Positions 1 through 64,000 of a DNA stretch of 64,000 bases are shown here, piece after piece. The stretch's first letter is position 1, and each line of letters opens with the position of its first letter. Below the pieces are notes generated by a model. That model worked only from the letters and a program-made list of their open reading frames with translations. It was not told the origin of the DNA and did not search any database. Source of the stretch: Parasphingopyxis algicola (lineage in GTDB: Bacteria > Pseudomonadota > Alphaproteobacteria > Sphingomonadales > Sphingomonadaceae); NCBI RefSeq assembly GCF_013378075.1, contig NZ_CP051131.1:2492501-2556500 (forward strand), given 5' to 3'. The translations under genes were made by a program, and so were the position numbers.

Positions 1-1299
<1,299 letters not shown>

Positions 1300-1401
1300 A
1301 GGCACGATAGGCGAAACGGATCGGCTTGTCATGGCTTTTCGATGTGACGGCAGCCGTTAGAATGTGCACAAGGGCTTTTGGGGAATACCGAAAACAGGAG
1401 A

Positions 1402-3447
1402 ATGTCCGTGAAGAAATCGATCACCCTTTTTGCGTGCGTGTCCGCGCTGGCGGCCGCGCCGGCGCTCGCCCGGCCGATGACGCCCGAGGATGTGAGCCGC
1501 CTCGCCGATGTCGGCGGGATCGCGGTGTCGCCCGATGGCGCGCGGATCGCATTCGGGCGGGGCCAGCTGCCGGACATACTCTCGGGCGCGGAAAACGGGT
1601 CGACCGATACCAGCCTGCACGTCGCGACCGCCGCGATGGCGGCGCAGGACTTCCTGCCCGAGGGGATGGACGTGGGCGGCATCCGCTTCTCGCCGGACGG
1701 CCGGATGATCAGCTTTCTCTGGAAGGACGAGGACGACGAGGATGCCCATGCCGCGCTCTACGGCATTCCCGTCGCGGGCGGCGGCCATCGCCGGCTCGCC
1801 GAAATCGAGGGCGCCGATATCCGCAGTTATGAATGGGCGCCGGATTCGCGCAGCGTCTATGTGATCGCCCGCGCGGCGACCGATCCGCGCCGCCATGCCG
1901 AGAGCGAGGCCGGGTTCAACGCGGTGATCTACGAGGAGGAGCAGCGGTTCCACCGGCTGTTCGCGGTGACGCCGGGCAGCGATGCGGAGCCGCGCGCGCT
2001 TGAGATAGAGGGGCATGTGACGGAGCTGCGCGTCGCGCCCGACGGCGACTGGCTGGCGCTGCGCTGGGCGCCGACGACGCGGGTCGACGACAGTTTCACC
2101 GCGCAGCGCGTCGTGATCGTCGATGCCGATGACGGCGCGATCCGGACGACGGTCGAGACGCCGGGCAAGATCGACGATTTCGAGATTTCGCCGGACGGAT
2201 CGATGCTGTCGCTGATCGCGGCGGTCGACCAGCATGATCCCGCGCCGACGACCCTGCATCTCGTTAACGCCGCGACCGGCGCCTTCACCGCGGTCAATGC
2301 CGGCGCGGCCGAGGCGGTCGTCGACACCGAATGGCTGGCCGACGGCCGGCTCGCCGCCGCCGTGCATGTCGGCGCGCAAAGCGAGCTGCGCTTCTACGAT
2401 GCCAGCGGCGCGCAGACCGGCACCGTCGATCCGGGCGCGCTCATCTTGCGCCGCATCGAGGCGGCGGGCGACCGGCTGGCCGCGGTCGCCGATGCGCCGG
2501 CGCATCCCAATGAGCTCTTCCTGCTCGACGGCGGCAGCTTCGCACGATGGACGACGCTCAACCCCTGGCTCGCCGATATCGATATGGGCGCGCAGCGCAC
2601 GATGACCTATCAGTCGCGCGACGGCCATACGATCGAGGGCATCGCGATCGAGCCGGTCGGCGGTGCGCCCTCGGGCGGCGCCCCGACCATCCTCACCGTG
2701 CATGGCGGGCCCGAAGCGCATTATTCGAACGGCTGGCTGACCCGCTATTCGATGGCCGGGCAGGTTGGAGCGGGCCAAGGCTATGCGATCTTCTACCCGA
2801 ACTATCGCGGCAGCACCGCATACGGCACGGACTTCTCCAAGCTCCACCAGGGCGATTATGCGGGCGGCGAATTCAACGATCTGGTCGACGGCATCCAGGC
2901 GCTGGGCGCGGAAGGCCTGGTCGATCTCGAGCGGGTCGGCATAACCGGCGGCTCCTATGGCGGCTATGCGACGGCCTGGGGCGCGACCGCGCTGACCGAG
3001 CATTTCGCCGCCGCGGTGATGTTCGTCGGCATCTCGAACCAGATCTCCAAATTCGGCACCGGCGACATTCCGAACGAGATGTATCTCGTCCATTCGCGCG
3101 CCTGGCCGTGGGAGGACTGGCAGGCGATGCTCGAGGTCAGCCCGATCTTCCATGCCGGCCAGGCGCAGACGCCGATCCTCATCCTGCATGGCGAGGAGGA
3201 TACGCGCGTCGATCCCGGCCAGAGCTACGAACTCTACAACGCGCTCAAGATCCGGACCGAAACGCCGGTCCGGCTCGTCCTCTATCCGGGCGAGGGCCAT
3301 GGCAACCAGCAGGCCGCCGCGCGCTACGATTACAATGTCCGGCTGATGCGCTGGATGGACCATTATCTGACCGGCCCCGGCGGCGAGCCGCCCGCACCGC
3401 GCATCGAACTGCCGGAGGGCATGATCGAGGCGGAGGCGGGCGAATAG
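1402..3447 (+). CDS. Secreted S9-family (prolyl oligopeptidase-like) peptidase
   Basis: Exported serine peptidase of family S9, probably acylaminoacyl- or dipeptidyl-peptidase-like, acting on peptides in the periplasm. It begins with a signal peptide (MSVKKSITLFACVSALAAAP, cleavage near ALA-RP). An N-terminal beta-propeller with repeated SPDG motifs precedes a C-terminal alpha/beta-hydrolase domain. The catalytic triad is visible: Ser518 in GGSYGGYA, Asp600 in HGEEDTRVDP and His633 in GEGHGNQ. The start at 1402 is preferred over an upstream in-frame codon because AACAGGAG precedes it and the signal peptide begins there. It is a single gene, transcribed away from thiC. The substrate cannot be told from sequence. 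Confidence 0.93.
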   Translation: MSVKKSITLFACVSALAAAPALARPMTPEDVSRLADVGGIAVSPDGARIAFGRGQLPDILSGAENGSTDTSLHVATAAMAAQDFLPEGMDVGGIRFSPDGRMISFLWKDEDDEDAHAALYGIPVAGGGHRRLAEIEGADIRSYEWAPDSRSVYVIARAATDPRRHAESEAGFNAVIYEEEQRFHRLFAVTPGSDAEPRALEIEGHVTELRVAPDGDWLALRWAPTTRVDDSFTAQRVVIVDADDGAIRTTVETPGKIDDFEISPDGSMLSLIAAVDQHDPAPTTLHLVNAATGAFTAVNAGAAEAVVDTEWLADGRLAAAVHVGAQSELRFYDASGAQTGTVDPGALILRRIEAAGDRLAAVADAPAHPNELFLLDGGSFARWTTLNPWLADIDMGAQRTMTYQSRDGHTIEGIAIEPVGGAPSGGAPTILTVHGGPEAHYSNGWLTRYSMAGQVGAGQGYAIFYPNYRGSTAYGTDFSKLHQGDYAGGEFNDLVDGIQALGAEGLVDLERVGITGGSYGGYATAWGATALTEHFAAAVMFVGISNQISKFGTGDIPNEMYLVHSRAWPWEDWQAMLEVSPIFHAGQAQTPILILHGEEDTRVDPGQSYELYNALKIRTETPVRLVLYPGEGHGNQQAAARYDYNVRLMRWMDHYLTGPGGEPPAPRIELPEGMIEAEAGE

Positions 3448-3504
3448 GCCGGACCGCAGTGCGAGGGCGCGCCGCTCCGGCGCGGCCTCCTCGGCCCGCC
3501 GGCC

Positions 3505-3915
3505 TCAGGCGAAGGGCGTGGCGAACTCGAGGCGGATGCCGCCGGGGATCGCGCACATGAAATGGCGGACCGCCGATCCTTCGGACAAGGCGCCCGGCTC
3601 GCTCTCGATCGACGCACCGGGCCAGTTGCGGACTTTGGAACAGGCGATATCGAGCGCCTCATCGTCCGCGACCTGGATCGCCAGGTGGTGCAGGCCCGCG
3701 TTGCGCCTGCGGTCGAACGGAATCGCGGTCGCCGGATCGTCGAGCTGCCATAGCGTCAGCAGCGTATGACCGTCCGAAAGGAAATGGGACGGATAGTCGG
3801 GATCGCCGCCGACGGTGCGATAGCCGAGCGCGTCGCGGAAGAATGCGTGCGTCGCTTCGAGATCGGGGACGGCAAGGCCGACATGGTGGACGCCCTGGGT
3901 CAGGGATTCGGTCAT
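3505..3915 (-). CDS. VOC (glyoxalase/bleomycin-resistance) family protein
   Basis: A 136-residue single-copy vicinal-oxygen-chelate protein made of two beta-alpha-beta-beta-beta modules. Likely metal ligands are His11 (VHHVGLAV), His77 (LHHLAIQV) and Glu130 (GGIRLEFA), the usual H/H/E arrangement, so it may be a metal-dependent lyase, dioxygenase or isomerase working as a dimer. It lies 38 bp downstream of the PNPOx-like gene on the same strand and may be co-transcribed with it. The exact reaction is not predictable. Confidence 0.85.
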   Translation of the reverse strand: MTESLTQGVHHVGLAVPDLEATHAFFRDALGYRTVGGDPDYPSHFLSDGHTLLTLWQLDDPATAIPFDRRRNAGLHHLAIQVADDEALDIACSKVRNWPGASIESEPGALSEGSAVRHFMCAIPGGIRLEFATPFA

Positions 3916-3953
3916 CGGATATCTCCATTATGCGTGAATGTTCGGGGGAAGTG

Positions 3954-4520
3954 TCAGGCCGCCGGGCGGTTCAGCGCGATCCATTCGGCTTCGGTGAAGC
4001 GCGGCGTGATATGCTGCGGGCAGTTCCAGTCGAACCCTATGACGTCGATCAGATAGGCCCGCTCGGGAATCGCCTTGTAGCGATCGGGCGTGAGCGCGGC
4101 GACGCGGTCGGGATCGTCGTCGCCGGAAACGATCCGGGCACGGCCGAGCAGTTTGAGCCGGCGGCGGTTCGGATAGTCCATCAGGAACAGCGAAACGCGC
4201 GGCTCAATCGTCAGATTGGCGGTGCTGACATGCTGGCGGTTGCCGCGATAGTCGGCAAAGCCGAGCCGGTTATCCGACAGGGTTTTGAGAAAACCGGCCG
4301 GCCCGCCGCGATGCTGGACATAGGGCCAGCCCTCTTCGGTGACGCTCGCCATGTAGAAACTGTCTCGGGCGGCGATGAAAGCGATTTCCTTTTCGGTCAG
4401 CCGGTCGGGTCCGCCTTCGCCCCCGCCTTCCATGCGGGCATAGGCCGTGCGCGATCCGTCGCGCCGCTGCAGTTCGCGAATCGAATCGGTGAACAATGTC
4501 CGGACGTAATTCTGCGCCAT
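3954..4520 (-). CDS. Pyridoxamine 5'-phosphate oxidase-family flavoprotein
   Basis: A 188-residue protein with the FMN-binding split-barrel fold of the PNPOx-like superfamily. Typical features are the early strand SFYMASVTEEGWPYVQHRGGP, followed by LGFADYRGNRQHVSTANL and a dimer-forming strand with VSLFLMDYPNRRRLKLLGRARI. It is not the biosynthetic PdxH, because PdxH C-terminal residues are absent. Related proteins are FMN- or F420/haem-binding reductases of unknown substrate. It is divergently transcribed from the LysR gene and is a likely target of that regulator together with the VOC gene downstream. Confidence 0.85.
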   Translation of the reverse strand: MAQNYVRTLFTDSIRELQRRDGSRTAYARMEGGGEGGPDRLTEKEIAFIAARDSFYMASVTEEGWPYVQHRGGPAGFLKTLSDNRLGFADYRGNRQHVSTANLTIEPRVSLFLMDYPNRRRLKLLGRARIVSGDDDPDRVAALTPDRYKAIPERAYLIDVIGFDWNCPQHITPRFTEAEWIALNRPAA

Positions 4521-4617
4521 GGCTGTCTCTCCGTTTCGCGGGGCGGCTGTCGGTCAAGGCGATTGCGCGCCGCCGGTGGATTGCCAGACGGATACAGAAT
4601 TGCAGAAATATCGATAA

Positions 4618-4635
4618 TCCTGTAATTTGGCAGGA
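4618..4635. promoter_or_regulatory. Possible LysR-type operator in the PNPOx / lysR divergent spacer
   Basis: The AT-rich 140-bp spacer between the divergent genes contains TCCTG-N8-CAGGA, a 5-bp-arm palindrome ending about 27 bp before the LysR start. LysR regulators commonly bind such sites in divergent spacers and regulate both directions. Placement supports this; the sequence alone does not prove binding. Confidence 0.35.
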
Positions 4636-4661
4636 CACTATTTCAGATAAAGAAATAATAG

Positions 4662-5552
4662 ATGGATCGGCTGCTCTCGCTCGAAATGTTCGTCGCCGTT
4701 GCCCGCGAGGGCGGCTTCGCGGCCGCCGCGCGCCGATTGCGGGTTTCGGCGTCCTCGGTGACGCGCGGCATCGCGGCGCTCGAACAGCGGCTTGGCGTGT
4801 CGCTCTTTCACCGGTCCACGCGTGCGGTGAAACTGACCGAAGAGGGCGCCGACCTGCTCCCGCGGGCCGCGGCCATCCTGGACGATGTCGCCGACGCGGA
4901 GCGCATCGCGGGCGGGCCCTCTGCTGAACCGCACGGCCGGCTCGTCGTCACCGCGCCGGTCCTTTTCGGCCGCCTGCATGTTCTCCCCGTTGTCGGCGAG
5001 CTGATCGATCGCTACCCCGCGCTCGACATCGATATGATGCTGGTCGACCGCAATGTACGGATTGTCGAGGAAGGGATCGATGCCGCCGTCCGGATCGGCG
5101 AGCTGTCCGATTCCGCGCTGCGCGCCGTCCGCATCGGCGCGGTGCACCCGGCCATTGTCGCCAGTCCCGCCTATCTCGCCAGATTCGGTACGCCCGAAAC
5201 GCCAGCGGATCTCGATCGCCACAGACTGATCGCATCGAGCGGTCCGCGCGCGCTCTCCGAATGGCGTTTCGGCCAGCCCGCCGCCCGGCCGCCGCGCCCG
5301 CGGCTGCGGGTCAACACCGTCGATTCGGCGCTCGCCGCGGCCGAAGCCGGCATCGGCATCGCGAGCCTGCTCAGCTATCAGGCCGCGCCGGCGCTGCAGG
5401 CGGGCCGGCTGGTCGAGCTGCTCCGGTCCGAGCGCGGCGGGACACAGCCGGTCCATCTGCTCTTTGCCGAGACCCGTTCGGGCATTCCGGCGGTTCGCCG
5501 GTTCATCGAGGCGATGCGAGAGCGCGGCCGGGCGCACGGGTGGGGCGGCTAG
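4662..5552 (+). CDS. LysR-family transcriptional regulator
   Basis: A 296-residue LysR regulator. The N-terminal winged helix (about residues 1-60) has the canonical pattern LEMFVAVAREGGFAAAARRL and a recognition helix around SASSVTRGIAALEQRLGVSLF. The C-terminal periplasmic-binding-like effector domain follows from about residue 90. Sequence style resembles the CrgA/PecT-type subgroup that often controls a divergent oxidoreductase. It is divergent from the PNPOx-VOC pair, its most likely target. The effector is unknown. The 3' end faces the monooxygenase gene convergently across about 58 bp. Confidence 0.92.
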   Translation: MDRLLSLEMFVAVAREGGFAAAARRLRVSASSVTRGIAALEQRLGVSLFHRSTRAVKLTEEGADLLPRAAAILDDVADAERIAGGPSAEPHGRLVVTAPVLFGRLHVLPVVGELIDRYPALDIDMMLVDRNVRIVEEGIDAAVRIGELSDSALRAVRIGAVHPAIVASPAYLARFGTPETPADLDRHRLIASSGPRALSEWRFGQPAARPPRPRLRVNTVDSALAAAEAGIGIASLLSYQAAPALQAGRLVELLRSERGGTQPVHLLFAETRSGIPAVRRFIEAMRERGRAHGWGG

Positions 5553-5610
5553 ATCGACGGCGCAAGCTGGCCGTACTCCGCATCGGTGCCATCGCCGCGC
5601 TGCCGCCGCT

Positions 5611-7179
5611 TCATTCGGCCGCCGCGGCCTCCGTTTCCGGGGCCTCCTCCGTCTCGCCCGCATAGACGAACTCGGCGCCCTCGACATAGATCGCCGGAAT
5701 GACGTCGCACTCGGTCCAGTAATCCTGGGTATGGCGCCATTCGGGCTTGTCGCCGGCCTTGGGCAGCAGGTGCATGTCGCGCATCAGGTAATTGGGGTTG
5801 AAGTCCTCGGGATCGACCCAGGGGCCGATCGTCATGTCGGCGTCTTCGGGGCGCAGCGCGACCTCGACCCGGGCGGCGCCCGTTGCGTCCATATGGCCCA
5901 GCAGGCGGCAGACGAAATCGGAGACGATATCGACGCGTAGCGTCCAGCTCGCGCGGAAATAGCCGAAGATCCAGACCATGTTGGGCACGCCGGTGAACAT
6001 CATGCCGCGATAGGTGATCGTTTCGGGCCAGCTGACGGGTTCGCCGTCGACGGTGAAAGGGATGTCGCCGAGCACCGACAGGTTGAAGCCGGTCGCGGTG
6101 ACGATAATGTCGGCCGCGATCTCCTCGCCCGAGGAGAGCAAGACGCCCTTTTCGGTGAAGCGGTCGATCGTATCGGTGACGATGCTCGCCTTGCCGCTGG
6201 CGATCCCCTGGAACAGGTCGCCGTCGGGGATAAAGGCGAGCCGCTGCTGCCAGGGCCGGTACTTCGGAGTGAAATGTGTTTCGATATCGAAGTCTTCGCC
6301 GAGAAATTCGCGCACGCCCTGGAGCAGCTCCTCCTTCACCACTTCCGGTTCGGTCTTGCAGCGGCTCGTCGTCTGCAGCTGGTCGAACAGGATCTTCTTG
6401 CGGACGATCGGATGGATGATTTCCTCGTCGATCTCGATCTCGCGCAACGTGTCGGCCAGCTCGTTGGCGTTGGGGGCGGGCCAGAAATAGGTCGGCGAGC
6501 GCTGGAGCAAAGTCACATGCTCCACCTCTTCGGCAATCGCCGGGACGAGGGTCGCCGCCGTCGCCCCCGACCCGATGACGAGTACGCGCTTGTCCTTGAG
6601 ATCGGCGTTCTCGGGCCAGAGCTGCGGATGGATGATCTCGCCTTCGAAATCGTCCATCCCCTCCCATTCGGGCGTGTAAGGGTTTTCATGGCTGTAATAG
6701 CCTTGGCACATCCAGAGGAAATTGGCGGTGAAGCGTTTTCGCGCGCCCGTTTCATTCTCCGTCGCCTGGAGCGTCCACAGATTGTCGGCGCGCGAGAAAT
6801 GGGCGGCCGTGATCGTGTGGCCGTAGCGGATATGCTGATCGATCCCGTTCTCCTCGATCACCTCGCCCATATATTTGAGGATCTCCTCGGCGCTGGCGAT
6901 CGGGGCCGAGGTCCAGGGCTTGAAGCGATAGCCGAAGGTGTAGAGATCGCTGTCCGAGCGGATGCCCGGATAGGTGTGCGTCACCCAGGTGCCGCCGAAC
7001 GTGTCCTTCTTTTCGAGGATCAGGAAACTCTTGCCCGGGCACTGGTTCTGCAGGTGCCAGGCCGCGCCGATCCCCGATATGCCCGCGCCGACGACGAGCA
7101 CGTCCACATGGATCGCATCAGGGCTCGCATCAGGGGTCGCATCGCCCGTCACATCCGTCTGTCGGCTCGGCATATCCAT
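5611..7179 (-). CDS. FAD-dependent Baeyer-Villiger-type monooxygenase
   Basis: A 522-residue class B flavin monooxygenase that uses FAD and NADPH to insert oxygen next to ketones or hydroxylate related substrates. The FAD Rossmann motif GAGISG is at residues 31-36 and the NADPH Rossmann motif VIGSGAT at 201-207. Between them is the Baeyer-Villiger fingerprint FxGxxxHxxxWP, seen as FEGEIIHPQLWP at 178-189. The start MDMPSRQTD is preceded by GGGAGAG; the frame is open further upstream but lacks a better site. The C-terminus is Ala/Glu-rich. The membrane-protein gene lies about 100 bp upstream on the same strand. Substrate unknown. Confidence 0.9.
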   Translation of the reverse strand: MDMPSRQTDVTGDATPDASPDAIHVDVLVVGAGISGIGAAWHLQNQCPGKSFLILEKKDTFGGTWVTHTYPGIRSDSDLYTFGYRFKPWTSAPIASAEEILKYMGEVIEENGIDQHIRYGHTITAAHFSRADNLWTLQATENETGARKRFTANFLWMCQGYYSHENPYTPEWEGMDDFEGEIIHPQLWPENADLKDKRVLVIGSGATAATLVPAIAEEVEHVTLLQRSPTYFWPAPNANELADTLREIEIDEEIIHPIVRKKILFDQLQTTSRCKTEPEVVKEELLQGVREFLGEDFDIETHFTPKYRPWQQRLAFIPDGDLFQGIASGKASIVTDTIDRFTEKGVLLSSGEEIAADIIVTATGFNLSVLGDIPFTVDGEPVSWPETITYRGMMFTGVPNMVWIFGYFRASWTLRVDIVSDFVCRLLGHMDATGAARVEVALRPEDADMTIGPWVDPEDFNPNYLMRDMHLLPKAGDKPEWRHTQDYWTECDVIPAIYVEGAEFVYAGETEEAPETEAAAAE

Positions 7180-7286
7180 TTCCGCTCTCCCTCGATGCTG
7201 CACTTTTGCTGCGCAGCATGGCGAGCTGCATTGACATGAGTCAAATCGCGCGGCTTTCGGAAAGCGCGATCCCGCGCGCCGCAGGC

Positions 7287-7667
7287 TCAATCGGCCGGCC
7301 TGGCTCCGAACCCGGCGGCCGCGTAGAGCGCGGCCGCCGCGAGCAGCATCGCGCTTCCGACAAAGGGGCCGACCGCGGCGTAGATCAGCGCCGCATCGGC
7401 CGCGAGCAGAAGCGCGCAGCCGAACAGCAGCGTCCGGAGCGAAGCGATGCCGAACCAGGCGGCGGCGAACAGCCCGGCGGCGATCGCCAGCCAGTGGAGG
7501 GAGGGAAAGAGCCAGATCGTCGGGATCGCGCGGGCGAAGAAGGACCGGTCGGCCAGGCCGTCCACCCAGGCCGAAATCTCGGCAAAGCCGGTGAAGTGGA
7601 ATGCGGCGGTAACCAGCAATGTCAAACTGCCGAGCGCGACGAGCGCGATGGTTCCCGCGCGCTTCAT
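7287..7667 (-). CDS. Small integral membrane protein of unknown function
   Basis: About 126 residues with four predicted hydrophobic helices (approximately TIALVALGSLTLLVTAAF, WLFPSLHWLAIAAGLFAAAW, LRTLLFGCALLLAADAALIY and FVGSAMLLAAAALYAAAGF). I recognise no catalytic motif. The start MKRAG is chosen because the hydrophobic segment follows directly; a start seven codons upstream is also open. It lies between the lipoprotein gene and the monooxygenase gene, all on the minus strand, with only about 27 bp to the lipoprotein stop, so co-transcription with it is plausible. Confidence 0.65.
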   Translation of the reverse strand: MKRAGTIALVALGSLTLLVTAAFHFTGFAEISAWVDGLADRSFFARAIPTIWLFPSLHWLAIAAGLFAAAWFGIASLRTLLFGCALLLAADAALIYAAVGPFVGSAMLLAAAALYAAAGFGARPAD

Positions 7668-7694
7668 CGATTCACCCTGTTCGCGCACGGCACA

Positions 7695-8345
7695 TCAGTC
7701 GCCCGCGTCCCAGCCCTGTTCGCTGCACTCGAACACGATACCCTCGCCCTCGCTCTCGACGACGGACACCAGCCCGTAATAATCGTACATCACCCCGTCC
7801 TCGCCGAGCGTGGTGCGCCGCATGCTCCCGTCCGGATTGACCGGATAGCCGGCATCGCCCAGCGCCGCGGCGACCGTTTCGACCGGTGCTTCGAAATGCA
7901 CCCGCATGGCCGTCGGAAAATCAGTTCGTGGCAGAAATTTGTACGACACCGCATCGACTGGCAGGTCGAGCCACGATCCTTCGAAGCCGACATAGATCGT
8001 GTACCGGTCTTCGCCCGGATGGGGCAGGATGACGCTCGGATAGACGGCAATGCCCGCCACCTCGAAATTGCGGTTCGAGACCGGCTCCACCTCCATTTCG
8101 TCCTCGAACCGGAAACTGTCTTCGAGCAGCATCGTGCGCCCGGCATCGGTCAGGAAGTTGCAATTGGCCGCGTCGCTCGTGGTGAGGATGGCGTCCAGCG
8201 CCGGCGGTTCGGGCGCGGCCTCTACCGCTTCGCCGACCTCCGCGTCGGACGGCTGCGTCTCCGCTTCGGGCGCGGTCCCGGAACAGGCTGCCAGAAGCAA
8301 TAGGCCGACTGCAGCCCCACCCGATTTCGTTTTCATCGTCGCCAT
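7695..8345 (-). CDS. Putative lipoprotein of unknown function
   Basis: A 216-residue exported protein with a lipoprotein signal: a positively charged N-terminus, a Leu/Ala-rich core and the lipobox LLAAC at about residues 17-21. An acidic Ala/Glu/Pro linker follows, then a folded domain with no motif known to me (features include AGIAVYPSVILPHPGED and TTLGEDGVMYDYYGLV). It is expected to be anchored to a membrane facing the periplasm. It heads a possible three-gene minus-strand unit with the membrane protein and the monooxygenase. Confidence 0.7.
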   Translation of the reverse strand: MATMKTKSGGAAVGLLLLAACSGTAPEAETQPSDAEVGEAVEAAPEPPALDAILTTSDAANCNFLTDAGRTMLLEDSFRFEDEMEVEPVSNRNFEVAGIAVYPSVILPHPGEDRYTIYVGFEGSWLDLPVDAVSYKFLPRTDFPTAMRVHFEAPVETVAAALGDAGYPVNPDGSMRRTTLGEDGVMYDYYGLVSVVESEGEGIVFECSEQGWDAGD

Positions 8346-8450
8346 CCCCCTTGAAGAAACCCGGCGCGCAGATTTTCTTCCGCATTAACAATTGTCAAGC
8401 TGTACGGCGCATGGCGCGGGTGCCGTTCGCAGTTCGGAACCAAATACCGG

Positions 8451-9416
8451 TTATTCGCTACGCGGATCGCCGACGCAGCCGTCGGCCCGGAATTGTCCCG
8501 GTTGCTTGCGATCAGCGCGGAGCGTTACCTTGCCGCAGCACGGAAATTTGTAGACCTCCATATGGTCGCCCCGGCCATCCGAGGTCATGAGATGGTCCGC
8601 GGCATTCGGGTGCCAACGCCCATTTTCCGCGAAGAAATTCCGGATGGTTTCGGCCTCCATCCGTAAATCGGCCGCTGCGGCGTTCGTATCCGCTGCCGGC
8701 ATCGCGTCCGCTTCTTCTTCTTCCAAGTCGCCGACGCGTTCTTTCAAAATGGGTTCGACGGTGGTTTCCAGCGCGAGCAGGCGAGCGCGATCATATTCGG
8801 TCGCTGCGCGTTCCGCCGCGCGACTGGCCGCGACGAACCGCAGGACAACCGCGGTCACCGCCGGCACCGATGGCGGCCGCGCATTCGCCCAGTCTTCGGC
8901 GGCGCGCAAATCATCGCCGGTGATCAAAAGGCTTGCCGGCTCGCTGCGGTCCACCCACCGCCTGGCCAGCCCAAGCAGTCGCGAATGTTCGCGAAGCCAG
9001 ACGATATCGTCACTCAACGCGTCGCAAAGGCTGCGTACCGCATTGTCGAACCGGTCGCTTTCGGTGGCGAATATGTAGTTGAGCCGTGCCAGCATCGGCG
9101 GGATATCGGCGCCCGCTACATCGTCGATCACGATCGGGGCGATCTTCTTGTCCAGCGAATTGGCGAATTCCACCTCCCACTGACAGACCTCGGATCGCGC
9201 AGAATGCGGACTGAGAAGGAAAACAATCGAATCCGCCTGGACGATCAACTGTTCCAGGCGGTCACGCCAGGCTTCCGTCGGCAGAATATCGTCGAGATCG
9301 CGGAGCGTATGGAAGCCTTCCGATTGCAGCCGCGCGACGAGCCGTTCCGCGATGTCGCGGTCTCGTCTCGAATAGGAGACGAATACGCCGCCCTTTTCGT
9401 CTTCTGACACCGGCAC
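8451..9416 (-). CDS. Stand-alone TIR-domain protein with STAND-type linker
   Basis: A 321-residue protein. Residues about 8-130 form a TIR domain: first strand VFVSYSRRDRD, then AWRDRLEQLIVQADSIVFLLSPHS and the alphaC motif SEVCQWEVEFA, where Glu81 occupies the position of the catalytic glutamate of NAD-cleaving TIRs. Residues about 135-215 (IVWLREHSRLLGLARRW ... LLITGDDLRAAEDW ... FVAASRAAER) resemble the linker that in larger bacterial TIR proteins leads into a membrane helix and WD40 or similar repeats. Here the repeats are absent. The C-terminus is a unique roughly 100-residue region ending with three cysteines (PCCG ... DGC). It may be an immune or signalling NADase; no partner gene is adjacent. 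Confidence 0.8.
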   Translation of the reverse strand: MPVSEDEKGGVFVSYSRRDRDIAERLVARLQSEGFHTLRDLDDILPTEAWRDRLEQLIVQADSIVFLLSPHSARSEVCQWEVEFANSLDKKIAPIVIDDVAGADIPPMLARLNYIFATESDRFDNAVRSLCDALSDDIVWLREHSRLLGLARRWVDRSEPASLLITGDDLRAAEDWANARPPSVPAVTAVVLRFVAASRAAERAATEYDRARLLALETTVEPILKERVGDLEEEEADAMPAADTNAAAADLRMEAETIRNFFAENGRWHPNAADHLMTSDGRGDHMEVYKFPCCGKVTLRADRKQPGQFRADGCVGDPRSE

Positions 9417-9456
9417 TCCCTCCGCCCGTTACAGGTCTCTCACACGCCAGTCGGCC

Positions 9457-10566
9457 TTAGAGTCGGAGGTCGAGCTGGTCCAGAGTGTCGCTGTCCCTCG
9501 CTTCTTCCTCCTTTTCACCGAACCCCGACATGGTGAGGCCGAGCAGGCGCACGCCGCGCGGATCGGGGATCAGCGTGTCGAGCAGGTCGATGCCGATCGC
9601 GAGCAGCGCGTCGCGGCTGGCGACGGGTTCGGCCAGCGAGCGGGCGCGGGTCGGGGTTTCGAAGTCCGCATAGCGTAGTTTGAGTGTCACGGTACGGCCA
9701 TAGCTTTCGCCCTTTTCGGCGCGCTCCCAGACCGTGTCGGCCACCTCTTCGAGCTTCGCGATCATCGCGTCGCGGTCGTGCAGGTCCTCGCCATAGGTGC
9801 GTTCGGCGCCGAGCGACTTGCGGATGCGGTTGGGCTTGACCTGGCGGTCGTCGATGCCGCGGGCGGCGCGGTAATAGTATTGCGCGCTCTTGCCGAATTG
9901 GGCCTCGAGGAATTCGATGCTCTGCGCGCGCAGGTCGGCGCCCGTTTCGATGCCGAGCCGCTTCATCTTCTCCGCCGTTTTGGGCCCGACACCGTGGAAG
10001 CGGCGGACGGGAAGCCGGGCGACGAATTTCGGGCCCTGTTTCGGCGTCACGACGCAGATGCCGTCGGGCTTGTTCTGGTCCGAAGCGATCTTGGCGAGGA
10101 ACTTGTTGTACGAGACGCCGGCCGAGGCGGTAAGCCCCGTCGCGTCCCTGATCCGCGCGCGGATCTCCTCGGCGGTCGCGGTCGCGGTCGGGAGTTTGCG
10201 ATAGGCGGTAACGTCGAGATAGGCCTCGTCGAGCGAGAGCGGTTCGACGAGATCGGTATAGCTTTTGAAGATGCCGCGGATCTGGTTGGAGACCGCCCGG
10301 TAGATATCGAAGCGCGCGCGCACGAAGACCAGGTCCGGGCAGCGGCGCTTGGCGGTGACGGAGGGCATGGCCGAACGCACCCCGAACTCGCGCGCCTCGT
10401 AGGAGGCCGCCGCGACCACCCCGCGCCCGCTCGACCCGCCGACCGCTACCGGACGCCCACGCAGTTCGGGATTGTCGCGCTGTTCGACCGATGCGTAGAA
10501 GGCGTCCATATCGATATGGATGATCTTGCGCGGGCGCGCATCTCCTTGGGCGTCGTCGGGCGGCAT
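9457..10566 (-). CDS. dinB: DNA polymerase IV (Y-family translesion polymerase)
   Basis: A 369-residue Y-family polymerase that extends past damaged or mismatched templates. The palm carboxylates are visible in KIIHIDMDAFYASVEQ and in SLDEAYLDVTAY. The fingers motif GVVAAASYEAREFGVRSAMP, the thumb helix-hairpin-helix VRRFHGVGPKTAEKMKRLGI and the little-finger domain are all present. The start at MPPDD is chosen because homology begins shortly after; a GTG three codons upstream is possible. A beta-clamp-binding peptide (QLDLRL) sits at the extreme C-terminus. It is divergent from the AraC-type regulator across about 100 bp. Confidence 0.95.
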   Translation of the reverse strand: MPPDDAQGDARPRKIIHIDMDAFYASVEQRDNPELRGRPVAVGGSSGRGVVAAASYEAREFGVRSAMPSVTAKRRCPDLVFVRARFDIYRAVSNQIRGIFKSYTDLVEPLSLDEAYLDVTAYRKLPTATATAEEIRARIRDATGLTASAGVSYNKFLAKIASDQNKPDGICVVTPKQGPKFVARLPVRRFHGVGPKTAEKMKRLGIETGADLRAQSIEFLEAQFGKSAQYYYRAARGIDDRQVKPNRIRKSLGAERTYGEDLHDRDAMIAKLEEVADTVWERAEKGESYGRTVTLKLRYADFETPTRARSLAEPVASRDALLAIGIDLLDTLIPDPRGVRLLGLTMSGFGEKEEEARDSDTLDQLDLRL

Positions 10567-10663
10567 ATCGGTCACTGCGCCATTATGCCGCCAATCCGCC
10601 CGCAAGCCAGCCCGGCGGCGCCGGGCGATTTAAATCCACGGTCCGGCTCCCCATAAAGGACGG

Positions 10664-11545
10664 ATGCCGCGCCGTTATCAGGATATCTACCCATCCGACC
10701 CGCTTGTGCGGAGCGAGGATGTGATCCGGCCGCGCGCCGCCGATCTGCTGACGCTCGAATTTTTCGAAGCGCCGCCGGCCCGGATGCCGACCGAGATTTT
10801 CGACCAGCACCATATCCTCATCAACCTGAAGGAGGAGCCGCACCGGGTCGAGAATTGGCGGAACGGCGAGCATCGCGATTTCACCTATCGCCGCAACGAG
10901 ATCGTCGTGACGCCGGCCGGGATCGAGAGCGGCTGGCGGTGGCATGTGCGGTCCAGGGTCATCGTGATCACGATCCTGCCGGACGAACTCCGGCGCTTCG
11001 CCGAACGCGAGCTCGGCATGCTGCTCACCGACCGGCAGTTGAACGATCAGCCGCAATTCGAGGATGCCGACATCACGGCCGCCGCCGAACTGCTGCTCGA
11101 TGCGCTGCAGTCCCGCGAAACCGGTTCGGAGGTGATGTACGAATCGCTCGCCCGGGTCTTCGTCGTCAAGCTGCTCCAGAAATATGGCGAGGAGCAGGAC
11201 GCCGATATCGCCTTTTCGCGCGCCTTCACCGCGCGCCATTACAAGCGCGTGCTCGATTTCATCGCCGCGCATTACGGCCGCTCGATCGCCATCGAGGACA
11301 TGGCGCGCGAGGCGGGCCTCAGCGAATCGCATTTTGCGCGGCTGTTCAAGCGGACGATCGGCGATACGCCCTATCAGTTCCTGATGCGCTACCGGGTCGA
11401 ACGCGCCGAGGAGATGGTGGCCGACAGGGATCGCCGGCTGATCGATATCGCGCTCGCCTGCGGCTTTTCGGACCAGGCGCATTTCTCGCGGCTGTTCAAG
11501 CAATTCACCGGCGAAACGCCGAGCCAGCGGCGCAAACGGATCTAG
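10664..11545 (+). CDS. AraC-family transcriptional regulator
   Basis: A 293-residue regulator. The C-terminal ~100 residues hold the double helix-turn-helix typical of AraC/XylS proteins: IAIEDMAREAGLSESHFARLF and the signature DIALACGFSDQAHFSRLFKQFTGETPSQRRKR. The N-terminal 190 residues form a cupin-like ligand-sensing domain whose effector cannot be predicted. It is transcribed towards the alpha/beta hydrolase and aldo/keto reductase genes, which may be its targets, although a palindromic repeat and a promoter-sized gap separate it from them. Confidence 0.92.
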   Translation: MPRRYQDIYPSDPLVRSEDVIRPRAADLLTLEFFEAPPARMPTEIFDQHHILINLKEEPHRVENWRNGEHRDFTYRRNEIVVTPAGIESGWRWHVRSRVIVITILPDELRRFAERELGMLLTDRQLNDQPQFEDADITAAAELLLDALQSRETGSEVMYESLARVFVVKLLQKYGEEQDADIAFSRAFTARHYKRVLDFIAAHYGRSIAIEDMAREAGLSESHFARLFKRTIGDTPYQFLMRYRVERAEEMVADRDRRLIDIALACGFSDQAHFSRLFKQFTGETPSQRRKRI

Positions 11546-11550
11546 AAGGA

Positions 11551-11669
11551 ATCGTCATTGCGAGAAGCCCCGAACGTGTTTCGGGGCGACGAAACAATCT
11601 AGAGCCGCGGACGCCATCGCTTGTGGCTCTGGATTGCCGCGCTCCCTTGCGGTCGCTCGCAATGACGAT
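11551..11669. repeat. GTCATTGCGAG-type palindromic repeat, copy 1
   Basis: An imperfect long palindrome: it opens with ATCGTCATTGCGAG and closes with CTCGCAATGACGAT, with an inner pair AGAGCC / GGCTCTGGATTGC. This copy has an extra inner hairpin (CCCCGAACGTGTTTCGGGG). Two further copies in the window share the same ends. It could fold as a long hairpin in the transcript downstream of the AraC gene. Confidence 0.85.
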
Positions 11670-11806
11670 GGCGCTTCAACCAAAGACCATCGCGCTCTGG
11701 CGGGCCGATTTGGCGGGAATCTTCAAAAATCGCGCAGGCCCCGACAAGCCGCGCGACCGGCAATTTCCTATTTATTCTCCATCACTTCGAACCAAGGAGA
11801 TGCCCG

Positions 11807-12772
11807 ATGAAGAATGTTCTGCTTGCCACCGCCGCCGCTGCGACCGCGCTGAGCGCTGCGGGCACCGCCGAGGCCGCGACCTCGGTCCGCGTCATGTTCG
11901 AGAGCGGCGGGGAGCGGCTCGTCGGCGATCTGTATCTGCCGGACGGCTATGAACCCGGCGACCGGCTGCCGGCCGTTATCGTGACCGGCGCCTGGACTAC
12001 CGTGAAGGAACAGATGCCGCGCCGCTATGCGATCGAGATGGCCGATCGCGGTTATGCCGCGCTCGCCTTCGATTTCCGCAACTGGGGCCAGTCCGAAGGC
12101 GATCGGCGCTATTATGAAAGCCCCGAGCTCAAGACCGAGGATATCCTGGCCGCGGCCGAGTTCCTTGCGACCCGCGGCGAGGTCGATCCGGCGCGCATCG
12201 GCGGGCTCGGTATCTGCGCCAGCGCGGGCTACATGGCCGGCGCCGCCGCGCGGTCGTCCCATATCCGCTCGCTCGCGCTGGTCGCGCCCTGGCTGCACGA
12301 CCGCCCGCTCGTCGATACGATCTATGGCGGTGCCGACGGCGTGACCATGCTGATCGGCGAGAGCCGCACGGCCGACGAGATGTACGAGCTGTCCGGCCGC
12401 CTCAGCCTCGTTCCCGCCGCGGGAGACGAAGGCAGCGACGCGATCATGCAGGGCGCGCCCTATTATGTGGATCCCGATCAGGGCGCGATCCCCGAATATG
12501 ACAATCATTTCAACCTGGCGTCCTGGGAGCCCTGGCTGACCTTCGACGCGATTTCGATCGCCGACGGACTCGGCGAGGTCCCGGTGCAGATCGTCCATTC
12601 CGAGGCCGCGGCGATCCCGGACGGCGCGCAGCGTTTCTTCGACCGGCTCGCCGGGCCCAAGACGGAGCTCTGGCTCGACGGCGTCACCCAGTTCGATTTC
12701 TACGATCAGGACGCGGCGGTAATCCGGTCCAGTGACACGGTCGCGCAACATTTCCAGCAGACACTGCGTTAG
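11807..12772 (+). CDS. Exported alpha/beta hydrolase (YcjY-like), catalytic His apparently replaced
   Basis: A 321-residue alpha/beta-hydrolase-fold protein with a signal peptide (MKNVLLATAAAATALSAAG, cleavage near AEA-AT). The nucleophile elbow is GICASAG, putting Cys137 at the nucleophile position of the G-x-C-x-S/G type found in the YcjY/dienelactone-hydrolase-like group. In relatives as I recall them, the last motif reads HFDLYD, supplying the catalytic His; here it reads TQFDFYDQ with Gln295 at that position. Activity may therefore be altered or lost. A ribosome site AAGGAG precedes the start. It lies 29 bp upstream of the aldo/keto reductase gene, so the two probably form an operon. Confidence 0.82.
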   Translation: MKNVLLATAAAATALSAAGTAEAATSVRVMFESGGERLVGDLYLPDGYEPGDRLPAVIVTGAWTTVKEQMPRRYAIEMADRGYAALAFDFRNWGQSEGDRRYYESPELKTEDILAAAEFLATRGEVDPARIGGLGICASAGYMAGAAARSSHIRSLALVAPWLHDRPLVDTIYGGADGVTMLIGESRTADEMYELSGRLSLVPAAGDEGSDAIMQGAPYYVDPDQGAIPEYDNHFNLASWEPWLTFDAISIADGLGEVPVQIVHSEAAAIPDGAQRFFDRLAGPKTELWLDGVTQFDFYDQDAAVIRSSDTVAQHFQQTLR

Positions 12773-12801
12773 TTTTCAGCCCCCGACCCAGGAGACACAT
12801 C

Positions 12802-13914
12802 ATGGACTATTACACCCTCGGCAATAGCGGCCTCAAGGTCAGCCGCCTCGCGCTCGGCACGATGACTTTCGGCGACGATTGGGGCTGGGGCGCCGACGAT
12901 GCCGCCTCGCGCCGGATCTTCGATACCTATGTCGAGGCCGGCGGCAATTTCTTCGACACCGCCGATCTCTATACCAACGGCGCCTCGGAGCAGATGCTCG
13001 GCAAATATATCAAGGATGCCGGGATTCGCGACAAGGCCGTCATCGCGACCAAGTTCAGCTATAATGCCGAACCCGGCAATCCCAATGCGGGCGGCAACGG
13101 GCGCAAGAATATCATGCGCGCGGTGGAGGGATCGCTCGAGCGGCTCGGCACCGACTATATCGACCTCTACATCCTCCACACCTGGGACCGGCTGACACCG
13201 GCCGAAGAGGTGATGCGGACGATGGACGATCTCGTGCGGCAAGGAAAAGTCCGCCATGTCGGCCTGTCGGACGTGCCCGGCTGGTACGCGGCGCGCGCGC
13301 AGACGATCGCCGAATGGCGCGGCTATGAACCGGTCTCCGCGCTGCAGCTCGAATACAGCCTCGTCGAGCGCGCTATCGAGGACGAGTTCGTCGATTTCGG
13401 CACCCGGCACGGCGCGGGCATCATGGTGTGGAGCCCGCTCGCTTCGGGGCTGCTGTCCGGTAAGTACAAGCCGAGCACCGACAATGCGCCCGAAGGCGAG
13501 GGCCGGCTCCAGGCGGTGGCCGGGTCGACCAATCCCGCGCTCGACAAGTTTACGACACGCAACTGGGCGATCATCGGCGAGCTGGAAAAGGTCGCCGGAG
13601 AACTCGATCGCTCGATGGCGCAGGTCGCGGTGAACTGGGTCGCGAACCGGCCCGGCGTCGCCAGCGTGTTGGTCGGCGCGACCAAGGTCGAGCAGCTCGA
13701 GGATAATCTCGGTGCGCTCGATTTCACGCTGCCCGCAGAGTTGCAGGAACGGCTCGACACGGTCAGCGCGCGCGATCCGCGCTTCCCTTACAGCTTCTTC
13801 ACCCCGGCGATCCAGGGGATGCTCAACGGCGGTGCGGCGATCGGCGAAAAGCCCGCCGGCTATGTGCCCGATCGCCTGATTTCCGGCGAAGGCGCGGGCG
13901 TGACCGGCGATTGA
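12802..13914 (+). CDS. Aldo/keto reductase
   Basis: A 370-residue NADPH-dependent aldo/keto reductase with a TIM-barrel fold. It reduces aldehydes or ketones. The catalytic tetrad is intact: Asp52 (FFDTADLY), Tyr57, Lys84 (IATKFSY) and His126 (YILHTWD). The cofactor-binding C-terminal part is seen in VASVLVGATKVEQLEDNLGALDF. It is somewhat longer than the usual 320-350 residues owing to a C-terminal tail with PAGYVPDRLISGEGAG. It is preceded by GGAG and by the hydrolase gene, suggesting a two-gene unit. The substrate is not predictable. Confidence 0.93.
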   Translation: MDYYTLGNSGLKVSRLALGTMTFGDDWGWGADDAASRRIFDTYVEAGGNFFDTADLYTNGASEQMLGKYIKDAGIRDKAVIATKFSYNAEPGNPNAGGNGRKNIMRAVEGSLERLGTDYIDLYILHTWDRLTPAEEVMRTMDDLVRQGKVRHVGLSDVPGWYAARAQTIAEWRGYEPVSALQLEYSLVERAIEDEFVDFGTRHGAGIMVWSPLASGLLSGKYKPSTDNAPEGEGRLQAVAGSTNPALDKFTTRNWAIIGELEKVAGELDRSMAQVAVNWVANRPGVASVLVGATKVEQLEDNLGALDFTLPAELQERLDTVSARDPRFPYSFFTPAIQGMLNGGAAIGEKPAGYVPDRLISGEGAGVTGD

Positions 13915-13988
13915 GCGATCGGTTCGGCTTCCTTCCGGCATGGTATTTCACCCCTTTCGGGACGGGAGCGGTGCCTCCAAGCCTTCCC

Positions 13989-14087
13989 CGTCATTGCGAG
14001 CGTAGCGAAGCAATCCAGAGCCGGGCGCGACACGCTCTGGATTGCCGCGTCGGCCCGAACCAAGTTCGGTCCTCCTCGCAATGACGG
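13989..14087. repeat. GTCATTGCGAG-type palindromic repeat, copy 2
   Basis: Second copy of the palindrome: CCGTCATTGCGAG at one end and CTCGCAATGACGG at the other, with inner AATCCAGAGCC / CTCTGGATTGC. It occupies most of the spacer between the convergent aldo/keto reductase and serine hydrolase genes, where it could serve as a bidirectional transcript end. Confidence 0.88.
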
Positions 14088-14120
14088 TACCTGTCGCAAA
14101 GAAGCAATGGCCATCCGGCT

Positions 14121-15218
14121 TCAGCGCGCGGGTTCGACCTCCCCGAAGCGGGCGACGAGCGCGGGGAGGATATAGCGCTCGATCAGCGCGGCGGTCTGCC
14201 GATGCATGTCGCGGCGGTTGTAATTGGTGCTGAGGATCGTGACGACCGCGTCGAGCTCCGGGAAGACCGCCACCTTGTTACCGCCATTGCCCGACATCAT
14301 CAGCGCGGAATAATCGCGTTCGGCACCGGGCGCGCGGAAATTGGCGAACCACCAGAGATAGCCATAGGACTGATCGGGCGTCGCCCGGACGCGGGGCCGG
14401 TAGAGTCCCCGGATCCAGTCGCGCGGGACAAGTTGGCTGCCGTCATGCTCCCCGCCGTCCAGTACGAGCCGGCCGAGCGCGGCGAAATCGCGGGCGCGCA
14501 GGCTGAGCTGCCCACCGGTCTGGACGACGCCTTCGGGCGCGCGGGTCCATTCGGGATCGACGATGCCGAGCGGATCGAACAACCGGCGCTGGACATAGGC
14601 CTCGAACGGCTCGCCGACCGATCGCTCGACGACGCGGCCGAGAAGGAAGGCGCCCGCCGTGCAATAGGAGAAGCGGCCCTGGCCGCTCACCGCGTGGCGG
14701 CGATATTCGGCATCGAGCGGGATATCGAGGGCGAAGCGGGTCCAGTCGCCGCTGTCGTACATCCGTTCTTCATTGCCCGGGCTCTCCCCGATCCAGTCGT
14801 TGCAGTCGAGCGCGGAGGACATGGTCAGCGCATCGTGCAGCGTGATCGCGCGCTTGGCCGCGCCGTCATGCGCGATCGGCTCTTCCGCGGCGAAGAAGGA
14901 CAATAACGGCAGATCGACGCCCGCCAGCGCGCCGTCCGCGATGGCCATGCCGACCGCGAGCGCGGTGATCGATTTGCCGGCGGACCGCGCGTCGATCCGC
15001 GATTCCGGGCCGCTCTCCCGATAATAGTCCTCGAACAGGATCGCGCCGCCCCGGTCGACGACAATCGCCTCGATCCGGCGGTACTCGCCGCCATCGATCG
15101 CCGCGGACATGGCGGCAAGGTCGAGCGTATCGGTGATCGGCGGCGCGTCGTCGGCGCAGGCCGCGGTCGGCGAACCGGCGAGCAATGCTGCGGCAACGAG
15201 CAGCGCGGTTCTGATCAT
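14121..15218 (-). CDS. Secreted serine hydrolase, beta-lactamase/penicillin-binding-like (class C)
   Basis: A 365-residue exported protein of the serine beta-lactamase-like superfamily (esterase EstB / AmpC type). A signal peptide covers about residues 1-21 (MIRTALLVAAALLAGSPTAAC). The nucleophile motif S-x-x-K is Ser79-Ala-Gly-Lys82, and the second motif is Tyr185-Cys-Thr. A HxG-like third motif is not clear; GNGGNK sits in that area. Activity may be esterase or D-aminopeptidase rather than lactamase. It is the last gene of the minus-strand run that begins with the B12-riboswitch-controlled receptor, 28 bp after the DUF2141 gene. Confidence 0.85.
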   Translation of the reverse strand: MIRTALLVAAALLAGSPTAACADDAPPITDTLDLAAMSAAIDGGEYRRIEAIVVDRGGAILFEDYYRESGPESRIDARSAGKSITALAVGMAIADGALAGVDLPLLSFFAAEEPIAHDGAAKRAITLHDALTMSSALDCNDWIGESPGNEERMYDSGDWTRFALDIPLDAEYRRHAVSGQGRFSYCTAGAFLLGRVVERSVGEPFEAYVQRRLFDPLGIVDPEWTRAPEGVVQTGGQLSLRARDFAALGRLVLDGGEHDGSQLVPRDWIRGLYRPRVRATPDQSYGYLWWFANFRAPGAERDYSALMMSGNGGNKVAVFPELDAVVTILSTNYNRRDMHRQTAALIERYILPALVARFGEVEPAR

Positions 15219-15246
15219 CGCTCCTGTGCTCCTCCAGCGTCTCCGG

Positions 15247-15738
15247 TCAGAGGAAATAGCGCATCCGGATCATCTGCACATCGCCGCGATTGCCGAGCGT
15301 AAACCGGGCCGAGGAGAAACGCGGGGGCCCGAAGGAGAAGCGCGGGTTTCTGGAAAAGCCGATGCCCTCGCGCGGGATGCCGGCGAACCGGTCGAGCCGC
15401 GAATTGCCGTTCTCGTCATGCAGGATGGCGATCGCATAGTCGCCGGACGGCAGGTTGGCGAAGCGCACCGAGCGGGTGTCGCGGACGCGGAAGCTTTCCT
15501 TGGTCGCCGCGGGATCGTTTTCGCAGTCCGGAAAATGGGCTTCGTCGCGGGTTACGCAGACATGGAGCAGGCCGTTGTCGGATCTCAGATCTTCGACATT
15601 GACTTCAAGCTGGCCGCTCGGGCTGACTCCGCCGAGCAGGAGCAACGCCGCCGCCGCGGCCCCGGCTTTCGCCGTCGAAGCTGCCCAGCCCCGTGTCCGT
15701 CCGGCAGAGCCGGTCCCAGAACCGGAAATATAACCCAT
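15247..15738 (-). CDS. DUF2141-family exported protein
   Basis: A 163-residue protein. After a basic and then hydrophobic N-terminus (AAAAALLLLGG, around residues 26-36) that acts as a signal sequence, it has a DUF2141 domain: VNVEDLRSDNGLLHVCV, FANLPSGDYAIAILHDENGNSRLDR and GIPREGIGFSRNP. The domain is a small beta-sandwich of unknown function, often exported. Its first 134 bases overlap the end of the sterol-desaturase-like gene in another frame. No later start keeps the signal sequence, so the overlap appears real. Confidence 0.8.
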   Translation of the reverse strand: MGYISGSGTGSAGRTRGWAASTAKAGAAAAALLLLGGVSPSGQLEVNVEDLRSDNGLLHVCVTRDEAHFPDCENDPAATKESFRVRDTRSVRFANLPSGDYAIAILHDENGNSRLDRFAGIPREGIGFSRNPRFSFGPPRFSSARFTLGNRGDVQMIRMRYFL

Positions 15739-16432
15739 AATTACACCTATAGTCTGCGTGATGCCGCTGATGATGGCTTGCCGTGATCAGCCAGCGGCCT
15801 GCTACCCCTTCGACTATTAACCTAGGGAAAATTTCCCAGCCCATGTGATTTGTCACCCCCATTATCGTCATAATGGTTAAAACGATAGCCAAAGCGACAA
15901 TGTGGATGGGGATCAGGAAGACGAGCAGCGGAACGAAGATCGCGAGGGTCAGCGCCTCGATCGGATGGAAGCTCATCGCCGCCCAGGCTGTGGGCGGCCG
16001 GCTGGCATGGTGGACGGCATGGGCGATCCGGAAGACGCGCGGCCGGTGCATCCAGCGATGCGTCCAGTAGAACCATGTGTCCTGCGCGAACAGATAGAGG
16101 AAGATCGAGACCGGCAGATACCAGAGCGGATAGGCCGTGATATCGGTATAGATCAGCGTCCAGCCCTGCGTGTTCCAGCCCCAGGCGACGATACCCGCGG
16201 GCACGCCGTAGATCGCCGCGCTCAGCAGCGACCAGTAGATTTCACGGCCGATCTGCGGACGCAGGCTGGAATAGAGGCCGGGGCGGACCTTGCCGGTCAG
16301 CCAGGCGAAAAAGCCGCTCGCCGCCAGATAGCGCAGCCCGACGATCAGCGTCATGGCGAGCGCCGAGAGCAGGATGGCGGTGAGGCTGCCGGTCATGGGC
16401 GCCTGCATAGCCCGGCGCCATCTCGGCGTCAC
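15605..16432 (-). CDS. Sterol desaturase / fatty acid hydroxylase-family membrane di-iron protein
   Basis: A 275-residue integral membrane protein with at least four hydrophobic helices. The histidine clusters of the fatty-acid-hydroxylase superfamily are HRWMH, HAVHH and HHQRHH, which ligate a di-iron centre for O2-dependent hydroxylation or desaturation of a lipid. It is distinct from the CrtZ carotenoid hydroxylase also in this window. The ATG overlaps the stop of the B12-binding protein gene (ATGA), so translation is probably coupled. The C-terminal 30 residues (basic, low complexity) overlap the DUF2141 gene. The lipid substrate is unknown. Confidence 0.88.
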   Translation of the reverse strand: MTPRWRRAMQAPMTGSLTAILLSALAMTLIVGLRYLAASGFFAWLTGKVRPGLYSSLRPQIGREIYWSLLSAAIYGVPAGIVAWGWNTQGWTLIYTDITAYPLWYLPVSIFLYLFAQDTWFYWTHRWMHRPRVFRIAHAVHHASRPPTAWAAMSFHPIEALTLAIFVPLLVFLIPIHIVALAIVLTIMTIMGVTNHMGWEIFPRLIVEGVAGRWLITASHHQRHHADYRCNYGLYFRFWDRLCRTDTGLGSFDGESRGRGGGVAPARRSQPERPA

Positions 16433-17358
16433 CCGGAATAGCGCATCCAGTGTTCCGCCCGCCCGCCCGATCCGCCGCGCCAGTCCGCGACGATCTGCGC
16501 CACGATCTCGGCCGATTCGACGATGCGCGGTCCGGGCCGGTTAAAGAAATGATGGCCGTCGGCGATATAGACATGGCCCGCGCGCACCGCCCGCATCGCC
16601 GTCCAGCGCGGATCGCCCGCGACCGCCTCGATATCGGCCAGGCTCTGCGGAATCTGGTAGCCGCACGGCATCAGAATGAGGAGGTCGGGATCGGCCGCGA
16701 CCAGATCGTCCCAGTCGAGAAAGGCCGAATGTTCGCCGGCCCGCGCGAACAGCGGATCGCCGCCCGCCGCCGAGACGAGCTCGGGAATCCAGTTGCCCGC
16801 CACCATCAGCGGGTCGAACCATTCGATCGCGGCGATGCGCGGACGGGCCTCTCCGGGAAGCCGGAGCCGGGCCAGCTTGGCCAGCCGCGCCTTGAGATCG
16901 TCGATCACCGTATCGGCTTTCCCGGCGCGGCCTGCGGCCGCACCGACCGCGCGGATATCGGCCCAGACATCTTCCAGCGTATCGGGCGCGGTCGAGATCA
17001 GCGCAGGCTGCTCTCCCATCCAGTCGGCGAGCGCGGTTTCGAGATCGTCGGGCGTGACCGCACACACCGCGCACTGGGTCTGGGTGAGGATGATATCGGG
17101 CGCGAGCCGGCGGAGCAGCGGTGCGTCCACTTCGTACATGGAGAGCCCCTGGGTGACGATTTCCTGCACCCGCCGGTCGATCTCGACCGACCGCAGCCCC
17201 TTTTCGAGCCGGGTCGATGTGCAGACCGGCAGGTCCTTCACGAAAGGCGGGAAATCGCATTCATGCGACCGCCCGACGAGATTGTCGCCGAGGCCGAGCG
17301 CCACCGCGATTTCGGTGGCGCTCGGCAGGAGCGAGACGATCCGGAGCGCGTCGCTCAT
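16429..17358 (-). CDS. Cobalamin-binding protein (BtuF-like)
   Basis: A 309-residue protein of the helical-backbone metal-receptor / BtuF family. It begins LRIVSLLPSATEIAVALGLGDNLVGRSHECDFP, the standard start of the cobalamin-binding group, and contains ILTQTQCAVCAV and HHFFNRPGPRIVESAEI. No clear signal peptide is visible, as in many annotated members, so its location is uncertain. It follows the TonB receptor with an ATGA overlap and shares its B12 riboswitch, which supports a role in cobalamin or cobinamide uptake. The ABC permease and ATPase are not in the window. Confidence 0.88.
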   Translation of the reverse strand: MSDALRIVSLLPSATEIAVALGLGDNLVGRSHECDFPPFVKDLPVCTSTRLEKGLRSVEIDRRVQEIVTQGLSMYEVDAPLLRRLAPDIILTQTQCAVCAVTPDDLETALADWMGEQPALISTAPDTLEDVWADIRAVGAAAGRAGKADTVIDDLKARLAKLARLRLPGEARPRIAAIEWFDPLMVAGNWIPELVSAAGGDPLFARAGEHSAFLDWDDLVAADPDLLILMPCGYQIPQSLADIEAVAGDPRWTAMRAVRAGHVYIADGHHFFNRPGPRIVESAEIVAQIVADWRGGSGGRAEHWMRYSG

Positions 17359-19271
17359 CAGAACCGGGCGCGGACGCCGGCAAAGGCGCCGATGCCCGGA
17401 TTGGTGAAGCTGAAAATCTGCTCATACTCCTCATCGAACAGATTCTCGACGCGGGCCGTCAGCTCGACGCCCTCGATCAGCCGGAGCGACCCGGCCAGCG
17501 AGACGAGCGTGAAGCTGTCGAGCGTGACGGTCGTCGGGACGAAGCTGGGGTCGAGAAAAGCGTTGTCGGTCTGCGATCCGCTGTGCCGGATGACAAGCGT
17601 CAGCCCGCCGCGCTCTTCCGGCGCCGTCCAGGCGATCGCGACATTGGCCGTATCGCGCGGCCGCCGGATTTCGCGCGTGCCGTTTTCGCGCGCCGTGAGC
17701 CGGGTATAGCTCGCATCGATCCGCCATTGCGGGCCGAGCCGGGCGCGCAGGAACGTCTCGACGCCGTGCTGGCGCGATTCGGTCGTGCGGTTGACAGGCG
17801 TGGCGAGGAAGTCGGGCGGCGGGAAATCGGTAAAGATCTCGTCTTCCAGCGTGCTGTCGAAATAGGTCGCGCCGATCGTGACGGCGCCATCGGCGAGTTC
17901 CTGTTCGAGGCCGATCTCCCAGCCTTCGGAGCGTTCGGGCTTCAGCGCCGCATTGCCGATAAAGCGTCCGTCGACAAAGCCGAACAGTTCGAAGAATCCC
18001 GGATTCTTGATCCCCGATCCCGCGGCGGCGCGGGCGCGCAGGCCGAAATCGAAACGGTAGCTGCCCTGCACGCGGTAGGTCAGCGTATCGTCGAAACGCG
18101 AATTGTCGTCGAACCGCAGCGCGGCGTCGAAGGCCAGCCGGTCGCCCGCGACCAGCCCATATTCGGCGACGAGGCCGAGATTGCGGATCTGGCGGCGGCC
18201 CGTGAAGGCGAAACCGCCCGGCGTCGTGTTGCGGAAGCGCTCGCGTTCCCAGTCGCCGGCGAAGGTGATGGTGTGGCGGAGCGCCTCGGTGCCCAGCCTC
18301 AGGCTGGAGACATAGGAGGCCTTGAGCCGCTGCCCCTCATTCCCCGAGTCCGGCACGTCGTTGCTGAAGCCGTCCCGGTCGATATCGGCGATCTGCCCGG
18401 TCAGCGCATGGGTCCAGCGGCCGTCGAGCAGGTCGACCTCGCCGCCGACCAATGCGTAGAGCCCGCGATTTTCGACATAGGTGCCGGGCGAATCGACCGC
18501 AAAGCCGAAGGTCGGGCTGCCGGGCGTGAAATCCTGGTTGTTGAACTCGCTTTCGGTGTTCGACCAGCGGCCGACGAACCGCAGCCGCGTATTGGACGCA
18601 GGCGTCCAGAGCGCGTTGACCGAGACGCTGTTCGTGCGCTTGTCGAGGTCGCGCATCCCGCCGCGTGTTCCGACCGTACCGTCGGTGCCGAGATGGGTGG
18701 CGGAGATCGCATAGTCGACATCGCCCGCTACCCCGGCATAGCGCGCGGCGGCGTTGAACGTGCCGAACGAGCCGCCCTCTGCGCGCAGCTGCGGACCCGG
18801 CGCCTCGCGCCCGGTCAGCGTGATGTAATGGATCACGCCGCCAATCGCGTCCGAGCCGTAGAGCGCGCTCTGCTGGCCGCGCAGGACCTCGATCCGCGCC
18901 GCAGAATCGATGGCGAGGCTGCCGAAATCGAACTCGCCGAAAAACGGGTCCGACACTTCGATGCCGTCGATGAGCACGAGCGTGTGATTGGCCTCGGTGC
19001 CGCGGATCCGGACCTGGGTCTGGCCGGCGACGCCGGAGACCGCGAGGCCGGGCACGTCGCGTAATATATCGGCGATTTCGCGCGCCTGGCGCTGGGTCAG
19101 CGCTTCATCGTCGATCACGGTCAGCGAGGCGCCGAGCTGGTCGGCGGGCACCGGGTCGGGCGCCCGGGTGCCGGTCACGACGAGTTCGGGATCGCCGGGG
19201 GCTGTTTGCGCCATGGCGGCGGCGGGAAGCAGCAGTGCCGAGGCGGCTACGCTTTTGGTCAGGATAGTCAT
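17358..19271 (-). CDS. btuB: TonB-dependent outer-membrane vitamin B12 receptor (BtuB-like)
   Basis: A 637-residue outer-membrane receptor. It has a signal peptide (MTILTKSVAASALLLPAAAMAQ), a TonB-box-like segment ELVVTGTR, a plug domain (IADILRDVPGLAVSGVAGQTQVRIRGTEANHTLVLIDG ... RIEVLRGQQSALYGSDAIGG) and a 22-strand-type barrel ending in aromatic RARF. The upstream cobalamin riboswitch makes B12 the likely ligand. A longer in-frame start would run through the riboswitch and is rejected. It transports ligand using the proton-motive force through TonB. The BtuF-like gene follows with overlap. Confidence 0.92.
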   Translation of the reverse strand: MTILTKSVAASALLLPAAAMAQTAPGDPELVVTGTRAPDPVPADQLGASLTVIDDEALTQRQAREIADILRDVPGLAVSGVAGQTQVRIRGTEANHTLVLIDGIEVSDPFFGEFDFGSLAIDSAARIEVLRGQQSALYGSDAIGGVIHYITLTGREAPGPQLRAEGGSFGTFNAAARYAGVAGDVDYAISATHLGTDGTVGTRGGMRDLDKRTNSVSVNALWTPASNTRLRFVGRWSNTESEFNNQDFTPGSPTFGFAVDSPGTYVENRGLYALVGGEVDLLDGRWTHALTGQIADIDRDGFSNDVPDSGNEGQRLKASYVSSLRLGTEALRHTITFAGDWERERFRNTTPGGFAFTGRRQIRNLGLVAEYGLVAGDRLAFDAALRFDDNSRFDDTLTYRVQGSYRFDFGLRARAAAGSGIKNPGFFELFGFVDGRFIGNAALKPERSEGWEIGLEQELADGAVTIGATYFDSTLEDEIFTDFPPPDFLATPVNRTTESRQHGVETFLRARLGPQWRIDASYTRLTARENGTREIRRPRDTANVAIAWTAPEERGGLTLVIRHSGSQTDNAFLDPSFVPTTVTLDSFTLVSLAGSLRLIEGVELTARVENLFDEEYEQIFSFTNPGIGAFAGVRARF

Positions 19272-19374
19272 CTGTCTTCGGTCTCCGCATGCCGAGCGAT
19301 ACCGGCGGGACCTCCGCGGCGATGCGCGGCCTTCCTGTGTGGGGAGCGGCATGCAGCGCCCGCCCGTACAGGCC

Positions 19375-19394
19375 GAAGCGGCCCCGGCCGCTTC
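19375..19394. other. Perfect 9-bp-stem hairpin in the btuB leader
   Basis: GAAGCGGCC, two bases, GGCCGCTTC lies between the cobalamin aptamer and the btuB start. There is no T-run after it on the minus strand, so it is not a standard terminator. It could be part of the riboswitch expression platform. Confidence 0.4.
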
Positions 19395-19454
19395 ATGTCG
19401 CTCAGACAGAAACCGTTCCGCGCCTGGCCAATCCTTGAGCCGGGCAAGAGCGAC

Positions 19455-19650
19455 GCGCGGCGGTCGGTCTCCTGGCTCGCGGGTCGTCACGCCTCCTGCG
19501 CCTTCCCAGGTTTCCCCAGTGGCCGCCGCCCGTCCGGGCCGCGTGCAGGCTGCGCTCGCCGCTCACAGTTACAAGGATAGCTGCGGATTTGGCCCCGAAG
19601 GTCCGCACCGCATTCCCGTTACCGGCGCGCATGAACGGCAGCGCCGGTTG
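19455..19650 (-). promoter_or_regulatory. Cobalamin (B12) riboswitch upstream of btuB
   Basis: Read on the minus strand, the conserved landmarks appear in order: GGGAATGCGGTGC, AAATCCGCAGC, AACTGTGAGCGGCGAGC, CCACTGGG, GGGAAGGCGCAGGAGG and finally the B12 box GAGCCAGGAGACC. This is a complete class-I-type AdoCbl aptamer. About 185 bases separate it from the btuB ATG. High cobalamin should repress the whole downstream operon. Confidence 0.95.
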
Positions 19651-19775
19651 CCCGGCATTGCCATTCGGCGAACGGCATAGCGCGATCCGCCGATTGTGCA
19701 AGTGCAGCATGGGCGCAACCTGTCCGCAGTTACAGGCTGTTCGCCCTCGCGACATTCTAGTAGAGCGCATGTCCC

Positions 19776-20975
19776 ATGGGTCATGCGCGGGCCGGGTCCG
19801 GCCATAATCTCGACTGCGACATCGCGATCCTCGGCGGCGGCCTCGCCGGGGGGCTGATCGCGCTGGCGCTGCATCGCGCGCGGCCCGATATCCGCCTCAA
19901 ACTGATCGAGGCGGGCGCGGTTCTCGGCGGCAACCATATCTGGTCCTTTTTCGAGGGCGATGTCGGCGCGGAGGGCATGGCGCTGCTCGAACCGATGATC
20001 ACCCATCGCTGGGACGATTACGAGGTCCGCTTCCCCGCGCATCGGCGCACGCTCGCCATGGCCTATCATTCGATCCGGTCGGCGCAGTTCGACGCGGTCG
20101 TGCGCGATGCGCTGCCGGACGATGCGATCCGGACGGGCGCCGCGGTCGCAACGGCGAGCGCGGACCATGTCGTGCTCGACGGCGGCGAGGAGATCGCGGC
20201 GCGCGCGGTGATCGATTGCCGGGGCGCGGGCGATCTCGATACGCTCGACGCGGGCTGGCAGAAATTCGTCGGGCTGGAGCTGGAGCTTGCCGAGCCACAC
20301 GATCTTGCGCGCCCGATCATCATGGATGCGACGGTCGAACAGATTGACGGCTATCGCTTCGTCTATGTGCTGCCGTTCGGCCCCAAGCGCCTTTTCGTCG
20401 AGGATACCTATTATAGCGACGGGCCGGAGCTCGACGCCGCGACGGTCGAAGCGCGCGCTCTCGCCTATGCCGAGGCGCAGGGCTGGACGGTCGCAGAGAT
20501 CGTCCATCGCGAAAAGGGCGTATTGCCGGTCGTCTGCAACGGGTCTTTCGGCGCCTATTGGCGCTCGACCGGCGCGGTGCCCAAGGCCGGGGTGCGCGCC
20601 GGTCTCTTCCATCCGGTGACCGGCTATTCGCTGCCCGAAGCGGTGCGCAGCGCGCTCTTCATCGCGGGCCATGCCGACCTGCCGGGCGAGGAGTTGCACG
20701 GGCGGCTGTTCGCGCGCGCGGCGCAGGGCTGGCGCGATGCGCGCTTCTACCGGATGCTGGACAGCATGCTGTTCTACGGTGCCGATACGTCGGACCGATA
20801 TAAAATCCTGGAGCGCTTTTATCGGCTGAAGCCCGCCCTTATATCGCGCTTCTATGCGGGGCGCAGCCGGTTGACCGACAAGCTGCGCATCGTATCCGGA
20901 AGGCCGCCTATCCCGGTTAGCCGTGGCGTCAAAGCCATCATCAAGAGCAAGACACGAAAGAGCGGAAACACATGA
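19776..20975 (+). CDS. crtY: Lycopene beta-cyclase
   Basis: A 399-residue membrane-associated flavoprotein that cyclises lycopene to beta-carotene. The N-terminal dinucleotide motif is AILGGGLAGGLIALAL (about residues 17-32), followed by the CrtY-type GGNHIWSFF and the later FHPVTGYSLPEAVR segment. The stop overlaps the crtI ATG (ATGA), so the two are translationally coupled. About 125 bp separate it from the riboswitch of the divergent btuB operon, leaving room for a promoter. The phytoene precursor gene crtE is not in this window. Confidence 0.95.
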   Translation: MGHARAGSGHNLDCDIAILGGGLAGGLIALALHRARPDIRLKLIEAGAVLGGNHIWSFFEGDVGAEGMALLEPMITHRWDDYEVRFPAHRRTLAMAYHSIRSAQFDAVVRDALPDDAIRTGAAVATASADHVVLDGGEEIAARAVIDCRGAGDLDTLDAGWQKFVGLELELAEPHDLARPIIMDATVEQIDGYRFVYVLPFGPKRLFVEDTYYSDGPELDAATVEARALAYAEAQGWTVAEIVHREKGVLPVVCNGSFGAYWRSTGAVPKAGVRAGLFHPVTGYSLPEAVRSALFIAGHADLPGEELHGRLFARAAQGWRDARFYRMLDSMLFYGADTSDRYKILERFYRLKPALISRFYAGRSRLTDKLRIVSGRPPIPVSRGVKAIIKSKTRKSGNT

Positions 20976-22453
20976 CCAAGGCAGCCGTAATCGGTGCGGG
21001 GTTCGGGGGACTGGCGCTGGCGATCCGCCTGCAATCGGCGGGCATCGAGACGACCCTGATCGAGGCGCGGGACAAGCCGGGCGGCCGGGCCTATTATTGG
21101 GAACGCGACGGTTTCGTCTTCGATGGCGGGCCGACGGTGATCACCGATCCCGACTGCCTGACCCAGCTCTGGGAGCTGACCGGCGCGGACATGAAGGACG
21201 ATGTCACGCTGGAGCCGGTTTTTCCCTTCTACCGGCTCAACTGGCCCGACGGCACCAATTTCGACTATTCGAACGACGAGGTCGAGCTGACCCGCGAGAT
21301 CGAGAAGCTCAATCCCGCGGACGTCGAGGGCTATCGGCGCTTCCTCGAATATTCCGCCGGGGTTTACGAGGAAGGCTATCTGAAGCTCGGCGCGGTGCCG
21401 TTCCTCGATTTCAAATCGATGCTCAAGGCTGCCCCGGCCCTTGCGCGCAAACAGGCCTGGCGGTCGGTCTATTCGATGGTTGCAAGCTTCGTCGAAAACG
21501 AGAAACTGCGCGAGGCGCTGTCCTTCCACACGTTGCTCGTCGGCGGCAGTCCGATGAAGACGAGCTCGATCTACGCGCTGATCCACAAGCTCGAAAAGGA
21601 TGGCGGCGTCTGGTTCGCCAAGGGCGGCACCAGCCGGCTGATCGCAGGCATGGTCGCGCATTTCGAGCGGATAGGCGGCACGGCGCGGATCGGCGATCCG
21701 GTCGTCGATATCGAAACCAAGGGCGAGCGCGTGACCGGGCTCGCCTGCGAGAGCGGCTGGCGCGACGATTTCGACGCGGTGGCGAGCAATGCCGATATCG
21801 TGCACAGCTATCGCGACCTGCTGACCAGCACCAAGCGCGGCGAACGGGCGACGAAGAGCCTGCTGAAGAAGCGCTATTCGCCCTCGCTCTTCGTCCTCCA
21901 TTTCGGCGTCGAAGGGACCTGGCCGGGCATTCCGCATCACATGATCCTGTTCGGTCCGCGCTATGACGGGCTCCTCAAGGATATTTACGATCATGGCGTG
22001 CTGGCCGAGGATTTCTCGCTCTATCTCCATCACCCGACCGTCACCGATCCGTCGATGGCGCCCGAAGGCTGTTCGACCTTCTACGCGCTCGCCCCGGTTC
22101 CGCATCTCGGCAAGTTCCCGGCGGACTGGGACGAGATCGGCGAGGAGTATGCGAACCGCATTCTCGATCATATCGAGGCGCGGCTCATCCCGGGCCTGAA
22201 AGAGCGGATCAAGACCAAATTCTGGTACACGCCCAAGGATTTCGCGACCGATCTCAGCGCGCATCAGGGCAGCGCGTTCAGCCTGGAGCCGATCCTGACG
22301 CAAAGCGCCTATTTCCGCGTCCATAATCGCGACGATGTCGTCAATAATCTCTATTTCGTCGGCGCGGGCACGCATCCGGGCGCGGGCATTCCGGGGGTCG
22401 TCGGCAGCGCCAAGGCGACGGCCGGGTTGATGCTGGAGGATATGGCGCGGTGA
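20972..22453 (+). CDS. crtI: Phytoene desaturase
   Basis: A 493-residue FAD-dependent desaturase that converts phytoene to lycopene in successive steps. The N-terminus MTKAAVIGAGFGGLALAIRL is the FAD Rossmann motif, followed by DKPGGRAYYWERDGFVFDGGPTVI. The C-terminal bacterial-type phytoene-dehydrogenase signature is NNLYFVGAGTHPGAGIPGVVGSAKAT. Length matches CrtI. It is overlapped by crtY upstream. Downstream, 210 bp containing a modular hairpin repeat separates it from crtB. Confidence 0.97.
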   Translation: MTKAAVIGAGFGGLALAIRLQSAGIETTLIEARDKPGGRAYYWERDGFVFDGGPTVITDPDCLTQLWELTGADMKDDVTLEPVFPFYRLNWPDGTNFDYSNDEVELTREIEKLNPADVEGYRRFLEYSAGVYEEGYLKLGAVPFLDFKSMLKAAPALARKQAWRSVYSMVASFVENEKLREALSFHTLLVGGSPMKTSSIYALIHKLEKDGGVWFAKGGTSRLIAGMVAHFERIGGTARIGDPVVDIETKGERVTGLACESGWRDDFDAVASNADIVHSYRDLLTSTKRGERATKSLLKKRYSPSLFVLHFGVEGTWPGIPHHMILFGPRYDGLLKDIYDHGVLAEDFSLYLHHPTVTDPSMAPEGCSTFYALAPVPHLGKFPADWDEIGEEYANRILDHIEARLIPGLKERIKTKFWYTPKDFATDLSAHQGSAFSLEPILTQSAYFRVHNRDDVVNNLYFVGAGTHPGAGIPGVVGSAKATAGLMLEDMAR

Positions 22454-22469
22454 AGAGCGGGGCATTGTG

Positions 22470-22643
22470 TTTGTCAGACCTCGGCTATGCCTCGGCGCGG
22501 CACCGGCCCGCTCCCCCTCCCGACCTCCCATTCATTATACCCTGTGGGAGGCCGGGAGGGGGAGCGGGCCGGTGCCGCGATTTTCCGCCAAGGAAAATTC
22601 TGACTAAGGACTCTGCCGCACCGGAGTGTAGTGGAGGTCTGAC
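22470..22643. repeat. Modular TTTGTCAGA hairpin repeat, copy A
   Basis: It starts TTTGTCAGACC and holds a long central palindrome (arms of about 30 bp rich in CCCCCTCCCGACCTCC / GGGAGG...GGGGGAG). A reverse-oriented module follows: GGTGCCGCG, the hairpin ATTTTCC...GGAAAAT, then TCTGAC. A further GAGGTCTGAC near the end complements the opening motif. It fills the crtI-crtB gap. Confidence 0.85.
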
Positions 22644-22663
22644 GCAAGGTCTGGTTATCGTGC

Positions 22664-23566
22664 ATGAATAACCGCTCCACCCTCGTCGCCCAAGCTCGCG
22701 AGACGATCGGGCGCGGATCGCAGAGCTTCGCCATGGCCTCCAAGCTGTTCGACCGCGAGACGCGCGAGCGGGCCTGGCTGCTCTATGCCTGGTGCCGCCG
22801 CTGCGACGATCTCGCGGACGGGCAGGCGCTCGGCCATGACATGTCGGTCGTCGCCGATCCGGCGGCGCGGCTTGCCGAGATACGAGCCAAGACTGCGGCC
22901 GCGCTGGCCGGCGACGCGACCGGCGATTCGAGCTTCGACGCGCTCGGTCTCGTCGCGCGGGAATGCGCGATTCCGCGCCACATGATCGACGATCATATCG
23001 CCGGCTTCGCGCTCGATGCCGAGGGCTGGGTGCCGGAGACGGAGGCGGATCTTGTCCAATATTGCCACCATGTCGCGGGTGTCGTCGGCATGATGATGGC
23101 GATGGTCATGGGCGTTGCTCCGGATGACGAGGCGACGCTTGTGCGGGCCCGCGATCTCGGCCTCGCGTTCCAGCTGGCCAATATCGCGCGCGATATCGGG
23201 GAGGATGCGCGCAACGGACGCTGCTACCTGCCGCGCGCCTGGCTTGCCGGGACAGGCATCGATCGCGATCGGCTGCTCGATCCCGCTCACCGCCCGGCGC
23301 TCGCGGAGCTGGCCCGGCGGCTGGCGGGCCGCGCCGCGGATTATGAGGAGAGCGCCCGGCGCGGCACCGCCGCGCTGCCGTTCCGCTCGGCCTGGGCGGT
23401 GCTCGCGGCGGCGGGCATCTATGGCGATATCGCCCGCAAGGTCGCGGCGAAGGGCGAGGCGGCGCTCGACGAGCGCGTCTACACGACGCGGCGCGAGAAG
23501 CTCGGCTGGCTGTTCAAAAGCTGGCGTCAGGCATTGAACCGCAGGCAATACGTACCAGTTAGCTGA
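22664..23566 (+). CDS. crtB: Phytoene synthase
   Basis: A 300-residue prenyl-diphosphate condensing enzyme that joins two geranylgeranyl diphosphates into phytoene. The two aspartate-rich motifs that bind Mg2+ and diphosphate are visible as WCRRCDDLADG (residues about 44-54) and ANIARDIGEDARNGRCYLP, along with the conserved SKLFDRETRERAWLLYAWCR. It is in the same direction as crtYI and probably in the same transcript despite the repeat between them. A membrane protein follows after 3 bp. Confidence 0.96.
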   Translation: MNNRSTLVAQARETIGRGSQSFAMASKLFDRETRERAWLLYAWCRRCDDLADGQALGHDMSVVADPAARLAEIRAKTAAALAGDATGDSSFDALGLVARECAIPRHMIDDHIAGFALDAEGWVPETEADLVQYCHHVAGVVGMMMAMVMGVAPDDEATLVRARDLGLAFQLANIARDIGEDARNGRCYLPRAWLAGTGIDRDRLLDPAHRPALAELARRLAGRAADYEESARRGTAALPFRSAWAVLAAAGIYGDIARKVAAKGEAALDERVYTTRREKLGWLFKSWRQALNRRQYVPVS

Positions 23567-23569
23567 TCC

Positions 23570-24049
23570 ATGGAATTCTCCGGCCATCTGACGATCGAGC
23601 GTCCCGGCATCGTCGACCGGATCCGCGAAACGCTGCCCGAGAAGCTTGCCGCCGACGGTTTTGCGATCTTCTCGGCCGTGCCGCTGCGGGCCCGGCGCAA
23701 TCTCGGCTGGTTCGCGCGGTTCCGGGCCGAGGCTCGCCGGATCGGCGGCAAACCCGATTTCTCGGTGCGGATGGCGCAGGCCGTGCGGTTCGAACTGCCA
23801 CTCGCGGGTATGGGGCAACTGTCCTATACGATCAGCAATCCGCACCATGGCCGGGTGATTGCGGCCTTTGTCCTGCTTGCAACCCTTGCCGCCTATTTCG
23901 CCGACAGTTTCTTCGCCGCGCTGTTCGTCGCCATTGTCGGCAGCGGGCTGATCGGGATCGCGCTCCATTACCGGATGCGCAAAAGCGTCGTCCGCTATCT
24001 CGGGCTGTTGCCGAGCCAGTACAGCAATCACCGGCTGTCGATGGGTTGA
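23570..24049 (+). CDS. Conserved-looking membrane protein coupled to crtB, function unknown
   Basis: A 159-residue protein whose start is 3 bp after the crtB stop, so it is almost certainly co-expressed with the carotenoid genes. The N-terminal ~95 residues are soluble and basic (RARRNLGWFARFRAEARRIGG). Two hydrophobic helices follow (VIAAFVLLATLAAYFADSFF and AALFVAIVGSGLIGIALHY) and the tail is basic. I recognise no enzyme motif. It could be a membrane scaffold or accessory factor for the Crt enzymes, but this is inferred from position only. Confidence 0.75.
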   Translation: MEFSGHLTIERPGIVDRIRETLPEKLAADGFAIFSAVPLRARRNLGWFARFRAEARRIGGKPDFSVRMAQAVRFELPLAGMGQLSYTISNPHHGRVIAAFVLLATLAAYFADSFFAALFVAIVGSGLIGIALHYRMRKSVVRYLGLLPSQYSNHRLSMG

Positions 24050-24051
24050 TC

Positions 24052-24585
24052 CTAGATGCTCTCCGGCCGGCGGTCGGATTCGCGAAATGTGCCGACCGGC
24101 GCGCGCACGCCTTCATGGCCGCGGCGTTTCAGTTCGGCCTTCAGCTCCTCGGGCTTGGGCGCGTAGAGAAATCCGAAGCTCACCGTGCCGTCCTTGGTCT
24201 CGACGACATGGTGGAGGCGATGGGCCTGGATGATGCGCTTCATGTAATTGGATTTCGGGATGTAGCGGTGGTTCAGCCGTTTGTGCACGATCACGTCGTG
24301 AAAGCCGAAATAGATCGCGCCATAGGCGGCGATGCCCGCGCCGATCCAGGTGAAACCCGGCCACCAGCCGAGCTGCACGCCGCCGAGCAGCAGCACGATC
24401 GAGGGAATCGCGAAGATCAGCGCGTAGAAATCGTTGAGTTCCCAGTTGCCCTCGCGCGGCCGGTGATGGCTCCTGTGCAGGAACCAGCCGAACCCGTGCA
24501 TCACCCAGCGATGCGCGACATAGGCGACGCCCTCCATGAACAGGACGGTGCCGAGGAAGAGCAATATGCCGAGCGACCAGTGCAT
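24052..24585 (-). CDS. crtZ: Beta-carotene hydroxylase
   Basis: A 177-residue integral membrane di-iron hydroxylase that converts beta-carotene to zeaxanthin. The CrtZ histidine motifs are intact and in order: HRWVMH, HRSHH, HDVIVHKR and HRLHH. Four hydrophobic segments are visible. It is convergent with the crtB-linked membrane protein, 2 bp apart, so it has its own promoter, near the palindromic repeat upstream. Together with CrtY, CrtI and CrtB it predicts zeaxanthin-type yellow pigments. Confidence 0.95.
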   Translation of the reverse strand: MHWSLGILLFLGTVLFMEGVAYVAHRWVMHGFGWFLHRSHHRPREGNWELNDFYALIFAIPSIVLLLGGVQLGWWPGFTWIGAGIAAYGAIYFGFHDVIVHKRLNHRYIPKSNYMKRIIQAHRLHHVVETKDGTVSFGFLYAPKPEELKAELKRRGHEGVRAPVGTFRESDRRPESI

Positions 24586-24633
24586 GGGGTGGATATAGCG
24601 ATGCAGGATGCGGAGTGCGAGGGGCTATGACTC

Positions 24634-24727
24634 CGTCATTGCGAGGAGCCGCAAGGCGACGCGGCAATCCAGAGCCGCAAGCGTATCGCCCGGTGCCCTG
24701 GATTGCTTCGCTTCGCTCGCAATGACG
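24634..24727. repeat. GTCATTGCGAG-type palindromic repeat, copy 3
   Basis: CGTCATTGCGAGGAGCC opens and TCGCTCGCAATGACG closes this copy, with inner CGGCAATCCAGAG / CTGGATTGC. It lies in the divergent spacer between crtZ and sucC, where a bidirectional terminator role is unlikely. This suggests the family inserts into spacers generally. Confidence 0.88.
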
Positions 24728-24829
24728 CTATCGCCGGGAGAAGGGAGTCTTTTCATGCCCGCCCGACTATGCTTTAGCCCGTCCGAACCCTTCCGACTCC
24801 ATTTCGCCTGTCAGGAGCGCTTTGCCGCC

Positions 24830-26038
24830 ATGAACATCCATGAATATCAAGCCAAGGAACTGCTCGCCGAATTCGGGGTCGGCGTGCCCAAGGGGATTGC
24901 CGCGACGAGCGTCGAGGAAGCCGTTGCGGGCGCCGAACAGCTCCCCGGGCCGCTCTATGTCGTGAAGGCGCAGATCCATGCGGGCGGGCGCGGCAAGGGC
25001 AAGTTCAAGGAATTGGGCCCGGACGCCAAGGGCGGCGTGCGGCTCGCGAAATCGGTCGACGATGTGCGCAGCGACGCCGAGGAGATGCTCGGCAATACGC
25101 TCGTGACGATCCAGACGGGCGAAGCCGGCAAGGAAGTGAACCGGCTCTACGTCACCGACGGCGTCGACATCAAAGAGGAATATTATCTCGCCCTGCTCGT
25201 CGACCGGGCGTCCGGCCGGGTAGCGATGGTCGTGTCGACCGAGGGCGGCATGGACATCGAGGCGGTCGCCCACGACACGCCGGAGAAGATCGCGACGATC
25301 ACGATCGATCCGCTGGCCGGTTTCACCGAGGCCGATGGCCGCAAGGCCGCCGATGCGCTGAAGCTGTCCGGCGATCTCGCCGATACGTGCGTCAAACTCA
25401 CCGGCAATCTCTACGAGGCGTTCGTCAAGCTCGATTGCGCGATGCTCGAGATCAACCCGCTCGTCGAAACCGCCCCTGATTCTTCCGGTTCCGGGCAGCT
25501 GCTCGTCCTCGACACCAAGATGAGCTTCGATTCCAATGCCGAATTCCGGCATCCGGAATATGAGCAGTTGCGAGATGAAAGCGAGGAAGATCCCATGGAG
25601 CTCGAGGCGTCGAAGCACGACCTCGCCTATATCAAGCTCGACGGCAATATCGGCTGCATGGTGAACGGCGCGGGCCTCGCCATGGCGACGATGGATATTA
25701 TCAAACTCAACGGCGCCTTCCCGGCGAACTTTCTCGATGTCGGGGGCGGGGCCAGCAAGGAAAAGGTAACCGCCGCGTTCAAGATCATCCTGTCGGACCC
25801 GGCGGTCGAGGGCATTCTCGTCAACATCTTCGGCGGGATCATGCGCTGCGACATCATCGCCGAGGGCATCGTCGCCGCGGCCAAGGAAGTGGAACTCGAC
25901 GTGCCGCTGGTGGTTCGTCTGGAAGGGACGAACGTTGCGCAGGGCAAGGACATTCTCGCCGATAGCGGCCTGCCGATCGTCAGTGCCGACGATCTCGGCG
26001 ATGCGGCGCGCAAGATTGTGGAGCAGGTGCAGAAATAG
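24830..26038 (+). CDS. sucC: Succinyl-CoA ligase (ADP-forming), beta subunit
   Basis: A 402-residue ATP-grasp subunit of the TCA-cycle enzyme that interconverts succinyl-CoA and succinate with ATP formation. It starts [22 protein letters not shown], the canonical SucC N-terminus, and contains [25 protein letters not shown] and [18 protein letters not shown] 74-codon in-frame extension upstream runs through the palindromic repeat and is rejected. The alpha-subunit gene sucD is not adjacent; a lipoprotein gene and etfBA follow instead. Confidence 0.97.
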
Positions 26039-26155
26039 AGCTGCGCAAAAAAGGGCCGGAAAATCGGGCTCGGGCACTGGATTTTTGCAGTGCAGCATGT
26101 TAGTGACGTTTACGTGAACGTAAAGAGCGAAAGGCGGGGGCCAAGGAGGGTGACG

Positions 26156-26530
26156 ATGACGACACGATTGATCATCATGGCCGGCGCGCTGGCGCTTGCG
26201 GGCTGTTCGGCCTCGGAAACCGTCGAGGATATCGCGGCCGAAGCGCGCGCCGAGCAGGAACGGCTGACGGAAGAAGCCCGGACCCGGATCGACGAAGCCT
26301 CGGCCGAAGCCCGGTCGCGGATCGAGGAAGGCGCGGCGGCGACCGACATGCTGGGCGGCGAACTGGATCGGCGGGCCGACGAGGCCGCGGGCCGGCTCGG
26401 CGAGCGGCTCGACCAGCTCGGCGCCGAAGCCGATCGGCGGGCCGCCGAAATCGGCGACACGGCCGATCGCAATGCGCGCGAAACGCAGCAGCGCGCCGAA
26501 GAACTCGAACAGCCGACCAACGGAAACTAG
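26156..26530 (+). CDS. Small coiled-coil lipoprotein
   Basis: A 124-residue protein with a lipoprotein signal (MTTRLIIMAGALALAGC; lipobox ALAGC). The mature part is almost entirely Ala/Glu/Arg-rich heptad sequence, expected to form a long amphipathic helix or coiled coil, comparable in style to Lpp-like envelope lipoproteins. A strong ribosome site AAGGAGGG precedes the start. It sits between sucC and etfB on the same strand. Function unknown; the composition limits homology inference. Confidence 0.75.
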   Translation: MTTRLIIMAGALALAGCSASETVEDIAAEARAEQERLTEEARTRIDEASAEARSRIEEGAAATDMLGGELDRRADEAAGRLGERLDQLGAEADRRAAEIGDTADRNARETQQRAEELEQPTNGN

Positions 26531-26572
26531 AAGGACGCTGGCATACCAGCGGGAAAGCAAGGAAGCAGTAAG

Positions 26573-27319
26573 ATGAAAATACTCGTGCCCGTGAAGCGGG
26601 TGATCGATTACAACGTCAAGCCGCGGGTCAAGGCCGACGGTTCGGGCGTCGATCTCGCCAATGTCAAAATGTCGATGAATCCGTTCGACGAAATCGCGGT
26701 GGAAGAGGCGATCCGCCTCAAGGAAGCCGGCAAGGCGGAGGAAATCGTCGCCGTGTCGATCGGCCCGGCCAAGGCGCAGGAAACGCTGCGCACCGCGCTC
26801 GCCATGGGCGCCGACCGCGCGATCCTGATCGAAACCGATGACGAAGTCGAGCCGCTGGCCGTGGCCAAGCTCCTGAAGGCGGTTGCCGACGAAGAGCAGC
26901 CGGGTCTCGTGATCCTCGGCAAGCAGGCGATCGACGATGACAGCAACCAGACCGGCCAGATGCTCGCCGCGCTGCTCGGCTGGGGCCAGGGCACCTTTGC
27001 GAACACGGTCGAGGTCGGCGACGGCTCGGTAGACGTGAAGCGCGAAATCGACGGCGGTCTCCAGACCGTGAAGCTCAATCTTCCGGCGATCATCACCACC
27101 GATCTCCGCCTGAACGAGCCGCGCTATGCCTCGCTGCCCAATATCATGAAGGCGAAGTCCAAGCCGCTCGATACGAAGAGCCCGGCCGATTACGGCGTCG
27201 ATACCGCGCCGCGCCTCGCCACCAGCAACGTCTCCGAACCGCCGAAGCGCGAAGCCGGTGAGATCCTCGAGGATGTGGACGCGCTGGTCACGAAACTCAA
27301 AGAAATGGGAGTCGCCTGA
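26573..27319 (+). CDS. etfB: Electron transfer flavoprotein, beta subunit
   Basis: A 248-residue ETF beta subunit (FixA family). It starts [27 protein letters not shown], contains the signature [28 protein letters not shown] and the AMP-site region [21 protein letters not shown]. With EtfA it shuttles electrons from acyl-CoA and other dehydrogenases to the respiratory chain. The stop overlaps the etfA start (TGATG). Confidence 0.97.
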
Positions 27320-28248
27320 TGAAGACGCTCGTCTGGGTCGAACACGACAATAGCGAAATGAAGGATGCGACGCTCGCCGCGGTGACGGCGGCGTCCAAGC
27401 TCGGCGAAGTCCATGCCGTGGTGGCCGGGTCCGGCTGCCAGGCCGTGGCCGATCAGGCGGCGCAGGTCGCCGGCATCGGCAAGGTGCATCTCGCCGACGA
27501 TGCCGCGTATGAGCATGCGCTGGCCGAGAATGTCGCGCCGCTGATCGCCGATCTGATGGGGCATCACGATGCCTTCGTCGCCCCCGCCACGACGACGGGC
27601 AAGAATATCGCCCCGCGCGTCGCCGCGCTTCTGGACGTCATGCAGGTCTCCGACATCCTCTCGATCGAAGGCGACAAGAGTTTCACGCGGCCGATCTATG
27701 CCGGCAACGCGATCGCCACCGTGACGAGCTCGGACGAAAAGCTCGTGATCACGGTGCGCGGCACGGCCTTCGACAAGGCGGCGACCGAAGGCGGTTCGGG
27801 CGAGATCGAAGCCGTGAGCGGCGCCGGCGATGCGGGGCTCTCCACCTTCGTCAGCGAAGAGATTGCCGAAAGCGACCGGCCCGAACTCACCAGCGCCAAG
27901 ATCATCGTCTCGGGCGGCCGTGCGCTCGGCTCGTCGGAGAAATTCGAGGAGGTCATCACCCCGCTCGCCGACAAGCTCGGCGCGGGCATCGGCGCCAGCC
28001 GCGCCGCGGTCGATGCGGGCTATGTGCCGAACGATTACCAGGTCGGCCAGACCGGCAAGATCGTCGCGCCCGAGCTCTACATCGCGATCGGCATCTCCGG
28101 CGCGATCCAGCATCTGGCGGGCATGAAGGATTCGAAAACGATCGTCGCGATCAACAAGGACGAAGACGCGCCGATCTTCCAGGTCGCCGATTACGGCATC
28201 GTGGCGGATTTGTTCAACGCGGTTCCGGAGCTGACGGAGAAGCTCTAA
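27319..28248 (+). CDS. etfA: Electron transfer flavoprotein, alpha subunit
   Basis: A 309-residue ETF alpha subunit that binds the FAD cofactor. The C-terminal FAD domain is clear: [49 protein letters not shown] and [20 protein letters not shown]. It is translationally coupled to etfB. A strong hairpin begins 2 bases after the stop and is probably the transcript end. Confidence 0.97.
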
Positions 28249-28249
28249 G

Positions 28250-28276
28250 AGCCTTCTCCCTTGATGGGAGAAGGCT
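28250..28276 (+). terminator. Strong hairpin immediately after etfA
   Basis: AGCCTTCTCCC, a five-base loop, GGGAGAAGGCT: an 11-bp perfect stem right after the etfA stop. No clear T-run follows, so it may act as a processing or stabilising hairpin rather than an intrinsic terminator. Confidence 0.5.
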
Positions 28277-28315
28277 ATGAAGCCTTATAAGCGGAGCGAA
28301 TTAGGCGAAGTTGGT

Positions 28316-28450
28316 TGAGGGTGAGCGGAACTGCGTTCCGCGCGCTTTCTTTGAAAGCGCACCCCTCACCCTGACCCTCTCCCACAAGGGGAGAGGGAGT
28401 TGAGAAACGCCAGATCAGTAATCGCCGTCACCCCGGACACGATCCGGGGT
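28316..28450. repeat. Cluster of consecutive palindromes in the etfA-SDR gap
   Basis: Four adjacent hairpins follow one another: GCGGAACTGCGTTCCGC, GCGCTTTCTTTGAAAGCGC, CCCTCTCCCACAAGGGGAGAGGG and CCCCGGACACGATCCGGGG. The first two lie inside a GAGGGTGAG / CTCACCCT pair. This is a REP-like composite with no coding sense. Confidence 0.75.
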
Positions 28451-28524
28451 ACAAGTCGATGGGCGATATTGTTTCTGACTCTTGATTCCGAATTAGGCTC
28501 CGGTTTGCGCCGGGGCTTTGGGGC

Positions 28525-29502
28525 TCAGGCCTCCGCCAGCAACTCCTGGCTAATCTCCCAAAGCTTCTCCGCATTGTCGTCGTCGCACGCATGCGCGTCG
28601 ACGCCGCGGTAGCGGGCCAGCGGATTGTCGGGTTCGGTCGGTGCGGCGATGTCGCAATCCTCGCAATAGACGCCGGGCTTGCCGTCGAGCTTGGCTGATG
28701 TCGCGGCCCAGAGCGTCGTCGAACAGCCCTGGGCCGGGGTCTTGAAGCCCTGTTTTGCGAGTTCGGAGGGTTCGCCGTCTTCGTCGAGCCAGCCCATGGC
28801 GATCTGTTCCTCGACCGGCAGGTGCCGCTGGAGGGGCGTGAAGATGCCGCCGGGATGAACGGCGAACGCGAGGCCGCCCTTGTTGCGCATCCGCCGGTTC
28901 AGCGCATTGGCGAACAGCGCGTTGGCGGTCTTGGCCTGTCCATAGGCTTCCCATTTGTCATAGTCGCCGCGTTCAAATTGCAGATCGTCCCAGCGGATAT
29001 CGCTGACCTTGTGCGCGGTCGAGGAGAGCGCGACGACGCGGGCGCCCGGCGTCTTTTCGAGCAGTGGCATCAGGCCGAGCGTCAGCGCGAAATGGCCCAT
29101 ATGGTTGGTGCCGAACTGCGATTCCCAGCCGGGGCCCACGCGCGCTTCGGGGCAGGCCATGATCCCGGCATTGTTGATCAGGAGGTCGAGCCGGTCGAGC
29201 GCGCCGGTCATCTCGTCGGCGAACCGCCGCACCGATCCGATATCGCCCAGGTCCATGTCGCCGACCCGGACCGCGCCGTCGATCTCGGCCAGATTGGTCT
29301 CCGCCTTTTCCCGGCTGCGCGCGGGTACGATCACATCGACCCCGGCACCGACCAGCGCGCGGACGGTTTCGAGCCCGATCCCGCTATAGCCGCCGGTGAC
29401 GATCGCGGTCCTGCCGGCAAGATCGATGTCCTTGATGACGTCGGCGCCGTCCGTCTTGGCGGGAAAGCCGGAATCCGTGGGTACCTGGTCTGCGACTGCC
29501 AT
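28525..29502 (-). CDS. Short-chain dehydrogenase/reductase
   Basis: A 325-residue SDR of the WW-domain-oxidoreductase / retinol-dehydrogenase-like type. The NAD(P)-binding motif TGGYSGIGLETVRALV follows a 28-residue N-terminal extension. Further features are NNAGIMACPE and the catalytic YGQAK (Tyr-x-x-x-Lys). The C-terminal third contains three cysteines in YCEDCD and AHACDDD. The substrate is unknown. The gene stands alone on the minus strand, convergent with etfA and downstream of the carD terminator. Confidence 0.9.
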   Translation of the reverse strand: MAVADQVPTDSGFPAKTDGADVIKDIDLAGRTAIVTGGYSGIGLETVRALVGAGVDVIVPARSREKAETNLAEIDGAVRVGDMDLGDIGSVRRFADEMTGALDRLDLLINNAGIMACPEARVGPGWESQFGTNHMGHFALTLGLMPLLEKTPGARVVALSSTAHKVSDIRWDDLQFERGDYDKWEAYGQAKTANALFANALNRRMRNKGGLAFAVHPGGIFTPLQRHLPVEEQIAMGWLDEDGEPSELAKQGFKTPAQGCSTTLWAATSAKLDGKPGVYCEDCDIAAPTEPDNPLARYRGVDAHACDDDNAEKLWEISQELLAEA

Positions 29503-29555
29503 GCTCGTCTCTCCTTATGCGTTCCAGCTTTTCCGTTTCCCGACCCTAAACGAAG

Positions 29556-29589
29556 AAGCCCGGCCGAACCACAGGGGCTGGCCGGGCTT
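29556..29589 (-). terminator. Intrinsic terminator after carD
   Basis: AAGCCCGGCC / GGCCGGGCTT form a perfect 10-bp GC-rich stem with a 14-base loop, about 26 bases beyond the carD stop. On the minus strand the stem is followed by CTTCTTCGTTT; the plus strand has TTTTCCC. It can end carD transcripts and may insulate the SDR gene. Confidence 0.75.
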
Positions 29590-29615
29590 TTCCCACTCTC
29601 GCTGGCGCGAAACCG

Positions 29616-30161
29616 CTACTTGTTGGCTTCTTCCTCTTCCTTCTCGGCGTTCCAGATCGCGGCCGCCTTGTTGAGGATGACGAGGATCTTTTCGAGTGCC
29701 GCCGGTTCGTCGGTCTTTTCCATCGCCGCGAGTTCGCGGGCGAGGCGGCTCGAGGCCGCTTCGAAAATCTGGCGTTCCGAATAGCTCTGCTCGGGCTGGT
29801 CGTCGGCGCGGAACAGGTCGCGCGTCACTTCGGCGATCGAGATCAGGTCGCCCGAATTGATCTTGGCTTCATATTCCTGCGCGCGGCGCGACCACATGGT
29901 GCGCTTGACCTTGGGCTTGCCCTCGAGCGTCTTCAACGCGTCCTTGAGCGTCTTGTCCGAGGAAAGCTTGCGCATCCCGACGCCTTCGGCCTTGTTCGTC
30001 GGCACGCGGAGCGTCATCTTTTCCTTCTCGAACCGCAGCACGTAGAGTTCGAGCTGCATGCCCGCAATCTCTTCATTCTGCAGCTCGATCACCCGGCCTA
30101 CCCCGTGCTTGGGGTAAACGACATAATCTCCGACTTCGAAGTCCAGCGCCTTGCTCGCCAT
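29616..30161 (-). CDS. carD: CarD-family RNA polymerase-binding transcription regulator
   Basis: A 181-residue CarD/CdnL-type protein. The N-terminal Tudor-like RNA-polymerase-interacting domain reads FEVGDYVVYPKHGVGRVIELQNEEI, with ELYVLRFEKEKMTLRVPTNKA. The helical C-terminal DNA-binding domain includes KVKRTMWSRRAQEYEAKINSGDL and AEVTRDLFRADDQPEQSYSER. These proteins stabilise open promoter complexes at rRNA and housekeeping promoters. It is adjacent to amphi-Trp, ferredoxin and S4-protein genes. About 240 bp of apparently non-coding DNA upstream probably holds its promoter. Confidence 0.95.
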   Translation of the reverse strand: MASKALDFEVGDYVVYPKHGVGRVIELQNEEIAGMQLELYVLRFEKEKMTLRVPTNKAEGVGMRKLSSDKTLKDALKTLEGKPKVKRTMWSRRAQEYEAKINSGDLISIAEVTRDLFRADDQPEQSYSERQIFEAASSRLARELAAMEKTDEPAALEKILVILNKAAAIWNAEKEEEEANK

Positions 30162-30402
30162 ATATGTACGACCTTTCTAGACGGTTGGCCGAGCGAATCG
30201 TGCAGAAGCCCATTGCGGGGCCATGCCTGCACATTTCATTTCTCCAGCCTTTTCCGTGCGTTAGCCTATTTGCGGAATAAAATTATTCCCACATCAAGAC
30301 ACTATGTAACACATTCGTAAGAAAAATTCCAGTGCTGCACTGCGGCATCGGCCAGCGAAGCCCCGAAGGCCGGGCGTTTCGGCGGACCGGGGAGGGTCAG
30401 TT

Positions 30403-30624
30403 TCAGGCGTCGATCGTCCAGCGGAACTGGAATTCCAGCTCCTCGATTCCGTCGCCGCGCTCATGCTCGATCGAGAAGATCGCATGGGCGGGCACCCGGA
30501 TGCGTTCATTGTCGAGCTGGATCTCGAAGGCGCGGCCGTCCTTCATGCAGGCGACGAGCCGCTCGAGCTTCTCGATATGCTGGTCGTCGGAATAGCTTTT
30601 GGTGACGTCGCGATCGGTGGCCAT
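30403..30624 (-). CDS. Amphi-Trp domain protein
   Basis: A 73-residue protein with the small amphi-Trp type fold: an N-terminal helix with HIEKLERLVACMKDGRAFEIQL, then strands ending ELEFQFRW. These are short proteins of unknown role that often sit alone. The start MATDRDV is chosen because CGGAGAA precedes it; an earlier in-frame start lacks this. It lies between fdxA and carD on the same strand. Confidence 0.7.
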   Translation of the reverse strand: MATDRDVTKSYSDDQHIEKLERLVACMKDGRAFEIQLDNERIRVPAHAIFSIEHERGDGIEELEFQFRWTIDA

Positions 30625-30700
30625 TATATTCTCCGGGCTGGCTGGCCCGGCGAGCATGGCCGATCGCCGTTACACCATCATGTCGGAGACGCGTTTTCGC

Positions 30701-31039
30701 TCAGTCGCCTTCGCCGGGCTCGGGCGAGAAATATTTGTCATATTTCCCTTCTTCGCCCTTATGCTCGTCGGCGTCGGCCGGCGCATCGCGGCTTTGCGTG
30801 ATGTTCGGCCATTCGTCGGCGAACTTGGCGTTGAGCTCGAGCCATTTTTCCTGGCCCGGTTCGGTATCGGGCAGGATCGCCTCGGCCGGGCATTCGGGTT
30901 CGCACACGCCGCAATCGATGCACTCGGCCGGATGGATGACGAGCATGTTGTCGCCTTCGTAGAAACAGTCCACCGGACACACTTCGACGCAATCCATATA
31001 TTTGCATTTGATGCAGGCATCGGTGACGACATAGGTCAT
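30701..31039 (-). CDS. fdxA: Seven-iron ferredoxin FdxA
   Basis: A 112-residue ferredoxin of the 3Fe-4S/4Fe-4S (7Fe) type. Cluster ligands are visible in [17 protein letters not shown] and [12 protein letters not shown]. The C-terminal extension has the family segment [17 protein letters not shown]. The start [12 protein letters not shown] fits the family exactly and follows GGAGAG. It is an electron carrier; the conserved neighbourhood with carD and the S4 protein is common in alphaproteobacteria. Confidence 0.96.
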
Positions 31040-31097
31040 TGGCGCGGCTCTCCTCGCTGGTGCGCTGGAATCTGCTAGCCACGAGATGACGCCCGCG

Positions 31098-31382
31098 TCA
31101 ACGCTTTCCGTCATCCATGCTTTCTATGGGCTGGTAAATCTCCGCTACCAGCTTGGCCGGGACCCGCCTTTGGGGCAGGCTCTCGATCCGGAGCACGCGC
31201 ACGCCGCCGGGTAGCGGGACGCTCAGAACGTCGCCGACGCGCACCACGGCATGGGCGCGGTCGATGCGCCGGCCCGCGCAGCGGATATGGCCCTTCTCGG
31301 CGATCTTCTGCGCGAGCGCGCGGGTGCGGGCGAGCCGGGAAAACCAGAGGAATCTGTCGATCCGCAAACCGTCTTCGGTCAT
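31098..31382 (-). CDS. S4-domain RNA-binding protein (Hsp15-like)
   Basis: A 94-residue protein with an S4 RNA-binding domain: [50 protein letters not shown]. Hsp15 relatives bind stalled 50S subunits carrying nascent chains. The start MTEDGL is chosen because homology begins immediately and the helicase gene ends 5 bp upstream. It probably forms an operon with the helicase and fdxA. Confidence 0.9.
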
Positions 31383-31387
31383 GCGTC

Positions 31388-33925
31388 TCAGCTCCGGCCG
31401 AGATCGAGTTCGGCGAGCTTGGCGAAGGCGTTGCCCGGCGCCGGTTTGCGGTTTCTGGCCTTGGGCGCACGCCGGCCGCGCCAGACCCATTGCGGGGCGC
31501 CGTCCGCATCGGCGGGCATTGCCGGCTGGAAGCCCAGCGCCTGCATGAGCCGGGCGAGCGCCGCATCGCTCAGGCCCAGCGAGGTGGCGAGCGCGGGGTC
31601 GGGTGCGAAGGGTTTCTTGCCGTCGCGCGCGTCATGGGCGGCGCGGGCCACCCGCTCGGCCATGTCGATCCGGAGCATCTGCCCCGCAAAGCCGCGAAAG
31701 CCGGCGGCGCGCCAGGCGGCGAGCGTTTGCCCCTTCGGTTCGGGCAGCAGCGTCGCGCCCGGCGGGGGCGTTTCGGGCATTGGCGTGTCGGCCGAAGCGG
31801 CCGCGAGCGCCAGCCGCCAGCGGATCGCCTCGGGCTTCAGCAGCTTGGGGTGGAAGATGTCGAGCGCGCCGATCGTCAGGCCCAGCCGGCCGATCCGGTG
31901 GCGCTGTTCCTTGTCGAGCGCGCCGAGCGGTCCGAGCGCCGTCTTGCGCGGCAGGATCCCGCCCGCCTCGACCAGCGGTGCGAGCAGGGCGCGGATCGCG
32001 GGCGCCGTCCCGGCCGCGCCGAGCGTCGTATCGATCTTGCGCAGCGGGCCGAGGATCCGGCGGAGCGTCCGCGCCAGCCAGCCCTGCAGCCGGGCTGCGA
32101 TCCGCGTCCGCTGGTCCTCGGTCAGCGCGGCGAGGTTCTTGTCGAGGACGATGGCGGGTTCGAGCAATGTCTTGCCAGCGACCAGCTGCGCGATCGCATC
32201 GCCGCGCCACGAGATGGAGACGGGAGCGCCGGCTTCGGTCACGAGCGCGAACGCCTCGTCGCCGTCGGCGACCAGCGCGGCCGTGCGTTCGGCCCATTCG
32301 CCGCCGAGCCGGCGTTCGGCCGCCGCGAGCAGCCGCTTGGTGTCGGCATGATTGGTCCCGGCATCGACGGTGAACCGGAAACCCGAGATCGTGCCGATCG
32401 GCTCGTCGTCGACCGTCACCACACCGTCGGCATCGACCTGGACGGGCAACGCCTCTTCGCCCTTCGCGCCGATATCGCGCATCAGCACCGTCGTCCGCCG
32501 GTCGACGAAACGCTGGGTAAGGCTGTCGTGCAGCGCATCGGACAGCCGTTGTTCGATCGCCTGGGTCCGCGCGGCGCCCTTGGCCGGATCGGCGAGCCAG
32601 TCGGCGCGGTGCGCGACATAGGCCCAGATGCGGATCGCCGCGAGCCGGCCGGCCAGGGTCTCGACATCGCCCGCAAGATTTTCGAGCGCGCCGACCTCCT
32701 GCGCGAATACCGGTGCCGGGATATGCCCATCGCCCTCGGAAAGATGCCGGAACAACCGGCCGACAAGCCGGGCATGGCCGTCGGCTCCCGTCTTGCGGAA
32801 ATCGGGCAGGCCGCAGGTGGCCCAGAGCCGCTCGACCATGGCCGGGCCGGTGGCGCGTTCGCGGACCCAGCCTTCGTCCGCGAGCGTCTTGAGGACGGCG
32901 AGATCGACCGCCTCGGGAGCGGCGCGCAACACATCCTCCTGCGGTTTCGCCTCGAGGTCGGCGATCAGCGTCTCGAGCGTATCGAACCGCGGATCGCCCT
33001 CGCGCCAGTAGAGCTGGCGCAGCCAGGGAAACTCGTGCGCCTCGATCCGTTCGACTTCCTCGTCGGTGAAGCGCGCATGATCTTCGCCCTCCAGCCCCAA
33101 GGTACCGAATGTACCGTCGCGCTGGTGGCGCCCGGCGCGCCCGGCGATCTGCGCCATCTCGTGGATGTGGAGCCGCCGTCTGCGCCGCCCGTCGAATTTG
33201 CGCAGCGAGGCGAAGGCGACATGGTGGACGTCCATGTTGAGGCCCATGCCGATCGCATCGGTCGCGACGAGATAGTCGACTTCGCCGGCCTGGAACATCG
33301 CGACCTGGGCGTTGCGGGTGCGCGGGGAGAGCGCGCCCATTACGACTGCCGCGCCGCCGCGCAGCCGGCGCAGCATCTCGGCGACCGCGTACACTTCCTC
33401 GGCGCTGAACGCGACGATGGCCGAACGCGGCGGCAGGCGGGAGAGCTTTTTGGGGCCCGAATAGGAGAGCGTCGAGAAACGCGGGCGCGAAATGATATCG
33501 GCGTCGGGCGTCAGCGCCGATAGCATCGGCCGCAAACTGTCCGACCCGAGGATCATCGTCTCCTCGCGCCCGCGCATTTGGAGCAGGCGATCGGTAAAGA
33601 CATGACCGCGCTCGGGATCGGCGGCGAGCTGCGCTTCGTCGATCGCGACAAAGGCCGTATCGCGGTCGCGCGGCATCGATTCCGCGGTGCAGAGCAGCCA
33701 GCGCGCCTTGTCCGGGAGAATCTTCTCCTCGCCCGTGATCAGCGCCACGCTCTCCGATCCCTTCGCGGCGACCACCCGATCGTAGACTTCGCGCGCGAGA
33801 AGGCGCAGCGGAAAGCCGATCATTCCGCTCGCATGGCCCATCATGCGTTCGACGGCGAGATGGGTCTTGCCGGTATTGGTCGGACCGAGCACGGCGGCGA
33901 GCGGCGCCCGGGCGAAATTGCTCAT
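31388..33925 (-). CDS. SUV3-like ATP-dependent RNA helicase
   Basis: An 845-residue superfamily 2 helicase similar to mitochondrial SUV3. Motif I is AVLGPTNTGKTH near the N-terminus; motif II is AIDEAQLAADPERGHVF; motif VI is MAQIAGRAGRHQRDGTFG. The SUV3-type C-terminal helical region follows, then a long alphaproteobacterial extension with GRRAPKARNRK near the end. It is likely involved in RNA surveillance or turnover. The start MSNFARAPL is chosen because motif I follows at once. It is divergent from the M23 peptidase gene. Confidence 0.92.
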   Translation of the reverse strand: MSNFARAPLAAVLGPTNTGKTHLAVERMMGHASGMIGFPLRLLAREVYDRVVAAKGSESVALITGEEKILPDKARWLLCTAESMPRDRDTAFVAIDEAQLAADPERGHVFTDRLLQMRGREETMILGSDSLRPMLSALTPDADIISRPRFSTLSYSGPKKLSRLPPRSAIVAFSAEEVYAVAEMLRRLRGGAAVVMGALSPRTRNAQVAMFQAGEVDYLVATDAIGMGLNMDVHHVAFASLRKFDGRRRRRLHIHEMAQIAGRAGRHQRDGTFGTLGLEGEDHARFTDEEVERIEAHEFPWLRQLYWREGDPRFDTLETLIADLEAKPQEDVLRAAPEAVDLAVLKTLADEGWVRERATGPAMVERLWATCGLPDFRKTGADGHARLVGRLFRHLSEGDGHIPAPVFAQEVGALENLAGDVETLAGRLAAIRIWAYVAHRADWLADPAKGAARTQAIEQRLSDALHDSLTQRFVDRRTTVLMRDIGAKGEEALPVQVDADGVVTVDDEPIGTISGFRFTVDAGTNHADTKRLLAAAERRLGGEWAERTAALVADGDEAFALVTEAGAPVSISWRGDAIAQLVAGKTLLEPAIVLDKNLAALTEDQRTRIAARLQGWLARTLRRILGPLRKIDTTLGAAGTAPAIRALLAPLVEAGGILPRKTALGPLGALDKEQRHRIGRLGLTIGALDIFHPKLLKPEAIRWRLALAAASADTPMPETPPPGATLLPEPKGQTLAAWRAAGFRGFAGQMLRIDMAERVARAAHDARDGKKPFAPDPALATSLGLSDAALARLMQALGFQPAMPADADGAPQWVWRGRRAPKARNRKPAPGNAFAKLAELDLGRS

Positions 33926-34138
33926 GCGGCCAACATCGGGGATGATGTCCACAGGCGCAAGGCGAGAAGCCCCGGAAAGACAGGATTTTCGGCCGGCACA
34001 GCCCGCTGCACGGCTCGCCGCACCGGAGATTCGGCCCGTCTCACCTTAATTTGACTTTAACGCTTTTTAACCACAACGGTCAGCACCGGAGATGCGCCCG
34101 ACGCGCCGGGTGAGATCAGTCCATAAGCGGGGTCGCTC

Positions 34139-35707
34139 TTGTATCAGCGCAACGAATTCGGAGGGGGGCAGGGAAGCGGCACAGCCGCGCTTTCCTTCGA
34201 TTCCGCCGTGCCGGCGCCGGCTCCCGGCGATACGCCCAAATTCGGCGAAGCGCTGCGCTCGAAAATACCGGTCAGCCGCTGGGCCGATCTCGATCTCGTC
34301 GTCGATCTCGGGGCGCAGGTGGGCAGCCGGACCTGGTGGCGCGGCGCGCTGACCTGCGCGGTCCTGTGCGGCTCTACCTTCCTGCTCGCGCCCAGCGTCG
34401 AGGCCATCCCGGCGATGGTCGAGCCGATGGAAGAGACGCAATGGGACGAAGCCCGCGCCCAGGCGATCACGCCGCTCGCTTTCGGCGGCGACACCGGCCG
34501 CCGGATGGCCGCGACCGATGCCGTCGAGCCGCTGGCGGGAACGCCCGAACGGCCGCGTATCGAATTGACCGCGACCCTGGGCCGCGGCGACGGATTCGAC
34601 CGGGTGCTGCAGCGCGCGGGCGTGGCACCCGACGAAGCCACCGAACTCGCGGCGATGATATCCGATGCCGTCCCGATGGACGATATCCGGCCCGGAACGA
34701 TCATGAACATCGTGCTCGGCCGCCGGCCCAACCGCACGGTACCGCGGCCGGTCGACGAAATTGCCTTCCGCGCCCGTTTCGATCTCAAGCTGGAAGTGGC
34801 CCGCGTCGACGGCGCGCTTCGGCTCAACCAGATCGCCATCGCGGTCGACGACACGCCGCTGCGCATTCGCGGCCGGGTCGGCTCGAGCCTCTACCGTTCG
34901 GCGCGCGCCGCCGGTGCGCCGCCCGCCGCCATCCAGGCCTATCTGCGTGCCATCGGAACGCGCATGTCGGTCAACCGCGACATCGGCGCGGACGCCACCT
35001 TCGACATGATCGTCGAACATCGCCGGGCCGAAACGGGAGAGACCGAAATCGGCCGGCTCGTCTATGCGGGCATCGAGCGCGGTGAGCGCGAAACCCAACT
35101 TTTGCGCTGGTCGGTCGGCGGGGACGATCAGTGGTTCGAAGCGTCGGGCGTCGGCCAGCAGACGGGCCAGATGCTGATGCCGGTCAATGGCCGGCTGACC
35201 TCGGGCTTCGGCTATCGCCGCCATCCGATCCTCGGCTATCGGCGCATGCATACCGGGCTCGACATCGCGGCCGGCCGCGGCACGCCGATCCGCGCCGCGG
35301 CATCGGGGACGGTGAACTTCTCCGGCCGCAATCGCGGCTATGGCAATTATGTCCGGATCAGCCATGGCAGCGGCATCCAGACCGCCTATGCGCATATGAG
35401 CCGGATCGTCGCGTCGAACGGATCGCGGGTCAGCCAGGGCCAGATTATCGGCTATGTCGGCTCGACCGGCATGTCGACCGGGCCGCATCTTCATTATGAG
35501 CTGATCCGCAACGGCCGCAAGGTCGATCCGCGCTCGGTCAGCTTCACCCGGCAGGCCCGCCTGACCGGCCGCGAATTGCAGCGCTTCCGCACGACGCTCG
35601 CCAATCTGCTCGAGGTCGAACCGGGCGCCGCGCTCGCCCGCCGCGAGGAGCGGGAAGAGGCGGAAGTCGCGAGCAATAACCGGCGGATCGAACGCGCGCG
35701 CAGTTAG
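34139..35707 (+). CDS. M23-family peptidoglycan endopeptidase (LytM-type)
   Basis: A 522-residue envelope protein that cleaves peptidoglycan cross-links. A single hydrophobic anchor lies near residues 68-85 (WWRGALTCAVLCGSTFLL). The C-terminal M23 domain has the zinc ligands in MHTGLDIAAG (HxxxD) and HLHYE (HxH), within GSTGMSTGPHLHYELIRNGRKVDP. The best start is a TTG codon, preceded by GCGGGG; the sequence after it (YQRNEFGGGQGSG) matches what I recall of sphingomonad homologues. It is a single gene, divergent from the helicase. Confidence 0.93.
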   Translation: MYQRNEFGGGQGSGTAALSFDSAVPAPAPGDTPKFGEALRSKIPVSRWADLDLVVDLGAQVGSRTWWRGALTCAVLCGSTFLLAPSVEAIPAMVEPMEETQWDEARAQAITPLAFGGDTGRRMAATDAVEPLAGTPERPRIELTATLGRGDGFDRVLQRAGVAPDEATELAAMISDAVPMDDIRPGTIMNIVLGRRPNRTVPRPVDEIAFRARFDLKLEVARVDGALRLNQIAIAVDDTPLRIRGRVGSSLYRSARAAGAPPAAIQAYLRAIGTRMSVNRDIGADATFDMIVEHRRAETGETEIGRLVYAGIERGERETQLLRWSVGGDDQWFEASGVGQQTGQMLMPVNGRLTSGFGYRRHPILGYRRMHTGLDIAAGRGTPIRAAASGTVNFSGRNRGYGNYVRISHGSGIQTAYAHMSRIVASNGSRVSQGQIIGYVGSTGMSTGPHLHYELIRNGRKVDPRSVSFTRQARLTGRELQRFRTTLANLLEVEPGAALARREEREEAEVASNNRRIERARS

Positions 35708-35753
35708 GCTCCTCTACCCGGAAGCTTGAGAGTTATTCGGGGTTTGAGTTTTC

Positions 35754-35908
35754 TTGTCAGACTCGACCTGCCGGCTGGGCGCCGCACCGGGATTCTTTCG
35801 TCAGACCTTCGGCTCCGCCTCAGGCGCGGGCCGGTGCCGCGATTTTCCGCCAAGGAAAATTCTGACAAATCGAATCCTGCGCTTCGCCCAGCCGGCAGGT
35901 CGAGTCTG
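35754..35908. repeat. Modular TTTGTCAGA hairpin repeat, copy B
   Basis: It opens TTGTCAGA followed by a 24-bp arm at 35758-35781, whose perfect inverted copy lies at 35885-35908 and ends GGTCGAGTCTG. Inside are a second TTCGTCAGA module and a reverse module with hairpin ATTTTCC...GGAAAAT then TCTGACAAA. It occupies the convergent spacer between the M23 peptidase and herA genes. Confidence 0.9.
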
Positions 35909-35913
35909 CCACA

Positions 35914-37608
35914 CTAACGCCCCTGGCTGCGCCAGCGCTTGATCGTCCGGTCGACGATGCCCTTCTCGTCGCCGACATGCGTCCAGAGTTCGGAGAAAAC
36001 GGGGTCGGCCGATGCCGGGCGTTTTTCTTCCTCGAGATTGTCGAACGCGATGCGGATCGGCACGGAGACGCCCTCGCCGCAGACGATGCATTCGCGGTTG
36101 CGCAGCGCCGGGATCACGTCGAGGAAGCCGCGGGCGCCCTCGGGCATGGCGGCACGCACATGAGCCTGGTCGCGGTCGTTGTTGAGGCGCATCGCGATGA
36201 TCGTGCCGCATTGCGACAGCACGCCCTCGGCAAGATCCGACGGGCGCTGCGTGATAAGACCGAGCGAGACGCCGTATTTACGGCCTTCCTTGGCGATCCG
36301 GCTGAGAATGTCGCCGACGGCGGATTCCTCTTCGATATGGCCGGCGGGAATATAGCGGTGCGCCTCTTCGCAGACGAGCAGGATCGGGCGCTGCGTTTCG
36401 TTGCGCGACCAGATCGCATAGTCGAAAACCATGCGCGACAGCACGGCGACCACCACGGCGGTGATATCGGACGGAACACCCGATACGTCGACGATCGAGA
36501 TCGGCTTGCCGTTGCCCGGCAGGCGGAACACGCGGGCGACAAATTCGGCCATCGTGTCGGCGACCAGCATGCCGGAAAACATGAAGCTGTAGCGCGGATC
36601 GGCCTTGAGTTCCTCGAGCTTGCTCTTGAGCCGCATATAGGGCGCGGTGTCGTTCGCGGAATCGAGATGGCCCATCTCGGTCGTGATGTTCGAGATCAGG
36701 TCGGACAGCAGATAGGGAATCGGGCTGTCGACCGTAAGCTGAGGGATTTCTTCGGCGAGCCGGCTCTTGCTGCGCGCGGCGAGCAGGCATTTGGCGAGGA
36801 TGTCGCGGTCGCGCTGTCTGTCGGCGCCGGACGTCGTGATCAGGACCTCGCAATGTTCCTCGAAATTCATCAGCCAATAGGGAAGCTGGATATTGTTGAC
36901 GTCGAAAATCTCGCCGGCCCCCTTGAACGCCGCGCTATATTCGCCGTGCGGGTCGACCATGACGATGTGGCTTTCCGGCGCGAGTTCGCAGATCCGGTGG
37001 AGGATCAGTGCGACGCTGGTCGATTTACCGGTACCCGTCGATCCGAGCACCGCGAAATGCTTGCCGAGCATCGCATCGATGTAGAGCGCGCCGCGAATAT
37101 CCTTGGTCGGGTAGACATTGCCGATCTCGATATGCGGCCGGCTCTCGGCGGCGAACATCTCCCGCATGTCCCGATCCGACACGGCCATGACCGGCGTGCC
37201 CGGAATCGGGAAGCGGGTGACGCCGCGCCGGAAACCTTTCACACGGTTCGTACCCTCGACGGCCATGCCTTCGCCGAGAAAATCGATATAGGCGTCGACC
37301 TTTCCGTCGTCGCTGGGATTGGCGGCGAGCGTCCGGATATTGGCGACGAGCCAGCTGTTGCCGACCCGGATCTTCACTTGGCTGCCGACCTGGCCTGCCA
37401 TGGCGAGCGTGGGATCGGGATCGGACCGTACCTTGTCGAGCATTTCCGCGTTCACCGCGATGCGCGAGCCGGAACCCGCGATTTCGGTCACCTGACCGAT
37501 AACGATGCCCTGGTCGCGGGCGACCATGCCGCCGTCGAGCGATGCCGCGTTCGAATCGTCTTCGTCTGCCGGCCGGAACGTGCCAAAATCGTCCATAGGG
37601 AAATCCAC
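35914..37608 (-). CDS. HerA-like ATPase (DUF87 / FtsK-HerA family)
   Basis: A 564-residue hexameric-type ATPase. It has the N-terminal HAS-barrel-like domain (GIVIGQVTEIAGSGSRI), Walker A GSTGTGKSTS with Lys195, Walker B ILLVCEEAHRYIP and the arginine-rich C-terminal part with LITQRPSDLAEGVLSQCGT. HerA proteins translocate DNA during end resection, usually with the NurA nuclease, but no nurA-like gene is adjacent. An ATG four codons downstream (MDDFG) is an alternative start. Confidence 0.9.
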   Translation of the reverse strand: MDFPMDDFGTFRPADEDDSNAASLDGGMVARDQGIVIGQVTEIAGSGSRIAVNAEMLDKVRSDPDPTLAMAGQVGSQVKIRVGNSWLVANIRTLAANPSDDGKVDAYIDFLGEGMAVEGTNRVKGFRRGVTRFPIPGTPVMAVSDRDMREMFAAESRPHIEIGNVYPTKDIRGALYIDAMLGKHFAVLGSTGTGKSTSVALILHRICELAPESHIVMVDPHGEYSAAFKGAGEIFDVNNIQLPYWLMNFEEHCEVLITTSGADRQRDRDILAKCLLAARSKSRLAEEIPQLTVDSPIPYLLSDLISNITTEMGHLDSANDTAPYMRLKSKLEELKADPRYSFMFSGMLVADTMAEFVARVFRLPGNGKPISIVDVSGVPSDITAVVVAVLSRMVFDYAIWSRNETQRPILLVCEEAHRYIPAGHIEEESAVGDILSRIAKEGRKYGVSLGLITQRPSDLAEGVLSQCGTIIAMRLNNDRDQAHVRAAMPEGARGFLDVIPALRNRECIVCGEGVSVPIRIAFDNLEEEKRPASADPVFSELWTHVGDEKGIVDRTIKRWRSQGR

Positions 37609-37685
37609 CCCGATCCATGGTTCTTCAAAGCGTGGGACCTTAGGCGCCGAACGGTAAATTTTTCGCTTACTAAACCGAGACGGGT

Positions 37686-38450
37686 TCAGATGCGGCGGAA
37701 CGCGATTCCGGCGACCCAGCCGAGCAGCAGCGAGACCAGAACGGCGGCCAGGCCATAGAGAAAGCCGTTATTCTCGGCGGCGTTGGCGACGAACCGCTCG
37801 AAGCCCGACTTGTCGATACGAATCTCGCGAACCTCGCCCGCCAGCACTCGCCCGTCCTGGATCAGGAAGGTCTCGGCGGTGTAATCGCCGACCGGGACGC
37901 GCGCCGGCACGGTGATCCGCGCATTGTAGAGCACCCCCTCGGTGACTTCGACCGCACCGGTCTGCTCGACATACAGGCCGTTGCGCCCCCTCAGATCGAC
38001 CAGCCCCTCGTCGAAGCGCTGGGCTTCTTCGGGCGGATTGGCGCTGGCCGGCGACAGTTGCAGGCTGTCGATCCCGAGCTCGTAAATGGCGGCCGTGCGT
38101 TCGTCGACGATCTCGTCGATCGGCCGGGCGCTGGCCAGCGCATAAAAGGCCGGGGCCGAGCGGAAGCGCGCCTGCGCAGCGTTCATCCAGATTCCCATGC
38201 GCTGCTGTTTCTCGCGCACGAGGATCGATTGCTCCGGGCCCTTGAGAACGACGACGATGTCGACGGGCTCGTCGGGGACGCGGCCGCCCGGATGGAGGAT
38301 CGCGCCATAGACCATGAGCTCGGCGCCGGTGAAGCTGTAGACTATCTCGATCTGCTCCTGATCGACGGCGGGCACGAGCCGCGGCCGCGCCTGCCCCATC
38401 AGCATCGGCACACAGGCGAGCAGCAGGAGGAGCGGCGCGAGCCGCCTCAT
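37686..38450 (-). CDS. TIGR02186-family membrane-anchored protein
   Basis: A 254-residue protein with an N-terminal signal peptide (MRRLAPLLLLLACVPMLMG), a periplasmic beta-rich domain and a single C-terminal membrane helix (FLYGLAAVLVSLLLGWVAGIAF). The family is found next to TSUP transporters in alphaproteobacteria and is thought to be an accessory subunit. Its ATG overlaps the stop of the TSUP gene (ATGA), which supports coupled synthesis. The ligand is not known. Confidence 0.88.
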   Translation of the reverse strand: MRRLAPLLLLLACVPMLMGQARPRLVPAVDQEQIEIVYSFTGAELMVYGAILHPGGRVPDEPVDIVVVLKGPEQSILVREKQQRMGIWMNAAQARFRSAPAFYALASARPIDEIVDERTAAIYELGIDSLQLSPASANPPEEAQRFDEGLVDLRGRNGLYVEQTGAVEVTEGVLYNARITVPARVPVGDYTAETFLIQDGRVLAGEVREIRIDKSGFERFVANAAENNGFLYGLAAVLVSLLLGWVAGIAFRRI

Positions 38451-39361
38451 GTGATTTCGATCGAGTAGATTTCGTCGGGCCGCCAGCCGAGGCCGAGCGC
38501 CATGCGGACCGCGACGATGATGACGAGCGCGGCGAGGAACAGGCGCAGCCATTCGGCGTTGATCCGGGTCGACAGGCGCGCGCCGATCTGCGCGCCCGTG
38601 ACGCTGCCGATCAGGAGCAGGATGGCGAGCACGATATCGACGGCCTGGGTGGTCAGCGCATGGACCATCGTCGTCGCAGCGGCAACGAACAGGATCTGGA
38701 ACAGCGAGGTTCCGACCACCACGCGGGTCGACATGCCGAGCAGGTAGATCATCGCCGGCACGAGGACGAAACCGCCGCCGATGCCGAGCATCACGGTCAG
38801 CGTGCCGACGACGAAGCCGACGCCGAGCGGCGCGAGCGGCGAGATATAGAGCCCCGATCCGTAGAAGCGCCAGCGCAGCGGGAGCGCCGCGACGAGCGGA
38901 TGATGGCGGCGCACGGGCGGTTTGATCGGGATGCCGGTGCGCCGGGCCTGGATCACCGTCCAGGCTTCGCGGATCATCAGCGCGCCGATGCTGGTGAGGA
39001 GGATGATGTAAAGCATGGCGACGACGACATCGATCTGCCCCGCCTGTTGCAGCCGCAGAAACAGGATGCCGCCGAAAATCGTGCCCAATACGCCGCCGGC
39101 GATCAGGACGCCGCCCATCCGGAAATCGACGCCCTTGCGCTGGGCATGGGCCGATACGCCCGAGACGCTCGCGCCGGTGATCTGGGTGGTCGCCGATGCC
39201 ACGGCCACGGCCGGCGAAATGCCGGAAAAGATCAAAAGCGGCGTCGTCAGGAAACCGCCGCCGACGCCGAACATGCCCGACAGGATACCGACCACGCCGC
39301 CGAGCAGGATGATAAGCAGCGCATTGACGGAGATTTCGGCGATCGGGAGGTAAATATCCAT
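38447..39361 (-). CDS. TSUP (TauE/SafE) family anion/sulfite exporter
   Basis: A 304-residue polytopic membrane protein of the TauE/SafE family that exports sulfite, sulfonates or related organic anions. Two repeated halves begin with the family motifs VGILSGMFGVGGGFLTTPLLIF and VGTLTVMLGIGGGFVLVPAMIY, implying an internal duplication. It is coupled to the TIGR02186 partner downstream. The nfrA-like gene ends 70 bp upstream. Confidence 0.92.
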   Translation of the reverse strand: MDIYLPIAEISVNALLIILLGGVVGILSGMFGVGGGFLTTPLLIFSGISPAVAVASATTQITGASVSGVSAHAQRKGVDFRMGGVLIAGGVLGTIFGGILFLRLQQAGQIDVVVAMLYIILLTSIGALMIREAWTVIQARRTGIPIKPPVRRHHPLVAALPLRWRFYGSGLYISPLAPLGVGFVVGTLTVMLGIGGGFVLVPAMIYLLGMSTRVVVGTSLFQILFVAAATTMVHALTTQAVDIVLAILLLIGSVTGAQIGARLSTRINAEWLRLFLAALVIIVAVRMALGLGWRPDEIYSIEIT

Positions 39362-39430
39362 GCTTCCTCCGGCCTACCGATTTTGGCGCGCAAGCGGAAG
39401 GCAGAGTCTGCAGTTACGAAGCTTCTCCGG

Positions 39431-40504
39431 TCAAAAATCGGCACCGAGCGTCAGCACCGGGCCGGAGCCGGGTCGGGCGGATCCGGCGACGCGCTCCCGC
39501 CAGCTCAGCGAAAGCCGCACGCCGCCATTCCCCACGGGCAGCCGGACGCCGGCTTCCGGTCCGATATCGACGCGCGACAGTCCCGGTTGCGCTCCCGCCC
39601 AGACGCCGCCGCCGAGCGACAGCGTGCTGCGCTCGGTTAGCGGGACCGGCCGCGAAACGATCAGCGCCGCGTCGCCGTAAAGATCGCGGCTCCGCGCCCC
39701 GACGATTCCGGCCTGCGCATAGCCGTCGAGCTCCAGCCCAAAGGGCAGTGGCCGTCGATAGATGCCGCCAGCGATCCCCAGTGCCCAGGCATCGCGGCCG
39801 CCATCGTCCAAAGCGATCCACCGCTCGGCAGTCAGTTCGACCGGCACGTTGGCGGCGGGGCGAAACGCGATGCCGATCGCGGCCTCGGCGCCGGTGTCGC
39901 GTTCGATCGGCCGCGACAGGCGCGCGGCGAGCGCCGCCTCCACGCCGGCCGCGCGGACGATCCGGTAGCGCGCCCGCACGCCCGCCTGGCTGCCGCCGAG
40001 TTCGCCGTCGTCGGCAAGCGCGTCGACGCCGTCTCCCGACCGCCACTGGACCCAGGCGGCGAGGCTGAACCGCGATGATGCGGCCGGATCGGCCAACGGC
40101 GTGACCGGCAACCGCGAGGCCCGGCGGGCGAACCGCATCAGCAGGGGCTGGCTGAGCGGCGGCATATGCGCGGCGAGGAAAATCCGCTGGCATCGTGCGC
40201 CGCAATGCCCGGGCGAGGATGGCGGGGCGGCGGCGACGCGATCGGTCCGGAACCGGTTTGCGACGGTCTCGGGGGCGATTTGCCCGACAGGCACGATCCC
40301 GGCGTCTCGTCTGGGCCCGTCCGCGGAACCCGGCGGCCCGGCGACCTCGGACAGGGGCAATGCCGGGAGGCCGGGCAGGAACGGGCCGGGCTGTTCGAGG
40401 AGCAGCGGCGGAATCTCGGCCGGCGCCCAGAACACTATCCGCAACCCGACCCAGAGCGTGACGATGGTCGCGATGAAACGGACGGGCGGCGAGAGCCGGA
40501 TCAT
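39431..40504 (-). CDS. NfrA C-terminal-like outer-membrane protein
   Basis: A 357-residue protein with an N-terminal hydrophobic segment (VRFIATIVTLWVGLRIVFW), a Pro-rich linker and a C-terminal ~220 residues of alternating beta-strand pattern ending in aromatic GADF, as in outer-membrane barrels. The pattern (LDGYAQAGIVGARSRDLYGD, LSRVDIGPEAGVRLPVG) resembles the C-terminal domain of the phage N4 adsorption protein NfrA. The TPR-rich part of full-length NfrA is missing. It overlaps the nfrB-like gene by ATGA, so it probably helps export the glycan that gene would make. Confidence 0.7.
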   Translation of the reverse strand: MIRLSPPVRFIATIVTLWVGLRIVFWAPAEIPPLLLEQPGPFLPGLPALPLSEVAGPPGSADGPRRDAGIVPVGQIAPETVANRFRTDRVAAAPPSSPGHCGARCQRIFLAAHMPPLSQPLLMRFARRASRLPVTPLADPAASSRFSLAAWVQWRSGDGVDALADDGELGGSQAGVRARYRIVRAAGVEAALAARLSRPIERDTGAEAAIGIAFRPAANVPVELTAERWIALDDGGRDAWALGIAGGIYRRPLPFGLELDGYAQAGIVGARSRDLYGDAALIVSRPVPLTERSTLSLGGGVWAGAQPGLSRVDIGPEAGVRLPVGNGGVRLSLSWRERVAGSARPGSGPVLTLGADF

Positions 40505-41505
40505 GGCCGCGGCGCGGCTGTATCGGGAAAGATGTGCCGGGTCTTGTCCCAGGCCGGCGGACGGTCGCGGCGCGCAAAGACATAATGCGTCATCGCCCGG
40601 CGTGCCGCGATCATCGCGATGATGTTCGAAACGATGGCCCGGGGAATGGCGAGCAGGGCTTCGCGCCAGCCGTAGACGAGCCCGGTGAACAGCGCCCGGA
40701 CGGCGAGCCGCCATGCCAGCAATCCGAAATTGACGCTCAAGAGGAACGCCAGCACCGGTGTCATTCCGGGGAGGGAATAGCCGGTCGTCAGCGCCGCGGT
40801 CAGCAGGGCGACGCCGATCAGGGTGGCCAGATAGGCGGCGAGCAGCACCAGGGCGGCGAGAATCGTGCTGCGGTCGCGCACCCGCATCCAGAAATCCGCG
40901 ATGCCGCCATGCCAGCCCAGCCGTTCCCAGCCATAGAGCGCGATGCCGGCAACCCAGCGTGTCTTCTGGCGGACCGCTTCGCCAAGGGTGGCGGGGAAAT
41001 GCGCCTGAACCGCGATCAATTCTTGCGCAGCCGCATCGCGGCACCGGACGAACGTCCCGTTCCGGCCGCGTTCGGCGAGCGACAGGCCGAGTTCGTAATC
41101 CTCGGTCAGGCTGTCCGCGTCGAAGGGGAGGCCGCCGCGTTCCGCGGCCAGTGCGCCGAGCGCCGGCCGTGCGATCGCGCAGCCGACACCGGCCGATGGC
41201 ACGCCGGCGTCGAGGCTGTCGCGAATGACCAGATCCTTGCCATGGGCCTCGGCAAACTCGTCGCAATAATGACCGGCGACCCAGCGCGACCGGGGATGCG
41301 GCAGCGGAACGACCGGTATCTGCACCAGATCGTGCCGTTCGATAAGCCTGTCGAACAGCGCGATCTCCTCGGGATGAACGACATCCTCCGCGTCGTGCAG
41401 GATCACCGATTTGAAGCGCGTTCCGCTATCGGCTTCTTCTTTTTCGAGCGCCTTCCACAATGCGTTCAGGCAATCGGCCTTGGTCGTCGGGCCGGGATTC
41501 CGGCA
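40501..41505 (-). pseudogene. NfrB-like glycosyltransferase, 3' fragment (split by the IS1595-type element)
   Basis: This encodes the C-terminal two thirds of a family-2 glycosyltransferase: NPGPTTKADCLNALWKAL, VILHDAEDVVHPEEI (DxD-like), the acceptor motif LTEDYELGLSLAERG and the product-exit motif QKTRWVAGI (QxxRW), then four to five membrane helices. The N-terminal nucleotide-binding part lies beyond the element. Without the insertion, reading runs VVCR-NPGPTTK in frame. An internal start near the left element end (MPC) gives a 336-residue open frame but no complete active site. Only the GT part of NfrB is present in the rebuilt gene, without a C-terminal regulatory domain. Confidence 0.93.
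41498..41505. repeat. Left 8-bp target-site duplication of the IS1595-type element
   Basis: TTCCGGCA directly precedes the element's left end and is identical to the 8 bases following its right end. Eight base pairs is the usual duplication length for IS1595-family insertions. Confidence 0.95.
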
Positions 41506-41534
41506 CGGCATTATGTAGGAAACGCACCAAGGGG
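41506..41534 (+). repeat. Left terminal inverted repeat of the IS1595-type element
   Basis: CGGCATTATGTA at the tip, then AA-CGCACCAAG shared with the other end after a two-base difference. It is the presumed transposase binding site. Confidence 0.92.
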
Positions 41535-41570
41535 TCGCTGCGTCCCTCGCGGGGTTAGCCCGTGGGGTGG

Positions 41571-42404
41571 CTAGGTGTCCCCTGGCTTGTCATTGAGATT
41601 AGCGTCTCGATACTTCAACCCATAGGGCATCTCGGTTTCTTGATAGATTTCGATGCTGAAATGGGTCTTATGGTCGGGCGCGAGCGGGGATTCGTAGAGA
41701 ACGTAACCCCGCAAGAAGCGATGCTCCATACCACCCTCTTGCGAGATGAAACCGAGGTCTTCCATTTTGGAAGGCTCAACGATTTCATGGCGTGGCGGGC
41801 CAGTGAAGTTCGGATCGCTTGGCCAAGCGGGGTCACTGCTCCAACCCCACGCAATTTGTTTCACGATGCCAACGGATTTGCCCACATTGGTTACGGATGC
41901 GACGACCGTAGGAACACTCCCTGTGAAGCTCGTCTCAGAGGAGGAAAAACTCAATTTCGCGCGTTCGATAGATACATAGGCATCGTAAGTGGCAGCTGCG
42001 GAATCAGCTGCCTTGCGAGTTTCCCAGAACGTAGTGAAAATCAGCATCAAGCCGACAATGCCCACACCCATGCCAATAATCGCAGCCTTGCCCATAACCT
42101 GCGTCCAGACGGCCATGGTTTTCTGGGCTTCAAGATCGCGTTCGTTTCGTTCTGCCTGCTGAGCGGCCTCGCGTTCTGTATCTATGCATTGATCTGCGCT
42201 CGCAGAAACGATGTCGGCGGCTTCGCATTCAACGGCTATGTGGGTGGAATCTCCGTATTCATTGGCGTTCTCTTCTGCTTCGATTTGTATGTCGAACTGT
42301 GAGTTAATTGCTGGAAACCATAGCGAACCACCAACGCCGCCAGCCAATAGAATCCCAGCGGCTAATCCAATCGCATAGTTTCGCAGCCGATTGCTGTAAG
42401 ACAT
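41571..42404 (-). CDS. Element passenger: two-helix membrane protein, unknown function
   Basis: A 277-residue protein. The first hydrophobic helix is at residues about 9-30 (YAIGLAAGILLAGGVGGSLWF) and the second at about 108-125 (AAIIGMGVGIVGLMLIFTTFW). A loop with two cysteines (ECEAAD, DQCID) and an acidic region lies between them. After the second helix comes an Ala-rich helix (ETRKAADSAAATYDAYVSIERAKL) and a beta-rich C-terminal domain (VPTVVASVTNVGKSVGIVKQIAWGW). This layout is common among membrane proteins carried by mobile elements; no enzyme motif is seen. Its first 43 bases overlap the end of the DUF6471 gene. Confidence 0.75.
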   Translation of the reverse strand: MSYSNRLRNYAIGLAAGILLAGGVGGSLWFPAINSQFDIQIEAEENANEYGDSTHIAVECEAADIVSASADQCIDTEREAAQQAERNERDLEAQKTMAVWTQVMGKAAIIGMGVGIVGLMLIFTTFWETRKAADSAAATYDAYVSIERAKLSFSSSETSFTGSVPTVVASVTNVGKSVGIVKQIAWGWSSDPAWPSDPNFTGPPRHEIVEPSKMEDLGFISQEGGMEHRFLRGYVLYESPLAPDHKTHFSIEIYQETEMPYGLKYRDANLNDKPGDT

Positions 42405-42589
42405 TGAACAAAGAACACCGCTGTGAATTTACCCCGACTCACCTTGTTCTTTATATTCGGCACGGAGTCCATGACCCCGATGTCCGCCAGCTTCCCGACC
42501 AGCTCCGCATAAGTCACGTTCCGGCGCTTCAACTCGGCTTTCAGCAAGCCTTTGACCTTGTCTTCCCATTCCTTTTCCTTGACGGGCAT
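42362..42589 (-). CDS. Element passenger: DUF6471-family small protein, probable DNA-binding regulator
   Basis: A 75-residue protein: MPVKEKEWEDKVKGLLKAEL, then RRNVTYAELVGKLADIGVMDSVPNIKNKVSRGKFTAVFFVQCL. It matches the DUF6471 pattern, whose short helical arrangement looks like a phage-repressor-type helix-turn-helix (YAELVGKL...NIKNKVSRG). It is divergent from the transposase across a 100-bp spacer that contains a promoter and an inverted repeat, so a repressor role is reasonable but inferred. Upstream in-frame start codons would run into that promoter and are rejected. Confidence 0.78.
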   Translation of the reverse strand: MPVKEKEWEDKVKGLLKAELKRRNVTYAELVGKLADIGVMDSVPNIKNKVSRGKFTAVFFVQCLTAIGCETMRLD

Positions 42590-42638
42590 CGCGTATCTCC
42601 AACGGGGAATAAAGTCACCATACACGATACTTTTGGCA

Positions 42639-42683
42639 TTGACAACGATACCGTAGGTCACTATATAAGATACTAAGGTATCG
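42639..42683 (+). promoter_or_regulatory. Transposase promoter with overlapping inverted-repeat operator
   Basis: TTGACA at 42639-42644 and TATATA at 42662-42667 with a 17-bp spacer form a consensus-like sigma70 promoter reading into the transposase. An inverted repeat CGATACCGTAG (42646-42656) and CTAAGGTATCG (42673-42683) differs at one base between arms. It covers the spacer and the expected transcription start. A partial third arm (CACGATAC) lies about 20 bp upstream. Confidence 0.75.
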
Positions 42684-42689
42684 GAGATA

Positions 42690-43658
42690 ATGACCATGCA
42701 CAAGCAGCACTTCCTTCTTTCAGCCAAAGCCAGGACACTGAGCCTCAAGGCCGTCTTCACCATGGGCGAGGATAAGGCTTACGAGGCCTTCAAGATGCTG
42801 CGCTGGCCGGAAACCGATGGCGAGGCCTATTGCCCCCGGTGCGGTTGCACAGAAACCTATGACATATCGACGCGGCGCAAGTTCAAGTGCGTCGCCTGTC
42901 ACCATCAATTCTCGGTCACGAGCGGGACGCTGTTCGCCTCGCGCAAGATGACCTTCACCGATCTACTGGCGGCTATCGTTATCTTCGTAAACGGGGCCAA
43001 GGGCGTATCGGCGTTGCAAATGAGCCGCGATCTGGATTGCCAGTACAAAACGGCCTTCATCCTTACGCACAAGCTGCGCGAAGCCATGGCGCGCGAGCAA
43101 ATGGACCGCGAGTTGAACGGTGTTGTCGAGATCGACGGCGGCTATTTCGGCGGCTATGTGAAGCCGGAAAACCGGAAAGAGGATCGCCGGGATCGTCGGT
43201 TGAAAGCCAACACGTCCGGCAAGCGCCAGTGCGTTGTCATCATGCGCGAGCGCGGCGGCAAGTCGCTGCCGTTCATCGTCGCCAATGAGGGCGATGCAGT
43301 TCCCCATGTCCGCGATCATGTCGGGACGCTCGCCACGATCCATGCCGACGAAGGCACGGGCTGGGATGCGCTACATGCGGGCTGGAAAACACACCGCGTC
43401 AATCACTCGGTCGCGTTCATGGATGAAGGCGTCTGCACCAATCAGGCGGAAAGCTATTTCAGCCGTCTGCGCCGGATGGAAACTGGAACGCATCACCATA
43501 TCGCCGGGCCGTATCTCAATGCCTATGCTGGCGAAGCCGCATGGCGGGAAGACCATCGCCGCGTTGATAACGGCTCACAGGCCGCAATGGTCGCACGGGC
43601 CACGATGGCGTCAAGCGTTAGCCGGAAATGGGCGGGGTATTGGCAGCGGGCGGCCTAA
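42690..43658 (+). CDS. IS1595-family transposase (ISXO2-like)
   Basis: A 322-residue transposase. The N-terminal zinc ribbon is CPRCGC ... FKCVAC; the ISXO2-like catalytic domain contains VEIDGGYFGG (first Asp), IHADEGTGWDAL (second Asp) and CTNQAESYFSRLRRMETGTHHH (the Asn/Glu region). It should excise or copy the element between the terminal repeats, making an 8-bp duplication. It looks intact. An alternative ATG two codons in (MHKQHF) is possible. It is the only plus-strand gene in the element. Confidence 0.95.
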   Translation: MTMHKQHFLLSAKARTLSLKAVFTMGEDKAYEAFKMLRWPETDGEAYCPRCGCTETYDISTRRKFKCVACHHQFSVTSGTLFASRKMTFTDLLAAIVIFVNGAKGVSALQMSRDLDCQYKTAFILTHKLREAMAREQMDRELNGVVEIDGGYFGGYVKPENRKEDRRDRRLKANTSGKRQCVVIMRERGGKSLPFIVANEGDAVPHVRDHVGTLATIHADEGTGWDALHAGWKTHRVNHSVAFMDEGVCTNQAESYFSRLRRMETGTHHHIAGPYLNAYAGEAAWREDHRRVDNGSQAAMVARATMASSVSRKWAGYWQRAA

Positions 43659-44191
43659 ATGCGAAAGTTCCGCCACGCCCCTTTGCCGTGACTCAAGATT
43701 GAAAAAGCGGTCCCCATGGCAATCAGCCGATCCTGAAACGACATGGTTTGCTTATTAAAGAACGAGCGGATCGCTCGGCGAAATAGCCAGCCTTGTAGAG
43801 GGTTTTCGTAGCTATCGTATGCGATGACCATTGCGAGGAACTCGAAAAATTCCTTTCTGTCATCAACCGGCAATTTCTCAACGTCGCCAAACGCCTCATC
43901 AAGGCTGGCGGAATCCTTGTCCGAGCGACCAAAGCGTGGCAGATAATGATAGATCACAAACCCTCGGACAAAACATCCGCAACCAGCTGCCGCTGCCAGC
44001 CAAAAAACAACTCTCGCGACTGATTCTGGAGTGTCTTCATCTTCAATCAAACGCGCAGCCTTGGCTGTTAGCTTGGGTTGCATGGCTGCCGCATGAGCAA
44101 GGTTCTGTTTGGCCCACGCGAAATATCGTTCAGAAAGCCAGATGACCGCACCAATAATCAATGCAAAGAAGGCGATCATGAACAGCGTCAT
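43655..44191 (-). CDS. Element passenger: membrane protein, unknown function
   Basis: A 178-residue protein with an N-terminal helix (MTLFMIAFFALIIGAVIWL), a short soluble stretch, a second hydrophobic helix (ARVVFWLAAAAGCGCFVRGFVIYHYLP) and a soluble C-terminal domain of about 90 residues containing DDRKEFFEFLAMVIAYDSYENPLQGWLFRRAI. I recognise no family. Its start overlaps the stop of the 99-residue membrane protein gene by one base, and its stop overlaps the transposase stop by 4 bp, so the pair is compact and likely co-translated. Confidence 0.75.
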   Translation of the reverse strand: MTLFMIAFFALIIGAVIWLSERYFAWAKQNLAHAAAMQPKLTAKAARLIEDEDTPESVARVVFWLAAAAGCGCFVRGFVIYHYLPRFGRSDKDSASLDEAFGDVEKLPVDDRKEFFEFLAMVIAYDSYENPLQGWLFRRAIRSFFNKQTMSFQDRLIAMGTAFSILSHGKGAWRNFRI

Positions 44192-44490
44192 TAGTGATCC
44201 TTTCCATCTTTACGATCAAACGGCAGAAGGGGCTCATCGGGTCCGTAGCTGGATTCGAAAAGCTGCGCGAGCCTGCGCAAACCCTCCACCTTGCTTGCCT
44301 CAATTTCGCGCGTTTTGGCGCGATAATCAAGATATTTTGAGGCCAATCCATCCTTACGGGAGATGAAGAAAATATATGCGATCAGAACTATGAGAAGGAA
44401 TAGCCATATATTGTCTGTTATCCAATCACCTATGGCGCGGACATCGAAGCTAAAGCCCCCTCCTTCGACGGCAGTGTTCCTGCTGCTCAT
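44191..44490 (-). CDS. Element passenger: single-helix membrane protein, unknown function
   Basis: A 99-residue protein. A single hydrophobic helix lies around residues 27-44 (NIWLFLLIVLIAYIFFIS), followed by a charged helical tail (SKYLDYRAKTREIEASKVEGLRRLAQLFES). Its layout is a membrane anchor with a cytoplasmic coiled tail. It is translationally coupled to the 178-residue membrane protein. The AT content here looks higher than in the chromosomal neighbours, in keeping with foreign origin. Confidence 0.7.
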   Translation of the reverse strand: MSSRNTAVEGGGFSFDVRAIGDWITDNIWLFLLIVLIAYIFFISRKDGLASKYLDYRAKTREIEASKVEGLRRLAQLFESSYGPDEPLLPFDRKDGKDH

Positions 44491-44548
44491 GCTGTATAAA
44501 TACTATGAACGTAGAAGAATAGAATACACTTCCCTTTTGGCCCTGTGA

Positions 44549-45025
44549 TTAACTGCTAGCCCCATTCCGCCACCCCTGCACAATATCCGCATCGGGCGCA
44601 GTGATTTTCCATGACAGCAACGGCCCCTTGCCAGCCTTGCGGGACCGTACCACGCCCTTTTTGCGCAACCGGGACAGCGAATGCCCGACGCGCTTCCGTG
44701 TAAGCGTCCTGAGCGCCTTGTCGCTTTCGTTCATGCGCCGCTGCACCATGACCTTTACCGTTAGCTGGTCGGTCGTCTGCCAGCGTGTAGCACCGCGCAG
44801 TTGCTCTAGCAGGAAGCGTTGAACCTCGCCCCGGAACGCTGCGTTGGGCGGCGGCAGATACTTTACCGGCATATCGTCGAAATCAACGTCAGGCTCAAAT
44901 AGGCGGATGCTGGCGTCCAGATGGTCCAGGTCGGCTATGAGCCGTGCCGCTTCTTCCTGTGCAGCCTGTATGCGCCCCACGATCTCCGCTCGCTTCTTTA
45001 CCAGTCCATGCACAACAGGTTTCAT
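44549..45025 (-). CDS. Element passenger: putative coiled-coil / winged-helix protein
   Basis: A 158-residue protein. The N-terminal ~45 residues form a coiled coil (KKRAEIVGRIQAAQEEAARLIADLDHLDASIRLF). A Pro-rich linker precedes a C-terminal domain with winged-helix features: QTTDQLTVKVMVQRRMNESDKALRTLTRKRVGHSLSRLRKKGVVRS. It is probably DNA-binding. The start lies about 65 bp inside the right element end. Similar proteins seem familiar from sphingomonad genomes, but I cannot assign a function. Confidence 0.72.
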   Translation of the reverse strand: MKPVVHGLVKKRAEIVGRIQAAQEEAARLIADLDHLDASIRLFEPDVDFDDMPVKYLPPPNAAFRGEVQRFLLEQLRGATRWQTTDQLTVKVMVQRRMNESDKALRTLTRKRVGHSLSRLRKKGVVRSRKAGKGPLLSWKITAPDADIVQGWRNGASS

Positions 45026-45064
45026 GGATTCACATTAGCGAACGCAGGTGCTAAAAGGGACTAC

Positions 45065-45093
45065 CCGCTTGGTGCGGTTGATACATAATGCCG
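45065..45093 (-). repeat. Right terminal inverted repeat of the IS1595-type element
   Basis: Read on the minus strand it begins CGGCATTATGTATCAACCGC and continues ACCAAGCGGG, matching the left end except at a few positions. Confidence 0.92.
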
Positions 45094-45101
45094 TTCCGGC
45101 A
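45094..45101. repeat. Right 8-bp target-site duplication of the IS1595-type element
   Basis: TTCCGGCA, identical to the left copy. Both lie inside the nfrB-like reading frame at the codons for Cys-Arg-Asn. Confidence 0.95.
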
Positions 45102-45494
45102 GACGACCAGGCGGATATTGGCGGCGCGCCGGGCGACCGCTTCGATCTCCGCGCGGGTGGCCGGGTCGTTCGGATAACAGCCGACGAACAGCCGGTAGTC
45201 CTGGCCCGCGAACCGCCAGACCGTGCTTTCGAGCATCGCGCGGATCACGCCGGCCTCGTCCCAGGCCGGGATGAATATGGCATGGCGGCCCGGACGATCG
45301 GGCGGCAGCAGGTCGGCCATCGTCCGTGGCGCGGCGTCGCGACGCCCGGCGAGGCGGCGGATCATCCGTCGGAGCCACAAAATGTCGACAGCGAGATTGT
45401 CGAGCGCGCCGAGCAGAAAGCCGAAGGCCGCGAACAGCGCCAGTTCGCGAAACGCCAGCTCGGCCAGTTCCAGAAGCGGTCCGCCCCCTTGCAT
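45094..45494 (-). pseudogene. NfrB-like glycosyltransferase, 5' fragment (split by the IS1595-type element)
   Basis: This encodes the N-terminal part of the glycosyltransferase: a membrane helix (ELALFAAFGFLLGALDNLAVDILW), the linker, and the start of the GT-A nucleotide-binding fold AIFIPAWDEAGVIRAMLESTVWRF ... RLFVGCYPNDPATRAEIEAVARRAANIRLVVCR. The frame then enters the mobile element and stops about 15 codons later, so the fragment lacks the DxD and QxxRW motifs. Joined with the 3' fragment, it gives about 465 residues. In E. coli, NfrB with NfrA makes and exports a surface glycan that phage N4 uses as a receptor. Confidence 0.92.
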
Positions 45495-45624
45495 TCTCTC
45501 CCCATGCGCCAGTCCCCACGGCGCCGGCGCGGCTTATAGGCGAAAAGAGCAAGTCACGGAAGCACAGGCTGTTTTCATCGCCGGCATTCCGCTTTAGAGC
45601 GATCCGCGAAACGAGGGAGTGAAC

Positions 45625-46932
45625 ATGGCTGAACGCTTGGGTGTGCGATCTGCGCTGAGAAAATTCCTGAACAGTGAGGCGGCGGGCGGCATCGTGCTGA
45701 TGGTGGCCGCAATACTGGCGATGATCGTTGCCAATAGCGCGCTCTACGACAGCTATCACCATATCCTGAACGATGACATGGGGCCGATCTTCAGCCCCGA
45801 GCTCACGAGCAAGCTCGGACCGATGACGCTTCACTTGTGGATCAATGACGGGTTGATGGCGATCTTCTTCTTCCTCGTCGGTCTCGAGATCAAACGCGAA
45901 TTCGTCGACGGGCGGCTGTCGAGCTGGGACAAGCGCAGGTTGCCGATTATCGCGGCAGTGGCGGGGATGGCGGTTCCGGCCGCGATCTTCCTGTCCGTCA
46001 CATGGGATTATGGCGAACTGGTCAATGGCTGGGCGATCCCGGCAGCGACCGATATCGCCTTTGCGATCGGCGTTCTCGCGCTGCTCGGCAAGCGCGCGCC
46101 CACATCGCTCAAGCTCTTCCTCGTCACCGTGGCGATTGTCGACGATATGGGCGCCGTGGCGATCATCGCGCTCGTCTATACGCCGTCGCTTTCGACGATC
46201 TGGCTGTTCGCCTCGGTACTGGTGCTGGCGGTGATGTACTATCTGAACGCCACCGGGGTGCGGCGGTTGCTGCCCTATGTCCTGCTGTCCGGCCTGCTCT
46301 GGTATTGCGTGCTGCTGTCGGGCGTTCATGCGACGATTGCCGGCGTCCTCGCGGCGATGATGATCCCGATCACCAAGACGCCCGGCGCGCCCGATGCGGT
46401 GGACAGTCCGCTGCACCAGATGGAACATGCCGTTGCGCCGTGGAGCGCCTTTTTCATCGTGCCGATATTCGGTTTCGCCAATGCCGGCGTCAATCTCGCC
46501 GGCATGGGAGTCGACCAGATTCTGGCACCGCTGCCGCTCGGCATCGCGCTCGGCCTTTTTGTCGGCAAGCAGATCGGGATTTTCGGCAGCGTCTGGCTGG
46601 CGGTGAAGTTCGGCGTTGCCGGCAAATTGCGCGGCGCGACCTGGCTCCAGATATACGGCACGGCGATGCTCTGCGGCATCGGCTTCACGATGAGCCTGTT
46701 CATCGGCGGCCTCGCCTTTCCGGGCAACGCGCTGCTGATCGAGGAGGCCAAGATCGGCGTCCTGCTGGGTTCGGCGATGTCGGGCGTGGTCGGTTTCCTG
46801 CTGCTGCGGTTCGCGCCTTTGCATCAGAGCCATGACGAGATCGAGGCCGAGGAGGCCGGTGAAATCGCGCGCGACGGCGATATCGAGAATGTCTGCGAGG
46901 ATATGCCCGCGAAACCGGGCGCCGCAGGCTGA
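45625..46932 (+). CDS. nhaA: Na+/H+ antiporter NhaA
   Basis: A 435-residue inner-membrane antiporter exchanging protons for Na+ or Li+. The key aspartates are present: the TDIAFAIGVLALLG motif (equivalent of E. coli Asp133) and the IVDDMGAVAIIALVY motif (Asp163/Asp164). About 12 hydrophobic helices and the FFFLVGLEIKREFVDG segment fit the family. The start at ATG 45625, preceded by GAGGGAG, is preferred over a GTG six bases upstream. The acidic C-terminal tail is longer than in E. coli. It is divergent from the broken glycosyltransferase gene. Confidence 0.95.
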   Translation: MAERLGVRSALRKFLNSEAAGGIVLMVAAILAMIVANSALYDSYHHILNDDMGPIFSPELTSKLGPMTLHLWINDGLMAIFFFLVGLEIKREFVDGRLSSWDKRRLPIIAAVAGMAVPAAIFLSVTWDYGELVNGWAIPAATDIAFAIGVLALLGKRAPTSLKLFLVTVAIVDDMGAVAIIALVYTPSLSTIWLFASVLVLAVMYYLNATGVRRLLPYVLLSGLLWYCVLLSGVHATIAGVLAAMMIPITKTPGAPDAVDSPLHQMEHAVAPWSAFFIVPIFGFANAGVNLAGMGVDQILAPLPLGIALGLFVGKQIGIFGSVWLAVKFGVAGKLRGATWLQIYGTAMLCGIGFTMSLFIGGLAFPGNALLIEEAKIGVLLGSAMSGVVGFLLLRFAPLHQSHDEIEAEEAGEIARDGDIENVCEDMPAKPGAAG

Positions 46933-46991
46933 GACTTGCCAACCGGCGCGTGTCGCTGTATTAAGCTAACAATACAGTTGGGAGAATGACA

Positions 46992-47708
46992 ATGCGCGCG
47001 CTTTTGGTTTCGCTGTCGGTGCTGGCCGTCGCTGCCTGCGGATCGGTGATCGAGATGGACGGGGACGGCCTTTCGAACGGCCAGCCGCTCAGCGAATTGG
47101 AGCTGGCGGAGTTCGATGCGGTTTCGCTGCGCGGGCCCGACAATGTCGAAATTTCATTGGGCGACGCTTTCGATATCCGTGTCGAGGGCGATGACGAGGT
47201 GGTCGGCCGGCTGGAATTCGAAATCCGCCGCGGGACGCTCCGGATCGGCCGCGAAAGCGGCCGCGGGCTCACCATCGGCGACGATCCGGCAACGGTCTAT
47301 ATCACGATGCCGGCGATCAACGGCGCATCGGTCGCCGGGTCTGGCGACATGCAGATCGAGCGGGCGGAAAGCGAGCGGTTCGAAGCCTCGATCGCCGGCT
47401 CGGGCAGAATGGAGATTGCGACGCTCGAAGCGGCAGAGGCGGAATTCGACATCGCAGGATCGGGTGATATGAGCGCGGCAGGTACCGTCGCGGACCTCGA
47501 TATCAGCATCGCCGGCTCGGGCGATGTCGAAGCCGCGGATCTGCGCGTCGAGCGTGCGGATGTTTCGATCGCCGGCTCGGGCAATGTCGAGATCCACGCG
47601 ACCGAGCAGGTCGACGGCAGCCTCATCGGTTCCGGCGATGTCCGCGTGCATGGCGATGCCGAATGCCGGAGCAATTCGATCGGCTCGGGCGATATGCGCT
47701 GCGGCTAG
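46992..47708 (+). CDS. GIN-domain (DUF2807) lipoprotein 1
   Basis: A 238-residue protein with a lipoprotein signal (LVSLSVLAVAACGS; lipobox AVAAC) and a DUF2807 / head-GIN auto-transporter-adhesin-like domain. The domain is a right-handed beta-helix in which each rung carries I-A-G-S-G-D: seven such GSG motifs are visible at roughly 20-residue spacing. It is likely envelope-bound. The ATG at 46992 is preferred over one two codons upstream, as GGAG then lies seven bases away. It is followed by a paralogue about 100 bp downstream. Confidence 0.85.
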   Translation: MRALLVSLSVLAVAACGSVIEMDGDGLSNGQPLSELELAEFDAVSLRGPDNVEISLGDAFDIRVEGDDEVVGRLEFEIRRGTLRIGRESGRGLTIGDDPATVYITMPAINGASVAGSGDMQIERAESERFEASIAGSGRMEIATLEAAEAEFDIAGSGDMSAAGTVADLDISIAGSGDVEAADLRVERADVSIAGSGNVEIHATEQVDGSLIGSGDVRVHGDAECRSNSIGSGDMRCG

Positions 47709-47805
47709 CCGGAAACCGACCAACGGCGGCCCGGGGACGATAAACGGCACTTGTCGTAATTGAGTCGTCGCGCTACCCTCCTGCCGTCTGACAGGGAGGA
47801 CAAGG

Positions 47806-48561
47806 ATGCGGATGATGGTCTCAGTAGCGGCGCTCGCCATGGCGGCGGCGTGTACCAACAGCGTGGCGCAGGAAAGCCAGGCGCCGCCGCGGGACAGCGT
47901 GGCCGAGGCCCGGAACCAGGCCGTTCCCGCTTCCCGCGACTATGATCTCAGCGGCTTCGACCGGGTGTCCCTCGCGACCCCGGATACCGTCGAGATCGTT
48001 CGGAGCGGAACGTTCGCCGTCCGGGCGACCGGAAATAGCGACATTCTCGACGAGCTTGCGCTTTCGGTGGAAGACGGTGTCCTCAGGATCGAATATCGCG
48101 AGGACCATGATCGCCGCTGGACGCGCCGCGGTGGCCGGCCGGCCACGATCGCCGTCACCATGCCGAGCCTGAACGGGGTCTCGCTGGCCGGATCGGGCGA
48201 TATTCGCATCGGCCGGTTCACGGCCCGGGACTTCGAGGCGTCGATCGCCGGATCGGGCAATATCGTCATCGAATCGCTGCAGACTGATCGCGCGGAATTC
48301 GAGATAGCGGGATCGGGCGATCTGAGCGTCGCCGGCACGGCCGGCGAGGTCGAGCTTGAAATCGCGGGATCCGGCGATGTCGCGGCCGGCGACTTTCGGA
48401 CCCGGCGGCTCGATGTCGACATTGCCGGTTCGGGCGACGTCCTGGCCTATGCGACCGAGACGGTCGAAGCCTCGTTCGTCGGCTCGGGCGATGTCACGGT
48501 GAGGGGCGGCGCGCGGTGCCGGTCGAGCACGATCGGCTCGGGCCGGCTTCACTGCAGCTAA
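47806..48561 (+). CDS. GIN-domain (DUF2807) lipoprotein 2
   Basis: A 251-residue paralogue of the preceding gene with the same layout: signal with lipobox AMAAAC, a Gln/Pro/Ala linker, then a beta-helix with repeated AGSGD turns and a C-terminal Cys (RLHCS) in the same place as the first copy's final Cys (MRCG). The pair arose by tandem duplication followed by marked divergence. A strong ribosome site (AGGGAGGACAAGG) precedes it. Its last four bases overlap the hisE stop on the other strand. Confidence 0.85.
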   Translation: MRMMVSVAALAMAAACTNSVAQESQAPPRDSVAEARNQAVPASRDYDLSGFDRVSLATPDTVEIVRSGTFAVRATGNSDILDELALSVEDGVLRIEYREDHDRRWTRRGGRPATIAVTMPSLNGVSLAGSGDIRIGRFTARDFEASIAGSGNIVIESLQTDRAEFEIAGSGDLSVAGTAGEVELEIAGSGDVAAGDFRTRRLDVDIAGSGDVLAYATETVEASFVGSGDVTVRGGARCRSSTIGSGRLHCS

Positions 48562-48875
48562 CTCCTCCGCGCGGCCTTTTCGGCAAGGCCCGACACGCCT
48601 TCGCGCCGTTCGAGTTCGGCCAGCACATCGGCGAGCGGGATATCGCGTTCGGCCAGCAGGATCAGCAGGTGGAAGAGCGCGTCGGCGGCCTCGCCGACCA
48701 GCGCGTCATCGTCTTCCGCCAGCGCCGCGACGATCGTTTCGACCGCTTCTTCGCCGAACTTCTGGGCGACTTTCTGCCGGCCCTTGCCGAGCAGCTTGGC
48801 GACGTAGGAGGATTTGCCGTCGCCATTCTTGCGGGCGCGGATGACGGACTCGAGGCGGGTCAGCGTTTTGGCCAT
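48558..48875 (-). CDS. hisE: Phosphoribosyl-ATP pyrophosphatase
   Basis: A 105-residue all-alpha NTP pyrophosphatase that performs the second step of histidine synthesis. Characteristic segments are SYVAKLLGKGRQKVAQKFGEEAVETIVAAL and EAADALFHLLILLAERDI, carrying the E-x-x-E and E-x-x-D metal ligands. It is the last gene of the minus-strand his cluster, after hisB, hisH, hisA, hisF and a small membrane protein gene. Confidence 0.95.
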   Translation of the reverse strand: MAKTLTRLESVIRARKNGDGKSSYVAKLLGKGRQKVAQKFGEEAVETIVAALAEDDDALVGEAADALFHLLILLAERDIPLADVLAELERREGVSGLAEKAARRS

Positions 48876-48906
48876 AGCCTGCCTGTGCGCGGAGCGCCCG
48901 GCCGCG

Positions 48907-49098
48907 TCAACCGGGCTCGTCCGAGCCGTTCTTTTTTCGCTGCTTGCTGATCTGGCGTCCGACGAGCAGGCCGGTTACGCCCAGCGCGAAAAGCGCGATA
49001 TCACCCGGCGCATCGACGCTGATCGCCGCCGCCACAGCGGGCGTGGCGCCAATCGCGATGGCGGCCATAAAGGCGACGATGATGCGGGCGAGGGACAT
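48907..49098 (-). CDS. Small exported membrane protein with PGD-type C-terminal helix
   Basis: A 63-residue protein with a signal-like N-terminus (ARIIVAFMAAIAIGATPAVAAA), then APGD immediately before a hydrophobic helix (IALFALGVTGLLVGRQI) and a basic tail (SKQRKKNG). The Pro-hydrophobic-Arg/Lys tail looks like a PEP-CTERM-type sorting tail with little or no mature domain before it. AGGAG precedes the ATG. It lies between hisF and hisE and is probably co-transcribed with them. The sorting-tail reading is an inference; it may simply be a small membrane protein. Confidence 0.65.
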   Translation of the reverse strand: MSLARIIVAFMAAIAIGATPAVAAAISVDAPGDIALFALGVTGLLVGRQISKQRKKNGSDEPG

Positions 49099-49221
49099 TC
49101 ACGCTCCTGAAACAGTCAATTCCGTGTTTACCATGCAAGGATCCGGCCAGTTCGGGGGCATGCCGAATGTTTCGGCCCGGCAATGGTTAATCCCGGATTG
49201 AGAAATATGGTTAGTGTAAAG

Positions 49222-49998
49222 TTACCCGACGGTTTTTCGGCCGCGAACCGGGATTCCGCCCGCGGCAAGGGCGGCCCGGGCTTCAGCGATGCTGTGCGTC
49301 CCGAAATGGAAGATGGAGGCGGCCAGCACGGCATCGGCATGGCCGTCGCGGACGCCTTCGACCAGATGGTCGAGCGTGCCCACACCTCCGGATGCGATAA
49401 CAGGTACGGTAACACTGTCCGCGATCGTCCGCGTCAGCTCCAGATCGTAACCGTCCTTCGTGCCGTCACGGTCCATTGACGTCACCAGCAGCTCGCCGGC
49501 GCCGAGCTCGGCCAGCCGCCGCGCATGCACGACCGCGTCGACGCCCGTTCCGCGCCGGCCGCCATGGGTGAAGATTTCCCAGCTGCCCTTGCCGTCCGCA
49601 CGCGCATCGATCGAACCGACGACGCACTGGCTGCCGAAGCGTTCGGCCATGTCGCGCACCAGTTCGGGGCGGGCCACTGCCGCGCTGTTGACCGCGACCT
49701 TGTCGGCGCCGGCGAGCAGCAGCCGGCGCGCATCATCGGGCGTGCGAACGCCGCCACCCACCGTAAACGGCATGAAACAGACGGCTGCTGTCCGCTCCAC
49801 GATATGGAGCAAGGTGTCGCGCTCCTCATGGCTCGCCGTGATGTCGAGAAAGCAGAGTTCGTCCGCCTCGGCCGCGTCATAGACCCGCGCCTGTTCGACC
49901 GGATCCCCGGCATCGGCGAGATCGACGAAATTGACGCCCTTCACGACACGGCCATTGGCGACATCGAGACAGGGAATGATGCGGCGGCGGACGGTCAT
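49222..49998 (-). CDS. hisF: Imidazole glycerol phosphate synthase, cyclase subunit
   Basis: A 258-residue TIM barrel that uses ammonia from HisH to form imidazole glycerol phosphate and AICAR. The catalytic Asp near residue 11 is in [19 protein letters not shown], and the second one is in [10 protein letters not shown]. Other typical segments are [43 protein letters not shown] and [17 protein letters not shown]. It is 80 bp downstream of hisA, with a repeat copy between them. Confidence 0.97.
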
Positions 49999-50008
49999 GG
50001 GCTTTTTC

Positions 50009-50062
50009 CGTCAGACTCGACCTGGCGGTGCCGCGATTTCGCGTCAGCGAAATTCTGACAAA
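50009..50062. repeat. Modular TTTGTCAGA hairpin repeat, copy C (short)
   Basis: CGTCAGACTCGACC is followed by a reverse-oriented module: CGGTGCCGCG, hairpin ATTTCGC-GTCA-GCGAAAT, then TCTGACAAA. It is the minimal form of the family, placed between hisA and hisF inside the operon. Confidence 0.9.
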
Positions 50063-50077
50063 GAAAGATCGGCTCAA

Positions 50078-50809
50078 TCATTTCGCAGCCAGCGCCAGCG
50101 CCGTCGCGAGATCCAGCGTACCGTCATACAGCGCGCGGCCCGTAATCACGCCCTCGATTCCCGCATCGGCATGGATGTTGAGCGCGTGGATATCGGCGAT
50201 GCCCTTGACCCCGCCCGAGGCGATGACGGGGATATCGGTGGCATTGGCAAGGTCGACCGTGGCCTCGATATTGCAGCCCTTCAAGAGCCCATCGCGCCCG
50301 ACATCGGTGAACAGCAAAGCGGCGACGCCCGCATCCTCGAACCGCCGCGCCATGTCGATGACGCTGACCTCGGAGGTTTCGGCCCAGCCCTGGGTCGCCA
50401 CGAAGCCGCCTTTCGCATCGACCGCGACGACGATGCCGCCGGGAAAATCGCGCGCCACTTCCTTCACGAAATCGGGATCGGTCAGCGCGGCCGTGCCGAT
50501 CACGATCCGCGCGACGCCGAGATCGAACCAGCGTTCGACATCGGCGCGGATCCGGATGCCGCCACCGAGCTGCACATAACCGGGGAAGGTCTGGACGATG
50601 GACTCCACGGCCTCGGCATTCTTCGCTTCGCCCGCGAACGCGCCGTCGAGATCCACGACATGGACGTGCTCCGCCCCCGCTTCGGCGAAGATCCGCGCCT
50701 GGTCGGCCGGATCGTCGCCATAGACGGTCGCGCGGTCCATATCGCCCTCCGCGAGGCGCACCACCTGCCCGGCCTTCAGATCGATCGCGGGAAAGACGAT
50801 GAGGCTCAT
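50078..50809 (-). CDS. hisA: Phosphoribosylformimino-5-aminoimidazole carboxamide ribotide isomerase
   Basis: A 243-residue TIM barrel for the Amadori rearrangement in histidine synthesis. It starts MSLIVFPAIDLKAGQVVRLAEGD with the catalytic Asp in the first strand. Further features are HVVDLDGAFAGEAKN, QLGGGIRIRADVERWFDLGVARIVIGTAAL and VIASGGVKGIADIHAL. The second catalytic Asp is in LLFTDVGRDGLLKG. The frame is open into the upstream repeat; that extension is rejected because the family start and operon spacing fit here. Confidence 0.97.
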   Translation of the reverse strand: MSLIVFPAIDLKAGQVVRLAEGDMDRATVYGDDPADQARIFAEAGAEHVHVVDLDGAFAGEAKNAEAVESIVQTFPGYVQLGGGIRIRADVERWFDLGVARIVIGTAALTDPDFVKEVARDFPGGIVVAVDAKGGFVATQGWAETSEVSVIDMARRFEDAGVAALLFTDVGRDGLLKGCNIEATVDLANATDIPVIASGGVKGIADIHALNIHADAGIEGVITGRALYDGTLDLATALALAAK

Positions 50810-50822
50810 GAGGAAATTCCTT

Positions 50823-50960
50823 CTGTCAGAATTTCCCTGCCGGAAAATCGCCGCACCGGCCCGCACCCCCTCCCGACCTCCCAATCAGGATACATTCGTG
50901 GGAGGTCGGGAGGGGGTGCGGGCCGGTGCGGTGCTCGACCGTCAGGCCGAGTCTGACAAA
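50823..50960. repeat. Modular TTTGTCAGA hairpin repeat, copy D
   Basis: CTGTCAGA with hairpin ATTTCCC...GGAAAAT and CGCCGCACCGG opens the copy. A long central palindrome with arms of about 33 bp follows (CCCCCTCCCGACCTCCCA / TGGGAGGTCGGGAGGGGG). It closes with hairpin CTCGACC...GGCCGAG and TCTGACAAA. It fills the hisH-hisA gap. Confidence 0.92.
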
Positions 50961-50966
50961 ATGATT

Positions 50967-51587
50967 TCATGGCCGCCAGTCCAGAAAGCGTCGAAGAAAG
51001 GAAAGGCCATAACCCTGCGATTTTTCCGGATGGAACTGTACGCCGATCATCGTGTCGCGGCCGATCGCCGCCGTCACCGGGCCGCCATGATCGGTCATCG
51101 CATAGGCGTCCGCCGCATCGGTAAGCGCGACATGATAGCCGTGCAGGAAATAGGCCTCGCCCGGCTCGATCAGCGGCGGTTCGCCCTGCGGCGTCACGTC
51201 GTTCCAGCCCATATGCGGGATCTTGAGGCGGGGATCGTCGCTCGCCAGCGGCTGCACCGTGCCCGCGATCCAGCCCAGTCCTTGATGCGTGCCATGTTCC
51301 TCGCCGCGCTCGGCCATCAATTGCATGCCGACACAGATGCCGAGAAAGGGGCGCGCTTTGTCGATGGCGGCGCTGTGTAGCGCCTCGACCATGCCCGGCA
51401 GCGCGGACAGACCATCCATGCAGGCCGCAAAGGCGCCGACGCCGGGCAAAACGATCCGGTCGGCGTCTCGCACGGCCTCGGCCTCGGCGGTCACATCGAT
51501 TGCCTCCGCGCCGGCCGCCATCAGTGCATTGTGAACCGACCGCAAATTGCCCGCGCCGTAATCGATCAGCGCAATGCGCTCGCCCAT
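50967..51587 (-). CDS. hisH: Imidazole glycerol phosphate synthase, glutamine amidotransferase subunit
   Basis: A 206-residue class-I glutamine amidotransferase that supplies ammonia to HisF. The nucleophile Cys85 is in LGICVGMQLM; the His-Glu pair is in VQFHPEKSQGYG near the C-terminus. The oxyanion-strand segment VLPGVGAFAACMDGL is present. The start overlaps the hisB stop by one base, so hisB and hisH are coupled. Confidence 0.96.
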   Translation of the reverse strand: MGERIALIDYGAGNLRSVHNALMAAGAEAIDVTAEAEAVRDADRIVLPGVGAFAACMDGLSALPGMVEALHSAAIDKARPFLGICVGMQLMAERGEEHGTHQGLGWIAGTVQPLASDDPRLKIPHMGWNDVTPQGEPPLIEPGEAYFLHGYHVALTDAADAYAMTDHGGPVTAAIGRDTMIGVQFHPEKSQGYGLSFLRRFLDWRP

Positions 51588-52177
51588 CAGCCGAGCGTGC
51601 CCTTGGTCGAGGGGATCGCGCCGCCTTTGCGCGGATCGATCTCGACCGCATCGCGCAGCGCGCGCGCCAGCCCCTTGAAGATACTCTCGCAGATATGGTG
51701 GTTATTCTCGCCGTACAGCGTTTCGATATGGAGCGTGATGCCCGCCGAACCGGCGAAACTGTGGAACCAGTGCTGGATCAGCTCGGTATCCATCTCGCCC
51801 AGCCGTTCCTGGCTGAAGCCCGAATTCCATACGAGAAAGGGCCGCCCCGAAATATCGAGTGCCACCCGGCTCAAGGTTTCGTCCATCGGCGAATAGGCCG
51901 AGCCGTAGCGCCGGATCCCCGCCTTGTCGTCGAGCGCTTTCGCGACCGCCTCGCCGAGCGCGATCGCGCTGTCCTCGGTCGTATGATGCTGATCGACATG
52001 CAGGTCGCCATCGACCTTGAGATCGATATCGATCAGCGAATGGCGCGACAGCTGTTCGAGCATGTGATCGAGAAAGCCGATGCCGGTCGAAACGGTATAG
52101 GCGCCGGTCCCGTCGAGATTGATCTCGACGGCGATATCGGTCTCGCCGGTCTGGCGGGCTATCGAAGCGGTGCGCAT
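51587..52177 (-). CDS. hisB: Imidazoleglycerol-phosphate dehydratase
   Basis: A 196-residue metal-dependent dehydratase, with only the dehydratase part (no N-terminal phosphatase domain as in E. coli HisB). The His-rich metal motifs are [22 protein letters not shown] and [24 protein letters not shown] third one is in [19 protein letters not shown]. It is the first gene of the cluster; its promoter must lie in the 300-bp spacer that also contains repeat copy E. Confidence 0.97.
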
Positions 52178-52223
52178 GGCGCGCGGTATAAGAGTTTGGC
52201 GGGATTTGGCCAGAGGTGAATCA

Positions 52224-52456
52224 TTTTGTCAGACCTTCGCTGCGCTCAGGCGCCGCACCAGCCCTCTCCCCCTTCCCGACCTCCCATTGACTGTACCCTG
52301 TGGGAGGTCGGGAAGGGGGAGAGGGCTGGTGCGGAGATGTTGCGCTAGCAACATTCTGACAAACAAGAACCCGGTGCCGCGCTCGACCGCCAGGTCGAGT
52401 CTGACAAACAAAAACCCGATGCGGCGGACTTGCGGCGGCAAGTTTCTGACAAACAA
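52224..52456. repeat. Modular TTTGTCAGA hairpin repeat, copy E (three tandem modules)
   Basis: It opens TTTTGTCAGACC and a central palindrome. Then come three tandem reverse modules, each a small hairpin followed by TCTGACAAACAA: ATGTTGC-GC-TAGCAACAT, CTCGACC-GCCA-GGTCGAG and ACTTGC-GGCG-GCAAGT. The modules are joined by AACCCGGTGCCGCG-type linkers. It takes up most of the 318-bp divergent gap between hisB and the sspB-like gene; no gene is seen in that gap. Confidence 0.93.
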
Positions 52457-52494
52457 ATATTGACCCCTGCCGCCGACGCGTTCACCAAACCGGC

Positions 52495-52977
52495 ATGACG
52501 GATGAGACGCCCGACAGCCTGATTCCCTATGACGAAATCGTCCAGGAGGCCTTGCGCGCGGTCGTCGGCCGGGTGCTGAGCGAGGTCGGCGAGGCGGGCG
52601 ACCTGCCGGGCGACCATCATTTCTACATCACCTTCAAGACCAGGGCGCCGGGCGTCGATATTCCCGGCCATCTGCTCGAACGCTTCCCCGACGAGATGAC
52701 GATCGTGCTGCAGAAGCGCTTCTGGGACCTGACGGTCGACGAGGACGGCTTTTCGGTCGGGCTGAGCTTCAACCAGGTGCCGTCGACGCTGGTCGTGCCG
52801 TTCGCCGCGATCACGGGTTTCGTCGATCCGGCGGTGAATTTCGCGCTGCAGTTCCAGGCGCAGGGCGACGACAGCGCCCCGGGCGACCATGATCATGCCG
52901 AAAATGATCCGCCTCCGGCCGAGCCCATCGAAGATGGCTCCAACGTCGTCGCGGTCGATTTCAAACGCAAGAAATAG
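52495..52977 (+). CDS. sspB: Alpha-type SspB, ClpXP adaptor (stringent starvation protein B homologue)
   Basis: A 160-residue protein of the alphaproteobacterial SspB family that tethers ssrA-tagged and other substrates to ClpX. The core shows DLPGDHHFYITFKTRAPGVDIPGHLLERFPDEMTIVLQKRFWDL and STLVVPFAAITGFVDPAVNFALQF. The tail ends in VVAVDFKRKK, in the place of the ClpX-binding C-terminal motif, after an acidic linker. It is divergent from hisB and 53 bp upstream of fumC. Confidence 0.88.
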   Translation: MTDETPDSLIPYDEIVQEALRAVVGRVLSEVGEAGDLPGDHHFYITFKTRAPGVDIPGHLLERFPDEMTIVLQKRFWDLTVDEDGFSVGLSFNQVPSTLVVPFAAITGFVDPAVNFALQFQAQGDDSAPGDHDHAENDPPPAEPIEDGSNVVAVDFKRKK

Positions 52978-53030
52978 AGGCCCGGTCCTCCCCGTTCGAG
53001 TTCCGGCCGATAACAGGAACCTGATATCCC

Positions 53031-54425
53031 ATGACAGATACCACTCGTACCGAAACCGACTCCATCGGCCCGATCGAGGTGCCTGCCGATGCCTATTGGG
53101 GCGCGCAGACCCAGCGCAGCCTCGAAAATTTTCCGTTCGCCTCGCACGAGCGTATGCCGCTCGGCATCGTTCACGCGCAGGCGGCGGTCAAACAGGCGGC
53201 GGCCCGGGTCAACAAGAAGCACGGGCTGGACGAGAAGGTCGCCGATGCGATCGAGGCTGCTGCAACGGCGATCCGCGAGGGCACGCATGACGGCGAGTTT
53301 CCGCTGACCATCTTCCAGACCGGCTCCGGCACGCAGACCAATATGAATGTCAACGAGGTGATCGCGGGCATCGCCAACGAGGCGCTGGCGGGGACGCGCG
53401 GCGGCAAGGATCCGGTGCATCCAAACGATCATGTCAACATGTCGCAAAGCTCGAACGACAGTTTCCCGACGGCGCTTCACGTTTCCACGGCGCTGGCGAC
53501 GCGGGACCGGCTCGTCCCGGCGCTCGACATGCTGATCAGTGCGATCACGGACAAGGCGGAGGCCTGGGACGATATCGTCAAGATCGGCCGCACCCATACC
53601 CAGGATGCGACGCCGCTGACGCTCGGTCAGGAATTTTCCGGCTATGCGGCGCAGCTGATCAGCTGCAAGGCGCGGATCGAGGGCGCGCTCCAGGGCAATA
53701 TAGCCAAGCTCGCCATCGGCGGCACGGCGGTCGGCACCGGGCTCAACGCGCCCGAGGGCTGGGCCGGGGACATGGCCGGCGCGATCAGCGACATTACCGG
53801 TTTCGCTTTCGAAAGCGCGCCCAACAAATTCGAGCACCTCGCCGCCAAGGACGGGCTCGTCTTCTTCTCCGGCGCGCTCAACACGCTCGCTGTGGCACTC
53901 ACCAAGATCGCCAACGATATCCGCTTCCTCGGATCGGGGCCGCGCTCCGGGCTCGGCGAACTTTCGCTGCCGGCCAACGAACCGGGCAGCTCGATCATGC
54001 CGGGCAAGGTCAATCCCACCCAGTGCGAAAGCCTGACCATGGTCGCCGCGCAAGTAATCGGCAATCACCAGGCCGTTACGGTGGGCGGTATGCAGGGACA
54101 TTTCGAACTCAACGTCTTCATGCCGTTGATCGGGGCCAATGTTCTGCGCTCGATCAATCTATTGGCGACAGGCATGACGAGTTTCGCCGAACGCTGCGTT
54201 ACGGGCATCGAACCCAATCGCGAGAAGATAAAGGAGCTTGTCGATCGCTCGCTGATGCTGGTCACAGCGCTGGCGCCGGAGATCGGTTATGACAACGCCG
54301 CCGCGATCGCGAAACATGCACACAAAAAGGGCCAGACCCTGAAGGAAGCGGGGCTCGAGCTGGGGCTGGTCGACGAGGAAACCTTCGACCGGGTCGTGCG
54401 CCCGGAAAAGATGATCGGCCGCTAG
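53031..54425 (+). CDS. fumC: Class II fumarate hydratase
   Basis: A 464-residue tetrameric fumarase of the TCA cycle, oxygen-stable and iron-free. Typical segments are [75 protein letters not shown] and the superfamily signature [15 protein letters not shown]. Length matches FumC. The GST gene follows after 14 bp, suggesting one transcript. Confidence 0.97.
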
Positions 54426-54439
54426 GGAAAGGCCTCGGC

Positions 54440-55054
54440 ATGCTGCTCTACAATGCGCCCGATCCCGCGCCCAATCCGCGCCGGGTCCGCCTGTTCCTCG
54501 CCGAGAAGGGGCTCGATATCCCGATGCGCGACCTCGCCATCGTCGAGCGCGAGCAGAAGGCGCCCGATTTCCTGGCGAAAAACCCGGCTGGCCAGCTGCC
54601 CGCACTCGAGCTCGACGACGGAACCGTTATCGCCGAGAGCGTATCCATCTGCCGCTATCTCGAAGCACTGCACCCCGATCCGCCCCTGTTCGGCTCGAGC
54701 CCGGAAGAGATGGCGCGGATCGATATGTGGCTCCGCCGGGTCGAGAACATGCTGATGGTGCCGGTCGGCATGGTCTGGATCCATAGCCACCCGTTCACCG
54801 CCGGACTCGGCCGGCAGTTCACCGATTTCGGCGAGGCCAGCAAGGAGCGCGTCGCCAAGGCGAAGGCCTGGTTCGACGGTCAGCTCGACGGATCCGACTA
54901 TCTGGCGGGTGAGCGCTATTCGATGGCAGATATCATGCTGCTGACGACGGTCGATTTCGCCCTGTGGATCGGCCTCGACATGCCCGAAGACGCCGGCAAT
55001 CTCCGCGATTGGCATGACCGCGTGTCCACGCGCGAAAGCGTTCAGCGCGCCTGA
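54440..55054 (+). CDS. Glutathione S-transferase family protein
   Basis: A 204-residue GST. The N-terminal thioredoxin-like domain has APDPAPNPRRVRLFLAEKGL and the glutathione-binding NPAGQLPALELDDGTVIAESVSICRYLE. An alpha-helical C-terminal domain follows, with DYLAGERYSMADIMLLTTVDFA. It conjugates glutathione to electrophiles or has peroxidase activity. It is placed directly behind fumC. Confidence 0.92.
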   Translation: MLLYNAPDPAPNPRRVRLFLAEKGLDIPMRDLAIVEREQKAPDFLAKNPAGQLPALELDDGTVIAESVSICRYLEALHPDPPLFGSSPEEMARIDMWLRRVENMLMVPVGMVWIHSHPFTAGLGRQFTDFGEASKERVAKAKAWFDGQLDGSDYLAGERYSMADIMLLTTVDFALWIGLDMPEDAGNLRDWHDRVSTRESVQRA

Positions 55055-55150
55055 TCCTTTCGCGTTCGACCTCCGCCGGTTGTTTGACATCCGGAACAAT
55101 CGCCGCTCCATCCCCGTTGATGGAGAGAAATCGAACATGATGGGGCAACA

Positions 55151-56011
55151 ATGGACGCAGGTTTTCTAACGATATTACAGGATCAGCTTGGCGACATGGC
55201 CGAGGCGACGGTGCGGATGCTGCCGCAACTCGCGATCGGGCTGTTTATTCTCGTCATTACCTGGGCGCTGGCCAAGGGCGGCCGCAAGATCGCGCATCGC
55301 TTCATCGGCAAGACCGATATCCGGCCGAGTCTGTTGACGCTGATCGAAACGGTCGTGACGATCTTTATCTGGATCATCGGCCTGTTCGCGACCGCCGCGA
55401 TCATTCTCCCGGGCATCACGCCCGCCAGCATCCTTGCCGGTCTCGGCATAGGTGCGGTCGCGATCGGCTTCGCCTTTCAGGACATTTTCGAGAATTTTCT
55501 TGCCGGTGTGCTGATCATGATCCGCGAAAAGATGCGGATCGGCGATGTCATCGAATGCGAGGGGATTACCGGCAAGGTCGAAAAGATAACCCTGCGCGAA
55601 ACCCATATCCGCAAGCTTTCGAACGAAGTGACGATCGTTCCCAACTCGATCCTGTTCAAGAACCCGGTCGAGATTTTCACCGACGACCCGGGCCGCCGGC
55701 ACGAGGTCGTGTGCGGCGTCGCCTACGATGTCGATCTCGACGAGGCGGCCGAGGTTATCGAGGAGGCGGTCAAGACTTGTGACAAGGTCGACACGTCGAG
55801 AGGCATCGACATCTTCGCCACCGAGTTCAATTCGAGTTCGGTCGATTACCGCATCCGCTGGTGGTCGGGATCGAAACCGCGCGACATGCATGAAAGCCGC
55901 GATCAGGTGATCCGTGCTGTGAAACGGGCATTGGACGACGCCGGGATCGAAATACCGTTCCCGTACGTTACCCATACGTTCAAGGAACCCGTACCGCTGG
56001 AGAGTAAATGA
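55151..56011 (+). CDS. Small-conductance mechanosensitive channel (MscS family)
   Basis: A 286-residue MscS-type channel that opens on membrane tension to release solutes. Three hydrophobic helices are visible, the pore-lining TM3 being SILAGLGIGAVAIGFAFQDIFENFLAGVLIMI. The beta domain follows with GDVIECEGITGKVEKITLRETHIRKLSNEVTIVPNS, and a cytoplasmic vestibule domain closes the protein. Its stop overlaps the next gene's start by four bases. Confidence 0.94.
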   Translation: MDAGFLTILQDQLGDMAEATVRMLPQLAIGLFILVITWALAKGGRKIAHRFIGKTDIRPSLLTLIETVVTIFIWIIGLFATAAIILPGITPASILAGLGIGAVAIGFAFQDIFENFLAGVLIMIREKMRIGDVIECEGITGKVEKITLRETHIRKLSNEVTIVPNSILFKNPVEIFTDDPGRRHEVVCGVAYDVDLDEAAEVIEEAVKTCDKVDTSRGIDIFATEFNSSSVDYRIRWWSGSKPRDMHESRDQVIRAVKRALDDAGIEIPFPYVTHTFKEPVPLESK

Positions 56012-56325
56012 TGAGCCTGATCAGAAGCATAGCCCGGGGCGCCGTCGGCAGCGGCGTGCGCCGCCGGACCGCGGGGCGCGGAATTCTCGGTGCGGGCCTC
56101 GGCCTGATCGCCGCGCGGATCGCGACCCGCTCGCTCCCCGGTGCGGCTTTGGTCGGCGGCGGCCTCGTCGCCAAATATCTGTGGGACAAAAAACGCGAGC
56201 GCGAGGCGGCTGAAACCGGCGGTCTCGACGCGCGCGATGCCGAAATGGCAGCCGCGCGCGCCGAGGGCGAAACCGATATCGCCGCGGCCGCCGCGCCTGC
56301 GAGCGAACCGCCGGCCGCGTCCTAG
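56008..56325 (+). CDS. Small Gly/Arg-rich protein coupled to the MscS gene, unknown function
   Basis: A 105-residue protein. The N-terminal half is basic and glycine-rich with a weakly hydrophobic stretch (ILGAGLGLIAARIATRSLPGAALVGGGLVAKYLW). The C-terminal half is Ala/Glu-rich. It may associate with the membrane. An ATGA overlap with mscS implies coupled translation. Its stop overlaps the end of the convergent Met/His-rich protein gene by four bases. Confidence 0.65.
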   Translation: MMSLIRSIARGAVGSGVRRRTAGRGILGAGLGLIAARIATRSLPGAALVGGGLVAKYLWDKKREREAAETGGLDARDAEMAAARAEGETDIAAAAAPASEPPAAS

Positions 56326-57392
56326 AAGGTTCCCTGCCAGCCCAGAGTGAGCGTCCAGTTGGTGTCCATCTGCGGCCCGTTCAGGTCCTGATAGATCGGT
56401 GTGCCGACCTCGATCGCGAGCCGTTGACCTTCCAGCCCGCCTTGCGCGGCCAGGTTGACGCCGACAAACGCATCGATGCGCCCGCCGCCCTGGAAATCGG
56501 GATTGGCGGTCTGGACCGGCCCCATGATCATCGGATCGATGCCGTCCACCCGGCCGGTCGTGCGCGCCGCGAGGCGACCTGAAAAGCTGATCCAGTAGGC
56601 GGGCTCATAGCTGACCCAGCCCGTCACCTCATGCACGTCGCCATAGGCGAAGCCATTGTCGTTCTCGCCGAGCCGGATCGTGCCGTTATATTGCAGCCCC
56701 CAGCCGATATTCGCCTCGTCCGCATAGCCGCGATAGGTGAGCGCGGGTTTCAGGTCCCAGGTGCCGGAGCCGATCTGCATCGAATAGGGTAGCCGGATCG
56801 TCGGCGTGCCGCCCGTCGGCGTCAGGATATCGTCGGTCTCGGTCGTCGATCCCACCGGTATGCTGACTGCCGCACGGGCCAGCACCTCATAGCGTCGATG
56901 CGCTTTGGTGATCGGAAACAGGCCGCCGACGGTAATATCGCCGATGCCTTCTGGCCGGGTGGTAAAGCCGCCGAGCTGGGTAGTGCCCATACCGCCCTGA
57001 TAGGTGATATGCTCCATTTCCTTGGAGATATAGCTGCCCATCGCGATCAAGGTGACCCAGTCGGTCGGCGCATACATCGCGCCGATCATGTGCATGTCCA
57101 TCCGCATTTCGGTCGGCACGATGCGCAGGGTCGGCGGCTGGCCCGGATTGCCGAAAAAGCGGTTGGGAACGGTGGTGACGATCTCGTCGGGCGTCACTGT
57201 GTCGGTGCCGATGCGGTTGCCGCCCATGTCCATATGCATGAAGCGGTAGGAGAACATGACCTCGCCGGCGGAATGGGTATGATCGGCCATGACGCCGATC
57301 GGCGCATGTCCGTCGGCATGGGCACCGTCATGCGCGGCGAGCGGGGTAGCGAGAAGCGCGGCGGAAAGCGCCGCGAGAGAAGCGTGTTTCAC
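56322..57392 (-). CDS. Met/His-rich exported envelope protein, possibly metal (copper)-related
   Basis: A 356-residue protein starting at GTG (AAGGA upstream) with a signal peptide (VKHASLAALSAALLATPLAAHD). The N-terminal part is rich in His and Met: HDGAHADGHAP, HTHSAG, MHMDMGG and MRMDMHMIGAMY. The rest shows alternating strands and ends in WQGTF, as in outer-membrane barrels. A DUF2946 protein gene lies just upstream on the same strand, a combination suggestive of copper or silver handling. The metal role is inferred from composition and context. Confidence 0.7.
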   Translation of the reverse strand: MKHASLAALSAALLATPLAAHDGAHADGHAPIGVMADHTHSAGEVMFSYRFMHMDMGGNRIGTDTVTPDEIVTTVPNRFFGNPGQPPTLRIVPTEMRMDMHMIGAMYAPTDWVTLIAMGSYISKEMEHITYQGGMGTTQLGGFTTRPEGIGDITVGGLFPITKAHRRYEVLARAAVSIPVGSTTETDDILTPTGGTPTIRLPYSMQIGSGTWDLKPALTYRGYADEANIGWGLQYNGTIRLGENDNGFAYGDVHEVTGWVSYEPAYWISFSGRLAARTTGRVDGIDPMIMGPVQTANPDFQGGGRIDAFVGVNLAAQGGLEGQRLAIEVGTPIYQDLNGPQMDTNWTLTLGWQGTF

Positions 57393-57452
57393 GAAACATA
57401 TCCTTGCTGAATCGATGGTGGTTCGCACCCGGGATCGAGCGCGATGGTCGGT

Positions 57453-57878
57453 TCAGAAGGTGAGCGGGGGTCCGGTCTGCGGCGGCGGCGGCGCGGCGAG
57501 CCCGGCGCCGATGGCGACAAGACCGGCGGGCGGGAAGCTGGTTGCGCCGGAGGGCGGCGGGATCTTCGCGATCGCGATCGCCGATGTTTTGGCGATGGAA
57601 TTGGGTGCCGCCGCATAGTCGCAGGGCGTGTTGTCGCTTTCCGGCGCCGGCTCGTCGTCCATCGCATCGGCAAGCGCGAGCATGGCGGCCGGGGCATTGT
57701 CGGGCAGCGACGCGCGTTGCAGCCCCTGACCCGTGCAGAGCATGATCCGCGGGCCGTCGGCACCGAAAACCGGCATGAAGCCGTTCGGGACGAGCGCCTG
57801 GGCGACCAAGAAAACCGCCGCCAGGAACCGGACGCGGCTCCCGCGCAGCCGTTTCAAAGGGGAAAGCCGATTTGCCAT
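57453..57878 (-). CDS. DUF2946-like protein
   Basis: A 141-residue protein. An N-terminal hydrophobic segment with ALVPNGFMPVFG is followed by RIMLCTGQG, the usual DUF2946 opening, and a further Cys (NTPCDY). The C-terminal part is Ala/Pro-rich with a second hydrophobic stretch. Members often sit beside TonB receptors or copper genes. It is 60 bp upstream of the Met/His-rich protein gene and probably co-transcribed with it. Confidence 0.65.
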   Translation of the reverse strand: MANRLSPLKRLRGSRVRFLAAVFLVAQALVPNGFMPVFGADGPRIMLCTGQGLQRASLPDNAPAAMLALADAMDDEPAPESDNTPCDYAAAPNSIAKTSAIAIAKIPPPSGATSFPPAGLVAIGAGLAAPPPPQTGPPLTF

Positions 57879-57933
57879 CGCGCGCGCTATGACGGATCGG
57901 GTCGGGCTTGGCTATCCCTATTCGGCCCTGCCG

Positions 57934-58251
57934 TCAGGCGCTGAGTTCGTAGCTCTCGTCGAGCCACCGCTGCCAGATGTCGGCGGGAATCGGGTCTTCG
58001 TTCGAGAAGCGTGCGGTGACCCAGGGCGGTTTTCCGACCTGATAACTGTCCGGTTCGGCCGCGGCGAGTTTTTCCGCCTCGGCGATGGAGTCCTTCAGCT
58101 TGAGCATCACCTTGTACCGGCCGCCCTGTTCTCCGGCGAAGAGAAACGCCTTCTTTCCCCGCTTGAACGAGTTTTGGGTGCACGATGTGACTTCCGCGAC
58201 CTCGGGATACTGGCTTGCCTTCAGCTTTATCGTTTCGAGTATGTCGGTCAT
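57934..58251 (-). CDS. MmcQ/YjbR-family protein
   Basis: A 105-residue protein of the MmcQ/YjbR double-wing fold: FKRGKKAFLFAGEQGGRYKVMLKLKDSIAEAEKL and VGKPPWVTARFSNEDPIPADIWQRWLDESYELSA. The family is sometimes described as DNA-binding, but its biological role is unclear. It lies 18 bp downstream of the DUF2585 gene on the same strand. Confidence 0.88.
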   Translation of the reverse strand: MTDILETIKLKASQYPEVAEVTSCTQNSFKRGKKAFLFAGEQGGRYKVMLKLKDSIAEAEKLAAAEPDSYQVGKPPWVTARFSNEDPIPADIWQRWLDESYELSA

Positions 58252-58269
58252 CGCACCCCCTTTCAGGCC

Positions 58270-58839
58270 TCACAGCGCCGCCTGCCACTCCCTTATCACA
58301 TCGATCGGCCAGACCAGCATCAGCACATTGAGCGTGAGGTTGTCGCGGATCATCCAGAGCGTGAACAGCTCGAAGGCGAGCGCGATGGCGACGGTCGGCC
58401 ACAGCCCGATGCGCCGGGCGATCAGGAAACCCAATGCCATCCAGCCGATATCGGCGATCGAGTTGATGATCGCGTCGCCAGAATAGCCGAACGCCGCCGT
58501 CGCCTCGCGATAGCGGTTGATGATGATCGGCGAGTTTTCGAGCACTTCCCAGGCCGCCTCGATCGCAACCGCGAGGCAGAACCAGAGGCCGACCGGGCGG
58601 CGGCGCAGGAGCAGCCAGCCCAGGCCGCAGAAGAGAAAGCCATGGATGATATGGCTCGGTACATACCAGTCGGCCAGATGCTGGCTGTTGTCCGGGCCAT
58701 GGACCTCGCCGACCCAAAATTTGATCTCGCCGCAAGTGCAGATCGGGTTGCGGCCCATCAGATAGAGGATGATCGCCGCGGCGAGGACGATGGCCGTCGC
58801 GGTAATCCAGTAATGGCGTGCGATATCGCCCTCCCCCAT
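58270..58839 (-). CDS. DUF2585 (UPF0314) integral membrane protein
   Basis: A 189-residue membrane protein with about five hydrophobic helices. It carries the family features GRNPICTCGEIKFWVGEVHGPDNSQHLADWYVPSHIIHGFLF and EAAWEVLENSPIIINRYREATAAFGYSGDAIINSIADI. Conserved His, Cys and acidic residues hint at a catalytic or metal site, but no function is known to me. It is divergent from gmk across 35 bp. Confidence 0.88.
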   Translation of the reverse strand: MGEGDIARHYWITATAIVLAAAIILYLMGRNPICTCGEIKFWVGEVHGPDNSQHLADWYVPSHIIHGFLFCGLGWLLLRRRPVGLWFCLAVAIEAAWEVLENSPIIINRYREATAAFGYSGDAIINSIADIGWMALGFLIARRIGLWPTVAIALAFELFTLWMIRDNLTLNVLMLVWPIDVIREWQAAL

Positions 58840-58874
58840 CTTGACGTCTCGGCACGCTTGCGCGAACCGGGACC

Positions 58875-59507
58875 ATGGCCGATCCGATCCAGCTTGAGCG
58901 CCGCGGGCTCCTGTATGTCCTTTCATCGCCGAGCGGGGCGGGCAAGTCCACCATCGCGCGCAAGCTGCTCGCGGCTGATCCCGAGATTTCGCTGTCGGTA
59001 TCGGCGACGACCCGGCCGATCCGCGAGGGCGAGACCGACGGCGCGCATTATCACTTCGTCGACAATGCCGAGTTCGACCGGATGGTGGAGCAGGGCGCAT
59101 TTCTCGAATGGGCGCATGTCTTCGACCGGCGCTACGGCACGCTCAAGGCCGAGGTGAACAAGGCGCTCGATGTCGGGCGCGACGTGCTGCTCGATATCGA
59201 CTGGCAGGGGACACAGCAATTGAAGCAGGTCGATCCCGATATCGTCCGCGTCTTCATCCTGCCGCCATCGATGGAGGAGCTCGAACGCCGGCTGCGCGGG
59301 CGCGGGACCGACAGCGACGAAGTCATCGCCGGGCGGATGGAGCGCGCCGCGGCGGAAATCAGCCACTGGGCCGAATATGATTATGTGCTCGTCAACGACG
59401 ATGCGGAGAAATGCGCGGCGCGGGCCAAGGCGATCCTCGAGGCCGAACGGCTGCGCCGCAACCGCCGCACGGGGCTCGTCGATTTCGTGCGCGGGCTGAC
59501 GGGATAG
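58875..59507 (+). CDS. gmk: Guanylate kinase
   Basis: A 210-residue nucleotide kinase that phosphorylates GMP to GDP. The P-loop is SSPSGAGKST; the GMP-binding region reads SVSATTRPIREGETDGAHYHFVDNAEF and FLEWAHVFDRRYGT. The lid includes LRGRGTDSDEVIAGRM, and YDYVLVNDD is also conserved. Length and start are standard. Confidence 0.97.
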   Translation: MADPIQLERRGLLYVLSSPSGAGKSTIARKLLAADPEISLSVSATTRPIREGETDGAHYHFVDNAEFDRMVEQGAFLEWAHVFDRRYGTLKAEVNKALDVGRDVLLDIDWQGTQQLKQVDPDIVRVFILPPSMEELERRLRGRGTDSDEVIAGRMERAAAEISHWAEYDYVLVNDDAEKCAARAKAILEAERLRRNRRTGLVDFVRGLTG

Positions 59508-59578
59508 GGCCCGGACGGGCTTTTCATCGCCGCCCGGCAGGCGTAGCTTTCGCGCCAACGGTTAGGGGAGAGAATCTC

Positions 59579-60166
59579 ATGCTCAAAGTCATTCCGGGCG
59601 CGATCGTCGCGGCGGTCGCCATGTTCATCATCGGTTTCATCGCCTACGGGCTGCTCGGCAGCATTCCGGTCGGCGATGTCGGCGATAGCGAGGCGGCCGC
59701 GATCCAGAGCGTACTCGCCGCGAATATGGACAATGAGGCGGCGCGCACGGTGCTCGTGCCCTCCGGGTCGGGCGAGGTGCAGCAGCGCATGTATCTCGAC
59801 GGGCCGATCGCGATGATCCACTATAATCCGAGCGGTTTCGCGATCGGCGCGGGTTCGACGATGCTCGCCGGGTTCATCCATATGCTGATATCGGCGCTGA
59901 TCATCGGGGCGGCTTTGTTCACCCTGTCCGGCCATGTCCGCGATTTCGGCGCGCGGATCTCGATCGTCGCGCTGTTCGGGATCGCCGCCGCCTTTTACAT
60001 GAATCTCGGCAATCCGGTCTGGTGGCACCATGACTGGATCTATCACGGCTTCGTCTTCTTCATCGACGCGCTGAGCTTCATCGTGGCGGGCGCGATCATC
60101 GCGCGCTGGTTCCTGCCCAGGCATATCGACAGCGACGACCGTTTCGGAGAGGAACAGGAGAGATAG
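59579..60166 (+). CDS. Integral membrane protein of unknown function
   Basis: A 195-residue protein with four hydrophobic helices (VIPGAIVAAVAMFIIGFIAYGLL, TMLAGFIHMLISALIIGAALF, ISIVALFGIAAAFYM and FFIDALSFIVAGAIIARWFLP). A region with WWHHDWIYHGF lies between the last two. A periplasmic loop of about 60 residues follows the first helix. AGGGGAG precedes the ATG. It is about 70 bp after gmk on the same strand. I cannot assign a family with certainty. Confidence 0.75.
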   Translation: MLKVIPGAIVAAVAMFIIGFIAYGLLGSIPVGDVGDSEAAAIQSVLAANMDNEAARTVLVPSGSGEVQQRMYLDGPIAMIHYNPSGFAIGAGSTMLAGFIHMLISALIIGAALFTLSGHVRDFGARISIVALFGIAAAFYMNLGNPVWWHHDWIYHGFVFFIDALSFIVAGAIIARWFLPRHIDSDDRFGEEQER

Positions 60167-60167
60167 G

Positions 60168-60373
60168 TTCGTCAGACTCGACCTTGCCGGTCGAGCGCGG
60201 CACCGGGATTTGTTCGTCAGAATTTCCCTATAGGGAAATCGCGGCACCGGTCCGCTCCCCCTCCCGACTTCCCATTGAGTATACCCTAGTGGGAGGCCGG
60301 GTGGGGGTGCGGGCCGGTGCGGCGCTCGACCGACAGGTCGAGTCTGACAATAAGAATCGCACGTCTGACAAAT
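60168..60373. repeat. Modular TTTGTCAGA hairpin repeat, copy F
   Basis: Two forward modules come first: TCGTCAGA-CTCGACC-TTGCC-GGTCGAG-CGCGGCACCGG and TCGTCAGA-ATTTCCC-TATA-GGGAAAT-CGCGGCACCGG. A central palindrome follows, then reverse modules: CTCGACC...GGTCGAG-TCTGACAA and a last TCTGACAAA. It fills the convergent gap between the membrane protein and ATP12 genes. Confidence 0.93.
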
Positions 60374-60397
60374 AAAAAGTCCCCGAAACCCTAAACC

Positions 60398-61093
60398 CTA
60401 GCCCTCGAGCAACCGCAGGAACCGCATGCCCGCGCTGAACTCCCGGCGGCGGGCGTCGCGGGCGGCGATGGCTTCCTCGTCCTCGCCCCATTGGCCGGCC
60501 TGCCAGTCCTCGTCGATCCGCGTCGCCGTCCAGACCGTGTCTTCGTCGAACGCATTTTCGGCCAGCGCCAGCGCGGCGACAAGCGATCCGCCGATCCGCA
60601 CCAGCGGCGAGAGCCCGGCGAGATGGAAGGGCCCAAAGGCTTCGGTCGCCGCCTTGAGCCGTTCGACGGTCGCGTCGGGTTGCGGCCGGTGGACGATGCC
60701 GGTGGTGGTTTCGAAGCCGATATCGAATCGCTTTTGCGCCCAGTCGAGCAGCGGGTCCCAGGCCGCGCACTGATTGGCGACGAGTTCGGCCGGGCTGTCG
60801 GCGCGATAGCAGAGCAGGTCGGTTTCACCATATTGGGCGAGTTCGGCGGCAAAATCCGCGCGATGCGGTGCGACCCGGTCGATCGCGGCATTGGCGAAGC
60901 CGGTCAGCGGCATCGCCGCCGGGTCGATCTTCTCCTCCTGCCCCGCCCATTCCGCCGCGATCGCATCGGCGAGCTTGCGCGCGGGAACGGCCAGCGGCTT
61001 GCGGCCCGGGGTTTTCACGGGCCGGTCGTCGAGCGCGATCGCCCAGCCATCGCTGGTCCGCTTGGCGTCCGCATTGTCGTAAAAGCGTTTCAT
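60398..61093 (-). CDS. ATP12-family F1-ATPase assembly chaperone
   Basis: A 231-residue protein that in mitochondria and alphaproteobacteria helps assemble the F1 alpha subunit. The family segments are KRFYDNADAKRTSDGWAIALDDRPVKTPGRKPLAVPARKLADAIAAEW and LLCYRADSPAELVANQCAAWDPLLDWA. It is the last gene of the overlapping operon that starts with crcB. Confidence 0.93.
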   Translation of the reverse strand: MKRFYDNADAKRTSDGWAIALDDRPVKTPGRKPLAVPARKLADAIAAEWAGQEEKIDPAAMPLTGFANAAIDRVAPHRADFAAELAQYGETDLLCYRADSPAELVANQCAAWDPLLDWAQKRFDIGFETTTGIVHRPQPDATVERLKAATEAFGPFHLAGLSPLVRIGGSLVAALALAENAFDEDTVWTATRIDEDWQAGQWGEDEEAIAARDARRREFSAGMRFLRLLEG

Positions 61094-61103
61094 GCGTCTC
61101 GAT

Positions 61104-61337
61104 CTATTCGGAGGGCGGGCTTTTCCAACGGCCGGCGAGGATGGTCGGCAGCACGAGCGCTTCGAACAGGCCGAGCGCGAAGATCGGGATGCCGAGCATC
61201 GGCCAGCCGCCCGCGCGCAAAATGTCGCCGGCCCAGATCCACATGCCGATGATCATCACGATGATGCCGGTGAAGCGCAACAGCTGGAGTGTTTGAAAGC
61301 GCGACCTGGCGAGCCGTTCGCGGTCTTCGGGGGTCAT
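61104..61337 (-). CDS. Small two-helix membrane protein
   Basis: A 77-residue protein with two hydrophobic helices (LLRFTGIIVMIIGMWIWAGDI and MLGIPIFALGLFEALVLPTIL) separated by a Gly-Gly-Trp-Pro turn, and a charged N-terminus. No known function. Its start overlaps the HAD gene stop (ATGA) and it lies 10 bp before the ATP12 gene, so it belongs to that transcript. Confidence 0.78.
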   Translation of the reverse strand: MTPEDRERLARSRFQTLQLLRFTGIIVMIIGMWIWAGDILRAGGWPMLGIPIFALGLFEALVLPTILAGRWKSPPSE

Positions 61338-61996
61338 GCATGCTCCTCCAGGATGGCAGCGAGATCGGCAGGATTGTCGATCACGATGTCGGCCCCCGCC
61401 GCCTTCAGTTCATGCGCGTCGTGATAGCCCCAGGCGACGCCGACGGCCAGTATGTTCGCCGCGCGCGCCATCGCCATGTCGAAGCTCGTATCGCCGATCA
61501 TCGCGCTGGTCTCCGGCGCGGCGCCTGCGTCCGCCATACAGGCTTCGAGCATCGAAGGATGCGGCTTGGACGGGTGACGGTCGGCGGTATGGAGCGTGAC
61601 GAACCGGTCGGTCAGTCCGTGCGATTCGAGCACGAAATCGAGCCCGCGATCGGACTTGCCGGTGGCCACGCCGAGCAGCCAGCCCGCCGCGTCGAGCGTC
61701 GCGATCGTATCGGCGATGCCGTCGTAGAGCGGTTCATGGACGGTTCCCGCGCTGCGCATTCCGGTAAAGGCCCGCTTATAGTCTTCGGCCAGCATGGAAT
61801 GGCGCTCGGGTTCGGCATCGGGCAGCAGCATCCGCATCGCCTCGACGAGGCTGAGGCCGACGACGCGGCGCGTCGCCTCGCGTGGCGGCGGTGCGAGGCC
61901 CGCGCCTTCGAACGCCTGCTCCATCGCAATACAGATATTGCCCTGGCTGTCGACAAGGGTGCCGTCGCAATCGAAAATGGCGAGACGGTTGCTCAT
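61334..61996 (-). CDS. HAD-superfamily hydrolase (phosphoglycolate-phosphatase-like)
   Basis: A 220-residue HAD phosphatase. Motif I is IFDCDGTLVDS with nucleophile Asp9 and Asp11; motif II is LLGVATGKSD; motif III and IV are around KPHPSMLEACMADAG and MIGDTSFDMAMARAA. It has the small helical cap (subclass IA) and probably dephosphorylates a small sugar or glycolate phosphate. It overlaps neighbours at both ends. Confidence 0.93.
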   Translation of the reverse strand: MSNRLAIFDCDGTLVDSQGNICIAMEQAFEGAGLAPPPREATRRVVGLSLVEAMRMLLPDAEPERHSMLAEDYKRAFTGMRSAGTVHEPLYDGIADTIATLDAAGWLLGVATGKSDRGLDFVLESHGLTDRFVTLHTADRHPSKPHPSMLEACMADAGAAPETSAMIGDTSFDMAMARAANILAVGVAWGYHDAHELKAAGADIVIDNPADLAAILEEHA

Positions 61997-62589
61997 GACG
62001 GAAGGTTGCGCATCCAGTGCGCGATGGCGGGCCGGCCATTGGCCTCGATCTCATCGGCGGCCTTGCGGATCGCTTCTTCGGGCTTGTTCTGGTTGAGCTT
62101 GATCGTGCCGCGCCAGGCCCTGGGTTCGAGCGCGAAGCCCGTGATCCCGCCCAGCATCTTCTCGAACAGCCCGTCCTTCATCTTGGCGCGCGTCCACGGT
62201 GTCTTGTCGAACCGCGCTTCCTGCGCCGCGCTGAGCGCATCGGCCTGGGCGACGAGCGCATCTTTGGAAAGCATGGAGACCGGTCCTTCCAGCTCGACCG
62301 CGACATAGTTCCAGGTCGGCACCTGGTCGGCTTCGCCATACCAGTCGGGGCTCACATAGGCGTCCGGGCCATTGACCACGAACAGCGCGGTCCGCTCGTC
62401 GAGATATCTGGTCAGCGCATTGCCCTTCGCCAGATGGAAAAGCAGGCGGCCGTCCTCGAGGATTGCCGGGATATGCGCGACCCTCGGCCCGTCGGGCGTT
62501 TCGGCGAAGACCATCCCGAAGCCGACCTGTTCGACGAATTCGGCCATCGCTCCGCGGTCCTGCCAGTGAAAGCGGGGATTGGGATGCAT
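61993..62589 (-). CDS. PaiB-type FMN-binding protein
   Basis: A 198-residue split-barrel flavin-binding protein of the PaiB family, originally linked to negative regulation of sporulation and protease genes in Bacillus. Features include HIPAILEDGRLLFHLAKGN, ALFVVNGPDAYVSPDWYGEADQVPTWNYVAVELEGPV and GFALEPRAWRGTIKLNQNKPEEA. The role in this lineage is unknown. It lies in the overlapping operon between the RluA-type and HAD genes. Confidence 0.92.
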   Translation of the reverse strand: MHPNPRFHWQDRGAMAEFVEQVGFGMVFAETPDGPRVAHIPAILEDGRLLFHLAKGNALTRYLDERTALFVVNGPDAYVSPDWYGEADQVPTWNYVAVELEGPVSMLSKDALVAQADALSAAQEARFDKTPWTRAKMKDGLFEKMLGGITGFALEPRAWRGTIKLNQNKPEEAIRKAADEIEANGRPAIAHWMRNLPS

Positions 62590-63689
62590 CAGGCTTTCCC
62601 CCGGCTGCCGCGCCCGCGCCGTTCGCCGCGCCGCGCCCGGCGCCGGTCCTTCGCGTGCGCCTTGGCCGCGCGCTTATGCGCCTGTTTCGGATCCTCGCGC
62701 GCCGGCTCCTGAAATACGGCGTCGCCGAGTTCGGGCGAGAATCCGAGCGCTGCGAGGCTGTTCGCAAAATGCTCGGGCAGATCCGCCGTTACGTCGAGCT
62801 GTCCGCCATCGGGATGCGGCAGCTTCAGCCGCCGCGCATGAAGATGGAGCTTGCGGCTGATCCCGCCGGTCAGGAACGCCTCGGCCCCGCCATATTTGCC
62901 GTCGCCGACGATCGGATGACCGATCGCCGCCATATGGACGCGCAGCTGGTGGGTGCGCCCGGTATAGGGCTGGAGCGCCACGAAGGCCGCGCGGTTTCCG
63001 GCGCGCTCGATCACCTGGTAGCGTGTCTTCGCCGGCTGGCCGTCCTCGAAAACATGCATCTTTTCGCCGCCCGTGCCCGGCTGCTTGGCGAGCGGCAGGT
63101 CGATCACGCCGTCCGCGATCTCGGGCACGCCGATCACGATGGCCCAGTAAATTTTCGTCGCCTTGCGCGTCGAAAAGGTCTTCGAGAAAAAGGCCGCGGC
63201 GCGCGGCGTTCGCGCGACGAGCAGCACGCCGCTCGTATCCTTGTCGAGCCGGTGAACGAGCTTGGGACGTCCGTCCGCGCCGTACTGGAGCGCGTCGAGC
63301 AGCCCGTCGACATGGTCCTTGGTCTTGGTGCCGCCCTGCGTGGCGAGGCCCGGCGGCTTGTTGAGGACGAGCGCGCTCTTGTCGCGGTGAAAATCGAGCG
63401 TTTGCGCGAATTCGATCTGGTCCGGGCTGAGCGGCGGGCGCTCCTTCTTGGGCTTTTGCGACTTGGGCGCTTCGGCCGGGGGCACGCGGATCACCTGCCC
63501 GGTCTCGATGCGGTCGCCCGGCGCCGCGCGCTTGCCGTCGAGACGGAGCTGCCCGGTGCGCGACCAGCGCGAGACGATGTTGAAGGTCGCCTCGGGAAGG
63601 TTGCGTTTGAACCAGCGGTCGAGCCGGATGCCGTCATCCTCGGTCTCGACCGTGAACTGCCGCACATCGTCGCTAAAGGTTTTGGTCAT
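62589..63689 (-). CDS. RluA-family pseudouridine synthase
   Basis: A 366-residue RNA pseudouridine synthase. An N-terminal S4 domain (GIRLDRWFKRNLPEATFNIVSRW) precedes the catalytic domain with HRLDKDTSGVLLVA (catalytic Asp) and GRTHQLRVHMAAIGHPIVGDGKYG. A highly basic C-terminal tail (AHKRAAKAHAKDRRRARRG) is added. It resembles RluC by layout. The start MTKTFSDD overlaps the crcB stop (ATGA). Confidence 0.94.
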   Translation of the reverse strand: MTKTFSDDVRQFTVETEDDGIRLDRWFKRNLPEATFNIVSRWSRTGQLRLDGKRAAPGDRIETGQVIRVPPAEAPKSQKPKKERPPLSPDQIEFAQTLDFHRDKSALVLNKPPGLATQGGTKTKDHVDGLLDALQYGADGRPKLVHRLDKDTSGVLLVARTPRAAAFFSKTFSTRKATKIYWAIVIGVPEIADGVIDLPLAKQPGTGGEKMHVFEDGQPAKTRYQVIERAGNRAAFVALQPYTGRTHQLRVHMAAIGHPIVGDGKYGGAEAFLTGGISRKLHLHARRLKLPHPDGGQLDVTADLPEHFANSLAALGFSPELGDAVFQEPAREDPKQAHKRAAKAHAKDRRRARRGERRGRGSRGKA

Positions 63690-64000
63690 GCCGCGATCCT
63701 GACCAGCCAGAGCCCGGCGAACAGCGCCGCGACCGATGCAATCACCGAAACGAGCGCATAGCCGGCGGCAAGCCCCATCGCGCCGCGCTCGATCATGTTG
63801 ACGGTTTCCAGGCTGAAGGCGGAGAAGGTCGTGAAACCGCCCAATATCCCGATACCGACGAACAGACGCCATCCCTCGCCGCCGCCCCCGAACCGGGCGA
63901 GCAGCCCGGCCAGCACGCCCATGGCAAGCCCGCCCAGGATATTGGCGCCGAGCGTACCCCAGGGGAAGCCGGGGCCGAACTGGTGCAGGGCGAAGCGGCC
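63686..64000 (-). CDS. crcB: Fluoride channel CrcB/Fluc (5' end outside window)
   Basis: The visible ~104 codons encode the bulk of a CrcB fluoride channel: FPWGTLGANILGGLAMGVL, GGFTTFSAFSLETVNMIERG and a final hydrophobic helix, which is the whole pattern except the N-terminus. Fluc dimers export fluoride. An internal ATG would give 78 residues, but homology continues upstream to the window edge, so the real start is beyond it. It heads the overlapping operon with the RluA, PaiB, HAD, membrane-protein and ATP12 genes. Confidence 0.92.
   Translation of the reverse strand, partial: GRFALHQFGPGFPWGTLGANILGGLAMGVLAGLLARFGGGGEGWRLFVGIGILGGFTTFSAFSLETVNMIERGAMGLAAGYALVSVIASVAALFAGLWLVRIAA

Follow-up and report, generated by a model that had tools for sequence, protein, structure and literature searches.

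REPs with a CGTC tag are the closest described kind to the repeat analysed here. Di Nocera, De Gregorio and Rocco (2013; PMC3733652) describe these REPs as having no transposase and the preference of REPs for heterodimers as having 'no obvious explanation', and suggest that heterodimers escape SbcCD. A preliminary description of the present locus had recognised no described family; this is partly wrong, as CGTC/TGTC-tagged REPs are of the same kind, although no exact match to them was found. Our search of titles and abstract openings in the open-licence literature found none naming the element.

Architecture and copies of the element

In Parasphingopyxis algicola, a marine bacterium, the element is non-coding and multi-copy, and its full 139-bp unit consists of a tag, hairpin L, a GC-rich palindromic core with 35-bp arms, hairpin R and an inverted tag. 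The tag has the form TGTC or CGTC, an AGA spacer separates it from a 7-bp stem whose first pair is A-T or C-G, and the tail downstream of the hairpin is CGCSGCACCGG. A scan of the 3.67-Mb genome for the module TGTCAGA-hairpin-CGCSGCACCGG found 77 exact-flank copies at 50 sites, with stems that vary yet stay complementary; the reversed-pattern control found 0 copies genome-wide, and the exact pattern with CGCGGCACCGG found 34. Within the window, the whole 64,000-nucleotide stretch analysed, TTTGTCAGA occurs 9 times against 0.14 expected, a count reached in 0 of 100 shuffles. The same tag ends 55 of 96 elements on the left and 69 on the right, and the commonest alternatives include ATTGTCAGA (left 12, right 6) and TTCGTCAGA (left 5, right 4). 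GANTC is carried by 53 of the 96 elements, with 52 of 54 GANTC sites lying at the tag-stem join. Modules had been described as either tandem or flanking a palindrome; both arrangements occur (98 inverted and 36 tandem, head-tail, pairs), and what counts as the unit is the core with its inverted pair of modules, to which further tandem modules are added at 52371-52453 and 60168-60206.

All six copies that the preliminary description had placed in the window were located. Scored by a covariance model, they comprise four complete 139-bp elements, one degenerate and one coreless copy; those at 22470 and 60213 are in the model's alignment and so match by construction, and the other four lie outside it. 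The complete element at 22470..22607 (129 bits, in the alignment) has a left hairpin of the GA/GA class, the core palindrome and a right ATTTTCC hairpin, and beside it lies a degenerate outer-module remnant on the reverse strand (22614..22643; inverted pair, 77%). The degenerate element at 35753..35869 (50 bits) lies within imperfect inverted arms at 35755-35805 and 35861-35911. Between the two His_biosynth-family genes sits a deletion derivative at 50007..50062 (26.7 bits), which has lost the core and fuses half a left CTCGACC module to a right ATTTCGC module. The complete element at 50822..50960 (140.6 bits; left ATTTCCC/GGAAAAT, right CTCGACC/GGCCGAG) separates a His_biosynth-family gene from a glutamine amidotransferase gene. 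Another, at 52225..52363 (121 bits; left GA/GA class, right ATGTTGC), is flanked by an IGPD-family gene and a divergent SspB-family gene, and is accompanied by two extra tandem modules on the reverse strand, CTCGACC at 52371..52408 and ACTTGC at 52416..52453. The complete element at 60213..60351 (130 bits, in the model alignment; left ATTTCCC, right CTCGACC) has a forward-strand tandem CTCGACC module at 60168..60206, whose tag is in the CGTC form, and a lone reverse-strand tag TTTGTCAGA at 60364..60372 from the tag search. The six stems named previously are all present in the window, with two corrections: at 50.8 kb the arms of the left module are ATTTCCC and GGAAAAT, which pair with one mismatch, and one class had been missed. 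This GA/GA class (modules at 22472 and 52227, CCTC/CCTTCG type) has a GA/GA internal loop on the opposite strand.

By our own gene calls, all 57 clusters lie between genes (27 convergent, 25 codirectional, 5 divergent). Of the neighbour pairs in the window 10 of 60 are convergent, which makes convergent gaps enriched among the clusters, and divergent gaps are rare. This placement is what would be expected if the hairpins stabilised or terminated mRNA at gene 3' ends and selection acted on RNA, and transcription is presumed for many REPs (PMC3733652). We nevertheless regard an RNA element as unlikely, given the loops, orientations and gene spacing described below.

Stem pairing, unlike partners and the computed cross

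Within single modules, the two arms are complementary in 591 of 616 cells across 88 own hairpins, against a mean of 329 and a maximum of 386 when arms were shuffled between modules 2000 times, although stem classes are inherited by copying and paired cells are not independent events. A compensating change on both sides of the stem was found in 14 of 14 hairpin pairs with constant flanks, bearing out the earlier claim of compensating stems between constant flanks, and the left stem at one of the orthologous sites is set apart from that of P. lamellibrachiae (G002) by a C-G to T-A change that keeps the pair intact. There are 16 distinct perfect stems, joined by 8 single-pair double changes; the modules of other genomes in the pairing, stem and loop counts include ten scattered single matches outside sphingomonads. 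Each hairpin is kept self-complementary, and as the two of an element are also kept different, selection on nucleic-acid shape, probably that of DNA, is clearly indicated. A passive origin would require templated quasi-palindrome correction at replication, with equal partners deleted and no selected function. The near-perfect arms with few wobble pairs agree with such correction, as do 12 of 43 imperfect hairpins in which each arm is a known perfect stem, and deletion alone would give unlike partners. We consider this origin improbable, as it leaves unexplained why the tag is fixed and why loops hold on to G..A while their middle bases vary freely, as well as the conservation of the core across genera and the gene-end bias, and the imperfect hairpin ATTTTCC-GCGA-GGGAAAT stands uncorrected at four own sites.

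The loops favour DNA, and one strand of it, as the form that matters. Read on a single strand, 172 of 198 are of the form cGNNAg, and just 37 of those 172 are GNRA, a proportion that speaks against RNA; loops measure 4 nt in the main class and 3 and 4 nt in the GA/GA class. Among stable DNA tetraloops obtained by selection is d(cGNNAg) (Nakano 2002, as cited in PMC8373063), and GNNA loops were favoured too in one RNA ligation assay (PMC11773311). Every complete element holds both orientations, so a transcript would contain one GNNA-type and one UNNC-type loop; an RNA has no obvious need of unlike partners, and Rfam gave no match at any module at the gathering threshold. The gap between the His_biosynth and amidotransferase genes measures 7-21 bp in G001, G004 and G005, and the presence of an element in it makes strong termination there unlikely. 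The preliminary description left the choice between RNA and single-stranded DNA; its selection on structure is supported, and because of the loops, the paired orientations and the unlike partners the structure probably, though this is not proved, acts as DNA rather than RNA.

The two hairpins of an element avoid resembling each other, a rule that we measured in one genus and that extends towards the first base pair. In none of 96 elements do L and R have their first three base pairs in common, where 15.3 were expected and 4000 shuffles never gave fewer than 6; the foot pair is alike in 20 of 96 (expected 43.4); on 76 distinct combinations the corresponding counts are 0 (10.6) and 19 (33.5). 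Without pairs alike over three base pairs the foot-pair effect is weaker, at 20 of 96 versus 31.8 (p 0.004) and, for distinct combinations, 19 of 76 versus 26 (p 0.04). Exactly equal stems alone were not significantly depleted (2 of 98 versus 5.3, p 0.08, two later-dropped artefacts included). These two same-stem inverted pairs (L012 and L013), which lie at contig starts, continue as palindromes past the element and are probably assembly fold-backs, were dropped from the 98; with them retained, the same class occurs in 2 of 98 (expected 9.8) and similar stems in 2 of 98 (expected 13.6). Hairpins reassort between elements: of 64 own hairpins, 13 occur more than once, with 2-5 different partner stems apiece, and 0 of 44 own pairs recur.

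A four-way structure accounts for the whole element: 95.4% of cells pair in it, and double changes fill 571 cells versus 206 shuffled, in an alignment that took 85 of the 96 pairs and omitted odd lengths. One long hairpin or palindrome did no better than chance (83.9% paired versus 84.2% shuffled). The minimum-energy DNA fold was the cross in both elements folded, comprising paired tags, hairpin L, hairpin R and a core stem on one strand. An outer stem of co-selected L and R tags was rejected, as the tags show no covariation (identical in 784 of 864 versus 790 shuffled), and the base of the cross may therefore be a constant tag rather than a selected stem.

Taken together, we favour, at slightly better than even confidence, a REP-type, non-autonomous intergenic DNA element that is recognised as a cross and whose hairpins are kept unlike by a palindrome filter. 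Strand separation at replication, or a cruciform, would expose the cross, and an enzyme provided in trans would recognise this form, by the tag and the adjoining cGNNAg-capped hairpin, and move or copy it. Were L and R equal, they and the core would form a single perfect palindrome with arms of about 62 bp, to be removed by SbcCD or similar hairpin nucleases, and this is why the two would have to differ. The variety of stem classes would then follow from this filter acting alongside single-pair changes and the reassortment of half-elements. Our confidence is lowered by the core itself, whose 35-bp arms exceed the SbcCD minimum quoted as 8-16 bp in PMC3733652 yet persist, so that any such filter would need to be graded. 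Should recognition be of the cross, the element would be a natural immobile junction under selection.

Distribution, mobility and the search for an enzyme

Orthologous sites are often empty in relatives: the slot of 50007..50062 is empty in G004, G005 and G009, and that of 50822..50960 is without the element in G001, G004, G005 and G009 and filled in G002. No clean target duplication is evident at sites A-C, where the relatives are only about 74-90% identical. Among 44 own elements, nearest-neighbour identity has a median of 0.892 and a maximum of 0.950; with no fresh copies, a recent burst was rejected, and the family may now be idle.

The source genome is the richest in copies of 10 genus genomes. 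The core is present, with other hairpins, in 60 of the 149 Sphingomonadaceae genomes and in 12 of the 190 from alphaproteobacteria. Outside the genus, 43 hairpins of at least 6 bp came from 40 loci in 18 genomes, and 22 of these hairpins have G..A loops, a weaker share than in Parasphingopyxis; both hairpins occur in 13 of the 40 loci, with related stems in at least three (L161, L163 and L192). The unlike-partner rule is thus quantified within Parasphingopyxis and is not established outside the genus. A wider reading would make these loci a family of cross-shaped DNA elements spanning the alphaproteobacterial class, with a conserved G-quadruplex-capable palindromic core and lineage-specific, interchangeable hairpins whose non-identity is selected to give an immobile four-way junction; a structure-specific nuclease or recombinase, and not RAYT, would recognise the element and move it. 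This would be a shape-coded mobile element; we hold it to be a long shot, its odds lowered by the related stems at those three loci. Among 50,697 phages the core had no match, and among 72,556 plasmid records it had 3, every one from a sphingomonad. In S. sanguinis the copy is flanked by genes for a TonB receptor and a nucleotide sugar dehydrogenase, and the N. resinovorum plasmid is unannotated at the place of its copy.

An ordinary REPIN moved by RAYT, a Y1 HUH transposase, would have the same anatomy of tagged hairpins and head-to-head dimers between genes, and a Y1 domain is encoded in 13 of 60 model-positive family genomes. However, 47 of the 60 are without one and 11 of 89 model-negative genomes have one. 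The search, covering the own genome and 29 relatives and then 149 family genomes, found no Y1/RAYT gene in the own, copy-richest genome; 2 of the 10 genus genomes have Y1 genes, with no module in the 3.3-kb loci around them. The module-flanked Y1 gene that the preliminary description had anticipated was thus found neither in the own genome nor beside the two genus Y1 genes, and RAYT mobilisation, largely refuted for this genome, is very improbable. A core-like match in Y1 locus L088, with two mismatches allowed, lies inside the Y1 reading frame and was taken as chance. The repeat looks mobile, and the search of the Y1 family found no transposase for it; the core could serve as bait for the missing enzyme.

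Comparison with known systems

GTAG REPs and REPINs with their RAYT (REPtron) share with our element short tagged hairpins, inverted pairs, intergenic location and a structure presumed to be read as single-stranded DNA, and differ in the GTAG tag, which is TGTC/CGTC here, and in the Y1 gene, found nowhere in the own genome. MITEs share the inverted ends, the non-coding and multi-copy nature and sites lacking the element in relatives; the present element differs from them in internal hairpins that vary and reassort, and no target duplication is evident at the three sites compared with relatives only about 74-90% identical. The Caulobacter CIR repeats of Chen and Shapiro in 2003 are reportedly long intergenic alphaproteobacterial inverted repeats linked to GANTC sites, a likeness to the GANTC at our tag-stem join.

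The CGTC-tagged REPs, as presented in PMC3733652, share an unpaired tag at one end, in which CGTC is often TGTC, alternative complementary stem subsets, loops of 4-5 nt (4-base here too), head-to-head dimers that are often heterodimers, some spacers with complementary ends, a mostly alphaproteobacterial range and the lack of a transposase, shown here for the Y1 family only. Their stems are 8-9 bp, compared with 7 bp after AGA here; their first two pairs are almost always A-T, whereas the first pair here is A-T or C-G; their tail is short, mostly CCA, rather than CGCSGCACCGG; and their spacers are unlike the long conserved palindrome of our element. Head-to-head dimers predominate there, with negligible head-tail pairs; here 98 inverted pairs stand beside 36 tandem ones, so that head-tail pairs are common. 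The element appears to be a variant of the CGTC-tagged REPs differing in stem, spacer and tail, and the heterodimer preference and missing transposase of those REPs become testable here.

Cross-shaped fold and covarying hairpins

The Parasphingopyxis repeat is real, selected and cross-shaped. Its full unit, the 139-bp element, carries two inverted modules (each a TGTCAGA tag, a hairpin and a CGCSGCACCGG tail) around a palindromic core, an arrangement found in 42 sources from the P. algicola genome and 76 other loci; extra tandem modules are frequent, with a pitch of 44-45 bp and the arrangements ++-, +-- and ++--. In an alignment of 85 elements, a four-way structure of paired tags, hairpin L, core stem and hairpin R left 95.4% of cells paired, compared with 84.2% with partners shuffled and 40-49% when slid, and the computed DNA fold of two elements had the cross as its minimum energy. 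Double changes in this alignment were observed at 7/7 pairs of each hairpin, 10/35 core pairs and 1/9 tag pairs. A single long hairpin in which L pairs with R was rejected, its 83.9% pairing being no gain over the shuffled 84.2%.

The preliminary description had proposed stems that covary between constant flanks, and this holds. Among 7-4-7 hairpins, 591 of 616 arm cells pair in P. algicola (n=88) versus a mean of 329 when arms are shuffled between modules, and 719 of 749 versus 388 in other loci (n=107). Because cells tally copies rather than events, the safer evidence is the eight single-pair double changes that connect stems, together with a change in place: at window 50822-50960, P. algicola carries ATTTCCC/GGAAAAT and the orthologous element of P. 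lamellibrachiae ATTTTCT/AGAAAAT, the seventh stem pair differing on both sides. Perfect hairpins (155/198) comprise 16 distinct stems, and 12 of 43 imperfect hairpins combine arms from two different known stems.

Loop and closing pair read cGNNAg in 172 of 198 hairpins on the strand 5'-core-hairpin-TCTGACA-3', with 14 kinds of middle dinucleotide and only 37 of the 172 being GNRA. Hairpins of the CCT class mostly show, on that strand too, GA/GA mismatches with a GNA or GNNA loop. In the available portions of the sources, a selection for stable DNA tetraloops yielded four motifs, d(cGNNAg) among them (Nakano et al. 2002, cited in PMC8373063), and GNNA loops scored well, too, when tested for RNA ligation (PMC11773311), so that the loops support a DNA structure without being exclusive to it. 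The element may be recognised as single-stranded DNA or as a cruciform.

Unlike partners and reassortment

The two hairpins of an element avoid resembling one another. The analysis covered 98 inverted pairs minus two contig-end fold-backs, leaving 96. Agreement over three leading base pairs was seen in none of the 96, where 15.3 were expected and 4000 shuffles never gave fewer than 6. Three pairs agreed over at least two (against an expected 19.8), and 20 had in common the foot pair, the first of the stem (against 43.4); A-T stood opposite C-G feet in 68. The corresponding counts were 0, 0 and 6 in the 44 P. algicola pairs (8.1, 9.3 and 20.4 expected), 0, 3 and 14 in the 52 others (7.3, 10.1 and 22.9), and 0, 3 and 19 in the 76 distinct stem combinations (10.6, 14.7 and 33.5). 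With shuffles restricted to pairs alike over <3 base pairs, the foot effect weakened, both in the 96 pairs (20 vs 31.8, p 0.004) and in the 76 combinations (19 vs 26, p 0.04). Exactly equal stems occurred in 2/98 pairs (5.3 expected, p 0.08), both of them the dropped fold-backs; these contig starts (L012 and L013, from MAG NZ_JANQNS) are perfect palindromes including their flanks and are probably assembly fold-backs at elements. Adjacent tandem modules had similar stems in 0/36 cases (4.8 expected) and showed no foot bias (14 vs 16.8 expected).

Thirteen of 64 P. algicola hairpins recur with identical loops, each combined with between 2 and 5 distinct partner stems, and no L/R pair among the 44 was seen more than once. 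Half-elements therefore reassort, and simple copying from a small set of founders does not account for the pairs.

Genomic placement and presence among relatives

TTTGTCAGA occurs nine times in the window against 0.14 expected. The exact tag-hairpin-tail pattern has 34 copies with the CGCGGCACCGG tail and 77 with CGCSGCACCGG in the P. algicola genome, and a reversed-pattern control has none. The 77 modules occupy 50 sites, 18 of them at 2.57-2.77 Mb (5% of the genome); 19 sites fall within the richest 200-kb stretch, for which 1000 random draws gave a mean of 7.3 and a maximum of 12. This cluster lies roughly opposite dnaA (0.983 Mb), a position relative to that gene rather than to a mapped origin. 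In P. lamellibrachiae, 8 of 11 distinct matches, among the matches listed, fall at 1.88-1.99 Mb. By a simple codon-based gene caller made for the analysis, all 57 P. algicola clusters, built from modules allowed up to one mismatch in their flanks, lie between genes, in 27 convergent, 25 codirectional and 5 divergent gaps, compared with 10, 40 and 10 gene-neighbour pairs in the window. Window genes flanking elements include two His_biosynth, a glutamine amidotransferase, IGPD and SspB. The window also contains TPP (1188-1301, minus strand; RF00059, 67.8 bits) and cobalamin (19445-19641, minus strand; RF00174, 76.7 bits) riboswitches from Rfam.

Eight of ten genus genomes carry exact modules (77, 51, 20, 10, 6, 5, 2, 1, 0 and 0 copies), the two zeros being drafts 87 and 66% complete. 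A scan of a named genome collection, from which P. algicola's own records were possibly excluded, returned 76 stretches: 61 from Parasphingopyxis, 5 from other Sphingomonadales and 10 scattered single matches elsewhere.

Three adjacent window sites have flanks conserved across the genus. At 50007-50062, where the core is lost, the 84-bp slot of P. algicola measures 13-18 bp in G004, G005 and G009 (three congeners), and no tagged module was seen in the slots of P. lamellibrachiae (131 bp) or a further congener, G001 (58 bp). The 168-bp slot at 50822-50960 measures 7-21 bp in G001, G004 and G005 and is 53 bp without the element in G009; in P. lamellibrachiae an element fills it. At 52225-52363, compared in G004, G005 and G009, 276 bp correspond to 49 bp in G004, whereas G005 and G009 carry inserted sequence that is unrelated, of 945 and 1339 bp. 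The element was absent from the compared relatives at four of six further P. algicola sites (L122:1970, L122:4387, L118:3179 and L118:8457); at L122:12808 and L122:7794, G005 has elements or modules close to the same gene end. At the first of these two, a lone GA/GA-class module sits at one and the same gene end in three species, P. algicola, G009 and G004 (L122:12700-12800, L153 and L154), which suggests an old single module predating the adjacent element at L122:12808.

A shared core and known kin

At E <=1e-5, with E-values that are rough, an element covariance model matches 60 of 149 Sphingomonadaceae genomes in 44 of 96 genera, including three Parasphingopyxis, as expected there, and 12 of 190 across Alphaproteobacteria, P. 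algicola included; per-genome copy numbers are lower bounds, at most 21 or 17 candidates being scored. Among fetched loci, all high-scoring matches, 40 from 18 other-genus genomes have a nearly identical core with different hairpins and tags, and 15 from 8 genomes of other families have a similar core, more diverged in some (L206, L207 and L212). The exact core pattern has 51 P. algicola copies and occurs in 5 of 398 phylum genomes including this one, all alphaproteobacterial. A four-run G-quadruplex motif fits the core in 90/96 and 83/96 elements on the two strands and in 39/40 other-genus loci, against 12/1920 mononucleotide shuffles, a weak control for G-run sequence. The most variable core columns (core at, for example, window 22496-22579) tend to sit between G runs. 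GANTC (CcrM-type) sites occur in 53/96 elements, 52 of the 54 sites at the tag-stem join; in the 40 other-genus loci, 15 of 30 lie 60-79 bp from the centre, the tag position.

A Y1 (RAYT-type) transposase gene flanked by modules, raised in the preliminary description, did not materialise. The Y1-family search found no such domain in P. algicola; two of ten genus genomes have one (L091 in G008 and L088 in G006, ~220-235 aa), with no modules in the 3.3-kb loci around the genes. Across Sphingomonadaceae, taking the sets of 149 as the same, Y1 occurs in 24 genomes and in 13 of the 60 model-positive ones. Some enzyme may act on the elements.

The available text of PMC8266576, PMC6006769 and PMC12306157 holds no closer match. 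As described in the accessible part of Di Nocera et al. (2013, PMC3733652), CGTC-tagged REPs are mostly alphaproteobacterial, lack a transposase and form head-to-head dimers; several families prefer heterodimers, for which escape from the hairpin nuclease SbcCD was suggested, and such a filter may likewise act on the present elements. The agreement is one of kind. Two features of those REPs, stem length and start and the tail, are not shared, and the rarity of head-tail pairs is a third, apparent departure; because stem and tail, and apparently head-tail frequency, differ, we keep the element outside CGTC-1 to 4 as far as their features are described there. The Parasphingopyxis repeat is ordinary in being REP-like, and unusual in its unlike-partner rule, its strand-specific DNA-type loops and its class-wide core.
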